A stretch of DNA of 64,000 nt from Legionella qingyii (lineage in GTDB: Bacteria > Pseudomonadota > Gammaproteobacteria > Legionellales > Legionellaceae), in contig NZ_QHJG01000011.1 in NCBI RefSeq assembly GCF_003184185.1, forward strand, positions 58,047 to 122,046, given 5' to 3'. Below, one piece after another: positions 1 to 64,000 of this stretch (positions are counted from its first letter, which is position 1; each line of letters starts with the position of its first letter). Under the pieces are notes generated by a model that did not search any database, was not told the DNA's origin, and worked only from the letters and a program-made list of their open reading frames with translations. The position numbers were made by a program, and so were the translations under genes.

Positions 1-381
1 CGGTTTTGGTTAATTATGTAGACCCCGTTATCGTCCTCATTTAAGTACCAACAAGGTTGGTCATAGATTCACTATGGTTCAATTTCACTACAGCAAAGGT
101 CATAACTTTACCATTCTTGGAAGTTAAACCTTCGGGGTCAAGGTAACGCGCAGATCAAGACATAAGTTTCTTTGCGGACTACCTCGTTACAACTCTAGGT
201 TTCTTTGTAACAATAGTCAGTAACAAACATTTTGATTACGAACTGGCGGTTACAAGGTAGGTCATGAACCCGTTCCTTGTCATTGCAATGGACCCCATGT
301 TTGACCTGGGTACCATGGACGTTTATTACATGACGACGGATTTCGATTTTAACGATTTCATCAAAAGAAATTTGAATTGTA
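1..381. other. Mirror-read (R): major outer membrane protein, N-terminal part
   Basis: R-read, starting at 381 and running off the window at position 1, so 127 codons are present. The protein begins MLSLKKTTLAILALGSS, a typical signal peptide, followed by a mature start with paired cysteines (GPVCTPGNVTVPC) and aromatic-rich beta-strand sequence such as WNIGGQALVLQ. This matches the Legionella major outer membrane protein/porin family known for cysteine-linked trimers. A purine-rich GGAG ribosome-binding site precedes the start and a good promoter lies upstream. The C-terminal beta-barrel is missing because of the window edge. Family assignment is from memory of Legionella MOMP-like proteins and is fairly secure. 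Confidence 0.85.
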
Positions 382-781
382 CGAATACAGAGGCGTATTT
401 AATAATAACAAAGGATAAAGTAACTATTGAGAGATGATCCTCAACAGTAATCGTACGGAAGCAGCGAAGTCCAGCTACGTACGTTGTCACACTCATAATC
501 GTCACCTCATCTTATTCAGTTCTTCTAAATGATTTTTTTTAATTATAAAAAGTTCATATATACGAAAAAAATGCGTAACCTACAAAAAAAACTCGTCGTA
601 CCGACAAGAAACCAAAATGGATAATTTTTTTTACACCGGAGACGCGAAAGAATTTTTTACGTTCTTGTCTCATGGCTCCTACTGATTATATCTCGTAGGT
701 ATTTTTGAACGTTGGAAAAAATTTTAAATTACTAGAACGTTAAATTAAATAAATAAACTGAATTAATGTTAGTTCGCTTGA
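382..781. other. Mirror-read: intergenic region with outer membrane protein promoter
   Basis: About 400 bases with no gene between the end of motY and the porin start. In R-reading a promoter is visible: TTGACT at 521-516 and TAATAC at 499-494, separated by 16 bases. It sits about 110 bases before the porin start, leaving a long leader. The rest is very AT-rich with several A- and T-runs. I see no further structure that I can name. Confidence 0.55.
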
Positions 782-1633
782 GATAAAAAAATAATCGCAT
801 TAGTGGTGAGAAGCCAAGCGACGTGCTGGACGTAGCCATAGTAAAGACCGATGGCCCATGTCAAGTGGGTGGGTTCAGTGTACGTCGTAAAAAAATCCAT
901 GTGGTTCAAAATCATTTATAAAAACGTGGTAAGCGCGGGATAAAAGTCTATGACGCAACAATATTGGGAAAGCGGGTGAGCGTAGTCGTATCGGTTACTA
1001 AGAATAAAGTAAATAAACTCGTAGACGGAGATGTATCACACGTTATGCTGCATTAACAAGGAATAGACGTAGTGAGTTGAGCGATAATAGAAGAAATATT
1101 ACCTTCTGTGAAAGAGCATAGACGACTATTAGCTTGCCATTGTTTAAAGGTTATGTAAGAACTATCGCCCTTATTCCGAAAACTTTAGGTTGCCCACTAT
1201 TTCGTTGGCAACATAATTTGGGACAAAGTCTAGCTATCGACTTTAAACCAAGCATCGGAACACTATCCTTGCACTCATTGAAATTTGAACGTAGCGCGGA
1301 ATCTATCTATGGTTTGAGTGGGCCGAATTGGTAATCGAGAGGACGTTTTTGTCTTCCAGCTAGACCGAAGGTTAACCCGCTAAAATACTACTAAAATCGT
1401 ACATTTATGACGACCTGAAGTAGGGTGCAGGCATTTTGTTTTACCCCTCCAACACGGCGTATAACAAGTTTTATACGCTACGGTATTAATCCCTATCATT
1501 CACGGTTAGGTGTCGCTTAGCCTAATGCCGACTGAGCGGTAGGGAAACGTGGATTTCCTAAACGTTTTACTTGAACGCAGTAACATACACGTCATAAATA
1601 ACATTCGTGGCACGAGTTGCGTTATGTACGGTA
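782..1633. other. motY: Mirror-read (R): MotY-like flagellar T-ring/OmpA-type protein
   Basis: R-read from 1633, 283 residues. An N-terminal signal-like segment is followed by a MotY-type domain. The C-terminal half is an OmpA/MotB peptidoglycan-binding domain: ELSDADKEQLRRIA, a mid-domain GYADASG, then GRAANRRVV near the end. In gammaproteobacteria MotY anchors sodium-driven stators around the basal body. I chose the ATG at 1633 because AAAGGA lies eight bases upstream; an in-frame ATG at 1663 has a poorer site. It diverges from pyrC with a 99-base gap. No flagellar genes lie nearby in this window, which is usual for motY. Confidence 0.85.
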
Positions 1634-1732
1634 TTTAACAGGAAACACTAGGTGTTTACGGTAGAAAATGAGTAAGAGCGATGAACAAAGTACAATAGGA
1701 ATTAATAGCCGTTCTTGCGTCCTTAGAAATGA

Positions 1733-2770
1733 TACGTTTGCGATTATTAATTAGCGGGACTGCTAACCGTACAAGTAGAATCTCTATTACTCTACAACGT
1801 TGTGTGTCACCGTCTATCACGTTTCGTAAAACGAGCGCGTAATTATTACGGTTTAGAATTTGGCCGAAATTGTTGTAACAGTAGGGAACCACTTATGTCT
1901 TTATCTTAAGACTGTCGTGATGGGTTTCCTAGATGAAAACTCGGAATATACTGAAAAATAGAATTACTAAGGCACACACGGCTTCTTAATGTAGTTCGGC
2001 GTTTTTGAGGAATACAAGAGCCACGTTTTGAAATGGGCCGTCCGCGTTGCTGGTTAAGTCTTCGTCCACGTTTTAGCAATTGTCGAGAAATAGGAGAAAA
2101 ACTTCACAATGTTTTATTATTAGACCGCAACGTTTAAGTACCCCTTCAATGAGTATCACTATAAAAACTTGCACTCAGGAATAAATAACTACTCATAAAT
2201 TTCGGTTAGCAGGCTTTAAAAGGGTTTGATTCTCATCAGGAACTTGTGTATAGTTGTGTTCGACGACAGCTTATACATTGTCTACGAGGTCGTTGTCAAC
2301 GCCGTTGCTAATGAGGTGTAGTAAATAATATATTGGCGTTATTTGACGACCGGCCGCCTGACTCTGGGGTAATAATAACAAATGGATAAAATTTCGTACT
2401 TTTTCTAGTTTTCCGCAATGTCCTACGACGGACATCGCCATTAGGCTTCAAAAAACGACCTTGACTATCGCGGGGAGTATAGCATTCACGGTTTCTTTCA
2501 CGGACACCAACACGTCCTTAAATAAGACGAGGGAAACGAGAGCGAGATATATGTGTTCATAAACTACTTTACTTGGTCAATTTTGTTGAATTAGTAAAAG
2601 AGTCAGCAAAACCACGACTCAAGATAGTCGATGGGTAGTTAGTTGTTGTGTAACTTGAGTAATTTAGGGGTGTTTGATATGGGCTAATAGACGGAAATCC
2701 GAGTTTGGTTCAACAAGGCTAGCGACGTCCACTTTGGTAGGTTACCTCGTAAGTACTCGGGTGCGCTATC
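1733..2770. other. pyrC: Mirror-read (C): dihydroorotase
   Basis: C-read from 1733, 345 residues, the usual length of class II dihydroorotase (E. coli PyrC is 347). It starts MQTLIINRPDDWHVHLRD, which contains the metal-binding HxH motif (HVH), and ends with the family's typical tail (GETIQWSIHEPTR). The enzyme cyclises carbamoyl-aspartate to dihydroorotate in cytosolic pyrimidine synthesis and uses zinc. The rnt gene follows after 10 bases, so the two are likely cotranscribed. Confidence 0.95.
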
Positions 2771-2780
2771 ACATAAAATA

Positions 2781-3383
2781 TACTTAAATTTTCTTGCTAA
2801 AGCACCAAAGAATGGACAGCAGCAACTACATCTTTGTCGGCCATATCTAGGTATGTTTTTGCGTAACAATCTTTACACGTAGCATAATTAAAAATACCTA
2901 CTTGTTCCATTAAAAATAGCACCGTTTTCAGTAAAACTTGTATAAAACGGAAAGGGACCGCGACTTAACCTAGTTTTTAGGGACCTCAAGTTAGTTTATC
3001 TAGGAATGGTTGGAGACGCAAAACGCGACCTACTTTTTTAGCGAAACCTTTTAGATAAATTTGGGTAAAAATGACGCGAATTTCTTTGAGTTACAGTCGC
3101 GCGACAGAACCAACCGGTATTACGTACCAAACTAAATAACAAATATTTTCTTCGGTAGTTTTCTTGTCCTCAATTTAGTGGTAAAGTACGGAAATGAACG
3201 AAGCTATGTCGATGTAATCCGCCCGAGTATATACCCGTTTGGCATAATCGGTTTCGTCGAGTTCGTCGTCCTTAAGGAAAACTACGAGTCCTTCGTGTAA
3301 GTCGCTAAATACTACGTCTTTTTTGGCGGCTAAATAAAACAGTATACCAGTTGTAGACCTTTTTTCATGTTGTTTTTTGAATT
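2781..3383. other. rnt: Mirror-read (C): ribonuclease T
   Basis: C-read from 2781, 200 residues. It shows the DEDD exonuclease motifs: VVVDVETAG near residue 14 (first D and E), a central VGHNAWFD, and HSAIYDAEKTADLF near the C-terminus (catalytic H and last D). RNase T trims tRNA 3' ends and matures 5S and 23S rRNA. It follows pyrC by 10 bases and probably shares its transcript. It converges on the peroxiredoxin gene, with a small GC hairpin between them around 3455-3485. Confidence 0.95.
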
Positions 3384-3491
3384 ACCTCTAAAACGCTTTA
3401 TATTGGATTAAATTGTTATGATCCTACACAACTATTGAGTAGAGTTGTGAAGTAGAGGGCCTTCTGCGAAACGCAGGGGCCCCTAGTTAAA

Positions 3492-4097
3492 AATGTTACT
3501 AAGTCTTACGAGACTATTTATTCGTCGTTGTGGAAGACAACTACGAAAGTATGGACGAAATGGAAAAACGGTCGGACGTCCTGTATGAAGTGGTAAAAGA
3601 AGTTTCACGACTTGCCGTAGTTACTAAGAATTTTAAAGCAGGTATAACGCTGGATATCCGTTTAGTAATTGCTAAACACTTGCTTGATGCGGTAACCATA
3701 GTTATTATTTACGTGGAGCCTTACGTTGTGGGCGTGGTCCTACAAGTTGAGGTATACTAACCGTTTACGATACTCAGTATAGTCGTCGGTATTGTATAGC
3801 TTGACCTGGTTATGGTGGGAATAATTAACCCCATAAAGACATACGTAACACTCACTTCACACTTAGTTAACTTTGTCATTGGTGAAGTTGTAATGCCGAA
3901 AACTTGAGTAGTTATGCTACCAGATTTCGTTAATTGAGTCTTCCTGTATGTTTTCATTTTAGGTCTCCTATTTTCTTGTGCTCGGGTATGAATGGAAAAT
4001 TTACGAGCACATTTAATTTAAATAGGTATTAGAGTGGCAATCCGTAATGTCGACGATGCCATTTTAGTCCTCGAAAAGCAGGGTGATTATGCGAGTA
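3492..4097. other. Mirror-read (R): 2-Cys peroxiredoxin (AhpC/Tpx type)
   Basis: R-read from 4097, 201 residues. The peroxidatic cysteine lies in FYPLDFTFVCPSEL near residue 50 and the resolving cysteine in GEVCPAGW near residue 170, both intact, which makes it a typical 2-Cys enzyme reducing hydrogen and alkyl peroxides. A GGAG site precedes the ATG. It lies 49 bases downstream of grxD in the same reading direction and opposite sodB, so this is a small oxidative-stress cluster. Confidence 0.93.
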
Positions 4098-4146
4098 AGA
4101 TACTAGAGGTAGTAATAGCAATAATAATACCATAATTGAGCAATAT

Positions 4147-4464
4147 AATACGTCGTTAACGTAGTGCGTCGTAACAAAGATTAAGTGGAACAACTTTATT
4201 AAGTCGTTACTATAGTCTTGGTGGCTAATTGAGAGGGAAGTGTATTTCAACACCTTTTCACCCGGTTAGTCGCATGACACCGTTACAAACCGCTTATAGT
4301 CCTAATCGTTCTTGTAGATGTATCCGTTTTAGCTGTGGTGTGCTAAGCTACGTAACATGGCGTGCTCGTCTTTTAGGTGTAACACCGTAGAAGCCGCACG
4401 GAAAGTATATTTCGTCTTACCGTAAAAGACGATAAACGAAAAATTAAAAAAGATTTCATAGGTG
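4147..4464. other. grxD: Mirror-read (R): monothiol glutaredoxin
   Basis: R-read from a GTG at 4464 preceded by AAGGTG, 105 residues. Family hallmarks are LYMKGTPKMPQCGFS with the single active cysteine in CGFS, WPTFPQLYVKGELIGG, and a C-terminal alpha helix. Such Grx4-type proteins carry [2Fe-2S] clusters and support iron homeostasis. It is followed by the peroxiredoxin and lies divergent from sodB. Confidence 0.94.
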
Positions 4465-4751
4465 AGTTTGTGGAATATTATTCAATTAATAACGAGTAAT
4501 AGCGCTTTTGGATATTTTCGGCGTTGGTTATTTAAAAATCGTGTTATCTAATTGTCTAGAACCAAATTTTCGGTTGATTACGAGGTAAACTGGATTATTA
4601 TTGGTCGTTTGGTGCACATCTAAGACAAAAATTCGTGAAAGTAATAAGGTCCGATTTTTGGCGAAAAAAAGAATAATATTAATTAGAAGTAACTTATAGT
4701 ACGGGAAGGACGATGTGAATGCGCGTGGCTTATTTTATTATCCTCTAATCC

Positions 4752-5330
4752 TACTGTAAATGTAACGGACTCAATGGAATGCGGTTCTTACGCAATCTTG
4801 GAGTGTAAAGGTCACTTTGTAATCTCATAGTAATGCCGTTCGTAGTAGTTCGAATGCAGTGGTTAAATTTATTTAATTAAGGTCCTTGACTTAAACTTTG
4901 GTACCTAGACCTTCTCTAGTAGTTTTTCAGTTTACCGCCGTATAAATTGTTACGCCGTGTTCAAACCTTAGTATGGAAAATGACCGTAACGGAGTCAGGA
5001 TTACCACCACCGCTCGGGGTTCCGTTCAATCGCCTTCGTTAATTGTTTGTAAAACCGAGTAAGTCACGTAAATTTCTTCTCAAATGTTTTTGACGTTATA
5101 GATGAAAACCAAGTCCGACCCGTACCGAACAAGTTCTATCATGACCGCGAAATTTTTATTAGTCGTGGTCATTACGTCCTTGCGGGTACTGGCTCCCAAA
5201 TTGGCGCGATAACTGCACGCTACATACCCTTGTACGTATAATATAACTAATGGCGTTACGTGCAGGACTGATACAGAGACGTAAGACCAGAAACCAATTA
5301 ACCCTAAAACATCAGTCATTAAACTTTATT
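4752..5330. other. sodB: Mirror-read (C): iron superoxide dismutase
   Basis: C-read from 4752, 192 residues, with AGGAGAT just upstream. It starts MTFTLPELPYAKNALEPHIS and contains HHQAYVTNLN, the metal-ligand segment QVWNHTFYW, DVWEHAYYID and a C-terminal SLVNWDFV. Glutamine and tryptophan placement fits the Fe type. It dismutates superoxide in the cytosol. An inverted repeat followed by a T-run (C-read) at 5408-5437 is its likely terminator. Confidence 0.95.
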
Positions 5331-5407
5331 TTTGTAAGAAAAATGGTACCTATGGAAAGGAGTACATCGTATCCCTTCTTTCAATACAGATATTACACCG
5401 GCGTGGG

Positions 5408-5431
5408 ATAGAGAGGGACTTCCCTCTCTAT
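5408..5431. repeat. Inverted repeat; mirror-read terminator after sodB
   Basis: The literal text holds an 11-base perfect inverted repeat (atagagaggga / tccctctctat) with a 2-base loop. In C-reading the stem is followed by A then TTTTT, a good intrinsic terminator between sodB and argD. In the literal polarity neither strand has the T-run on the correct side. Confidence 0.8.
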
Positions 5432-5470
5432 TAAAAACTCACCTCTAGGAAGTAAAAATTCCTTTTGTAA

Positions 5471-6640
5471 TACCGAAATTAATGGTCAATGTTAGGATAC
5501 GGTTATTGAAAGTGGGTACCTCTTCCTTAAACCAACATACTGCTTGTTCCGTTCCGGATAGAACTGCGAAATTCACCCTATCGTCAAACACCTAATCCTG
5601 TAAGAGTAGGACTACAGTGGTTTTGGTATGTCGTTGTTCGTCGATTCGACGAGGTATGGAGCTTATGGAAAGTGTAGTTTGTTGTTCTTAATGAACGGCT
5701 TTTTGAATGTTGATACCGGCCATACCTCGTTCAAAAAAAGCGATTAAGTCCACGACTTCGGTTACTTCGCCGTTAATTTAACTGGGCAGAAATACCGGTA
5801 TTTTTCCCTTATCTTTGGGGAAGTTAATAACAATACCTTGCTCGCAAGGTGCCAGCATGTTACCGATGAAATTGGCGTAGTCCTTCAGCTTTTCATGTTC
5901 GTCCTAAACTTGGGAATCATGGACCAAAGTAAGCACGAGGAAAATTACTAAACCTACGGTAAGTATGATAACGTCGTTTATCTCTCCTACAACAACGACA
6001 ATACGAGCTTGGTTAAGTCCCTCTTCCACCTTAAGTACGTCGTCTTCTTTCAATAGAAGCGAGGAATCGGTTCGAAACGCTTGTTGTACTAACCTACGAA
6101 TAAGACCTACTTTAGGTTTGACCCTTACCGGCGTGGCCTTTTGAAAAATGGACGTACGTGATACTATAAGTTGGACTATAAGAATGATGACGGTTTCCAA
6201 ACCCATTACCACAAGGGTATCCGCGGACGGACTACTCATTTTTTCGTTTTCTAAATAAATTTGGTCCTTTAGTACCAAGCTGAAAACCTCCATTAGGTGA
6301 ACGAACACGGTGGCGAAATTGCCATAACCTTCAGAACCTCGCACTGTTTTAAACACTTTTTCATTGTTTTTTATCAGGCGACAATTACCTTTTTAATTAA
6401 TTTTTAGACCCACTCGTAGGGACACAATTCAGCTAAGCACCATTTCCCATATACTATCCGTAACTCAACCTGGCGGGGCGGTTACTGTACGCAAATGAAC
6501 CCAATCGGTTACCGTATGAGAAATTATAATGGCGTCTATGTCACCATGCTGAAAATGGAGGTAACTAATAGTTACTTCTGCTTTAGCTACTTAACCAATT
6601 CGCTAATTGAAACTGCTAGTTAGTTAAATGAGTTTTGATT
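5471..6640. other. argD: Mirror-read (C): acetylornithine aminotransferase family
   Basis: C-read from 5471, 389 residues, typical of class III PLP aminotransferases of the ArgD group. The N-terminus carries TFTHGEGIWLYDEQGKAYLD and GLGHSHPDV, and the C-terminal half has HGSTFGGNPLACA and the closing RLLPPLIINEDEID. It converts acetylornithine semialdehyde in arginine synthesis, although ornithine- or succinylornithine-type substrates cannot be excluded from motifs alone. It converges on the aminotransferase gene at 6705. Confidence 0.88.
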
Positions 6641-6704
6641 AATTGGAAGTGCTCGAAAAATAAAATCGGACATACGCTGCTTCACTCGCGAAAATCATAT
6701 GCCC

Positions 6705-8273
6705 GATTCGAAGAACGAAGTAGTAAAGTTTTTTTAGTTATTAGCATAGTATCTAAAAAGAATATTGAACTAAGAAACTGAAATTTAAGTTTGTTCATAG
6801 AAGAAGGCGCAAAGGACGAACGTCAAAAACCGTTTATTCCAGTTTGTATACCCGTAGTTAAAAGCGATTAAGTCCCTCGTACGCTAACTAAGCGAGATTT
6901 TTTTGTAAAAAAAATAAAAAAGAACTAAGTTTATTGGAAGAGAGGTCAGATAGGTAATCTAGAACGTCAAGTAAAAGCGCCGGTGATGTACACTACGCGT
7001 ATTTTGGTAGTACAAAACTGTTAGGTTTTATTCTGTTTCCACATTAGTAATCTAACAGAAGTTTGTTATTTATTATTCTGTCGAGGAGTAGGCAGAAGTG
7101 ATTTGGGCTGAAGACATTTTGCGCTTGGCGTAGAAACCCGTTTCCGTTTGGTTTGTATAGTGATTTCAGTCGTTCTTGTATTTTTCACCGGAGATGGACC
7201 ATATTTCCCAGACCGTAACGGCGAGGGTACCGAAAATTAGCGCGTTGGTGTATTAGCTGGAAAAAGAATATCTTACGACGATATAATAAAAAAAGGAGTC
7301 AGGGTTTTAAGCGGTACCAAACTCGTATTCGACGAACACGACTTGCGCCACGTACTTACTTCATCGAATATAAAAATAACTCGTAAAGTAAGTAGTTTGA
7401 ACTAAGTTTGTGGTTTTCGTGACGGTACGCGAGCGGTCGACGACTGTTTCGGAAACAACGACTTGCGTTTTGCTAGTGAGCAAGAAATTCCAGCCCTCGT
7501 TAAAAATTCTTTCTTCCGTATAGACTTTTCGAGTAGAGCCATATTCGAAGTAGTTTTTACTACATGTTTAGTCCTATGACTGCGTTTTGTAGACGTTAAA
7601 AAGAATTGAGTAGAAGCAGTTACTACAAAGGGTTCCCTAAACTACCTAATGTTTAATTATACCGGAAACCGGTTGGCACCAGGTAAAGTCGTTCCCTTAT
7701 TCGGAGAAATTACGAAACAAGACAACGTGCACGACAATCAAATATAGGTCCGAGTAGGTAGTGTACTTATCCTACGTTTGTTACGTTACCTAATAACCTT
7801 ATCCGCGACATTATTCCTTTTCCCCATTATTAAGCTATAGGGCCGTGTAGAAGTATTACTCATAATTTCCAAAGTTTATTATGAGCATTCCGTGGTTATG
7901 GCGGATGTCATTTATTATACAAAACGCGAAATTAAAGACAGGGTATGGTCGTACTGTACTACAGCCGGTAATTAAGAGCACCGCGCATTAGTGGTGCTCC
8001 TAGAGGTATCAGTTACCGTTATAGGAGAAGTTGGACCACTCCCAGACGAAAGGTAAATAACCAATTTACCAGATTGAAAACGGTTATACTTTCTATTCTA
8101 CGTTAGCATACACTTAATTATCCTATCCAGCCGAAGGGTTCGGGGCGTTTTTAATTAAAAAAACAACGCCTATTTGGAACACGAACTTAAAGCAGAGAAT
8201 TTCATAAACGGGTATTACGGTCGTCGTAATGAAAAAGTTAAAATAAGCGTGTTACAGGTAGCCCTCACTCGTA
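6705..8273. other. Mirror-read (R): large class I aminotransferase
   Basis: R-read from 8273, 522 residues, longer than ordinary aspartate aminotransferases. Fold-type I motifs are clear: GLGKPTYPI early, DYGDPRGDYAP, ICNPSNPLGN, IFDEAYTEMSFSD, and a PLP-lysine region VLRSATKALSAAGERM. It resembles the long aspartate-aminotransferase-like or bifunctional aminotransferase/decarboxylase group, but the substrate is unknown. A run of seven A near 7290 looked like a frameshift until counted; the frame is intact. Confidence 0.85.
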
Positions 8274-8548
8274 CTATAATGGCCTATTAGTTAAAACGAA
8301 TAATATTGTCTTACGTTTTATTTTGTACTATAGTTAAAATTCTTGTTAGTTAAGTTATTTTTAGGATTTAATTAGCCTTCAATCTCTCGTAAATAGATAC
8401 GATACGAATTTTTATATACCTGTGAAGAAAACCAAAAACACAGTTACCTCTGCTTACTGGTGCGAGATTTTATGTCTTTTAAGTACAAAAATCTAAACCC
8501 GTGAGTTTTTTATACGACTTAATTTTAAAATTAACTAGTGCCTTATTT

Positions 8549-10594
8549 TACCGCTTTTTTCTTTGAGGGTTTTGCCGATTGAATTAACGACTAAATCTGT
8601 GCAATGTTTTATTTTAGCTAGTAGACCTTTGTGTTATACGGGTTAATTTTTTAGACGAACTACGGCACGGACCTCTACAGATGACCTTTCTAAATTTGCC
8701 ACATACCAGACCCTACTTAGTTGCTACACAGGTTTCAGAAATAGTATACTTTAAGTAGTTATTTACGCTACTTTTACTTCAATAACCGTTTTGTCTAATA
8801 CTCTATAAGCCGTTCGTTTGTCGGCTATAAATAGCTTGTTTACTGGAACTTCACTAACTCTTTTTACAACTTAACAGTGCCCTTCTCTCTTGCGAAAATG
8901 GTAGTCCACTTCTCCACTAAAATGAAAGCTGATTTTCTGGATACAACCTATTTAGTCCCTTGTAATAACCGTAAGAACCGTTATGGTAACTATAATGAGT
9001 AGATTTTTTTTAGCTTAGGCTCGAGTTTTCTCGCTTTCTTTTTCGTCTCCGACGCTTGATACGGTTTCTGCTTAAGTAGGCGTTATACTCAGTACTATAA
9101 GCGTGAGGAAATTCACCCTAATAGCCCTAGAGGTCGTAAGAACTTGTTCTTCGGGTGTTAAGGGCTCTGTTTCTTGTACGTGTGTACTATTTGTATTCGC
9201 CTCTTGTCGAGAATCGTAATGAATTACCCCACGAGCTATATTAACGACGTCCGTCAGTCGTTCTCTTGCATTAGTTACTTAGGCATACATTACAAGTACT
9301 AAATTATATGTCGTAACGGCTAGACCTTGCAGGCTGGTAATGCAACTTTTTTAACCTAAATAATTAATCGTAGCTGACGCTATGAGGGCTTACCTAGCGA
9401 TGTCTATGACATTTTGACGTAGCTTAAAATAATTTAGAAAATCCGTTACGCCAATTTAAGTGCCTTTTCCCAAAATAACTTTAACCTCAGTCCGGGTTTA
9501 GTGTAGTACCGTTTTGTAATCAACTTAAAAAACAATTTCTATGACCGGGCCCTTAATCTGGATTTCTATTTCTGTTTTAGAAGTTTGCGAAAATAGCCCG
9601 TTGTGGAAGTAGTGTTCCATAAATGAGTCCAGTACCCCACCCTAATGTATATCACTTTGCAATGTGGGTCGAAAATTTTCCGTTCTATGCACAACTGAGT
9701 CGTTAGGTACGGCCTTGGTGTAAGTGTGATTGTTAAGGACACGTCTTCCGTCTTTTTGGTCAGTTAGAAGTTCTCGGCCGTGGAGAATTCGAGGGCCATT
9801 TGTTTTGTTCGAGACTTCTTAATTTATTACGAGGGGAACACGACGAATAACTTCTATTACGCTAACGAGATTGTTACTATCTTTTGGAAAATGTTGTTCA
9901 ACCGTAGGCTAAAAATAGCCGGAGTTGTCCATCGTTTCGGAACCTCGACAAAGTTAGGGTATGAAAACTAACCTATAATTCACTATAACCAGATGGACTA
10001 TGATGACCTTATGTTAATCGTTTTTTTAAAGCAGTCATACTTGTATCGGTATTGGTTAGTGGGTGAGGCTAGTAACCAAACTGTCGGGTACGTCATCGAC
10101 TACAACTTTTTCTTACGAATGTTAGGCCCTACTTAGTTCACTATTGTTTTGGAGACGCGTGGGTAAACAACGTCCTCGATAACTAAGCGATATCGTTAAG
10201 GTTTGAAGGTAGAGGATTAAATCCGCGTGTCGGACTTAGATACGACGTCAAATTACTTATAGGGAACAAACTAGCACGACTTCCATATTTATTAGATCCA
10301 AGTCTTCCTCGGGAGTTTTTCTATCACGTGGAAGAATAACTTCTTTTGTGGTTCCTAAATTATTTTTGTCGGGTCCGAACCCTTTTCGTTCTAGACTAAC
10401 TTTAATTATTCAATTGGGTATTTTACTTTTCGTCGCGCGAAATAACACCGTGGGAAGCGTACGCGGTATGTACGCTTCAGGAACTCGTTGTAAAAGTTGT
10501 TTTAGGGCTTAATATAGGAGTGCGCGAAATAGTTGTTGACGAGTTTCAGGTAGTCCTTTGACAACGGCACGAGGTTCTAACCGAAGTTGTTACT
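8549..10594. other. Mirror-read (C): hybrid histidine kinase with PAS, receiver and HPt domains
   Basis: C-read from 8549, 681 residues, cytoplasmic since no membrane segment is seen. Order: N-terminal coiled segment, PAS-like domain (about 30-140), HisKA with NMSHDIRTPLSG near residue 180, HATPase with NLLGNAVKF and a G-box GHGVGLHIVKR, a receiver with LLIEDNA and acceptor DIGLPD near 475, and a C-terminal HPt with HKMKSSAL near 625. The layout fits a self-contained phosphorelay (ArcB/BarA style). The output partner is not nearby. It is divergent from the aminotransferase across 275 bases. Confidence 0.92.
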
Positions 10595-10690
10595 TAAACT
10601 CAATATTAACTTGGCTGACAAATTACAACGGGATTCCAACCAGTCGTATATGAGTCTGATAATTATCTGGCTTTGATTAATTCTCATTCA

Positions 10691-12313
10691 TACGGTCCAA
10701 TAAATAGTTAAGTAGGTGACTGGAAAGGCTTAAATAAAGCCTTTCTTTTTTATAGCTAACTTCTTTAATGATGGGGTCGATATTCCATGCTCGATCTCGC
10801 TTCACCATTACATTAATAATACGTATGCGGGTATTTTCAACGTAGCGAATTTTTTAAGAAACTGCTAGAGCGTCGAGCGCTTCTAAATAGAGTTTACGTA
10901 CAAGACGAACCTCAATAGCCTGTTCCCCGATGGCTTCTGGTGTATCAGTGGTACGTAGACGGAGGTCCCTTCGTTGGGGTTCAAATACTGAGGTTTATGT
11001 CGTTAGGCCTTGCGAAAAAAAGCTGGCGGGGGAGTTTTTTATGATAATAGCCTTACGATTCGCGACGGAAGGTAAGGAATTTAGGTAAGCGTTCGGGTCT
11101 CGTTGTACAACTAAATTTAGTAAATCCCAGGCTTGCGTATTTAAGACGTTGTATAGTACGAAAGCCTTGGGTTAGGAAAAAACTACCGCAATGAACGCCA
11201 ATAGTATGCCGAGTCGAGTAGTTTTAAAAACGCGGATAAGAGCTCGTACCACTATTAGGTTTAGGCTCACTCGAAAACTTGCGAAGGTAATTAGGATATT
11301 GCTCGAGCCGTTTCTATGAACTTCTCTTACGGGGGCTAAACCATGTTCAAAGGAAAAAAAGGAAAAACTTTTTCCGGACCGTTCTATGAAAAAACTGAGA
11401 TTGACTGGGTGTCAAATCTTTAGTCATAGTAAAACCGGTAATGAAAGAGCCAACCGGTAGGCTAGGATTTCCGAGTTTTTATCGGATAAAAGAATGGAAT
11501 TTTAAATAATGGCGGGGTAATTGTTTGAATGACAGAGAACGGTAACTCAAAGGTGAATTAAAAGAATCACTTTGTACGAGGAAAAATTTTTTGTCCTAGG
11601 AGAGGACCCGCGGCTGTTTAACCGATTGGGTTTCGGATGCATCACAAAATGAGGAATGTTGTTACCCTGACGTTCCTAACAAATTTCCTCGCTTAATAGA
11701 CTAAGCGTGGTAATGAAGGGGGTATCAATCGAAATTCCTCCGCGTTTTTCAAGTAGGACGAAATCCTATAGAGTCACGAAATCGAAGATATACGAAATAA
11801 CCACGCCGTTAACGTCGAGACCGCAAAAAACGTGGTGGCTAACACCGTCGAGATTACGGGAGATATCCGGGACCTCGTGAACGGCACGATTCATGCAATC
11901 GGATAGGAAAACAGGTTGACAAAAGAAATTAGTCGCAGAGTTAAGGACGTCGATGTCCCCGGTACGAAAGTAACTAATGGCCCCGTAGGAAAAATCCACG
12001 AGACGTAGTCGATCCGTCCTTGTGATAAATAGGAGTTTTCTCAGTTCAATATTGCGTTGCACATCAGTTATAACTTCATAGGGTCCTTCCTTCATTACAC
12101 TCGTTCGTAGATAGTCGGGTTCGTTTTGGGCAAGTACTTTGCTGTAGATATTTCTTTGTTCTTCTAAGAAGATTACTTACCCATATAAATCTACTTCTTC
12201 TGTTAAGAAGAGTTCTTGTAGTCTCTGTTTTCCGTCTTTGTGTTTTTCGGTAGCCGGGATTTTTATTGAAGTTAGGATTACCATAAGTTCTATTATATCT
12301 TAAGTTTAAAATT
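10691..12313. other. Mirror-read (C): unknown membrane protein with CE-clan cysteine-protease-like N-terminus
   Basis: C-read from 10691, 540 residues; I do not recognise it as a named gene. Residues 35-190 carry a pattern resembling Ulp1/YopJ-type (CE clan) cysteine proteases: histidines in HIVTMHLPPG (about 84 and 89), VYDSK (D about 100), then QSFFDGVTCGYH (Q about 161, C about 169). Further on are long hydrophobic stretches (about 260-460), likely several membrane segments, and a hydrophilic, charged C-terminal tail. The combination suggests a translocated effector, but that is inference. It sits 20 bases before coq7. The upstream region has only a weak ribosome-binding site. Confidence 0.6.
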
Positions 12314-12333
12314 AATGATCTATGGGTAAAGGA

Positions 12334-12966
12334 TACTCGTGCGATCTATGTGAGTAGCGGCTTCAGCTATTACGCGATGCATGAAATAAAGGGGGTCGTG
12401 TTGCCTACTCATGGGCCGGTAGCGGACGTGTTAGTGAATGACTGTAGCTCGAAAGATATTTTCTTTTTTTAGTACAGCGCCCGGAGTACGCGCAGTTAGT
12501 ACGGCCTCTCCAGACACGGGTCCGTGAAATAGTTCCAGTTCGCGATTGTCGCGTTAACGGGGTATATTTTTTTGTTTACTCACTACGACGTCGTCTTCTT
12601 TAACTAGTAGAGCGAACCACACTTCGCGCTAACTGACTTGACCCAAGTTTTGGTTCGGATAATTTAGGAAAGACCATACCGCCAAGGTAATATAATCCTC
12701 GTAAACGTCCAAAGCAACCACTATTTCATTCAAATCCAAAACAACGTCTTTGCCTCGCGGTTCAGAGACGCGTAAACGTCGCAGTAAATGTTGTTAACGG
12801 ACGTTTTCTATTTTTTAGAGTCCGTTAAGAGCAATTTTACTTTCTTCTACTTCTCGTGGTGCGTTGCTGTCGCAACTTGCGACCTCGATATCTCGAAGGA
12901 ATGTAACAGTTTGTTAACTACGCACAACATAGATTTAATTACTGATTTTCATCAATGATACATATC
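12334..12966. other. coq7: Mirror-read (C): ubiquinone biosynthesis hydroxylase Coq7
   Basis: C-read from 12334, 210 residues. It is a di-iron carboxylate protein with GLMRVNHAGEVCAQALY near residue 50, HLAWCEARL in the middle and MKEDEEHHATTALNAG near the C-terminus, which supply the E, ExxH ligands. It performs the 6-position (demethoxyubiquinol) hydroxylation in ubiquinone synthesis at the membrane; bacteria use it in place of UbiF. It precedes the phosphate transporter by 133 bases. Confidence 0.94.
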
Positions 12967-13099
12967 ATCAGACCACTTTGTCTCGTTTATGCTTTAACTC
13001 CTAACTTGCAGCATCGGATTCTAACGTAGGTCCGAAGTGATAGGACGCAAGCGCTGCAAAGCGAATTCGATATTTCGATACCGCGTTCCTCGATAACGA

Positions 13100-14086
13100 T
13101 ACCTGAGTCGTTAAAATAAATGTGAAAAACAATAAAATCAACGGATATAGAAACTGAAATAGTTACCCAAAGTACTGCGTCGTTTGAGATATCGATGATA
13201 ACAATGGTGATTTCAAAATTGGGGCTTCGTTCGGCATTACACCCGACGAAAAAAATTAAAGTAAAGCAAAAATCATAAATTAGAGTGCCATCGTTTTTGA
13301 TAACCATCGCCGGACTAACTCAGACTAAAACAACTACTGGTAAAATAAAATCGGTGGAACTATCCGCGGTATAAGACCTTAGAACAATGAACCATAATAC
13401 CTGACGGTAGTTCGAGTAGTGTACGCGAATAACCACCTAATCGTCCACGGCGATAACGGTTTCCACCAAAAAGTAGGGAATTTTACAGTCCGAAACGATT
13501 TCAATAACCGCCCTAAAAATAAAGTGGTCGTGAACCTAATGAGTAACGGGACGAATAATGAATAAAAAAAATATTTAAAAATGTGTCATCTTTACTGGGA
13601 TTTAAGTTTAATAAGTTTCCTAAGGTTAATACGAGGAGACGAGAAGATTCGAACTGGGTACCGTCGTTACTACCTGTTTTTTGCTACCCATAGTAAAGGT
13701 ATTATGACAAAAGTAGGCGTACCTAACTTCCAGGAAAAATACAGGGTACAACCCACTAATAAAGTACAGTCCGCCGTTAATCGGAGCCTTGGAACCGGCC
13801 TCCTACCGCCTAACACGCATGCTACCCTTGATTTTAGTGTTTTGAACTGGGGTACTTCCCTAGACGGCGTCTTTGACCTCGGCGGCAAAGAGAAAAATAA
13901 CGTTGAGTTACACCGTAGGGTCAGAGTTGGTGTATATGTCAGTGGCCTCGTTAATGGCCTCAACCGAATTAATTACCTCAACGTCCTTGCGTAACCGCGC
14001 AATAATTTTCTTAAAAGAAAAGGACCGAGTAATGTTACGGACGTCGACGTTATTAAAGTCGACGTAACCATAATTCGGTATAGATC
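13100..14086. other. Mirror-read (C): PiT-family inorganic phosphate transporter
   Basis: C-read from 13100, 328 residues, with AAGGAG upstream. Family signatures are INGFHDAANSIATIV near the N-terminus and YGLPSSSSHALIGG in the middle, with many hydrophobic segments. It imports phosphate with protons or cations across the inner membrane. It is shorter than E. coli PitA (about 500) but similar to compact PiT proteins. Its stop overlaps by four bases the stop of the convergent amino-acid transporter. Confidence 0.92.
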
Positions 14087-15456
14087 AGAAAACGGTTTCG
14101 TGATAACCTTATTGGTATCCGTTTTATTTAGTGGTTAGGTTATCGGTAGGTTTAGTGTTTCGCTTTTTCCCAGTGGTCTCCATTTACTTATTAATTTATT
14201 TTTGTTGACTCGTAGGGATTTTATCCCTGTTTTCCGTAAGGTCCCCAAGACTTGCCGGCTACGTAACAACCTACAAATATTACATTTATTTCATGGGGAC
14301 GTGTTTGTTATTTTTTACGTTTATCTCATGGCTGCAAGTGATCAAGCCGGTTTTGTACCTAACCACGTTTCCGTCGTTCACTACGGTAATTTTGTGGCGT
14401 ATCGTTTTATTGCGCATACCCCCATACTCATATAACTAACCAAACGCTTTTTTAGAAGCCATTATTCGGTAGCGCACTGTATCGATTGTATTGTGCACAA
14501 TTCGGTATCTTATTTTGATTGTAATGCCATCAGTTAGGCCGATAACGTGGTTGCGACTATTTTGACCGGTGCCAAAATATTGGATTTTGGTTATTTCGTA
14601 CCGACTAGCCTCTACGTTGTAACTCACACGACATCACACGCTATGGGCAATTATTGGGACTTTGTTATTATATATTTTGGCATGTTTATTTATTACTCGG
14701 CTAATAAGGATATCCATTCAGGGCAACACCTAACTAGCGGAGAAGTCGGCGACATCTTTGACGCAGTTTCGGTTATATTCGTTTTTTATAATTACTACGG
14801 GGGAATTAATGAGGCAGGGTAGGTTTTCCATTTTTCCCACTGGTTAACCCGCCTATTTGGAGGGAACTTCGTTAGTGTTATTTTTCTTTTTATTGTTATT
14901 CGAACTAGTAGTGGTATTATAATAACTGAGCCCTTGAACTAAACTGGGGGGTTTAATTATTACGCCAATTTTAACAGTATTACTGTGTACGATTATTTAA
15001 TTTTTGAGGTGGGAGGCAACCCGGTACGTTCTCTTGAAACCCCTCTAACTAAAAATTTTAGTACTCTTTTAGTAACCGTATCGGCGAGGTAGGGTGTCTT
15101 TGACGTCTTTGTCTTTACCGTATAAGGTTATCGTTTAGGGTTGGTTGTTAGGTACGTTAATTGAGAGGTTTTGGACGTATTCGTATTGGTATTCGTGACG
15201 GTGTAGGTGGTTATCTACGTCGGTCAAGTCGTATTCTATTTCGTCGCTTCTGCGTTCGATGAGGTCGGTTATGTATTCTTTTTTAGTGACGTCCCGGGCG
15301 TAGATTACGTCGCTGTTGGGGACAGTTTTATTTTTATGGACGTGGATATTACCGCGGTTACGGGTTTTTCCAGTCTAGTTTCCGTCATTCTGTAAATTGT
15401 TCTACCCTAAGAGGGAGTTTACTACGTAACTAGAGAAAAAATGCTTTGTTCAGGTA
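14083..15456. other. Mirror-read (R): APC-family amino acid/cation transporter
   Basis: R-read from 15456, 457 residues. It has a cationic amino-acid transporter-type start (LTAFDLTFLG then GAIIGAGIFILTG) followed by about twelve hydrophobic segments, including SYAELAASIGGCGSAYGYA and ASLIFFAYIGFDA. This is an inner-membrane amino acid or polyamine permease; the substrate cannot be read from sequence. It converges on the PiT gene with overlapping stops and is divergent from pagP. Confidence 0.9.
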
Positions 15457-15585
15457 CCATACGAGTGCTAAATAATGAAGTTTTAAGATAAATAAATATT
15501 CGTTCTTTCGACGGTTTAATTATTATACTTCCAATCTAGTATTTTAATATAAACATCAAACCTAGGGCGTATCCAATTTTCAATT

Positions 15586-16281
15586 TACTTTTTTTGTTGG
15601 AATGCTTACTAGTAATAACCAGATAATTATAACAAAAGAAACTTATGAATGTCATTGTCTAGGAGATGTTAAAGTAGATGGGGGAGAAGGTTACTTTGAT
15701 TTCGTAGGTCACGGTTACGTCGTTGAGTCTTACTCCTTTTCTTTTTCCTAGAGTGACGTAAATTTTGGCTTCTCGGGTTTCCTACATTTATAACCGAAGG
15801 ATATAAATTTGGAGAAACAATAGCGAATGTAGTTTGTACCTGACTTCCGTTGTTTCTTGAAATAAAGAGACCAATACGTACCGTATTGGCGAAATGAATA
15901 GGACGACTTGATGAGGCTCTTTTTTTTATGTTACTTGAGCGAACCCCCCCGCCTAAACCGTTTCCAAAAAAACTACTTTTTCCTTTAACCGTGCCAGAAA
16001 TACGATAACGGAAGGAGCTGAGGGTAGCATTGGAACTTGGCTGCCACCCTATACGGATAAACTTTCAACGTTTTAATTGCGTTTTAAAATTCCGACCTAA
16101 CCCACAAAGACATAACCAATGTAGTGCGGGACTATAGTACGTGTTATAAGGCAAGGGCCCTCGCCAGGGTACCCGTCCGAATAAAATATTTTTTGAAAGG
16201 AATTTTCGTCGGATATAAGGACCGAGGAGTTGGTTACCTTTACAAGAAATAGAACATCCTCGTATGTGTAAACTATTCATC
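15586..16281. other. pagP: Mirror-read (C): lipid A palmitoyltransferase PagP/Rcp
   Basis: C-read from 15586, 231 residues: signal peptide, a low-complexity Ser/Thr/Asn/Lys linker (about 25-75), then the PagP barrel with YAWHNRFTY (active-site His), GGGFGKGFFDEKGNWHGLYA, FLDSHRN and a C-terminal GAYTFDK. The enzyme transfers palmitate to lipid A in the outer membrane; in Legionella the homologue Rcp gives resistance to cationic peptides. The disordered linker makes it longer than E. coli PagP. Confidence 0.92.
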
Positions 16282-16366
16282 CATTTTTATATGAACCCAC
16301 TTCGTTTTGACGTAAAAAATTTTCTTACACGATACAAAATATCTTGAATTAATCTTATTAAAATTT

Positions 16367-16873
16367 TACTTTGGAAAATAACTTGTTCGTGTCAAAATAC
16401 GGCTCATAGTAGTTTTGTAGGTTTGTGCAATATGCGTATACCGCCCACATGGCTAATAATAAAATAGCCATTACTAAGACAATCCAAAACATTTTTAATA
16501 GCAAGGACCACAAAAACGTTGTTTAGACCGGACAAATCGATGTAATTAACGGGATTAAATAATGAAAGCAGACGTAACCGTTAATCGAAACCGTGAATGA
16601 GGTTATTACGAATAGGACAATAACTAACGTTTAACCAAATCGGTTCTACCAGGTTGTTGTGATTCGTAGACCAGCAAACAGAAGAAAAAATAACATCCGA
16701 CCCCTAATGTTAACATACCGGTAATAGAGCTTCCGTTTTTTGGTCGAAAATACCAATTAAATTCGGTTCGCGAATAGCGTGGCAATAAGGACCAACGTCT
16801 CGAGAAAAAATACCGACCTAAGTACGTCAGAAATTTTCTAGTTTATATACCATGTCTTTTTTTATGCGAAATT
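16367..16873. other. Mirror-read (C): DUF962/Mpo1-like membrane protein
   Basis: C-read from 16367, 168 residues, starting MKPFIEQAQFYAEYHQN with the family pattern YxxYHxxxxTRxTHxxGVP and four hydrophobic segments. Yeast Mpo1 of this family is an iron-dependent dioxygenase that shortens 2-hydroxy fatty acids; the bacterial role is unsettled. Histidines at about 16 and 26 are conserved family positions. It follows pagP by 86 bases and converges on a small membrane protein gene. Confidence 0.85.
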
Positions 16874-16910
16874 AAGCAAACGATTTGGACGCACTTAGGA
16901 ATGGGATTAA

Positions 16911-17282
16911 AATGAGGACGGGTAGTCTTATCTAGCAAAACGAAAGGTTCACTTAAAATGCTTTTTTGACTACTTAGTCCCCACTTTCATACTAGTGGTA
17001 TTAACGTTATTTACGGTTTGGTGATTTGTTACGTATCGTAGGACGTTTCTGAAAAGGTCCCTAACAATGGTTTAACCTGCGTCCGGGGTAAGGTCTTTCT
17101 TAGTACCTGCGTAAGTACTTACTTAGTTGGGTCCTGTACACAAGGTTCACTACTATGGGGTTGTAGGGATATTTTTCCCGGTAACGGCAGTAATTTTCGG
17201 GCTTTTAACGTAATGCCCGGTATACAACCATGTGTAATCGGCCCCAATTCTTAGAAAAAAAGGAAAAGCAACTTCAAGAGTA
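16911..17282. other. Mirror-read (R): small two-helix membrane protein
   Basis: R-read from 17282, 123 residues, GGGAG upstream. A basic N-terminus is followed by two hydrophobic segments (about 30-50 and 78-105) and a short hydrophilic tail. I do not recognise a named family; similar small proteins are usually annotated hypothetical. It follows rlmL by 28 bases and may be cotranscribed with it. Confidence 0.7.
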
Positions 17283-17310
17283 AGAATGAGGGATATCTGC
17301 TTGGGGTACG

Positions 17311-19434
17311 AATTCATGACCGTTTAACTCCGTAGTAATAAAATTTCGTTACTACTTAAAAAACTAAAGCAAATTTTAGAACTAGATATCAGACGCGCGA
17401 TTACAGCACATGACTTATAAAAAGAAATTAAACTCATAGGTTAAATTTAACTGCATTTAACCATCTTTTTATATTTTGCGGTAACCCTAACTCGTTTGCG
17501 TATCGTCTTAACTGGTTTCTTTGTACTAGGGCGACTTATAGGTTTCATAGGCAGTACGCGAACCTCAACCTTTTTGACCCGCCTAGATTTTTTTATTGTA
17601 GTTTAGCTAGCGCTCGTTGAGAGTAGGTAAGTGCCGTTAGTATAACGTGTTTGACCACGAAGCTATTTAGTTCTACTAAATTAAACTTTAAAAGAAGTCG
17701 GGTAACGTTTATTCATAACCTGTTTAGTTGTAACCACCAGTCTCGAGGTCGATTTCGGCGTACTTGCGACCGTGACCGGCATATTGTTTTTGTCAACTCT
17801 TTGGCACAAGGACCGAAATTAAATGGTTTTGAATTTGCGTAATTCGCTACTAGGTCTTTATTTGGACACAGGTCTATTAGTATATTTAAGTGAAATTTGA
17901 ATCGACCTGGAAGACATTGCTGGTACCAAAAAGCTGAAACGGGGTCAAAAACCATAACGAGCGACGGAAAAACAACAAACGCAACGAAATGATGATTAAA
18001 TAGCCCAAGGTTTGGGTTATGAAACCCCCATTGGACGTAGTGGAGATTTGAAGCAAAAAGACGAAATACCCATCCTTATGAGCGCCCTCGTCGTATAAGG
18101 ACCTCCTGGCGTATTAGCAATATTTATAGTTACCGTATACGTTTAAGTCCGTTTAGGCGTAGTATATGAGCTATTGTTCTCTATACCAATAAGAACCGGG
18201 TAAAAACATTTACTGCTATTAAGAAAAGGTCAGCTAATTTTTTGTAGACACGCGAAAGTCTATCCCATAACGAGTACTCAGGAAATTCGAGTAATCAGCG
18301 TACTTACAGGTCCGTTATTTCGAATGTGAGGTCACGCGGCAATATCTACCACATAACAAACGATCGCGCGTTAGGGTCCCGAAATGGATTTTGTCCCAAT
18401 CTCCAGTTTTGCCGACGGACGGTTGGAACTATTACGCGTACGTTTTAGAATGGATCGACGACCATCTCGCCTTGATTTACGCAGCGTAGTGATTCCGCAA
18501 GTGGTATTCCCCCTAACGTATACTGATTAGGAGACCAACGCCCTCGCAATTGGAGTAAGTTACGAACCCCAAATTTTACTTGGTTACCTCGCTGTGGGCG
18601 CGCAAGTCGTAAACGTGCACGATATCGTTAATAAAACACTAGACGTAGTCAGGGATTATTACAATCACCATCGCTGAATTGCACAACGTTTCGCAGATGA
18701 GCGTTAAAAAGGGTATTACTTCTAACTACAACACGGGTTATAACATTCCTGACTAGAACTGCGTTATTAGGACCTCGTTATACGCGACGGTAGTAACGAC
18801 GAAGTTATTGGTCTCATGGCCGCGGTGTTTTTCCTAGTACGTTTCGTATTGGGAATCGACGATTAAGACCGGTAAATCGAGCGTATTCATTGCGCCGCCG
18901 CTGTAAAAGAAAATATCCACGGCGCGGACGGAAAACTGCTATGGGGGAAACTACGTTTGATATAGGTCACTCTAGTTTCGAGTGCCATTGGTGTAGTAAA
19001 AAATTTATCCGTACTTATTCTTAAACGCCAAAAAGAAATAGATGACATCCTGCACTTGCTAGATTGGATGCCTTTACTAGATGCTAAGGTAGAAATTGAT
19101 GAACACGCGGTTTGTAACATAACGCTTACACGAGTCTACGCGGTACCTTAAGATAACGCTAACAAAATAGTACTCTTTTTTGACAAACGGTTACTTTAAC
19201 ACATGTGTCAACTACGTCACGGACGAGTAATGGACGTATGGGTGATTTTTCTTAATTAACGTGCGCTAATCGATAAGAACTGGTCTCCGTATTAAACATA
19301 TGGCAGTTATTTAACCGGAGAGGCATTTGAGGAACACCCGATTGCGCGCATTGGTTATTTGGGTTCCTGAAATTAAGAAGAAGATTATTTATGAGTTCAG
19401 GTGCGCCTGTCGAATACTTATTTCTTATAAAGTA
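17311..19434. other. rlmL: Mirror-read (R): 23S rRNA methyltransferase RlmL (RlmKL)
   Basis: R-read from 19434, 707 residues, the expected length for the fused RlmK/RlmL enzyme. It begins MKYSLFISCPRGLEYLLEEE (THUMP region start) and has the internal TSNPVLGKALGLRA typical of the family. It modifies G2445 and G2069 of 23S rRNA. The start codon overlaps the yjgA stop as ATGA, implying translational coupling. The N-terminus, one internal segment and the C-terminus were read; the rest was checked only for length and frame. Confidence 0.9.
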
Positions 19435-19910
19435 AGATACCAGCTGGAGTTTATCGCCTTATCACGAAACCGTCGCGGACATAAAAAAAGAAAGACAACT
19501 AGTAGTTGACGAAAAAATTAATTAACGGAATTTACGACTTGTAGAAGCCCTACTATCCGAAGTTATTTGCGTCAATTACGAAGAAATGGAAGTAACTAGT
19601 TCGCTAGTGCGGTTACAAGTTGGAGTACTTTACTTCGTCAATGTCGTGACAGAAGAAGTTCGTTTGCGAGTATTCGACGGTTTTAAAGAAGCACGAGTCG
19701 GCGCGCGTAATTAAAAGGTTAATTAACTCGGACAGAAGAAAACCGTGGTACTGAAGATTAACTAAAACGTAGCTATTACCGAAACATGTTTAAAAGCCCT
19801 TCACCTTCGTTGAGTTCAAACCTGTTTGAGTTCAGCTAATTAAAATGTGGGTAAAAGACGTTTTTTAGCCGTAGAGCAAAAAAGACGCTAAATGACTGAC
19901 CAAGTAGGTA
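19431..19910. other. yjgA: Mirror-read (R): ribosome-associated protein YjgA/DarP
   Basis: R-read from 19910, 159 residues. It starts MDEPVSKSQKKRDADFLQ and contains LPLPENLYKAI, RRQAQLIGKLMR and a C-terminal AAKALFRYLR, all hallmarks of the DarP family. DarP joins late 50S subunit assembly, which suits its overlap with the 23S methyltransferase gene rlmL. Confidence 0.92.
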
Positions 19911-19953
19911 TCGCATATGACAAATAAAATTTTAATCGATTAGTATGATATGA

Positions 19954-19980
19954 AGTGTGCGAGTGTTTTACTCGCGCACT
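19954..19980. repeat. Inverted repeat downstream of the TauE-type gene
   Basis: Ten-base arms (agtgtgcgag / ctcgcgcact, one mismatch) around a 7-base T-rich loop. It lies 11 bases beyond the permease stop in R-reading, so it may act as a terminator although no strong T-run follows. Confidence 0.55.
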
Positions 19981-19990
19981 TCTATTCGAT

Positions 19991-20908
19991 AATAAGACGA
20001 CAATGTTCCCTTCGTCCGCAACCCCAAACACGTATTAAAAACGACCCAGATCTCGCATTTATGCTTGCGGGATGTCGTTTTTTTAATATTTAGTCTTACT
20101 TATTATCTTCATTTACGTTGGTCCATTATCAATTAACGTATTTTTGCCCCTATCATTATTCCTGCGGATCCGTTGGCCTTTCTGAATCCTAGTACCAAAA
20201 GAAATTTCCCTAAAATAGCACAAAATTCTTATGGTTTCATCAATTACCAACGACGTATCGAGGCCGCCATCAGTATTAACCCTTGCGCTGATGTCCGCTT
20301 TATAAGTAATTTTTATCCTGCGGAACTTGGTATTGTTTATTTGGCTAAGGGTGACTTCAATTTCGTGGCGTGTGATGGTAACGATTTTTCGGATATTGGT
20401 TAAAGGTACTTACATTAAGCCAATTAAGTGGTGGTTGTCCGTTATCTGCCTTAACTACTCTTTGATTGTCATCCTATTAATTTCGTTTTGTTGTTTGGTA
20501 GCTGTTTGCTTAGCGAACGAATGAATTTACTGACTGTTGTTTTGGTGGTTCATTTGGTGGTTGTGTTCATGGGTACTGATTTCACTCGTCTCATCAGTTT
20601 AGTTGTAGTTAGTTTGAGTATTTTTTATTTCTAAGTTAGCAAGGTCCTTATTGAACACGCGGTAATAAATGTCGTCCGTAAAGTAGCAGTGCTTTTCATG
20701 GGCACTTAAAACGGTTTCGATGTAATTGTCGTTTTGATGGTTGTGGATTTCATAGCCGTTATTTTCGTTAATGCGGCGAATACGAATTAAAGTTTATAAC
20801 GTAGTCTCTATTTCCAAGCCGTCCGACAGCTCTCTCGAATTTTTGGTAGTGACGCTGTGTTTCGTCCGAATTATAGTTCTACGAATTTCATTATTTTTCC
20901 TACTGGTA
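19991..20908. other. Mirror-read (R): TauE/SafE-type sulfite-exporter family permease
   Basis: R-read from 20908, 305 residues. Hydrophobic throughout, about eight membrane segments. Family features are GVIAFIADTLGVGSFAVNVA near the N-terminus and a repeated half containing VVCGALTSVGIG. Such permeases export sulfite, sulfoacetate or related anions, but the substrate is unknown. The gene lies between the M4 protease and yjgA, all in the same reading direction. Confidence 0.85.
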
Positions 20909-21145
20909 ATTTTATAAATTTAATTTCAATTTTTGAACTATTAATATATGATTAATACAACTAGCCCTTTGTTGTACATCTCGTTTTTTTTACGAAACAC
21001 TTAATGCGTTCCGGTGTTTACCTCGCGTAAACGAGCTAAAAAAAACACGTCAACTAGCCGGGGATTAGACGTACTTGAGTTCACTTCGTGAAGCGGGTGG
21101 GTCTTGTTCGCTTAAGAGCAGGGCCCGTTCTTTTTTCTATCTTTA

Positions 21146-22795
21146 AATTAACCGGTATGTTGACCGCCATGAGTGTGGATGAACTGGTTTGTGACTAAAT
21201 TGGTAAACACTTAGTTACACGTTTAGAAAACGACGTATGTCGTGTGGTGTGCGTGGAACTTATTTCAAGCAGCATCCTCAGGTCATAAATGACAACCGTT
21301 ACTAGTAGCAGACTATTCGGACAAATTATGGATACAAGAATCGGTTATTTATTTTACGGAATAATTTGTGGGGTGAACGGCATACGTGTTATTTCGAAAC
21401 AGAAAGAACACCTAATCTATATACACTAAAACGTATTCGTTGATTAAGTCCTATTGACTAACGCGTTATCCGGGGGACTGAAACTCGATTTAAAAATAGG
21501 TTTGTTAGACGCCTTGACGGTAGTCTGCTTCCTTTTAGGTATTTCGCGTTTCGAAATGGTTTACTCAGTGCTTGTTATCAGAGCGGTTATGGGGTCCAAT
21601 GCCATAAACCGAGATCTATTTCAAATAATATTTCGACTCCTTTGAACAGGTTCTCTATTCGAGCGCTACGAACAGGGCGGTATAGTCTGTTGCTAAGTAA
21701 TTCTCGGGGACTGACTAGCACCATGAGTTCTGGACTTACAACGAGTCATTTTGGTACGCAATGGAGTACTGGACGTTGTAGGTCTCTATGATCCCCTATT
21801 TTCAGAAGCGGTAGCGGTTTTCTGTACTTAACGGGTAGGGTTTTGCGTAACAGTATTACAACAGGTTTTACCTGTGCGTACTGCTCGACGTAACCACGAG
21901 GTAATCATACAACGTCACGTAATTGCGGTATGGTGAGAAATATGTATAGATGATATCAGACCGGTTTTATTATGCGTAGCAACCAACCGCTTTTACGAGG
22001 TAACTATAAAAGAAGACATAAGAATAATGTTCCTATAACTTTACCTCATGAGTTTTCTAGTAAGGTCAGGGTTCGTCTGCGGTCTAAGTGGTTAAAATGG
22101 AATCGTCATAAGTATTGTGTAACCGACGGTAAAACCCAATGTAGGTTCATTCCGTTAGGTAGAGCAGGTATGGTTATGAGTACTTGAAAAAGTAACGGCG
22201 GACCCGGTTATAGGTATTTTAAAAAATACAATAAGGTGACGAACCACTATAGTGGTGAAACACGTAGATATTATTTTTTACCGGTGCGTCCAAACAATAG
22301 TCGAACTCAACAAAATTTACTTTGGACTATTTGGTCAAAGTTAAGTAATGAAACTGAACGAGATTAAACGTTGAGTGAGTTGAGAAGTATTTATCCACGG
22401 ACTCTTAATTTCGACTTGGTCCTAAAGAATCGGTTTAGTTATCGAACAAAGCTTCAGTCTCAACCAACACATAAGTCAACTTACAGCAATTCATTTACAG
22501 GCAAATGAACACGTAGGAGAAATCATTAGTATTGAACACGTGGTTGTTGGCCCTAAGGAGCTATATAAACAACTATGGCGCACTAACAAAAACTCATGAG
22601 GACTCAAACTGAATGAACAACGTTACATAAAAAAAGACGTCAACCCCGACGACACGCACGTGAATGAAAACTAACAACGAATTAACTTTTAACCAAGTTT
22701 GATGAATTACCTCGGACTATGTTTAGGTTGAGCCAATGACGTTTTCGTAGTATTCACTATTTTTGTTCTCATTTCGGGTCTTAAAAAAAATTGTA
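21146..22795. other. Mirror-read (R): secreted M4 zinc metalloprotease (ProA-like)
   Basis: R-read from 22795, 549 residues, close to Legionella ProA/Msp (about 543). Signal peptide (MLKKILGFTLVFITYDAFA), propeptide domain, then the thermolysin fold with NDAYYFG, MRVHFGQHYDNAFWDG, zinc motif GHEVTHGFTEQHSG (HExxH near residue 343) and GALNESLSDM providing the third ligand. A C-terminal cysteine pair is present. It would be exported and autoprocessed as a general exoprotease. Confidence 0.94.
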
Positions 22796-23053
22796 TTTTT
22801 AGTGAGTTTTTTAAGTGTTACCGTAGTACTACCGTATTTTTATCTGTTGTAGGTTCACCCAACAAGTTTATAATAAATTATAATTTAAAGTCGTTTTATT
22901 GAGAAGGAAAAATTCCATCTTTAGTCGAGATAATGAGAACGTTTTTGCTGTCCGAGACATATTCCACCCATAAATTTAGTAGATGCCGTCAATTTTTCGG
23001 TGGAATTGGAGTGAAATTACTTACCTTAAATATAGTGCGATTCCTATTACGTA

Positions 23054-24454
23054 TACTACAAATGATTTTTTACATGGTATGAAAAAGAACCAGAGACGCG
23101 ATGACAGAGAAGTCGGGTCCGTCCTTAACACCTTGCGATGCACGTTGTTTTTGTTCGTCTTTTTTAAGGAAATCAACGACTTTTTTTCTAAGTTGAGCGG
23201 ATAAAGTTCGTTGAATAGCTAGTATTACTAGGTCGTTATCCTTGGAAAAGAGTCGCAATGATATAACTACTTTGAATACCGGGTTGTCTACTAAGGGGTC
23301 ACAAGAAAATATAAACGCCACTTCGCCGAACATGATTCGCACGTGATTTACCACGGTAATCTTGAATACGTGTTTTCAAAGTACGGTTTGAGTAACGAGA
23401 TCTTGTAGCTATGATACCACTCTCGAATGGAAAGTTAAGTAACAGGTGGCTTTTGAATGCGAAAAATTGATGTCTTCGGTGAAACCTACTAAACCGAATA
23501 AAAGTTGCGGTGTATTGATTACTCTTTTTGACCTGACCGTTTACCCAGCGAAAACCTCCGAGAATAGGACCAAGTAATAGTCGAATAATAGCGAATTTTA
23601 AGGGAATAAATCAACAACCACGGAATCGAAGTAGACGTGGTCATTACCGATTCCTTCTGAAATAACTTATGCTACGGGTACACTGAGTTCAGCGGCCAAG
23701 CGTTACACGGTTGGTTTACGCTCTTCGTCAGCCACTTCATCTTCGGTCGTATTTGCTACGCTGTTTCACCGGGGTTTACTTTCGAAACAAGCTACGTAGA
23801 CGTTAGCTACTAGGACAACTAAAAAATATGAACTAGCGCCTATGGCCCCGACGTCGTCATGTTATACCTTACGCACTACTAAAAACGTTATCGAATAGAC
23901 GTTCAGGTTGAGGTGAAGTTCCAATGCGGCTTAAACGGTTTCTTAATATGTTCCTGTACGTACAGTCACGCCATCTCTACTGGCGCGTCCCGCGGTACTC
24001 ACTTTTGGGGTCACTAATATTTCTACCGAATCCGTACGCAGTCACCATGATAGTTAGTACGTTTCTTATACCAATAACCGTTTTACGGGTAGGATTGGGT
24101 TGCGAAAGATGAGCTAGAAGTAATTAATTAGACCTAATGGTAGTGGTACATACGGTTGCGAACAAACCGAATTGGGTAGGACGGTTGTGGTATCTCGAGT
24201 TATTGTGAAATATGTGAGGAAATTACCTATAGGATTGGAGGTTGTAAATAAAATGATTACCTCTTTTGCTAGGGACCAGATGAGAGAGAAATCGGCTTTT
24301 TTTACCTTTACGTTAATTAGGGTTTAACCGTATAGTTAACTAAGTTCCTCGGCGGGTAACGCTACTGAACGTATCGGGAAGGAGGGTACTAAGGCTGCGT
24401 AATTTTCGCCGTTCTTTTTGTTACCTTAGCAACAATCGACGTACCGAGTACACT
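23054..24454. other. Mirror-read (C): secreted S28-family serine carboxypeptidase-like protease
   Basis: C-read, about 466 residues. Three close ATGs (23048, 23054, 23057); I prefer 23054 because AAGGA then sits about eight bases upstream. Signal peptide TKKCTILFLGLCATVSSAQA. The family start is FSQRYYIDETYG and FYICGEA. The C-terminal end carries FTNGENDPWSTLSL (catalytic Asp region) and GAAHCDDL (catalytic His). S28 enzymes cleave after proline. The active serine was not located by me. Confidence 0.85.
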
Positions 24455-24459
24455 GGGAG

Positions 24460-24501
24460 TAGGGATTGGGAAGAGGGGTTTCACCCTCTTCCCAATCCCT
24501 A
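24460..24501. repeat. Long perfect hairpin between convergent genes
   Basis: An 18-base inverted repeat (tagggattgggaagaggg / ccctcttcccaatcccta) with a 6-base loop lies just past the S28 protease stop. In mirror reading the arms are CCCTAACCCTTCTCCC-like, a composition common in dispersed gammaproteobacterial intergenic palindromes. It may serve as a bidirectional terminator for the S28 and pirin genes. Confidence 0.8.
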
Positions 24502-24640
24502 CCAGTGTGGTTATTTACCCCTTGTTTATTTTCAGCGGACCGAAATGAGGATAAGTGAATAAATAAAGTGTAGGTAATTAGGTCAAAATCTGGTTTAAAT
24601 CACTTGAAGTAACGTATCCTAGCTCGTAGTGCGCTTGCGA

Positions 24641-25468
24641 AATCTTAGATGGCGATGCTTTTAGTAGGTTTCGAACATAATAAAGAAGGACTCATAAGTA
24701 ATGTTTACCGGGTACAGCTCAATATCCGAGTACCTCAGAGCGGCGTCGTTAGTCTTATGTAACCGAACGACAGAGAGGAAAGTTTTCGTTTTATAGAGGC
24801 AGCGGTTCAAAACGGTGTCATAGTACAACATGATTAACGAGTGGCTATGCTTGCCAAGGTCTTTAGTGGTCTTCTTAGCAAACCATCAGTAACCCTTATA
24901 CAACGACGTATGACCGTGGTCCACCGTTTTATTATAGTTTATTTTTTCCAACCCATCGTTATGGACATTAACCGCTTAACCAAGGTAATAGCCAGAATGG
25001 CCGTTACTGAAATTAAGCTCGTGGTCTCAGTAAACAAAGGTGACCGTTAACCCGTGAAACGTAAAGAACCATTTTCCCCCGCGGGTAAAAGAGACGTCGT
25101 CCGTTTAAATCGGTGTTGACGTTCGGTACATTAAATGTTAATCGACTCCCGTAAAGACTCACCTATTAAGGAGAAGGCCGTCAGTAGGTAACTTGTAGCG
25201 GACGTCGCTATTGAGGAAATACAGGAAATAACAGAAGTACTCATTATGACGGTAGCTCATTTATTCATTAACAGAGTTTTGGTGCTACACCTACCCTTCC
25301 TTTCGGTCGGTATATTAGGTTTCCTAGGCGCGATAACTTTATTAGTTCATTTTCTTCTCCGAGTTTTAGTAACGAAGAGAGCTATGGTTATATCGCTACA
25401 TTAAAATGTGGTCGTGGAAGAGCATGGTCCTATGGAAACTAATTAGCGAGATGAAATTAAAGCGAGTA
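24641..25468. other. Mirror-read (R): pirin-family protein
   Basis: R-read from 25468, 275 residues. The N-terminal cupin has LLLDYFNSADPLDYMAGFPSHPHRGFETITY, whose HPHRGFET is the pirin metal motif, followed by GGDVQWMTAGRGIIHSEM. A second cupin completes the fold. Bacterial pirins are iron proteins with quercetinase or regulatory roles; the function here is unspecified. It converges on the S28 gene across a hairpin. Confidence 0.93.
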
Positions 25469-25730
25469 CTTATGCGAGGTACAATCGATTGCTTTTTGAA
25501 ATTAAAGGAAGACGATTATATCGTATCTAGTTTTAGGTACTAAGCTAGAACCATTTAATCAAGAAGAGTTTTTAATGAAGAGCGTGTTGTAGGAATTAAA
25601 ATAGGAAGCATCGTAGAGTTCAGTAATACGGGGCAAAAACTTGTTTTTTATGGGACATGATACGAATATTTTATTTGTCGCGTTAATTTTTATTAATGCG
25701 AACCGGTTTTTGTTGGGCCTCCGGGTTCAA

Positions 25731-26822
25731 TACAATCCGTCTCAGCGAGCTCAATGGGGACAATCAGGTACGGCAGCACACCAAAATTTGGTAAACCGTT
25801 TTAGACGAGCGTACCCCTTCTAAAAATCGGGGGAAGCTCTATATGGTTGGCTTTCATGGGTAGTACTCGAATGATTTTTTCGTTGGCATCTAATAGTAGT
25901 TTACGATCCGTCAAACGGTTCACCTGACCTATATTAAGTGGCACCCTACCGTCCGAAACGACTTCACCTTTCGTAACGCTGGATACCTTCTAAACCACGG
26001 CCCTTTATATGATTTTCTGGAAAAAGAAATTTGTATCGACTTAAATATGTATTCGGGGTCTCGACACACAACGAAAGTTGTAGTGGTCTAGGTATGTGGC
26101 AATTTCTTATGTACCATCCTAAAGTCGAATAATCACGTTTTCCTCGGTAACGTAGCTACACAAATGGACGTCATATATAAGCTGGTGTTTGTCGTGCCGT
26201 ATAGCTACACCTTGTCAAAGTTATAATAGTTTCATAAGAGTTACGGGTTGTCCGTGGACCTCTTATGTGGTCTCCACTTTTATAAAAACTAGAACGAGTC
26301 CCTTTATTACTTTGTTGGCATCAGAACCCGCGTTGTTTTCTTCTACTAACCGCGGGCGTTAAACTATAGCTAGACGTATCATATCACGATCATGTTCCGC
26401 GACCCGCATAAAATTCACCAAAATGCTTTCGTCTTTGGCATCTATGTTGTTGCTAATATTTGGGGAAGAAAGCATTTGCTTATTACAGGTAACTTTAACG
26501 TAGTTGCTGAAGGCGTCTCTCAAGTTACAAAGACTTCATGCAACTATTTTACTTACTTGCTCGTGTTTTTAATCCGCATCGATTTCTACCGATATCTCAA
26601 AATTGTAACCGGCTACGGAGATAATACTACTCGAGTGAATTCATAGATCTTTGCAACCCTTTTATAAGTCGAAGACTATTCTGGTACTATAACGTCCTAC
26701 AAGGGCGTCTCTAAGGATATCCGAGCCTTCTTGAGCAACTTATACGCGACGTAGACTAGCTTCGTTTAGGCCGTTTTCTTGACCAGAGATGTTCGCGGCT
26801 CTCAAACGTCGTATTTGACATT
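25731..26822. other. Mirror-read (C): unknown protein, 363 residues
   Basis: C-read from 25731 with a good GGAGG site; soluble, no signal peptide or clear membrane segment. The N-terminus is basic (MLGRVARVTPVSPCRRVV). It has mixed alpha/beta composition and a charged, helix-rich C-terminus from about residue 250. I do not recognise a family. It converges on tdk, separated by a strong hairpin. Possibly Legionella-specific. Confidence 0.75.
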
Positions 26823-26840
26823 CAGTATTCCGTTTTCCAG

Positions 26841-26877
26841 AAAAGAATCGGGGGTCGTTCCACTCCCCGATTCTTTT
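26841..26877. repeat. Inverted repeat; mirror-read bidirectional terminator
   Basis: Perfect 13-base arms (aaaagaatcgggg / ccccgattctttt) around an 11-base loop, between the tdk stop and the convergent unknown gene. In mirror reading the stem base is A/T rich on both sides, fitting a terminator that works in both directions. Confidence 0.85.
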
Positions 26878-26882
26878 AAAAT

Positions 26883-27491
26883 AGTTATGAGCCAGTAAAG
26901 AAGAAAATTATGAGCACACTAAGGACCAAGAAAATCAAATTTTACGTCTGCTGTGCAACTCCTTATGTATAGTAATGGCGGTTATTGTTGAACGAGTGGG
27001 AGTCATTAATGTAGTGGAACTCGTAAATTGGCATTTTAGTACCAGCGAAATGCAGGCGTCACTGTTTACCAAAACTCAAGTTGGTTGAGTAGCCGGGTTC
27101 GATTTTCTATAACTGACGGAAGTTTATTAAGCGGCGCTTTTAGGCATGCGTTGGGTATACGGTCTTGTCCTTATGGGTTAACTAGTCATTAAAGGCAATT
27201 AACTACGTGAACACGAGCGCAATTTTTAACTCGAAGCAGTTGGTTTTATGTGCGCATAAAAAAAAGAACACGGTTTTCCTCGACTATGTCCAGTAGAAGA
27301 CCTAATTTTTAGTTTCGGACAAGCCTATTAGGTTACGCTCTTATCTGGTATGGTACGACTATTGCTAATAGTTAGCGACCGCATTTATTATTTCATAAGT
27401 ATGGTGCAAGTGCTATCAATATTGAACTAACGTTCTCTTGCCATGAAAAGGGTCGTAAGTAACGACGTTTTATTTTTATCTCAAATCGGTA
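26883..27491. other. tdk: Mirror-read (R): thymidine kinase
   Basis: R-read from 27491, 202 residues. Type II thymidine kinase: P-loop MNAGKSTVLL, FTPAID, ACILVDEAQFL, GLRTDFRGELFEGS and zinc-binding cysteines (ICHCG, STCRLHF). It phosphorylates thymidine for salvage. A run of eight A near 27260 must be counted exactly; the frame is intact through it. Confidence 0.95.
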
Positions 27492-27681
27492 CCTCTAGGG
27501 CCAATATAAAATTTTATGGCAGTAGTATGGATTTAGTGACTAATTCCCAGATGATACGTCCGTGTTGAGTAATCTTGGTACGCTAAAGTCCTCATAAAAA
27601 ACCATATCATGTTTTTCTATAAAAAAGGCTGAGTGTGAATGTTATTTTATTTCGTCGAAGACTTATCACATACTCTATTGA

Positions 27682-28143
27682 TACTTGAGTTTTTATTTTA
27701 GGAATAAACGTCGTAACTACAATTACTGGTCGCGTCGGTGAACAGTCCGCCTACAAGATGAATTTCTGTGAGTTCCGTTATGCTAGAGAAAAAGTAGAGA
27801 CTTTCCCTTTACCCACGAATAATTAATGACCCGCCCGACCACATTTTGGACATAGCTACTTTAAGGACTCAATTTAGTAAAAATAGCTTTTGTGCTTTTG
27901 CTGGGACAGCATAATAAGCGTCATTTAATACTACCCGACGGTCAAGTATTCGTTTTGTTTGAGTAAGCTTTTAAGTTATAGAACATAGGTAGTAATCGAT
28001 GACTGGGTCGTGAGCGTAATCCTAATCCACTATAATAACCACACGGACAATGGAAGTAGTAGTTAGGTGTTCCTCTAGAGCAATTATGGGAGATACCACC
28101 CGTTCTGTAATTTTGAGATCTGTGACGCTATTTTTTTCGTATT
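27682..28143. other. Mirror-read (C): TlpA-like thioredoxin-fold protein
   Basis: C-read from 27682, 153 residues. Signal peptide (MNSKIKSLFAALMLMTSAATC), then a thioredoxin fold with GKWVLINYWAGWCKTCIDE, whose CxxC is CKTC, and the cis-proline segment GVPVTFIINPQGDLV. A periplasmic or membrane-tethered thiol-disulfide reductase is likely. The typical WC..C tryptophan is kept. The gene is divergent from tdk. Confidence 0.88.
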
Positions 28144-28320
28144 TCGTAGTAACGGACCCGAAACCGAGCACAGCAACCATTATCCTCGTCTTTCCCAATT
28201 CAATACGGACAAAATTCGTTAGAATTATCGGATAATAAGTTCCGTCTATAGGAACTAAAAACTGTGGGGTGGTTTGGATAATGATGGAAGTCAAGTACTA
28301 AATTCTTGTACGTGTCAAAC

Positions 28321-30324
28321 AATGCAGAAAAACTAGTTTACTCAATTGTTATTCGCTTCTCTTGCGCTAAATTGAAGCATTAAAAATCCCATGGGATAAG
28401 AAGGACTTTTATATTATAACAGTCGGTTCGAGGGTACATATAACAATTTTGACTATGGATAAAAGAAATTATTGGAACACACGAAAAGTTTTAGGAACCG
28501 CATTATAAGAACCCACAGTGAGGACCTATTATTATAACGTTTTATCGAACCCGTATAACTTTAAGGTACAACTCGCGTACAATCGGTTTTCGCAACATGG
28601 TAAACTGGTAGGAGCTACTTTAAATTTATGTACCTCAACTATAGCGGATGAGGACTGACAAGGCTTACCCGTAATAAATTAGCTTGTTATGATTTGACGC
28701 GAGGACTTTTGTATAACCTTTATTATCTGTGAAAATTATCGCCGTTGTTTATCGGAAACTTTCTTTGGTACTTTCACACTTTATCGAAACCAAAAAAAAC
28801 ATATATGGCTCTATTGTTGGACCTTTATTTCCTATATAATTTTCTAGGGTTTCCATAAGGGACTGACCCTTTTAGTAAGAAACTTTCTCTGAAAAGACTT
28901 TTCTTTACTTAGTTAAAACCCACATTGTAGTAACAAAAAACTCGAGAGCGTAGTTCTTCTCTCTTGGAGGTAAATAGAAATTTTCAAAGGAATTTTTGTT
29001 ACGGTACTAACTAACTTTATGAAACAAATTCACGAAGATTGTGAAATCCTAAATAAAAAAAATCAACCATTCCTGCAGCTAGTCATTTGGCATAGAAATA
29101 TTTAACTCTATTCCCTAGACCTCAATATCTATTTAAGAGAAACTTTAAATTTAACTTTACATTGCATAATAGAGGAAGTTGAAGTAATCCTTGTTTACAG
29201 GTACTTTTTAGCACGAATTTCATTCTACTACGTTCGGAATCACAAAGTTCGTATTCGGGGCGTACTTCCTTTAATTAAAAATAACAGACCAATCTTCCCG
29301 GTCTTTACAGGCATCTATTTTACGAATTGAATGTTGAAAATAGTAATTAGAGTCTTTTAAGGGTGAAAACTGACAATACCCGTGATCCACTGGTAGCCCG
29401 GTTTAATTCCTACAAAAGTTATCCCAATAATTTTAAATTTAAACCTATTCCTATAAGAACTAAAGGAAATAATTATTTGTAAAAAAAACGATTTTTATAC
29501 GCATTAAAAACTTAACCTAATGCTAATGGTATACCGTATATATGAGACTTTATAAATAAAGCTATTGGCAGTATAACTACTGATATCCCTCGCCGTATTT
29601 GTCAGGGGGATAAATTATTTTAAAAATTACGGAGCCAATGACGACGGGGACGCGTTTTGACTGTTGGGTATTACCAGCTTCCTGGAAAAAAGAAAAGATT
29701 TAATTGGGAACTGAATAGGTAATTCATTCTTCATACTCGCGGAAACCCACTTTGTGGGTTGTTATCAAACTAACTTAAATTGAGACTTAATAGGAACAGT
29801 TTTAATTTTATGACGAGGTATGAGTAAAAGGGACCGTTTTTTTAATGGACTGGTTTAGGGTAGGGTTCTCCTTGACTCTTTTAATGACCTTAAAAAGAAA
29901 AGGTTGTAAGTCTTATTTGATCAGAAGAACGGAGTTATGTTTTGTTTAGTTACGTTAGCTTCTTATTTAGATGGGGTAGTTCTTTAACCAAATGTAATAG
30001 TCCTAAGTGTGGTAATCCCTTTGAAACTTATAAATCTAAGCCTAATTACAGGAACCGGTATCGTTAATTATGTAGCCGGAAGTATACCACTTAACTACTT
30101 TGCCAGCGCGGCTAAACGGCTAATTTTAATCGTTCGAGCTTAAGTAGTTTTAGTCAATATACTTTTGAGGGTTAAGGTTCTGCGTGACTTCAATTCTTTA
30201 ATTAAGGTGGTTGCGGTGGGTAAGGCCGCTATCGTTAAAAAAATCATGCATTATGAACAACAAGGTAAAGTCTTTGGGTTGGTTATAAAGCTGATTTACG
30301 AAGTAATATTAGTTTTCATAGGTA
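28321..30324. other. Mirror-read (R): ThiF/E1-like adenylyltransferase fused to nitroreductase
   Basis: R-read from 30324 with a strong GTAGGAGGA site; 667 residues. Residues 20-250 are an E1/MoeB/ThiF domain: KIAIAGMGGVGG (nucleotide loop, about 29-40), DFDEFELANFNRQ and a CQFC pair near 221. Residues about 309-660 form a nitroreductase-like flavin domain starting RWSPSAHNSQKWEF. The layout recalls mycobacterial MoeY (Rv1355c), a comparison from memory. It follows the lipopeptide synthetase by 139 bases in the same direction, so it may modify that product or its carrier. The reaction is unknown. Confidence 0.82.
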
Positions 30325-30463
30325 TTAAGGAGGATGTTAAGAAAATCAGGAAAACGAAAATTATGAATATTTATTCAACCAAGGTTAAATTTTTTTGATT
30401 TTTTACTTCTATTCTTTTTCTTTATTCCGAAATTACTTTTTCCTCAAAGTTTCGGTAGAAAAT

Positions 30464-33400
30464 AGTACAATTATGGAAGCTTAAATCATTTCTATGATCT
30501 AGTAGTTACTGGCCAAGTCAATTATTTGATATCACTAAACGTCGCTTAAATATTTATTGGTATGAGCGGTTTATCCCAAAGGTTCAGAGACCTCTGTCTC
30601 GACAAAGCGAGCGAACTTATACCTTTTGTAGGCGGCACTAACGAGGTCCGACTACCAGAAAGGGTCGAACGTTTAACCGAAAATAGACGAGTTTTTCTCC
30701 GAGTTTTAAATAACAACTTAATATAGAGAACCGTACATTTCAGTCCATTAGAACCGTAAGAACAACACAGTAGGGAAACTCAAGTAACTTGCTAAATAAA
30801 TTAACGTTCAATATTGCTACTAAATTGAGTACTATGTTTAGTATGGTCTGTTCGCGAAGTAAAAGCGTGTGACGAAGGCTGTTTACTAAGTTTCCTATTG
30901 ATAGTTAGTAATTATCAAATTAGTTGGCAAGAGGAACTTCAAGGTTAACTATCCTATAAAGTACTCGTTATTGTGGTGGATTTCTGGTTGGTTGTTCAGC
31001 TATACCGGGAAATCCGACTTGGACGAAGTACCGTAAATATATTACTCGTCGGTAGAGAAATTACCTAAATCTAACGACATTGCCCCAAACGACGTCTGGT
31101 ATACGTCTGACTAAAAACAGGTCAAAAAACTAATTACAACATATAGGATTTTCTAACGGTAAATGGCCTACCTGTTTTTTCTGCCCATTTAAAGGTGGAA
31201 GAAAATTAAGATGGTTCCCTCTACATCAGCTAACGTAAAATGAATCATCAACTCGGTATGAGAGTTAGCAACCACGTAACTTATCCCATCTTTGTAACTC
31301 AAGCTGCGGTCAGACAACAAATTACCGTACGTAATTAAGTTATCGGAAATTACTCACGGGAGGGTTCAGCTTTTTTAAACGTCAATGTGATTATACTGTT
31401 TGAACATTATGTAGGAGGGTTTAAACGAATTCATAGCTAAGTGTAAGTAACGCACCTCGTTGTATGAGTCTTGTACTTCGTTGTACAACGCCTGACCCAT
31501 TACGAAATGCTAGATTAAACGGTAAAAGCAAATAACCTTCAAATAGGTATTTGTATTTACGTGATCCTTAGTATATAAGTCCTTCAACGTAAAAATTAAC
31601 ACGGTGATTATGTAGAGACAACAGAAATTAAAGTGATCATAAATTTTGTTGTATTCGCTGTTCAGAAAAAAGCGGAGGAAGAAGTGTCCGATGATGTCGT
31701 CTAAGGACATGAACGCCGACAGATAAATTATTTAAAAGATAAAGCGGGTCGAGTTGGGATTTAGGAGCATAAAATTAAACCAATAGTTAGGAAGGATATA
31801 TAAGTTACCATGGCAGAAAATTGGTTGCCGTATTTAGGGGACAAAATATGTAGAACGATAGACCAAATAAACTTTTCCCTAGTCCTTATTTAGCAAGAAA
31901 ACAAGAAAGACTAACTAAATCTATTGGCGCTCTGTGCGGTAGGGGTGGTCGTATATTAAGTGGTTAATAAGGATAGCCGTGTCCTCGGTTCAAAAATAGG
32001 TTTTATATCTGACTTCATAATGACTAGCCTGATGGATAACCATACCAAAACAATTTTAGGTAAAGAAAGAATTCCCATTTCCAACAACATTTACAGCATA
32101 AGAGACAACCTGGTATTGGTAAATAGTCTATAGGACCAAATGGATAAAATAATAAGTAATGAAATGAACGATAACGTCCTAAATTGCGAAGAGGAGGATG
32201 ATTTTCTATAAAATTTGATCTTTTTTGTCCAAGTCTTATTACTCGTTAAACCACTTTATCTGACCAACAATTGGTATTTTAACTATAGAATAACAAAACT
32301 TAACGGTAAAAGTCAAACGAGCCTCTTTCATGGAGTAGTTTTGGTTCTTACGTATTTGTCCGGGGTAAGTCATTACGGGGGGTATAGAGGTTACATCTAC
32401 GTAGTTTTCTATATAAACTACTAACGCGTTGATGTAGAAAACTTCATTAGCACTACATTAAACATAAAAATTGATTAGATTGCTATAACATCACGAGTTG
32501 CTGTTGGGGAAATCCATATGGACAACTCGGACTACATATGTACTGCATTCGGCGTGATAATCCAAATGAGGTTTGTTATAGTACAAGTATCAAAGAATAC
32601 AGACTGTTAAATAGCGGGTTGAGAAGTTACTTTTGCTGTGCGGGATTTTTTAATAGTTTAGCGCACGTCATAACGAGAACCCATTACTAATTACTCCCAA
32701 ATCATAGCAAATCGTATATTAAATTAGCAAGTAGACCTATTAAATATAGATTTCCATGTTTTCGCCGAGGTCTAAATTGATATCGGTCTTATCGCTGCTA
32801 CTCTAACTAAGGAGATAGATTTGAATATCGCTGTTTTCTGAGTGAACATTACGGCAATAAAGCTTCTATCCTCCGATTAACTAAACAAAAATGTAGTTCA
32901 AGAAATATTGAATTGAAAAGTAATAATTTGTAATTACGTCATAATAATCCCATACGTAGCTGGTAAAGTCGTTTATTAAGAACATTGCAAAATTCGAAAC
33001 CTATTAACCTGAGGCAAGATAAGGTAAGTTGATGTTAAAAAACGTTAAGAAATCCGCAGTAATTGCTGTTAAACAGATGAAGAAGGAGACTAAATAAGCA
33101 TTAAAGAACATTATTTTATGGGGTTACGAGACAGTAAGAGAGTTATCATAGAGATAGTTTATCTCTACATCGCATAAGTTTACTTGTCAGTTACGGTAGG
33201 AGTTGACCGAGTGTATGATTTCAGTTTAGTATGAGCCTCCGGTGTAATACTATTCTATGCCAATGTAGCTCTACAAGGTATAAGTAAACACCGAATCATA
33301 CAAAAACATTTTGTTTGTACTGAACCTTATTGCTTCAAGGTAAACGTAACGCGACAGATAAGTCGCGTAATTGTTAAAATAGTTTTCTTTATAGGACTAA

Positions 33401-36400
33401 AAAATCACGTAGTTCATGAAAACAAAAATGAAAGGAATTATTCGACAACTTACAAAGAGGAAGTAGATTCCATCGGGATTAACCCTCGCATAACTATTTT
33501 ATAGGCTAACAAAAAAGGTTAGGTCTAACTGCGGACACACAACAACCCTATGGTTAATGCTTCAGCGAAACTGGTCTCATCGCGCTCTCGTTATGAACTT
33601 TTCGTCAGTTATTTTTGTATTTATTTCACCATACAACCGCTACCAAGTAGACAAAATTAACTAAACGATGAAGAGCTCCTTAATCTATAAATTGGAATAG
33701 TTGTCTCACGGGGGAATTACTCAGAGATCTGGATAGAAACCCATTTTCATTAAGTCTCCCTCGTAATAAATTGAGTAAGAAGGTTATGAGTTAATCGAAG
33801 CTTATCGATGCTAATATCAATTGCAAAACAACAACCCTTATGAGTATTATAACATAGCCATTAAATCCCTCTTGTTTAAAACGTAACAAGTACGGACGTA
33901 ACATTTTCCATCAATTGAGAAGTCTTTTATTACTTTCACTGGTGGGCAGATGGTTTTATACTACTTGTGTTTAATTATTAAATATCCACAATAGCAAGTT
34001 TTATATCTCTGTTGGGGAATAATTACCCGGGCAGAGGTCCAATTTCTCGAAAAGTCAGAGAACGACATAACTAAGAAAATTATGTAGTAACGAAAGACAA
34101 ACTAGTAAAAGTCTATTTAATATTTACCCATAAAATTACGAGAGCGAAAAAAATTACGCAACGTACTCTTATGGTAGTGTACTAAGTTTCTTCCAAGATT
34201 TTTGACGTACAGAAAATTGTTGAAGTAATTATCGTATATAATTGCAAAGTTGTACGTTAAGGGGAAATTATAGTTTATAGTACATATCTACTATATACCC
34301 TCTAACGCTTACCTCAAATGAGTATTTTATGTACGAACTGACACGCCGCCAATTACCTTTAAATAGTAGGCTTGAGAGACTCAAGTCTAACGTAAGGTAA
34401 ACTAAGTGAAGTGTAAATAAAAATACCAATAGTTATATTGACCGATTGAGAGATTCGCAATACAATCACTTCTTTGCTACATTTAGTTACAGTTACGGGG
34501 TAAATAGGAAATAAGCTAAATGATGAACATAAGGTAGATAACTTAGTTATGGTCAAGCATGTTAAACTAATAGTTAAGGTTGAACTTATAAATCATGTAG
34601 TCATTTATTCAGCGTGTGGAGAAAAAGACAAGAGCAATTCAATTATAAAACTAATTATAGAAGCCAAAGAGGATAAAAGGTTCGTATATTCATTAAATTA
34701 AGTAACAAGTAGTCGAATAAGAAGTAAACGAAAGCAGAATGAAAAGGCGATCATCAGAAAAGTTATCAAGAACCGCCATTATTTATTTGTCTTACCCCAC
34801 ATTAAAGTACAAAACGTCAGTGTCGGTTATGGTGTAGAAACGTTTACGTGAGTTTTCTCGATTGAACTAAACAGTACAAGAATAGGTCGAGTGTATCTTA
34901 TGTATTGAAAAGAAATAATAGCTATAAATGACTTTTGCTGTGTGTCAATTGATATAAACATCATAACGCTCAAACTTAATGACATATAAGTTTTAGAACT
35001 CCTATTATTAAAAGAGGTAAATTATACTAATTTAGAAATTTAGCAGGTGTGTGTTTGTTAAGTAAGAGTATTTATTTGGGATTTAGAGGCCAAAAATCTT
35101 TAAAACATCGCCTGAAGAGAAGTAATTACCTTAATAATTTTTATCATAGCCAACGAAGTGATAACAATATCATAGGGGGACGTTGTCTTAAAGGTGAATG
35201 GGTATAAAGTGGCTGAAGTAATCTAACTGTCTATGAAACACATGCAAGTAACTGATACTGTTGTAAGTAAACTCCTTGTGGACTTGATTGTTCTGCACAT
35301 GACAGACCTCGCAGTCAGTTTTGGTGACTCAAAAAGCGGTCACTAAAACATAGTTCGCTATATTAAAAAAGACAAACATCTTAGCCGAAACGACTTTGGT
35401 ATTGACAACGAAGACGATTGGGTATTGTACCTTTTTACCAAGGACGTGCATTTGGTGTACGGAATATACAAAATATTTTAACAAGATTGCATACTCCTAA
35501 ATAACCGAGACGGGGTAATCGATAGTGAAGATACGCCGAATTTAATTAAAACCTAACTAGATTTAGAGATCGCCGAAATTACGTTTCAAGTTTTCGTTTT
35601 AAACCTCGAGGACAACATCATGTAGGTATGAGACTGTATATGGAATTGGTTAAATTACCAGCACTTTATTTCAGGTACCAGCTGTAGTTACAACTCCCAT
35701 ATAAGCGTATATTTCCGAGTTCTTATGGACGTTAATTAGGGTATAGCACCATCCCTCCGTTGGTTCTTTTGTAAACCGAAGGGAGCGCTACTAGATTTCG
35801 TAATGCTTAGTGAAGTTTCAATAGATTGTTTAACCGTACCGACTCGTAATGGGGAAAACCTAGTGGACATCTAGGGCTCCATATAACGTTTTTACGATAT
35901 AAAAGACAAAAACATTCTCCAACATAGCGAACAAGCTATAATTAAAAAAAAGAAAGAAGCGACCGTTAATTAAATTAAGCGACAGCTAACTAATCGCACT
36001 CATTAACTAGCCATGACAGTAATTACGGGCTTATAGAAAAATTAAAAAATCCATTTTTAAACAATTGATTGTTGGGAAAAAAATTATCACATACTCAGAA
36101 GTATAGTGAGTGGTGTTCCCAACCACATCTTAGAACATGTTATACTTATTTGGCAAGGCAGTAACGTGACAAGTGTCCTCCCTTTTGGCCTTGTTGTTAG
36201 CGCGGACTAAAATCTGTCCTTATTTTCGATTATTACATAAGGTTAGGTCCAGAGCGGCGATTTTACTGAGATAGCGGTCCTAATTGTATAACCGATTGTA
36301 TTTGTCGTTTAGCTAAGTGAAGTCGAAGATTGAGACGTTTCCAGTCTCTGACATAGCTTGCTAGTCTAAGCTACTTAGCCATTCGATTACGTACCCCTAA

Positions 36401-36466
36401 AAAAACACATAACTACGATTATTCTAGACGCTATAATATTTGAAAATTAACATCTATTAGTAAGTG
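30464..36466. other. Mirror-read (R): fatty-acyl-AMP ligase/NRPS lipopeptide synthetase
   Basis: R-read from a GTG at 36466 (GGAG upstream), one uninterrupted 2000-residue protein. Domains in order: fatty-acyl-AMP ligase (about 1-590; QYTSGSTGDPKG near 195, SWLPPYHDMGL near 235); acyl carrier (about 610-690; GIDSIDG); condensation (about 705-1140; HHILVDGW near 855); adenylation (about 1158-1640; YTSGSTGIPKG near 1330); thiolation (LGGHS near 1720); and C-terminal thioesterase (GWSLGG near 1843). All key motifs look intact. It should activate a free fatty acid, join it to one amino acid and release an acyl-amino acid. The amino acid was not predicted. Confidence 0.92.
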
Positions 36467-36506
36467 GCAGCTAAGAGGTTAACTAAATTGAATATAGTGA
36501 AGTAAT

Positions 36507-36962
36507 AATAAGAAAAAATTAAACAAGAAAACAACCGTTTGATTGAAGCAACTGGTTAGGCTTTTCTCTATTTATTTTGACATTATTTATTAGTTAAACG
36601 GTAAAATTTCCGGATACAGAGCGGCCCTTCCCTTTACGTACTACCGCTAATACGGTTGGAAGTGGTACCCGCTCTTGCCTCTTAAATATCCCAGCTACTA
36701 TACGTCAGTAGGTTTTTTTACCTCCCTAAAGTTTTCGATATGGGGACTTTTATCAATCTTGTTCGAACGAATTCAACAATCGAAACGTCATTTCACAACG
36801 TTATTTGCCACAATGATCATATGTATACGATAATTAAAAAGACCAATAACACTTAAAAAATATGTTGAGATGTAGACTAAAAAGGTAATGATGCGAGACT
36901 AATTTTGGCAATGTTGGTTTTTTGTGATAACAATCATATTCAGGATTAACTTGTTAAAAGTA
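36507..36962. other. Mirror-read (R): fatty-acid desaturase remnant with internal deletion
   Basis: R-read from 36962, 151 residues in one open frame. The first part has two hydrophobic helices ending in WMTAYHRPYKF, like the region of the first histidine box of acyl-CoA desaturases. It then jumps straight to HGEGWHNRHHAFP, the third histidine box, and the family's C-terminus. The middle with the HxxHH box (about 150 residues in a normal enzyme) is absent. A catalytic desaturase is therefore unlikely; this looks like an in-frame deletion remnant. It ends 41 bases before the lipopeptide synthetase. Confidence 0.75.
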
Positions 36963-37359
36963 CGATTTACTCACAAAAAAATAGAAGTGCTGAAATATCT
37001 ACAGATACCTCACGTATTTTTTCTCCCGTGTATAGGTTGAGTGACCGTTACTCGCAACAACTCATTAAAAAGGTAGTCGTGCTAGTTACTGAGTCACAAA
37101 AGGTCTGTGCATGTTCGTTGTTACATTAATGGACCTACCTAAACTTAAATTTAGGACTAACCAAGTGAGCTTCTCTTATGGTTTCTACTAAGAGATATCG
37201 CCACGTAAGTAACGTACTTATTTGAACTCAAAAAAATTATCCGCGCTAGGTTTTACAAGAACAAGCTGTTATCAGAATGGAAGACTGTACACAGAGATTT
37301 GGGACCCAACGCGCCATACATATCTGGACTCTCTTGCCATGTGGGTCCGATAATCGTTA
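36963..37359. other. Mirror-read: 397-base region without a recognised gene
   Basis: Between hflX and the desaturase remnant. It holds a 31-codon open frame in R-reading (37289-37194) starting ATG TCA GAA GGT, with no recognised similarity, and otherwise stop-rich AT sequence. It may contain decayed 5' sequence of the desaturase gene, which I cannot show. Confidence 0.4.
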
Positions 37360-38625
37360 AATGTTACTACCACCCGATGAGTAACGTTTGTTTGCAACAA
37401 AAACCCGAACCCACTCCGCCTAGAAGTTATCGGTTAGCGGTAGAAGTAATACACTAAGTGAATTTTATCGTGGGTTGAGTATGTCAACACGTGCATTAAA
37501 ACGGACTCAACCAAACTCATGCTGGACAAGGTGTTCTTGGCGGGGTACGTTAACTCATGAATAACGGAGAAACTCGTTCAGGTTAGGGTTTAAGCGACGC
37601 CGTCTTTAGGTATGGAATGTAAAAGGAAGGACCATTAGTTAAAATCCGCGGGTCGGAAGAAAATTTAGTTAAAATAACTTATGGACTTACTACCCCTATA
37701 GTACGTGAGGGTTGAGTAGGTTTTGAACAACATGACTTTTGTGTAACAGAGCGGTTACGCCTAGTCTTTATAGCTACTGCACGTTGTTATCTAGGCGGAC
37801 AACTCAGAGAAGATCCCAGCGCGCTTTCCGAAGTTGGTTAACTACGCCATTTAGTGCTTACTTAGGATGACATAGCCAATTTTAATGACTCCTTCTTGGC
37901 CCATTTAATTCGACCGCGTACCACCCTAGGTTACATCGTTTGTTGACTAGCCGGTGCATTTACGAAAGGGGCCAGTTACATAACTTATTTCACCTAAAGG
38001 GCCGCAACCATATTGGATGGTTTCTGTGCCATTCGTTTCTTCGGAACGCAGCTCGGACTGCCAAAACTAGCGCCGACGACGCATGAAAAAGGTTTGCAAA
38101 CAATTACATAAATTACGCAAGAGCGTTATTCGCTGCCAGACAAAGATTAACCCAAAGTGGACCTGGAGCGTTTGGTTATGGGGGAAAAACGGCGAGGTTT
38201 ACCCAGGTTGGCGCATAGTCCGCTCAACTATTCACAACATTAACACGGTCAAGCTGAACGTCAAAGGGAAGTTTGCACGCACGTGCGACCCGTTTTTATA
38301 GTTCTTAGTTTGGCGAAGATAGCTGATGGGCTGTAAGTGTATTTGCAAGCTCTAAAGCGAGAACACTACCCCTATTAAGTACCAACTGGTTTTGGTTGAG
38401 ACGTAGTTCGCGAAATTGGTCGACCCGTTAGAGAAGACGAAATGGAAATGGTTATATTATGAACCGTAGTCCGCAACGCGCTCAGGGATTTTGTGTTAGA
38501 TTTTAAAGGCGAAAACGGCTTTCTCGGTTGAGAAGTTTAAGGACGTTACGGAATAGACGTAGTTGTGGGCCATTACGGTCAACGTGGTTATGGCGAGCGA
38601 GCGGTGGAACTCCTGCAAGTTTGTG
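37360..38625. other. hflX: Mirror-read (R): ribosome-splitting GTPase HflX
   Basis: R-read from a GTG at 38625 (GGAG nine bases upstream), 421 residues. It starts FERPQGGERAVLVQL, and has the N-terminal HflX domain, the G1 loop VSLVGYTNAGKSTLFN and YVADQLFATLDPT. HflX rescues stalled ribosomes under stress. In many gammaproteobacteria it follows hfq; here a 4.4-kb unknown gene in opposite orientation lies between them, so the hfq-hflX pair has been split. Confidence 0.95.
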
Positions 38626-38898
38626 ATCCAAAAAGAGGCTTTTTTATCCTATTCATAATACAGTTTTCTTCTTTTTTTTGTGGTACAACCGTTTGTGAAA
38701 CTCTTGATCTCCGGAGGTTTATCAGAGGGATGTATAGAAAATCAATAATCAATCTGTTGTTTAATAGTCTAATATTGTTTAAACTAGTTTTGTTAGACGC
38801 TACAATTATAATTTAATTAGATGTTGTTAATATTATTAGCATTCTTCCAACCTAACTTACTCATCCTTCATTCGTCTCTGATTGGTCCCCATTAGGCT

Positions 38899-41800
38899 TA
38901 CAAACTCTGTTATAAACGCCGCCATCTTTGCGAAGTCTTGCTTAACTATTTTTAGTTACCTCTATGTCGTAATGGGTGGTTGTGACTCTTTAATTTGTTT
39001 CTCGAAAGTCTAGATAACAAATAGTTGGGTTTGGAAAACGGTCTGAGAAAGCTCGATGGAGTTTGACAGTGATATTTTCTTTTTCTATTCTTTTGTGCCG
39101 TTCTTCAATTCTTTGTTTATCGCGAACGCTGGTTTCTCGTTGTCCTGTTCATAAGTGCAGTTCATAACGTCCGTCAAAAATTATAACGATTAAGATAAGG
39201 ATTTGGATTACGACCAATGTAACTCTATAGACGATGAAATCAATGTTTATCTTTACAGTAGTGGGTTAGGAAATTAAGAGATCTAAGTTGGACCCAAGGG
39301 TTTTAAAAACTACTAGCTTGGATAGTTCATCCTTTCCGCGATGTCTGTAAAAATCTTTGTCGTGACTCACTCGTCCGTGAACGTCTCGAAGGCCTTAGAG
39401 ATGCTCCACACCCCTTTCAAGCTTTTGGTCGTCTTTTGGAAAACTTTTCAAACTTTACCTGAAACCTAACCGCTTATATATAAATACTCTAGGTAAGATT
39501 GGAACTTTTTTCATTCCTTATAAATCTTAAATTTTGTCTCTCTTCCTACGTTACCAAATTGGTCAAGCTTGGAAATTTCTTTTTTTATTTGCTGCGTCTT
39601 TCCGAAAAAAAATTACAATTAAGCTAAAATTTCGTCCTCGGTGGATGACTTTGCTGTCGTAACGTTTGAGTAGAGCTCTTACACGTTTGTGTGGAGTATC
39701 TAAACTTCGTTTTTATACTTCTTTATTTTTATCTTTACGTTTTTAAACGACTCAAATTACTCTCTACCTTTTTTCTTTTACTACTTTCTTTGGACGGATT
39801 TCTTTAATATAGTAGTGGTAAATAAGCCCGTAACTTATGACTCTATAGGTTGAGACAAGATTTTAGTGTTAACTATTATTTTCTCACCTGGGCTAACCAG
39901 CGACTTCTTAAACATCGTCTACTTGACGCGCTTCTCGCTTAACGCTGCCGAGACCTTCTGTGAATACTCGTTCCAGTTAGATAACATCTGTTTCGGAAGA
40001 GCCATTGACTCTATTACTAAAGTTCGGATTAATTCCTGGTTCCTAAATAACTAAATGTATAACGTCTACAATGAAGTAATTCTCTAATATAACTATTCCT
40101 ATGTCGTAATAGAGCTGAAGGATAGGGGTTTGGAGGAACACAGTGGCCACTCAAAGGACTCTATTCGAACTTGCAACAAAATAGCTGTCTACGTCTGTTA
40201 TCGCACTTTAATTGCCGATTATCTCTGCGAATACTATTCCGAAATTTCCTTGAATTACTGATGGTGCTATTTGACCAATTTCCTTTCCTTTTCAACCGTA
40301 GATGTCTAAATTTACTACGAAACGGTCGTACCGGACTTCTTAAAGGGATAGTTCTATAGAAATTTTTTCGAGCATCACTCTTCGTTTTTGTCGACGAGTG
40401 TCTTTACCTTTCAGTTTAGTTGCGGCAATTATTTAATTATGTTTGTCGTTGTAACCTCTTTTCGGCGTAATTAGCACTTAATTATTTTAAGTTGGCTCTG
40501 CCCCGGTGGTTCGTTCGGAGATCGGCATAAGTTCTTTGTAAAGTTTTTTTTCTTCTGAGATTTTTTATAAGTTCAATGCAATTAATACTGATGGTATCTT
40601 GGGTTTAATCTATACTTTCTCGAAATAGAAGATTCGTTCGAGTATTCAGAGTTGATTGTCTTCATCGTTCATTCTAATCGTGTTGACTTCTTCGTTAGTT
40701 TGTCGTTTCTCTAAGATAGTTTTTCGAGGTTTAATTCTCTTTCGTAGCACTCGATAAAAATAATCTTTGGTTCCTTTTTAATTGTGTTAAATTCCTTCTA
40801 AACTCATTCGTGGTCCCGAAGATGTAGGGGCGCCTATTTTAGGGTGTTCGCCTCAATTATTTTATAAACCTCACACCGAGTTTACTTAAAATACTGTTGA
40901 ACATAGTTTCTCGCGTTTTGCCATTGCGCATGATACCACGTTTATATTGAATACCTTAACTAACCCGCTCAATAGAAAATCCTAGTTCCGTTGTACTTAG
41001 TCTAAAGGTTTTCCAAAGATTCCTGTAGCTTCGGTTTTAACTTGAATAGCTATTCCTTAATTTCTAATTTGAACTTCCAGTCCTACTTGTTGGCCTCTCA
41101 CTTAGCTAACGGCTTCTTTTGGAAACCTCAGATGTTTTCAGGATAGTTTTCCGGTGAGTAGTTTTTTTTCTTCCGCTTGATGCTAATCTAAATGATTTTT
41201 GGGTTGTTCTTGTTAATGTGTTTCTCGTTTTTCTTTGTTTACTTGATAATCTATAAAACTTGGTTCCTTTTAGTCTTAATCTTGTTTTTCAATTTGTTCG
41301 GCTGAACTGATACGTTGTACTACTTAAATCATTAGTCGTTCGTTAGAACCGTAGTCTATACGAGTTTGAACTTATACGTGAACGACTATAACCCCTTTCG
41401 CATCGATTAAAGCTAGTTAATAAAGTTTTAGAACGGTTAGAACGATTACTTCTTAATAACCGGGTTAGTCGACTAGAACTCCTTGTTGATTTATGCTAAA
41501 CAGCAGGAAATTGACTCTCCTTTTGTATAACCCTTTTTAGTCAACGTCTTAACTAATTCGTTCATGTTCTTTGATAGTTGAGTAATCTTTTTTTTACCTT
41601 TGTCCATGGAGGATCAGGACTTAACCGAAGACTCAAGGTTCTAGAATTTTTTGTCGAATGGCGGAGAAACCTCCTATTTCCTTAGCTCTTATGGATACGA
41701 TGCGACTCGTAATTTTAACGACTCTTTGTTTTGCGTGACAATGTTGAGTTTCTTGAACGGCAGTGAGTTTATTTTTCGTGGCTCAATAATGTTTTCCGAT

Positions 41801-43329
41801 CAAACAATCTTGTTTACTCGGGTCTGCTTTCTCCACTCGACATGCTCGTTTAATTTGTAAAGCTTTTGCTTTAACTTGGCGTTAACTGCCAGTAATACCT
41901 CTTGAGGTTACTCGAACACTTCTTCTTTCAACTACGTTGTTTCTTTTACGAACTTCCTGAATAGGTTCATTTTTTATCATAACTCCTAAACCTCGTGAAT
42001 GGTTTTTAATTAAAGCAGATACGACTTAACCTATCCTCCCAGCTACGTACACTTGGTTTGTACCACAATCGAGCTTCTTTTAATGATTTTCTCTAACTCG
42101 AGAAACTTGTTTCACTGAACCCTTAAAGAAATTGATCTTAAGCATATTTATTGTTAGGACGACACTTTTTTCTTGCACTTGGTCACGAGGTTTACGTAAT
42201 GTTTTAACCAATAAAATTTTACGAGATATTCGGAAGAGGATTTCTTCCCACACTGGAGGTAAACGACCTACTGAATGGATGATTCCTCCTCAAACTATTG
42301 CTATTTGAACCTTGTATATTTTTTACGATATAGATATCGTTTCTCCGATCAGTTGAAATAATGTATAGTATACCTTTTAGACTCGGTCATTTCTAGTTAC
42401 TAGGCCTGGATAAAGTTCTTTTAGAGCTTTACTAATTTTTTGTTGCTTTATGCCTAGGTAATTTCGAATGACCTCTTCTCTAAATATGCAACTATTGCAA
42501 TTTGCCTCCTGTGAGAGAAGGCTGGGAAAAACGTCTAAATCTTCGGCTTCTCCTGGTTTTTCTATTCCTGTCATAAAATCTCGTGAATCTAGTACAATAA
42601 CGACCTATACTTCCTAAATTTCTTTCCCTTTGTTTTAACAGAGGTTTACGTCGCGTTCGTTCTGTTTTCGAAAAGAGGCTGTAATTTCTTAAACTCCTTT
42701 CGCTTGAGCACTGGGAAGACTTGATATAGTCACTCGCACTCTGATCTCTCGGACTCTAGGTCCGTTTTTATCTTGCGGATCGTCTTAATTTCCGATTTGA
42801 GTTATGAAAATTTTACCGAATACTACTCTATCCTTGATTCGTTCGTTAATTATTCCGCTAACTCTTCCGTTGATGCTCGTGTCTTGTTAAACCTGTTCGA
42901 GCTCGACTAAACTTTTGTTCTATGAAACCCCTTCTTAGATAAAAACTGTTAATAGATTTTCTTGCTTTCTCGTGGAAGCGGAAGTCTCTAAAAAAGTCGA
43001 GACGACGTCGAAATCATAATCCCACGAAACCAATATTTTGTCTCAGTGTTTTTTCTCTTCTTATGGAGCTCCTCGACGTTCGTCGTAACGTTCGGATAGT
43101 TTTCCGCGGTTAACTATTGCAGCTCCTTCACTTATCGTGTGTAAGCGTTAACGAACTCTTCTAGCTGTATCCGGAATTTTTAAAGAGCGGTTCTTCGTTT
43201 CTTCCGCTTCTAGTACCCTTTAGTGATTTACGTTTTGACTGACGTAAATCTTGACGACAACTCTTACATGTGTCGGTTCAGGGCCTTTTTGTTCTTCTCG
43301 ACCTAATAAGACATTATTCGATACAAATT
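38899..43329. other. Mirror-read (C): 1476-residue coiled-coil protein of unknown function
   Basis: C-read from 38899, a single unbroken frame. No signal peptide. The sequence is dominated by Glu, Lys, Gln and Leu with long heptad-like stretches over most of its length, especially about residues 250-1100, so extended coiled coils are expected. No enzymatic motif is recognised. Two near-identical neighbours are not seen. Size, coiled coils and insertion between hflX and hfq resemble Legionella type IV secretion effectors, but this is inference. It ends with a Glu-rich tail (VPEKQEELDYSVISYV), compatible with an E-block secretion signal. Confidence 0.75.
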
Positions 43330-43433
43330 TTATGCGGTATCCAGTAATGATTACTTTACTTCATTTGAACCTCTAATCGAACCGCTTAGTTGAGAGTTCC
43401 GAATGACGTCGATGGCAATTTAATTTTTGGAAA

Positions 43434-43518
43434 CAGTAAGGGCGCTTCCGCCATTAGATAAAGATGTTTATCGTCACGCGAAGAAAATTCGTACCTAGGG
43501 GCGGAAGCGCCCCTACTG
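43434..43518. repeat. 85-base intergenic inverted-repeat element (REP-like)
   Basis: Nineteen-base arms with one mismatch flank about 47 bases. In R-reading the arms are GTCATCCCCGCGAAGGCGG and its complement. The GTCATCCCCGCG...CGGGAATGAC pattern is a well-known dispersed palindrome type in bacterial intergenic DNA. It is much more GC-rich than the surroundings and lies between the stop of the 1476-residue gene and the hfq stop. Confidence 0.8.
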
Positions 43519-43578
43519 TTGAAAAGCGTGTATACCTGGAACGAATTACCGTCATTTCCTATACCGTATGATTTCAAG

Positions 43579-43836
43579 GATCGGAAGGAGGCGAGGAAGC
43601 GAAGGTCTCAAAAGGAGTAGTCGTCCGTAAAAATAACGCGCACTTCCTTGATGACATCTTTAACGTACGAACATTTGGTAAACCCACTAGCTCAAAAAGT
43701 CGTACTGATGTATAACTAGTTTTCTTAGGTGCTATGGCACATTAAACTAAGGCAAATGGTCTTTCTATCTATGTCCGTGGAAAAGAAATGCATTAAGTAA
43801 ATTTTTCCCCAGAACATCATTTACTCAAAATCTGTA
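43579..43836. other. hfq: Mirror-read (R): RNA chaperone Hfq
   Basis: R-read from 43836, 85 residues, AAGGAG upstream. Both Sm motifs are present: [41 protein letters not shown], and the C-terminal YKHAISTVVPSR. It forms the hexamer that pairs small RNAs with mRNAs. The short acidic tail is typical of Legionella-type Hfq. It is divergent from an unknown gene at 44113. Confidence 0.97.
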
Positions 43837-44112
43837 ACGGGTGAGGAACAACAATAACATAAATAATTTCCGTTTTGTACGTAGACTAGTGAATAAGCTG
43901 TAAAAAACTATTTTGAAATCTAATTAAAGTACTGTCGAGCTAAAATTAGGCAATGATATCAAACGTTTAAATTGAGACTTAAGATGAGTTGTTCCTTAAA
44001 GCCAATGAGTACGGCCTTCTCTTGTTTCCTCTATTGTAAATAGTAAAAACGACCTCTTTGAGGAAACATATTAACAAGTAATGTGAAAGAGTAGAAGTAA
44101 TTCCTCCTAATT

Positions 44113-45090
44113 TACCGTAAATGAGCATAGCTGAATTGTCGTGAGTTTTTAGGGATGCTCGTAGACTCGCTACCACTGCGTAACCGTTTCTTACGATTCC
44201 TCGAGTTACGTAATTCGCGGTTTCTTGTTCAGAGAGAACGATGGTTCTAGTAACGTCGGACGGGACTGAGTTTCAAGTTTGTTATACCGGTAGTTTAATT
44301 TAGCAACCTTTCGAACCGATGTTCACTTCTTTGTAAAGTGAGGCATTAATGACTTCGGATAGTTCAGTCTGTCGCATAGTGTAGTAATGAACTGGGAGCT
44401 TTATTTCGTGGTGTGTGCAATAAAAGTCCTTTCCTTAAATTAGGTCGAAGAAAAGTAGCAAAATCATGGGAGCGGCTCGTTCATAACCTTTCATTACTTA
44501 GTCGTTAACGCCTTGCTCAGCGGAATACACGGGGTCTTGTGCTTGCTTCAGTTTAGCGGGTATTGTATTCGTAGCGCAAGGGGTTTGTATAAGAACTTCA
44601 TTTTTGAGTTTAACGTAAGTACGACGCAGCTTTATAACTTGCTAACAATAATCCTTTGTTAGGTCTCTTTAAAAAATGTTCAGCGCTAAAATTATTTCTT
44701 TGGACGTTTTACAAGCAATTATACAAAGCGTGAAATAACTTACCCGTACTTCGTTGTTAACCTCTTTTTAATCCACGAGAGCTCAGAGTCCGAGTTCGTA
44801 GTTAGTTCGCATTGAACCTTAACAACGTGTGACTTCGTAAACTACTTTGGTTAGGCAAGTTCGAGTAACGACTAAGGTACTCACGTTTTCTTTCGTGCCT
44901 CGTACTCTTTTTATTTAGAGTTCGGTGGTTAGGGTTATCGAACAAATTCTCGAGCGAGTTGTACAGCTCGTCTTGTTATGTTTTGTTCCTTCTTGAACTT
45001 AGTTCATCACTACGACTACTTTTTCTTGAGAGAATGAAATTGCTTCTCCTTCTGCGTGTGCTACCAAGAGGGTGATTGTGAACCAAAATT
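44113..45090. other. Mirror-read (C): unknown protein, 325 residues
   Basis: C-read from 44113 with a near-perfect AAGGAGGA site. Soluble and helix-rich, with no signal peptide or motif that I recognise. The C-terminus is polar and acidic (DADEKELSYFNEEEDAHDG). The strong ribosome-binding site and downstream terminator point to good expression. It may be Legionella-specific; the acidic tail would also fit an effector, which is only a guess. Confidence 0.75.
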
Positions 45091-45098
45091 TATGTAGA

Positions 45099-45128
45099 CG
45101 GGAATGTTTCATTCCCGCGAAAAAAAAC
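45099..45128. repeat. Inverted repeat; mirror-read intrinsic terminator
   Basis: Eight-base arms (cgggaatg / cattcccg), three-base loop, then cg and a run of A in the given text. In C-reading this is a GC stem followed by eight T, a textbook terminator nine bases after the 325-residue gene. Literally read, the run is on the wrong side on both strands. Confidence 0.88.
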
Positions 45129-45155
45129 TAGGAATTAAAGTTCTCTCCATTCAAT

Positions 45156-46001
45156 TACTGCGTTCTTTTTGACTGACAGCGTAATCATGTTCTTTTTACC
45201 GTGCTTTTGGGATTCCTTGTAGTTCTGTTTGACTGAAGGCCTTAGGTAAGGCGTCGTGTTGTTCCTCGACGACATCAAACAAACGTTCTTGAGTGGGATT
45301 CGGGAATAAAGACGTGCGCAAGTCTACATCTAGGATGAGGAAAATACCTCCTATAAGTATGGCCGGGATGACGGGTCAAGCAGTCATTTTACCGTTTCCG
45401 AATATTAAATACGTAATGTCGTAGGGATAAACTTTTTCGTCCAATATTGTGACGACACCGTATGTTATTATTCCCTCTCGAATAACGTTATTGATCTTTC
45501 GTTGTATAGGGGTCGCCGCTTTTTATGGTACTTTTGAAGATGAAATTTGGTCCCCTGAGGTTAATGGGGCAAGTAGTTTAGCGTCCTGTATTTACCCCTA
45601 ATGGTTGGACAATACTAGTTACCAAAGGTCTCAACAGTGCTTAAATACCAAACTTCCCACGTCTTTAAAACCAAATAGGTTGGCGCTATCCACCACTTGG
45701 ATGACGAGGCCTTTATCTATGCGTTGGCTACACCGTTTTCCAATACCAACGTGTCCCTTAGTACTCATTATGGAAATAGTAACGGCGGTTATCTTAACCA
45801 ACACTTCTACCTAACCTTAAAATACCATCGTCAAAGTAATCATGTGGATACCCACTTTAAAACCGCGTTCGTAGAGCGCTGTTTGGCCGTCATGAGCATC
45901 GTCTTAATCTGAAATCAGTTGCACGTAACACCCCTTCTAACAAAGGAAAACGTGTCGTCGCTCTTGGAAGTTGAATGGTACTTGAACATTGTAGTGCAAT
46001 T
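45156..46001. other. aguB: Mirror-read (C): N-carbamoylputrescine amidase
   Basis: C-read from 45156 (AGAGAGG upstream), 281 residues. Nitrilase family: VVCLQELTLSPYF holds the catalytic Glu, CYDQWFPELSRIY the nucleophilic Cys. It hydrolyses N-carbamoylputrescine to putrescine. It starts the aguB-speA-aguA run, whose three enzymes convert arginine to putrescine without ornithine decarboxylase. Confidence 0.94.
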
Positions 46002-46022
46002 AGGGAAACCTTATAGCTATAA

Positions 46023-47921
46023 TACTTGTAGTCACGTGGTAGACTTCTTTTAAATATATTGTAGTTGTTGACCCCACTCCCTATGAAGTCATAATTACGG
46101 CTTCCCTTATAACGTTACTCATTCCGTGGTCCTTTTGGACCACAGCTCAACGTCCGTTAACAATTACGACGCTCATCCCGACCTAACGTAAATGGCGACG
46201 ATTAAGCGACGAGACTATAGAATGTACTGGCACACGTAGCGTAAATACTTCGTAAAAGAGTCCGGTATCTTCTCTTGCTTATATGTCCCGTGATGTTTGA
46301 CCAAATAGGATAATTTCATTTGGTTCTCGTTTCGCAACAAGCGCTTAACAACTTTAGTGGTTTGGTGAGATATCCTGACCTTCGTCCGAGTTTCGGGCTT
46401 GAGTACCGCCAGTAACCGTACGACCCGTTAGTTGTTTTGTCGTGGTATCAAACATTGCCCATATTCCTGTCGATAATATAAGCATGGCGCAATTAGCGGG
46501 TTGTTTACCCTGTATTTCAGAAATAACAATAACTTTTTTAGAGACTCAACCTATAATAAAATTTTCTTAGACGAGCGGACTTTTATTTTGGTAGTGAACC
46601 ACAAGCGTAAGCAAATTAATGATTTTCGCGTCCTTTTACCCTTGTATGGCCGCCCCAATTTAGGTTTAAACCGGAATGACGTTTCGTTCAGGAGCTCAAT
46701 CACTTAGTTAATTTTCGAGTACTGTACGAACTAACGGACGTCAACTACGTAACAGTAAACCCAAGCGTTTATCGGTTATAAGTACTGTAAGCGGTGACGT
46801 ACGTTCTTCAGAGCGCAATGATACAGCTCAATGCGGTTGAGTTACGTGGTTATCTATGATAACTACACCCACCACCTGAATCGCACCTAATACTTCCCTG
46901 GGTAAGCTTAGTCCCAACAAGGTACTTGATGTCGAACGCGCTTATACGGTGGGTATAAGAGGAGCGGTAAGTTATAAATACAGTCCTTCGTTTACAAGGT
47001 CTTGGTTTGTAATAAAGTCTTAGTCCATCTCGGAATTGTCGGGTAGTACGGCAAAATTAAAGACTATAATCGCTATATCTTTATTACTCATTCAGAGGGA
47101 GAGAAGGCCTTTAATGATTACTTCTGAGCGTACACTAAGCGCTATAAATACTATGGATAGTAAGTTAATGACGTTCGAGTGGGTAACTTTAGATATTGAT
47201 ACGTCTTGTAAGCAACTTACTTCGGGTAAGGAACAAATTCGTACCCCAATAATCGAATGTTCTTTTTCGATTTCATCTCCGAAAAATATGATTATATACG
47301 GACCTTGAATTTTGCGCCGAGTTACATCTCTTAGGATGTCTTCTTCGAAATAACCGTTTTTAGTTACTTCTGTACCGGCAATTCCAAAAAACGTTATATA
47401 GCAAAAAGGTTAGCTAAGGCCTACGAACCCGATAGCCTGTTTAGAAAGGTTAACGGGGGTAAAGTGTTGACTGTCTTGGTGGGCAGTACGTGTCACACAA
47501 TGTTCTAAATTGGACACTGAGCCTACCGTGGTAATTTCTTATAGAACCGTCAAGAACACACTTGAGTTGTAATTACAATGGGGGGATACTATCGTTGTTA
47601 GGAATGAGAGACCCAAAAAAGGACCAACCACGTATGGTCCTTTATAACCCATTAAACGTATTAAATAAACCCCTATGATTGAGTGACCTACAGTTTGAGA
47701 AACTACTACCTGTCAAACTCGAGTTACTAAACCAAATACCACTGTGGCATTGGTTACAGAACTTAGAACGAGTAAAACTATGTTTTTTTGAGCAAGTTAG
47801 GATACTTTTCGTCGATTAAGTTCGTCTCGATGGATTTCTTTGTTGCGAAAATATAAATTTACTTAATTCTTCGTAAAAAAGAGTTAATTGGATAAATCTG
47901 CTTTTGTAAGCCTCTTCTATT
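46023..47921. other. speA: Mirror-read (C): biosynthetic arginine decarboxylase
   Basis: C-read from 46023, 632 residues, matching E. coli SpeA (about 630-660). It starts with YNINNWGEGYFSINAEGN and ends with [23 protein letters not shown] plus the family's C-terminal helices. The PLP enzyme makes agmatine from arginine. It is 21 bases after aguB; the aguA start follows its stop by one base. Confidence 0.95.
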
Positions 47922-47922
47922 C

Positions 47923-48954
47923 TACTGTGGTTTTGTTTCACCTAAAAAGTACGGGCGACTCACCGTAGGCGTACTCGCGACGACCTACCGTACCGGAACA
48001 GTAGAACTTTGGACCAGATTTTATCCAGACGTTTTTCGGGCCCGTCGAATACGGGCCCAACGCGTTCGGTAGCGAGTTATACTTGGGCACTGATACAATC
48101 AGTTAGGTCCACTACTTCTGAGCCGCGTTTCGAATACACCACTACCTTAATGGAATAAATGGGAAGGGTAGTTACTGAGTACCTGTTCCCTATGGCCTGG
48201 CTGGAAAAACAATTTGGTTTTGGTAGTTAATCGGCCACAGCTAACCTAAGTATTACGAACCCCACCATTGATAGTTCTAACACGCGACCTATTGGTTTAA
48301 CGGCGTCGTTAGTAATTTGTTTGGGTACGAAATAGGAAACGTCGTGGAGACCAATACCTTCCGCCAAGTAAGGTACATCTACCACTTCCTTGACAAAATT
48401 GATGAGCACTTACGGACGAGTTACGGTTAGCTTTAGGGGTCGAGTCAGTTGTTCTCTAACTTTGAATGGACATACTAAAAGAACCAAGAGTTTTTTAATA
48501 GACCAATTTGTTTCCTAATAATCCACTGCTTTGACTACCAGTACAGCTACTCTAAAGGACAAAATAGCGAGGACCTTTTCAGAATACAGAATAATGGGTA
48601 CTATTTCTTCTAGGCTTGATACGACGAAATGTGCTTTTAGACCTTTAAGAATTTAGTTGTTGACTACGTTTTCCAGCTTTCAATCTTCAAATATGACACC
48701 TCGTTGGTGGTCGTTGCATGGAACTACCGCTCGCTAATTGGAATAGGATATAGTTGAAAATAAATCGCTTATTTCCCTAACAATACGGACGAAAACCGAT
48801 ACTTGTTGTCCTATTCCGTCGAATGGTCAATAAATGAGTTAATATAGGCCCAATAGTATAATGGGTTTAACTACGTGACCTACATAAACGTCCTCCACCA
48901 CCTTAAGTAACGTAATGGGTCGTCCTTGGGTTCTATTGTGCACAAGGAGAAACT
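47923..48954. other. aguA: Mirror-read (C): agmatine deiminase
   Basis: C-read from 47923, 343 residues. The start (FFMPAEWHPHERCWMAWP) and C-terminal DVFAGGGGIHCITQQ, with the catalytic cysteine in GGIHC, are diagnostic. It converts agmatine to N-carbamoylputrescine, the substrate of the AguB protein encoded two genes upstream. It is probably the last gene of the operon and converges on the uridine-kinase-like gene. Confidence 0.95.
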
Positions 48955-49147
48955 CTATAAAGAATGCGAGACAACGAGATAGGTGCGTTACTGTTGCCGT
49001 TGGTTTTCTGATATGAGATTGATATTTCCTGCTGTGCCTTAACAGACTGTCCTTCAGTTTGATGTCCCTGGTCATGTACCCTACATGAGGCGACGTTCCT
49101 ACGTCGTGTGATTTGCAAATTATATAGAATAAAGAGGCATTCTTTTA

Positions 49148-49183
49148 CAGAGAGAAAGTAGATAAAGACTATTCTTCTCTCTG
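49148..49183. repeat. Inverted repeat between convergent genes
   Basis: Nine-base arms (cagagagaa / ttctctctg) around an 18-base loop, between the aguA stop and the kinase stop. In R-reading it is followed by a short T-rich stretch, so a weak terminator is plausible. Confidence 0.55.
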
Positions 49184-49253
49184 ACAAAAATAGAACTCCC
49201 AATACCCTAGAAGTTCACGTGGAGTGTCATTCGGCGGGTGTACGAGATATTGA

Positions 49254-50138
49254 AGTACTGAATATAACTCGTTACTAAAGAAGAAGGAGAAAAAGCCATT
49301 TGAGGAATTGCTTGCAAGGAAATTTTAGTGGCTTTTGCGGCAATTTTACAGGAAGTTTAAATGCTCAAACTTTATTTCAAGGGCGATCATTTACTGAAAA
49401 TCGATGGTTAAGAGCTTGTAAACCACTTCATAAAAATCGAGGCTATAGAAGCGGTCAGAGGACGAAAGGTAGGTCGACAACGAGAAGGTAAAAAAATAAA
49501 TAACACCGTTATTAAAGTAGCCGACGTCGTAGGTTTTAATGTAAAACTGGTAGATTGGGTAGTGCTACTAGTAACCATTGTATCCATAGACGTGGGTATC
49601 TTGACGAGCGCCACATAAAATCCTTCGGTCCTGGTTGTATAAAAGCAAGGACGACGTCTGTCAGAAATGCTTGAGCAGGCGCTACGAGATATAGTGCTGA
49701 CTATGCTGCGAGTTATTACAGACGTATTGACAGCCAACGTTGTAAGCGACATTGGTGACAGTGGAACTTACTGGTTATAAAAAATATTTTTATGACGCGT
49801 TTATACGGAAGATATTATTACTGTAGCCTACCTACTTGGACGAGAAGCAGATGTGCGGCCAAACAGAATTTTAGTTTTTAACCAAACCAGTGACTGAACG
49901 GTAACACTTCGTTTCGTTATACAAGAAAATTATTTAGATTTACTTCGTAGAGGCCACATAGTTTTAAACATAGAGATGCTATAAGAAGTTCTAATTGAAG
50001 AAGTCCTGTGAGTGCTATTATTAGTAGGTATAATTCATAAACACGTGAATGAGGTAACTCGAAATCGAAAAGGTCATTTACGTTCCTCTCAGGACAGAAG
50101 GGCCTCGGTCTGCGAGGAGGTTATTAATATTTTTAGTA
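49254..50138. other. Mirror-read (R): uridine kinase/phosphoribulokinase-family protein
   Basis: R-read from 50138, 294 residues. P-loop FIIIGGASGSGKTGLS at the very N-terminus, MDDYYRE, then DTPEMLHLDLL and DVIIIEGIFA, as in uridine kinases. Bacterial Udk is about 210 residues; here a C-terminal extension of about 80 residues (from about 215) has no recognised motif and includes a Glu-rich TEKEEEE end. Substrate may differ from uridine. The gene stands alone between the S53 protease and the polyamine operon. Confidence 0.82.
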
Positions 50139-50438
50139 TACGTGGGGTTTCTCTACAACTTAAATCTAAGTGTTTCTGCTTTCTAATATGTACGCACGAA
50201 TACTAATGAGTTTGTTTTGTTAATACATAAAATGACTAAAAATATATAAAAAACCTATTATTACGCCAATCTGTACGTAATAAGAAAATAGATACTCGAG
50301 AATGCGATTGCAATTACTCAACGTACAAAAAACGTTGTTTTAGCTACAATTGAGTTACTTAAAAAAGTTTACTCTGACTGAGAATTAGTCTTCTGGCCTA
50401 GTTCTCAGTCTTACACGAGCCGTTTTAGCTGGATTAGA
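50139..50438. other. Mirror-read: 300-base intergenic region
   Basis: Between the S53 protease stop and the kinase start. R-read, an imperfect hairpin with arms around CAAGAGTCAGAATG and ATTAAGAGTCAGTCTC lies close to the protease stop. The remainder is AT-rich with possible promoter elements near the kinase, none strong enough to assign. Confidence 0.4.
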
Positions 50439-51626
50439 GATAAATATTAAATGATTCAGTACTTAATTTGACGGTTCAAGACCTCATGGATTAGGTCAGT
50501 GTATTAGTATAGGAAAAACACGTCGTGTCATTATAGGTGTACAAGGTAATCAAGGACACCATTATAGTAATTTTAACATTACCATAAAAGGTCACGACCC
50601 CAAACGCCGGCGTATCTATCGTGATTATTTTACTCACGGTATATGAAATCTTATCTCACTTAAACATTAACGGCGCTAAGGACGGGTGACGCCACGTGGA
50701 CGCGAACATGGTGGCTGTTGCCGGGTTGGATATGGTAGCGATGAACCTTGTCTCAATATTTGACTTTTAGGACAAAGACCTAGGCGTAATATTCGATGTA
50801 GACCTGGGGGGGCGAATAATAACCTAAAACCTTATCCATTAAAAAAAACTAAGAGTCCGGTACCAAGATGTTACGAGTGAGGCGGTGGTGAAGGACTGGT
50901 ACGGAGGAGAGGAACTATTAAAGGTATCAATAGTTGTTCATTGCATCAAGGCGGCTGGCGGTTTTGTATTCCACTACTACGTCCTATCTCCCAAGGGAAC
51001 GGCGATAGTGGCCTACTCCGATGTTTTCACTGGAAACCTAATAATTTATCACGTAGTATCCTTCAAAGAAGTCCTTTGAGTAGAGGTGGGGTCGAGTACC
51101 TCTGTTGCCATCGAGGCAAAAAATGCCGTTGAACGTGCCGAAATTTATTTAATAGATACGATAGTAGACGTCGGAGATGATTTTAATAAAAACGACGTCC
51201 GCGGTGTCGTACATGGGTGAGCTGTAGGTTTCGTTAAAGAGGCCGGGTAGGTCGTAGACAAAAACCGAAAAATGGCGAACGTATCTAGAAGAATTTTGTC
51301 GGTAAACGACAACATGTGCGTCCATTAGGCTTTACAAAGCTCTTGTGCGGATCTAGACGAAGTTAAAAACCTAGCAGTATTCGTAGATGTTAGCGTTATT
51401 GGACAGGGAAAGGAACGCTCAACTGACTTAATTTAGGTATTCGATGAGCATGGACCGAACCACAATTAGGACACCCCTATTTTACTCCACATAAACCAAA
51501 TATTACCTAACCTACTACGCGATGGGGACCACGAAAACGATTACGTATTCGGACGTGTGAGTTATTTGGCTCATGTTAACCACATTGTTCGGTAAATTTA
51601 CCCTTCGGTAAATCAAAGTTAAAGTA
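50439..51626. other. Mirror-read (R): S53-family serine-carboxyl peptidase (sedolisin-like)
   Basis: R-read from 51626, 395 residues. A signal-like N-terminus is followed by a catalytic domain with IVDAYDDP, the Glu/Asp pair in WAGEIALDVEW, the serine in ASSGDSGKG, and the C-terminal calcium site (NDITTGTNG ... YVTGLGTP). No long prodomain is present, unlike classical sedolisins (about 500-600), so it belongs to the short bacterial form. Likely secreted. Confidence 0.92.
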
Positions 51627-51830
51627 ACATAAAGGAATATAGCTACATTAATTTAGGAAATAGAGGTAGTATGCATGGTTACGATAATGAAATTTAATCC
51701 TTGTTGGCCTTATTAACCGAATGAACGTTTCCCTTGTGAAGTATGAACGTTTCTCAAGGACCCAAGATCGAGTGCGGAAGTGGGTCCGATACAACTAATC
51801 AAAAGATTAACTTATAAGTGTGCGTTGTGA

Positions 51831-54248
51831 AATATGCAGATATAAAAGTCGAAGATTACGCAATGAAAGCTATTTGAGTGCAGACCCAAGTTGTAACAGA
51901 GGGTAGTTACAGCACTTTTAGCGTAGACGTCGTTGACGTAGGAGTTACGATTGAACGTCGTATGCCGCATGTCGCCCTAGGTATCAACAGAGGGTGTCGA
52001 CTAGACCTAAGTAAAGAGGGTCTGGAAATATCGCAACTTATCGGACTGGAGAAAACCGAAGAAGGTATTCGGTCAAATTCCGAACAAGTTTCGAAAGATG
52101 GTAGTTGAGGAACAGTGGGGCAAATTGTATGCGAGGAAGGAGATGATTTGAACGATTAAACCTTGGATCTAATCGATTAAGAAATATCAGAAATCTCAAC
52201 TTTTTAAGCTGTAAGTATCCCTACATTAATAGGTAAGGTACGACCCATTGATACTAAGCACCTTATTTAACCAAACATAGAAGGTCTCGTACACAGAGCT
52301 GGACTATGACGAGGCAGAATGATGGATCAACAACGTTTGAGTTTACGTTGACAAATGTGGTTAAACGATAAAAAAGAACGACCAATTTTAGAAGTAACAC
52401 GTTGTACCCGTTTATACGATGGGCAAAATCCTATAGACAGCCTATAGAAGAAAATATTGCAAACTATTAAAAAAGTCGGGCGGCTATAACAACATGGTTT
52501 AGAAGATTACGCCATCGTCGTTAACCTCCTCGCAGAAAACGACCCATCTTACGACGAGGTAGATTTCGTGAAACACAATTTATAAGTTTATTACGAAGTA
52601 GTAGAAAATGTATAACGAGAACAAAAGGCGCGAAGTGAAATATATCGCCCCCGACTCGTTACATCTACATCGGTGCGAGATCGTTAAGACCTCAGACAGA
52701 TATCTTTTTCCAATCATTATTCCAAGACTACACGCTCGGTAGCTGCAGCCGCAGCCAGTACTATTATTATGCTACTATTGCCTGAAATAGCCCTAGTATA
52801 AGTAGCCCAGGATATGGTGTAGGGTTCCGACACTAGTCACATCGGTGAAGAACGCTACTTTCGTAGAATAGTTTTGCACGAAAAAGCTGTAAATTATAGA
52901 AAGGAAACTCGCCATTTTAGCGAACCTTGAAAGATAGGGCGGGAACAAAGCGGCTTGGCGGGCGTCTTAGAGGGAGATGGTCTATTTCGAGACTATTCCG
53001 TCCCAGAAAAAGAACTGTTAGTCGGTCAAAAGGCCCGTTGGGTCGCTATAGGTTACGTGGAAACGCTGCTCAGTAAAGCGCTCGTGCAGCGCGTCGAAGA
53101 GAACGTGCACGTCGTAGATATTAAAACCGTTGTTAACGAAAACGTGTCCGACCTAAAAGATTCTCCTTTAGTAACTTAAAAAGCCGTTGTGAGCTAAGTT
53201 GTTGACTAAAATGAAGACTTCTATGTTCGAATAGGAAACAAACTCTGCTTTTAAACCCTAGCCCTTGAAATTGCCTTTCTTGGCGACAATTAGGGAGTGC
53301 TCGTAGTAGCGGACAACCGCTATGAAACCGGAAAAACCGTATTGGAAGTGAAAGCTATATTAATAAATTTCAAGACCAATTACGTCGGGACTTAGGTCGG
53401 TACACTCATGGTGGTAGTGCGACACCTTATAACAAACATTTCGTTATTTCCCAAAGAACTATTCTTAGTAAGGTGACGTATCTCTCAAGTTGTTGTTATA
53501 ATAGAAAAAGTCGCGAGTATCTTTTGTGACATCCATATTACTGCAAAAATAAAAATAATTCCACGAGCTGTTTGCGGAAATAGGGTGGGAGTATTACCTT
53601 ACATAGAACAGAAACTGACGCGAGTAGTTTGTTTACCTACGTCTGCGGTCTTAAATTCATCCTATTAAGAGAATCAGAAAAACGATTTTATAGCATCACT
53701 TTAAGTTATAATCTCTTACAAAGTCGTGAGCCAAATTTGGTTTAAACTCAAGGTCAGCAACAACGTAGCGGACAAAGACGGTACCCGCGAAGACCTTGCG
53801 GTAACGCCATTACAACAAGCACTTAAAATGGTACAGCTGCGTGACAGTTTACGTTAAGAAGACTATTCCGTAATTGATGACTTTGTGGTTGCGGTACGTT
53901 TGGTGGACTATGAAATATCCTCAATAGTAGTTTGAATGGAGGACGCACTTCATGACAGTACTAGTGAAGACGTCGTCTCGCGGGAAGAAGAAATACTTAT
54001 AGTTGTCCCTATGGTGCAGGTAGTAGAAATTGTCTTTAACTGAGTAGCCTTACTTATCATTGTTTTTAGAGAAACGTCATAGGACGGTCACGAAGTAGAT
54101 ATCTCAATAGTTGTTGAAGTTTTTGGTACACCACGTCTGGACATGGTAGTAGGCATAGTGGCTATATGTAGGGCCCAGAAAAAGAATGACGTAGATTTGG
54201 GAAATCCTGAAATTATAATAAACTTAGCATTGACCGTAGTTGCGAGTA
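51831..54248. other. gyrB: Mirror-read (R): DNA gyrase subunit B
   Basis: R-read from 54248 (GAGG nine bases upstream), 805 residues, equal to E. coli GyrB (804). The N-terminus has the ATPase signature KVLKGLDAVRKRPGMYIGD then GTGLHHMVFEVVDN. The C-terminus ends RREFIESNALEAENIDV. It supplies the ATPase of gyrase. It is the fourth gene of the classic dnaA-dnaN-recF-gyrB order; only ends and selected segments were translated. Confidence 0.96.
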
Positions 54249-54439
54249 ATCCACCAGGAGAATGGGATAACCACCACAAGATTTATGGGATATTATCGTA
54301 TAAAACGCGGTGCAAATATACAGTAGGTCCTTGAAATGTATGTTAGCTATTGCGGGAGGAATTTCGGTGAGTTATTACCTTATATCTGATAAGGGAGAAA
54401 ATAAAAGTAACTACCATTTATCCAAACCTCTGATGCTAA

Positions 54440-54455
54440 ACAAAGTGCACTTTGT
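54440..54455. repeat. 16-base palindrome; mirror-read parS site
   Basis: Literal text is ACAAAGTGCACTTTGT, a perfect palindrome. Its mirror is TGTTTCACGTGAAACA, exactly the consensus parS bound by ParB (Spo0J), and it lies between recF and gyrB next to the origin, as expected for chromosome segregation. Confidence 0.93.
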
Positions 54456-55523
54456 AATAAAGACGACATTGTGCGGAAGTGACTAAACTATTTAATTTAC
54501 AAGAACCCAGCTATAATGACTTTACTCGAAAAGACCTACTCAACATCTTCACTAATGCATAACAGGGCGAGCAACTCGTTCTATGAGGTATTCAAAGTAA
54601 ACTACACAAAGTAGCTCAAGTCGTCCATTTAGCAGTTAATTTACGTTCGTAAGGACAACATTTTCTAAGCGAACTCGATTCGCGTTTCGTTAATTTTAAT
54701 AAAAAACAACGGGTGCCCTATTTTGAACAAAGCGAAATAAAACTAATTGAAGATAATTTTATAGTCGAACTACTCGCGGTTTAACACATATTCAGAAAAC
54801 TAATAGTCTTCGTTTTAAGAGTCGATTATAAACAAGGTCAAGAAAAGGTCTCAAAAAAAACAGGGTTGGAAATATTATCGATTCGAATGTTAGCTCTACT
54901 GAGTTAAGAAAATCACGTCGCTGTTTGCGTGCAAGGGTAACGCGTTTTATGAGAAGTGCTTCGTGTACTTCAACCATCCGTTTAACTGAATCGACAAATA
55001 GGGTACCTTGTTTTACGAAATTTCCCCGTACAACAAAATTTTCGCGTAACGCGACGAAATCATGAGAAAATATAAGGAAGGTATTTCCTTCTATCAATAC
55101 AAAGTGCACTTTGTTAGGGGTCAGGTTATTTGATGCTGCTTGTCTTCCTGGACGTAGCTATTAAACTTTTTCCAGCCTTATTTTCTAGACTGTCCCATTG
55201 CGCATTCGGTTAACTGACCAACACCTCGTTTTAACTAATAAGTTAAATTAGACCCACCCAAGTCTTATTCTAAAAACTTATGATTAGCAAAGAACAACAA
55301 CACGAGCTCGTTTATGCCAATTTCTACCCATTAGTATTCTTTATTAACCGCTATAAAGTGCCCTTGCTTTTCTTACAGGTGTCGAATTATTTATTTCAGG
55401 AAGTTCCTGTCTTCAAAACGGTGACGGTAAACCTGGTATATATTTTAATTTAGACCCTGAATTCGGTTCAACACAGCTACTTTATAAAGCATTCAATACT
55501 TAAGAATTAAGTCTTTCCTAGTA
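54456..55523. other. recF: Mirror-read (R): DNA repair protein RecF
   Basis: R-read from 55523, 355 residues. The start overlaps the dnaN stop as ATGA. MILSELRIHNLR, Walker A YGPNGSGKTSVLEG, the family LLDWGLFHVKH segment, and near the C-terminus SRGQQKIILIALRLAQ (signature) and LIDDLPAELDE (Walker B). It loads RecA at gaps. A parS site lies inside its coding sequence at the LFHVKH codons. Confidence 0.96.
55099..55114. repeat. Second 16-base palindrome; mirror-read parS inside recF
   Basis: Same perfect palindrome as at 54440-54455, embedded in the recF frame where it encodes the F-H-V-K stretch. Two exact copies 660 bases apart beside the origin make chance very unlikely. Confidence 0.92.
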
Positions 55524-56623
55524 TAAAAGTATCCGTATTAATATATAACCATTAATAGTAGTAGATATCTGAGTTAATTTTATGATGATAGGCATAAGCT
55601 ATCTCTGTTTGCTTAAACAGGAAGTGGTTTTACACTTTCGTGTAGCTCGTTTATCCATCGTAAGTTCGGTTAGAAATTGAGTAGCGGGACACAAAGTCGC
55701 TAATTTCTAAGTTGCCGAAGAAGAACAAGTAATAACAACCGTTAATTTCAATTGTACGGTCCAACATTTACTTCGTATTGGCGGAAACTGAAAAGTACTC
55801 GGTTTTACTGTTATGCACTATTACTCGCGAATTTTTGTCGCGTTAGTTATTACTAGACGAACAGGACTAAAAATCCTTATCGAAATCATATTCCTCCTTT
55901 TGCGCGAAGTTAGTTAAAACTATTTTTGTATTTAACTGCCCTATGGTTAAATTTTACTCTAAAAGGTCGTCGGTTATTATGGAGAAGTAGAAGTTATGAT
56001 AAATCTTCTGCATTGTTGAGAACTTAAGGGAAAAAACCATAGTTGTCAAAAAAGAGTAACCATAATCTTGTAACTACTGCTGTTTAGCGGTAAGCTACAG
56101 GTAGACATCGTTGTCGTCTTTACTCCAAGCCAAGTTTTAGTTCTTTGTTAGGTAAATCTTTCTGAGCGTGTAGAACAACACGGTATCGTTTTACTCACCT
56201 GACGTTGTCGAAATTATTTTGGTTTGCTCCTTATCAGTTAAGTTGGAGCAACGTAAGTAGAAGCGAATTCCCTATCGGTAGTCGCCCATTGCAACAGTTA
56301 AACTTGCTTGATGCAGGAACAAATTATCAATTATCTCGTAATAGTTGTTAGTGAAACCCTAACCCCAGTAGTAGATTTCTTGCTTATTATAGTTATTTAA
56401 AAAAACGTCCCTGTCATTATGAAGGTCTGACAAGCGGTCTTAATGTCCCATGAACTCGTCGTTAGAGTTAAAGGTTTAGGCATCGGCATTATAAATTGCT
56501 TAATAGACTATTAAATTCTATTTTTAAGCTGTTTTATCGATTTGAAACGAAAAATAGTTGTCGTGGACGTTGACATTCATCGCCTCTTTCATTTAGGAGA
56601 AAAAATTATCGCTTAAGTTTGTT
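55520..56623. other. dnaN: Mirror-read (R): DNA polymerase III sliding clamp
   Basis: R-read from a TTG at 56623 (GGAG upstream), 367 residues (E. coli 366). It starts FEFAIKKEDLLSPLLTVAGAVDKK and ends with the clamp's QYIIMPMKI, the conserved MPxR/KI tail. The beta clamp tethers polymerase III to DNA. The 209-base gap to dnaA may hold its own promoter. Confidence 0.96.
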
Positions 56624-56832
56624 CTATCTTGAGGTAGAATTGGATTCTTATTGTTATTTTTTTAGCGAAGTAGTGCGAGTACGTAGTAGACCTAATTCTA
56701 TCAGTATTAGCATCGGTCTCATTTCGCTTTGCCTTGTCCCAAACAGAGCCGGACCTACTTATGAAATCAGGACCTAAGGTGGAGTTAGGGGAGTCTTCGG
56801 GTACCAGCCAGACAATTTTAGACAGCTAACTT

Positions 56833-58224
56833 AATTCTTCTGTTTTACGCGTAATTTAAAAATATTAGAAGTCATTTTAGTGACAGTAGGACTTGGTTAA
56901 GGAATTGAAAGGACGTACGTACTTATTGGCAACATACTAGTGCCGGTGGTTTTACTAGGGGTTAAAGCCCATTCGACACTAACCAATTGAGAAACGAATT
57001 TCGGTATCGGTAAACAGACCCAGACCGTTATCTTGCCGACGCCGCGAAACTGTTATTTAGTCGGTGAAACTGGAATATTATGAGTCGATGACAAAAAACT
57101 TATAAAAGTTACCATTGATTAAATAGGACGTTTCGGTCTTCTAGTGCGTTCCGAAGCACTTGTTTGAGTTACCATTAACCAAACGGTCATTTTACTCGTA
57201 ACCGTTATTGAGCGGCATTACGCGGGAGCTCAAGGGACTGTAACCTCGCTTATGCGAAGCGTTATTTTTTACGTTGGAGTATTCCGTTAAGTTATAAGCT
57301 AACAAGGCGGAACGATTAATTTTATCGTTGTGCACAAAGTTCGAGCCCTCCAAGTTGTCGTTGTCAATTAGGGGTTGGTTTAGCCCTAAAGTTTGCGAGA
57401 AGGTATGGAAGTTAAAGAAATCCTATTGCCAGTGAGCACTCTTACTAAACAACGACGGGGAGGTTATTTCGTAATTTTCATACCTTTTTGAGGAGAACTC
57501 TGGACAGAAATGGTCGTTTTTTGACCTATAGTAGTTATTCGTTACGTAAATCCCTTGCTATTTTTGCAAATTTAAGTAATTAACTCAAGCAGACCTATCG
57601 GAAATGGTATAGGCGTTGTTTTGCAAGTCTTACATTTATATCATAGAAGCGTAGTCCTAATAAAAAATTATACCGTAATGGTTATCGTACGTAGTTTACG
57701 CAAAAAGGATTTGGGTGTGGTGGTATTTATTTGTCACCTAATATCCGTAGTGGTCCAGCGAGTCGATGGACGTAACTTCGTCGAGCTCGATCGACCAACC
57801 TTAATGGAAGTTGTTTCGAAAGTTTTTGTTTAAAAAATAAATTCACTGACGAGAATATTAGCTGTCGAAAGAATCCACGGCAGAACTAACGTTGCCATAA
57901 CCGGCCTCGTCTCCGTAAATGAAGTCTACTTTTTCTTGATCTTCTTGGACGTCTCGAGCTTAGTCTGAGTCATGACCTTTGAGACGACGGTTAAAGTTAT
58001 CTTTAACTAAATTAGAGTAGTGGTGTTTTGACAAATTAGTTGAGAAGTTAAGCACGTTTTTTTACGAAGAAATGGGTTAGTTGTTGTTTAGCTAACCCTC
58101 GTTTATTTTATTTTGCAACAAGAAGACATACTCGGACATTTCCTGCGTTGGTCCATAATTTAACAACTCGTCTTATAAGTAGAACGTTATCTGGATTTGT
58201 AAAAACGGTTTGTCTACGACTGTG
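56833..58224. other. dnaA: Mirror-read (R): chromosomal replication initiator DnaA
   Basis: R-read from a GTG at 58224 (GAGGAG upstream), 463 residues. Domain I SASVWQKCLGLLQDE, a Ser-rich linker, AAA+ domain with [22 protein letters not shown] and LLIDDIQFFAGKDR, and C-terminal domain IV with [26 protein letters not shown]. It starts replication at oriC and begins the dnaA-dnaN-recF-gyrB order. DnaA boxes lie just upstream, suggesting autoregulation. Confidence 0.98.
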
Positions 58225-59583
58225 TTGTATTGAGGAGTAATTTCTTCCCACCATTTTTCTTATGTTTTGATTAATAGGTGTCGTTAATTTATACGGTGAC
58301 TTTCATGGGCCTGTCGTTCTATTAATTCGTACTTTAATGATGCATACTTTAACTCTTTATCTTAAAGAAGCCATGTGATTCCACGACGACGTCCGTTTAA
58401 TATGAGTCGGAACCCTTATTTCTTTTCAATAGGTGTTTTTTTCACACCTATAAAAGTCTTCATTCTCTCTTAATAAAACGTTCTTTAAATTTAACTATAT
58501 AAACTTCTCTCGATACGATTCATCTGCATAGTGAAACTTAAAGGTACGTTAAAAGGAATAAGAGTAAATTTTTTTCTATTTTTTTGTTAACTCAAACGGG
58601 AATTATATTAACAAAGTTTATTTCTAGTCATGTCTCCACAACTAACCTTGCTTAGCGAGGTAGAAACAAGAGTGAAACATATGGATTGCTAAATTTCTGT
58701 ATTCTATTACATCGTGAAACTAACGTGCGGTATTGGCAAATTTATGTAGTAATTTTGTAAGTCGGAAAACAAGTATTTCTTTTATTGGTGCTTATGAGAT
58801 AGATAAGTAATTACAGCGCGTTATCGAAAACAACTGAGAAGACATTAACGAAAACTTGATAACCGTGCAATTGAAATAAAGGATTACACTGTTTATTTTT
58901 TATCTTGATGGTTATCGATTTTTATATCGCTATCTTTTCTATGTGCTCAATTTCTTTTTTTTCGCTGTTTTGATGGTTGGTATCGCTTATGCTATGGTTT
59001 ATTATCGGTACGCTGGGATCTAGGTCTAGGTTATGGTAAATATCGCCTACAATTTTTATTCTACTAATAAGGATTTATCGACTTGAGTAATAAACTGCAG
59101 TAACTACAAATCAACGTAACGTTTTTTCTTATTATTATTTTTTTAGTTATTCAATTCATAATTTGTTGTAGGTCGCTTCTTGTCGCTATTTTGTATTATT
59201 TTTTTCTATTTTTTATTTAGTCCAACCTAGTTCAATTGATACTTATTTATGCTAGCTTATTGCCCATATTCGACTATTATTTAGTAACTTATTTAGTTTA
59301 GTATTTTTATGTATGTTTATCTAGTGTTCGAATTTTTCTCCAATGTTTGTTTCAAAGTATAGTTAATTCAATAACAAAAATTATTAATAAATTGTAAATA
59401 GTTGTTGTCTATTTTTGGATTATTGTTATTTTTTAAATTTTTTATATTTTATTACATCAATAATTGTCCGGGTTTTTTGTTTCTTTTTTCTCTCCTGTGT
59501 TTTTTATTAGTTAATAGTTTTAACTGTCATCTTTTTTTCAAGAGATAATAACGGTCGGAGTATTTAAATAATTGTCCAAGTAG
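58225..59583. other. Mirror-read: putative origin of replication/dnaA-rpmH intergenic region
   Basis: A gene-free, very AT-rich stretch of about 1.36 kb between divergent dnaA and rpmH. In R-reading it contains two perfect DnaA boxes as TGTGGATAA (58281-58273 and 58436-58428), a third with one mismatch (58452-58444), and long A/T runs at 59090-59520 that could be the unwinding element. Its position fits a chromosomal origin or the dnaA regulatory region. No convincing open frame was found in it. Confidence 0.7.
59522..59550. other. Mirror-read (C): promoter of rpmH
   Basis: C-read, a consensus -35 TTGACA (59522-59527), 17-base spacer and -10 TATTAT (59545-59550), about 30 bases before the rpmH start. 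It is the strongest sigma-70-like promoter noticed in the window, fitting a ribosomal protein gene. Confidence 0.85.
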
Positions 59584-59718
59584 TACTTTGCATGGAAAGT
59601 TGGATCATTAAATTTTGCATTTGCACTGGTGCCAAAAGCACTCGCATACCGATGAGCACGTCCATCTAATCATTAGTTTGCAGCAGCACGATTTCCGGCA
59701 TTTGCAAACTGACGGATT
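59584..59718. other. rpmH: Mirror-read (C): ribosomal protein L34
   Basis: C-read from 59584, 44 residues: MKRTFQPSNLKRKRDHGFRE through a very basic C-terminus ending RKRLTA. Complete and canonical. The rnpA start follows its stop with no gap. Confidence 0.98.
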
Positions 59719-60063
59719 CACAAACGAAAATTTTTTTGTGTCGCTAATGATTGTTTTATACTAATATTAGTACACAAACTTGTTCGTCTTTTTTATCATT
59801 GTAGGCTCAAATAGCAAGAGAAATCTCTTTTATTAAATCCAATACGTGCTGAACCCGACCGCAATAGATTCTTTTACTATCGTTTTCGAGTACTAGCTTT
59901 AGCATAATTTGCCGACAATTCTCTTTCGAAAGCTGTTTTTCTTAATGGACGTCAGCTACACCAAAAAAATCGTTCTGTTCCGCATCGTTTTGTTTGTTTA
60001 CGTTAATATTTACGATCTTACTCGTTTTGTACCTTTTTTAATTAGAGTACAATGCTTTTTATC
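59719..60063. other. rnpA: Mirror-read (C): ribonuclease P protein component
   Basis: C-read from a GTG directly after the rpmH stop, 114 residues. FAFKKTQRLLTKYDYN, the LGLALSKKM stretch and the RNR-like box DRNRIKRLLRESFR define the family. It supports tRNA 5' processing by RNase P RNA. It overlaps yidD by 16 bases. Confidence 0.96.
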
Positions 60064-60278
60064 AAACAAAGGGATAGTTTAATATATTTATAAACTAATC
60101 GGGGAACAATTTCGGTTCAACGGCTATGATGGGTTCAACAAGTGTTATACGACTTTCGCGATAGGATGTGACACCGTATTGGTTTCCAAATACCTACCGA
60201 AATTTTTCTCATGACGCAACGGTAGGAACCAGTGCACCACCGATACTAGGACATGAGGGGTTGTTGCTCTTAGTAACT
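60048..60278. other. yidD: Mirror-read (C): membrane insertion efficiency factor YidD
   Basis: C-read from 60048, inside the 3' end of rnpA; 76 residues. It has [42 protein letters not shown], the invariant cysteine-rich YidD core. It assists YidC-dependent membrane insertion. The stop overlaps the yidC start codon by one base (TGATG). Confidence 0.96.
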
Positions 60279-61951
60279 ACCTATATGCTGCATAACAAAA
60301 TATATACCGCGAACGCGATCAATCAAATAGTGAAACCTTACGGACCGTTGATCTAATAGGAGGAGTCGGTCGCGGTTGTCTTTTCCACTCGCCGGTTCTC
60401 GTCTCACCTGTTGGAAACGAAGGCGTTCAATGTGGTAGGTTATGCAGGTGGAGTTGCGGGTAGTTGGGACAACGCCTTGTTTGATTTTTGTCATTACATG
60501 GCGATTAGGTCCAATTTTGCCTACAAAATCTACACCGATAACTAGGCGTTGTTCCACTACAACAAAGGCCCGTCGAGGAACTAATAGGCGTTTCACATCT
60601 ACTTTTCTTATTTGGTAAAGAAGAAAATGTTTTAGTCCGTTTACTCGCAATACAACGTTTGTCGTCGGAAAAACAACGAAGTCCTGTCTTGCAGGTTCGA
60701 GAACTAAAGTTAAAATGCTGTCGTGTTGTCTTAATGCATTACCGCGGGCTGGTCGTCGTTAATTGCCATTGAGAATCACCTTGTTTATCACTTCCTGAGT
60801 TACATTTTTTTCTCAAATAAAAATGATTTCCGTCGATAGAATAGCTACATTTAATATTTTAACAATTGTTCCCGTCGTTACTTACCTGACCTATAAACTT
60901 ATGGGTCAATAATGCGTCGAGTGGGTTTCTTCTATTCAGTTCGCATAAAGTACAACCGAGTATATGACCACGAAGAATAAGTCTTGGGCCTTTTGTGGCG
61001 ATAGTTTTTCATTCGAAATCGCTATACTTATTTCGTTTAGACCTACACCTATCATTTCCGCCAACCTAACGATACGTTGTTGTAATGAAAAATTCGCGGA
61101 CCCAAGGACGTCGTTTACGCTTATTGTTCAAAATATGTGCTCGACGGTTACTACTAATATGATAACCACGACACTCGTTCGGCTAATGGGAATTTGGGCT
61201 TCTCGTTTGTTGACAACCAAGGTTTAACATATAACCAGGTCTTTAATGCTCGCACAATTTTCTCTAACGAGGTAGTGACCTAGAATGACAACTAATACCG
61301 TACAATACCAAAAATAGAAGCAATAATAAAAGCAACTACTTTTGTTAAATATTAAAGTAACCGTTGACCCCAACCAGATAGCATAATCAATGACATAACT
61401 AATTTGACCGTAAAATGGCGAATAGTCGCCGGTCGATATTTAGTTACCGACCATACGCATTTAACGTTGGGTTTAACGTTCGCGATGCACTCGCAATACC
61501 GCTACTATTTCGATTTTAGTCGGTTCGCTGATACCTTAACATGTCCGTCCTTTTCCATTTAGGAAATCCGCCAACAAACGGATATAACTAGGTTTAAGGT
61601 CATAAATAACGAGATATAACCCAAGATAACCTTTCACAACTCGATTCTGTTCGAGGTAAATAGAAAACCTAATTTCTAAACCGGAGTGGACTAGGAATAG
61701 TACATAACGGTTATTAGTACCCCCGATGGTACGACTAAGTTGTTTTTAACTTAGGACGCGGAGGTCTAGGTTACGTTCGTTTTCACTACTACAAAAATGG
61801 CCACAATAAATGACGAAATAAGACCTTAAAGGGTCGGCCAAACCAAGACATAACCTATCACTTATTATGGAACAGGTATAACGTTGTTACCATGTAATGT
61901 GCATTTATAAGTCTACTTTTTGGTCGGTTTTTTGAACAAGGTCGATTTATT
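60278..61951. other. yidC: Mirror-read (C): membrane protein insertase YidC
   Basis: C-read from 60278, 557 residues, normal for gammaproteobacterial YidC. It begins MDIRRIVLYMALALVSLSLW (first membrane helix), followed by a Pro/Gln/Thr-rich linker and the large periplasmic domain, and ends KKLVPAK. It inserts membrane proteins with or without SecYEG. The mnmE start abuts its stop. Confidence 0.96.
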
Positions 61952-63316
61952 TACTGATGTCTTTGATAGCATCGATATCGATGGGGTGGACCTTCTCCAC
62001 CCCATCCTTATTAGGCTAATAGGCCAGGTCTTCGTATGAGATAACGGAAAAGAGAGTTACCATTGTTTAGTAATGGTGGTGCGTACCGATGAAAAACGAG
62101 GAAAATAAGTAAAACGTTGTTACTCGTGCGGGTCGTTGAACTATGAGACTAACTAGTTCCCTATTACTAAATAAAATTTCGCGGAGTGAGAAAATGACCC
62201 CTTCTACAACAACTCTAAGTTCGCGTGCCGAGCGGACAACACGAACTATACGACTGATTTCATACATAAGTAAATCCCCGAGCGAACCGTGCCGGTCCCC
62301 TCAAAAGGCTCGCACGCAAATATTTACTATTTTAACTAAATTGAGTTCGACTTCGATAACGACTAAATTAAGTTCGGTCAAGCGTTTGGCGACGCGCTTA
62401 CCGCAATTTCAGTAATGTCCCACTTAAGAGTTTATTTTATTTATTCAATTTACTTTTCTAATAAATGAACGCAAATATACAACTTCGTCGTTATCTAAAA
62501 GGTCTTCTTCTTTAACTAAAGGAATTACTGCCATTTCAGCGCGTAAACGATGTGCTATAAAATTGACTTAATCTACTTTAGGCAAGGGTTCGGTTAGTTC
62601 CTCAATAAAATGCACTCCCTAACAGACATCACTAACGACCTTCTGGATTACGTCCGTTTAGTTGCAATTAATTAACAAACCGCCCTGCGCTACACCGATA
62701 TCAATGACTCTAACGACCGTGGTGAGCACTATAATACGCGCTTGTATAAAATAACCTACTGTAGGGGGAGGTGTAATAACTATGACGGCCAAATGCACTC
62801 AGACTACTATAACAGCTTTTCCTTCCCTAATTTTCTCGGACCGTTCTTAACTTTTTCCGACTAACACAAAATGACCAGCAACTACATTTACTAGACCTTG
62901 TGGTAGTAATAAATTGATTCCTTTAATCTTGGCGGAACGGTCGCCTTCAAGGCTAATAATGACAGAAGTTATTTTAACTGTGGAATCCAGTGGCACGAGT
63001 GTGTTTGTTAGTACTATAGATAGAAAGACGTTTTAGTCCACTTCCTTAACTACCGAATTTCGTTCATTATTTTGTGCAACATCCGATAGTTGGATTGCTT
63101 CCTTTAAAAGAACGGTCTTCTGCCGTAAACGTCCGTAACCTACTTCGTTTTTTTAATGAAAGCTGTCCGGTCGTTGTTAACCGTCTCGTAGCACGACCTC
63201 TCAATGACCGTCTTCTGAACGCAGACCGTGTAGTTTCAGATACGCTTTATTGTCCGCTCAAATCAAGCCTACTGAATAATCCTGCGTAGAAAAGGTCGAA
63301 AACATAACCGTTTATT
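61952..63316. other. mnmE: Mirror-read (C): tRNA modification GTPase MnmE
   Basis: C-read from 61952, 454 residues, identical in length to E. coli MnmE. N-terminal TTETIVAIATPPGRGGVGIIR, folate-binding domain with FTGEDVVEIQAHGS, G domain VVIAGRPNAGKSTLIN, DTAGLRE and NKID, and the C-terminal FCIGK with the essential cysteine. With MnmG it builds the wobble uridine modification of tRNAs. Last gene of the rpmH cluster. Confidence 0.98.
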
Positions 63317-63532
63317 TAACTAACTATCCGACAAATTAAAACGACCTGTGTTTGGCGGCGTAATAATTCAAAAAATAAGAGTGAAAAAGTGGGGTTTCAC
63401 TAGAAATGTCGATATTTGTGAAAGAAATGACAAAACTTTGTAATACAATTTTTTTGTTTGTCTTTATAGAACAGTTTTGGTAACAGGTTACTATTGCATA
63501 TTCAGAATGACAGATAAAAAACACTCCACCAG

Positions 63533-64000
63533 TACCGAGTAAGTTTTGTATTACGCCTAGAATCATTGCTATTCTTGAGCAAAAAATACGTTGAATTATT
63601 CTTACTCGAATTCTGACATCTCCTATAACTTGCAGCACGACTATTCGAGCCAATAGGAAAATAAAATCTTTTAGTTTTTAGAGAACTTCGACTTAAGTGG
63701 GTTTACAAACGTCACGACGTTTTCGCTTTTTTTCTTCTATTACTTCGAAAAACCTACATGACAATGATAACGCGATGGGACAATCTCTGGAAGGTATTTC
63801 GTATAAGAGTCATGTCATTTCTTCTTCTAATATTTTTTTATTTCGTTGTTTAATTCTTGGCTAACAATTTTTTCCATGTTCTCCTACGGTTTCGTCTCCT
63901 TCTCAAGTAGCTTAGTGACTTTTTGTCAAAAGAATTGTCAAAAGTATTAAACTACTTACGTGGTAATGTAGACAGGGTCTAAGCACTAATACACCGAATA
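63533..64000. other. Mirror-read (C): unknown protein, truncated by window edge
   Basis: C-read from 63533 (GAGGTGG upstream) to the end of the window, 156 residues without a stop. Lys/Glu-rich and helical, possibly coiled coil; no signal peptide and no recognised family. A promoter-like TTGTCA-17-TAACGT lies about 50 bases upstream. Its divergence from housekeeping composition suggests a genus-specific protein. Confidence 0.7.

What the first reader, a model, noticed from the sequence alone, without database searches (positions are those of the whole stretch)
1..64000. The supplied string is the reversal of a natural sequence
Dozens of intact conserved genes (dnaA, gyrB, mnmE, speA, sodB and others) appear only when the text is read backwards, or complemented without reversal. 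Starts, Shine-Dalgarno sites, ATGA overlaps and stops all work in that reading and none in the stated polarity. Any feature called on the literal plus or minus strand would be an artefact.
Basis: seen in the sequence. Interest (0 to 1): 0.97.

Follow-up and report, generated by a model that had tools for sequence, protein, structure and literature searches.

The report
Bacterial DNA text written backwards
This 64,000-letter window is a stretch of Legionella chromosome with its letters in reverse order and not complemented, so its genes appear only when it is read backwards; the reversal is likely a software step or a deliberate control and not biology.

Summary
As given, the window has no open frame above 162 codons (50 Markov-1 strings reach 177); reversed, frames reach 2008 codons and 45 ORFs of 100 aa or more cover 88%. 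In alignments with natural DNA the literal string gives 0 matches; the reversed string gives 450 blastn matches over 80 of 80 loci, 3247 tblastx matches to 21 Legionella loci, and, for one 300-base gyrB piece, 44 of 45 genomes (literal 0 of 45). The reversal has no biological route and is most likely a string operation, accidental or as a control; that step is inferred. In passing: a 9.2-kb block of the natural sequence, absent from the nearest genome at that site, is predicted to make a lipopeptide.

The parts
1..64000 (.). whole window: letter reversal, without complement, of a Legionella chromosome segment. Window position p is natural position 64001-p. Strands are given as '.' because no gene was found on either literal strand.
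61952..63316 (.). mnmE (454 aa), read left to right with letters complemented
   Evidence: Pfam TrmE_N E 6e-40
60275..61951 (.). yidC (558 aa), read left to right complemented; its natural stop and the start of mnmE abut (TAAATG)
   Evidence: Pfam YidC_periplas; junction
59719..60063 (.). rnpA (114 aa), read left to right complemented
   Evidence: Pfam Ribonuclease_P E 3e-27
56833..58266 (.). dnaA (477 aa), read right to left uncomplemented; two TTWTNCACA boxes lie upstream (natural 5565, 5720)
   Evidence: 96% identical to Legionella steigerwaltii DnaA; DnaA_N; boxes
55520..56623 (.). dnaN (367 aa), read right to left
   Evidence: DNA_pol3_beta E 2e-30
54456..55523 (.). recF (355 aa), read right to left; ATGA overlap with dnaN
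   Evidence: SMC_N; overlap
51831..54248 (.). gyrB (805 aa), read right to left
   Evidence: HATPase_c; a 300-base piece matches 44 of 45 genomes of the genus when reversed, 0 of 45 literally
46023..47921 (.). speA-like arginine decarboxylase (632 aa), read left to right complemented
   Evidence: Orn_Arg_deC_N E 5e-4 on the first 140 residues, below the curated cut-off; natural DNA collinear at 82% in L086
4752..5330 (.). sodB (192 aa), read left to right complemented
   Evidence: Sod_Fe_N E 9e-35, Sod_Fe_C; first 60 residues found in 4 of 4 genomes
1..381 (.). start of a Legionella major outer membrane protein-like gene (127 aa, cut by the window's end), read right to left
   Evidence: Legionella_OMP E 4e-24
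28149..37340 (.). 9.2-kb block of the natural sequence that the nearest genome (G020) lacks at this site, between an hflX-like gene and a redoxin gene; its genes too are open only in reverse
   Evidence: gap of the reversed window against G020; also absent at this site in L. steelei
30464..36466 (.). 2000-aa synthetase inside that block, read right to left: AMP-binding (two stretches), carrier (two stretches), condensation, thioesterase
   Evidence: Pfam
28321..30324 (.). 667-aa protein inside that block, read right to left: ThiF domain then a nitroreductase-like part
   Evidence: ThiF E 4e-40; Nitroreductase E 3e-7 for the whole protein, no single stretch passing 0.001 alone
14876..14896 (.). 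21-base mirror palindrome, the longest exact word that the literal string shares with the fetched DNA of G020

Best explanation
The window is a 64-kb Legionella chromosome segment around dnaA and gyrB whose letters were put in reverse order without being complemented, most likely by a string operation in software, by mistake or as a decoy control. Shown: the reversed string aligns to natural DNA along the window and the literal one does not. Following from how strands pair: reversal and complement without reversal are the same molecule read from its two strands, so which was applied cannot be told from the letters. Inferred: the reversal happened when the text was handled and not in a cell, because copying of DNA always pairs antiparallel strands (established knowledge).
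For: Open frames: 162 codons literal against 2008 reversed, 50 Markov-1 controls at most 177. Blastn at E 1e-5 against 80 natural loci (Legionella and other gammaproteobacteria): literal 0 matches, reversed 450 in 80 loci. Against 21 Legionella loci, 14 of them from those 80: blastn 0 against 130, tblastx 0 against 3247. The same 300 gyrB bases: 44 of 45 genomes reversed, 0 of 45 literal. Collinear with G020:C22 93698-150585 from natural base 1 to 63999, 54,533 bases covered, 91% mean identity; literal 0 matches. Strand-symmetric dinucleotide distance to ten natural loci: 0.015-0.047 reversed, 0.179-0.217 literal. Pfam at E<=0.001: 36 of 45 reversed ORFs, 0 of 19 literal.
Against: Nothing found speaks for the literal polarity. 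Weaker points: one literal ORF of 19 has a Pfam match at E 0.003, which I take as chance; the literal string shares a 21-base exact word with G020, above 15 of 15 Markov controls (16-19), but that word is its own mirror image, the self-reversal effect described for reversed decoys (PMC11099658, passages). That the step was software is inferred: no source genome is held, metagenome contigs could not be scanned, and the absence of the literal 30-mer from genome contigs and viral contigs and of a literal 8 kb from plasmids says little, because the natural order was not run there as a control and no identical genome was found in the sets searched.
Confidence: 0.98

Rival explanations
1. The literal string is natural DNA whose genes are unrecognised (foreign code, heavy decay or a random-like region).
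For: None beyond one weak Pfam match among 19 ORFs.
Against: The mirror image is collinear at 91% with a real genome along the window; literal blastn and tblastx give 0 matches.
Confidence: 0.005
2. Only part of the window is reversed (a splice of literal and reversed pieces).
For: None. A 9.2-kb block (window 28149-37340) has no match in G020 and could in principle be of other polarity.
Against: 32 of 32 two-kb tiles are more open reversed; the unmatched block itself holds a 2000-aa and a 667-aa frame with strong Pfam matches when reversed; matches lie from natural base 1 to 63999.
Confidence: 0.01
3. A public record was deposited in reversed order and the window was cut from it unchanged.
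For: Not excluded: the natural genome itself was not found in the sets searched, so its record could not be looked at.
Against: Weak: a literal 30-mer is absent from genome contigs and viral contigs, a literal 8 kb from plasmids, and the literal gyrB piece from 45 genomes of the genus; but the true source may lie outside these sets.
Confidence: 0.05

Closest known systems
Reversed (not complemented) sequences used as decoys in benchmarks of sequence search (Glidden-Handgis and Wheeler 2024, PMC11099658; start of abstract and passages seen)
   Same: A natural genome text reversed without complement; keeps composition, loses genes; the longest exact match to natural DNA is a mirror palindrome, in line with the effect that paper describes.
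   Different: There it is declared and used to count false matches; here it came unlabelled.
dnaA-dnaN-recF-gyrB region of Legionella (L. sp. 515359 L002, L. steigerwaltii L001, L. steelei L003, unnamed G020)
   Same: Gene order and sequence once reversed: 91% DNA identity to G020, DnaA 96% to L. steigerwaltii.
   Different: Order of letters; and a 9.2-kb block that G020 and L. steelei lack at this site.

Membership tests
letter-reversed (not complemented) natural sequence | reversal, and not the literal string or its reverse complement, aligns to natural DNA | tested here: met
   literal 0 matches, both strands searched
letter-reversed (not complemented) natural sequence | alignment runs along the whole string in one order | tested here: met
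   natural 1-63999 in one order along G020:C22 93698-150585; uncovered over 100 bases only 26661-35852 and 53206-53408; G020 has about 0.4 kb and 1.5 kb extra at two joints
letter-reversed (not complemented) natural sequence | dinucleotides XY of the natural genome appear as YX | tested here: met
   CG 1.37 and GC 0.85 literal; 0.85 and 1.37 reversed; 0.86 and 1.35 in L002 (AG and GA are alike and tell nothing)
letter-reversed (not complemented) natural sequence | source record holds the opposite order | not testable with these tools
   no whole genome held for the window
Legionella chromosome | conserved genes nearest to Legionella | tested here: met
   the first 14 DnaA loci listed are all titled Legionella, 88-96% identity; Legionella_OMP
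Legionella chromosome | identity with one named species | tested here: inconclusive
   nearest genome searched is unnamed G020 at 91%, 93% in the gyrB piece; no identical match among 45 genomes

The most novel reading that the evidence does not exclude
Once turned round, the sequence comes from a Legionella species not among the 45 genus genomes searched, and it carries beside hflX a 9.2-kb block for a new lipopeptide: a fatty-acyl-AMP-ligase-like module joined to one amino-acid module and a thioesterase, with a ThiF-nitroreductase partner that would tailor the product.
Probability: 0.5. Interest if true: 0.3.

Novelty: not a real feature. Interest (0 to 1): 0.06.

Why it matters
It matters for quality control and not for biology: a gene, promoter, start or stop called on the literal window is meaningless, and a scan that reports 'no genes in 64 kb' here would be misled. 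Composition, repeats and hairpins still hold. It also shows that a reader with no tools can spot a polarity error from conserved genes alone.

Tried and rejected
Rejected: a natural literal sequence and a partly reversed splice. No own genome is held. tRNA scans find none in either polarity, and Rfam finds nothing in the window or in five natural Legionella loci, so RNA genes cannot tell the polarity here. Terminator-like sites do not tell it either (2 and 2 in my own scan). Reversal and complement without reversal cannot be told apart: they gave identical counts. Literal look-ups in genome contigs, viral contigs and plasmids found nothing but were run without the natural order as a control, so they carry little weight; after holding the report against the calls I raised the odds of a reversed deposit from 0.03 to 0.05 for that reason. 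The species was not reached: named relatives L001-L003 lie at about 72-87% DNA identity in the longer matches, the nearest genome (unnamed G020) at 91%.

Full report
What was claimed.

Open frames. In the literal window the longest stop-free frame in six frames is 162 codons and none reaches 200; in the reversed string the longest is 2008 and the frames of 200 or more sum to 17,531 codons; 50 Markov-1 strings made from the window's own dinucleotides reach at most 177. In each of 32 two-kb tiles the reversed text has the longer frame. In the reversed string 45 ORFs of 100 aa or more remain after dropping those half or more covered by a longer one, and cover 88%; they were chosen mechanically, first ATG/GTG/TTG, so some starts will be wrong.

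Families. 19 literal ORFs of at least 80 aa gave one Pfam match at E<=0.01, DUF5991 at 0.003. Of the reversed ORFs, first 140 residues each or the whole if shorter, 35 of 40 match at E<=0.001 and 32 of 40 reach the curated cut-off; of the remaining 5, one matches weakly below its cut-off. Total 36 of 45 and 32 of 45. No match was seen for nine: the 395-, 180-, 522-, 400-, 123-, 325-, 1476-, 373- and 540-aa ORFs.

Natural relatives. Against these 80 loci, which include other gammaproteobacteria, blastn at E 1e-5 gives 0 matches for the literal window and 450 for the reversed one, in all 80. Against 21 loci (14 of those 80, and 7 fetched, 80 kb of L. steelei among them): blastn 0 and 130; tblastx 0 and 3247. 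A paired test with the same 300 bases of gyrB in the 45 genomes that the tool searched for the genus (120 asked): reversed 44 of 45, literal 0 of 45 (G038 missed in both; the tool warns that an empty answer alone shows nothing, and the reversed query serves as its positive control). The best genome, unnamed G020, was then fetched: reversed window bases 1 to 63999 lie in one order along G020:C22 93698-150585, 54,533 bases covered at a mean identity of 91%; literal 0 matches. The two uncovered stretches over 100 bases are natural 26661-35852 and 53206-53408; G020 has about 0.4 kb extra near natural 5267 and 1.5 kb near 39500.

Composition. Strand-symmetric dinucleotide abundance puts the reversed string at 0.015-0.047 from ten natural Legionella loci and the literal one at 0.179-0.217; CG and GC, AT and TA, AC and CA are exchanged, while AG and GA are alike and tell nothing.

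Signals. SD-like cores stand before 15 of 45 first starts, against a mean of 3.8 and a largest value of 11 in 500 draws of random positions; two ATGA overlaps and one abutting stop-start are present; two DnaA boxes lie between rnpA and dnaA. In the literal string the matching stretch holds one such box, so boxes alone would be weak evidence.

What survives reversal. Perfect 8-bp hairpins number 21 in both polarities and terminator-like sites 2 in both. Inverted and direct repeats and G+C content are unchanged by reversal, as follows from the definition. The longest exact word that the literal string shares with the fetched part of G020 is 21 bases (reversed: 330), more than in 15 of 15 Markov controls (16-19), but it is a mirror palindrome. 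[quoted passage not shown]

How it arose. In a cell this cannot happen to 64 kb: copying keeps strands antiparallel, so inversion gives a reverse complement, never a mirror text (established knowledge). The literal 30-mer at window 61-90 is in neither genome contigs nor viral contigs, and window 50001-58000 has no plasmid match; these three are weak, because the natural order was not run there as a control. I infer a string operation before the window was issued, deliberate or not; this is not shown.

What the natural sequence is. Among others: mnmE, yidC, rnpA, then dnaA, dnaN, recF, gyrB, a uridine-kinase-like gene, agmatine deiminase-like, speA-like and carbon-nitrogen hydrolase genes, an hflX-like GTPase, redoxin, thymidine kinase, pirin, darP, an RlmL-like methyltransferase, pagP-like, coq7-like, class-III aminotransferase, sodB, glutaredoxin, peroxiredoxin, motY-like and a Legionella outer membrane protein gene (Pfam; gene names beyond the Pfam names are mine, from recall). 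One block, natural 26661-35852, is absent at this site from G020 and from L. steelei. It holds a 180-aa ORF whose last 57 residues resemble DNA about 1 kb upstream, on the other strand, of an AMP-ligase-like gene in L. steelei (59%, L101); a 2000-aa synthetase with AMP-binding (two stretches, one starting near residue 21, the other at 1166-1516), condensation (701-1144), carrier (two stretches, the better at 1679-1741; the place of the first was not printed) and thioesterase (1761-1861) domains; and a 667-aa ThiF-nitroreductase protein. The ThiF part has a 58% relative in 1 of 13 genomes (G002); 11 others have matches at 32% or less and one has none. The synthetase's first 140 residues have matches of at most 41% in 13 of 13. 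That the first module is a fatty-acyl-AMP ligase and that the block makes a lipopeptide are inferred from the domain order and recall.

Verdict. The finding is correct and is a property of the text, not of an organism. It is not a biological feature; interest is low except as quality control.

Noticed in passing
window 28149-37340 (natural 26661-35852): 9.2-kb block absent from the nearest genome and from L. steelei at this site: a 2000-aa synthetase with two AMP-binding, two carrier, one condensation and one thioesterase match, beside a 667-aa ThiF-nitroreductase protein; predicted lipopeptide locus.
   Followed up: partly
window 36507-37049: 180-aa ORF (reversed reading) upstream of the synthetase; its last 57 residues resemble DNA about 1 kb upstream of an AMP-ligase-like gene in L. 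steelei (59%). A GEGWHNRHH-type stretch recalls fatty-acid desaturases (recalled; Pfam found nothing in its first 140 residues), so it may be a remnant.
   Followed up: partly
window 38899-43329: 1476-aa ORF (reversed reading) with no Pfam match in its first 140 residues; lies within a 90% stretch of G020, absent at this site in L. steelei. Function unknown.
   Followed up: partly
window 2-414: The natural outer-membrane-protein-like gene at this end matches two neighbouring places in G020, in L088 and in L091, so it is probably one of a tandem pair.
   Followed up: no
window 25701-26822: The 373-aa ORF (reversed reading) matches two nearby stretches of L. steelei at 71% each (L086 10847-11720 and 12514-13323), probably a duplicated gene of unknown function.
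   Followed up: no
window 14876-14896: 21-base mirror palindrome, the longest exact word shared by the literal window and fetched natural DNA of G020: a real case of the palindrome effect in reversed decoys.
   Followed up: yes
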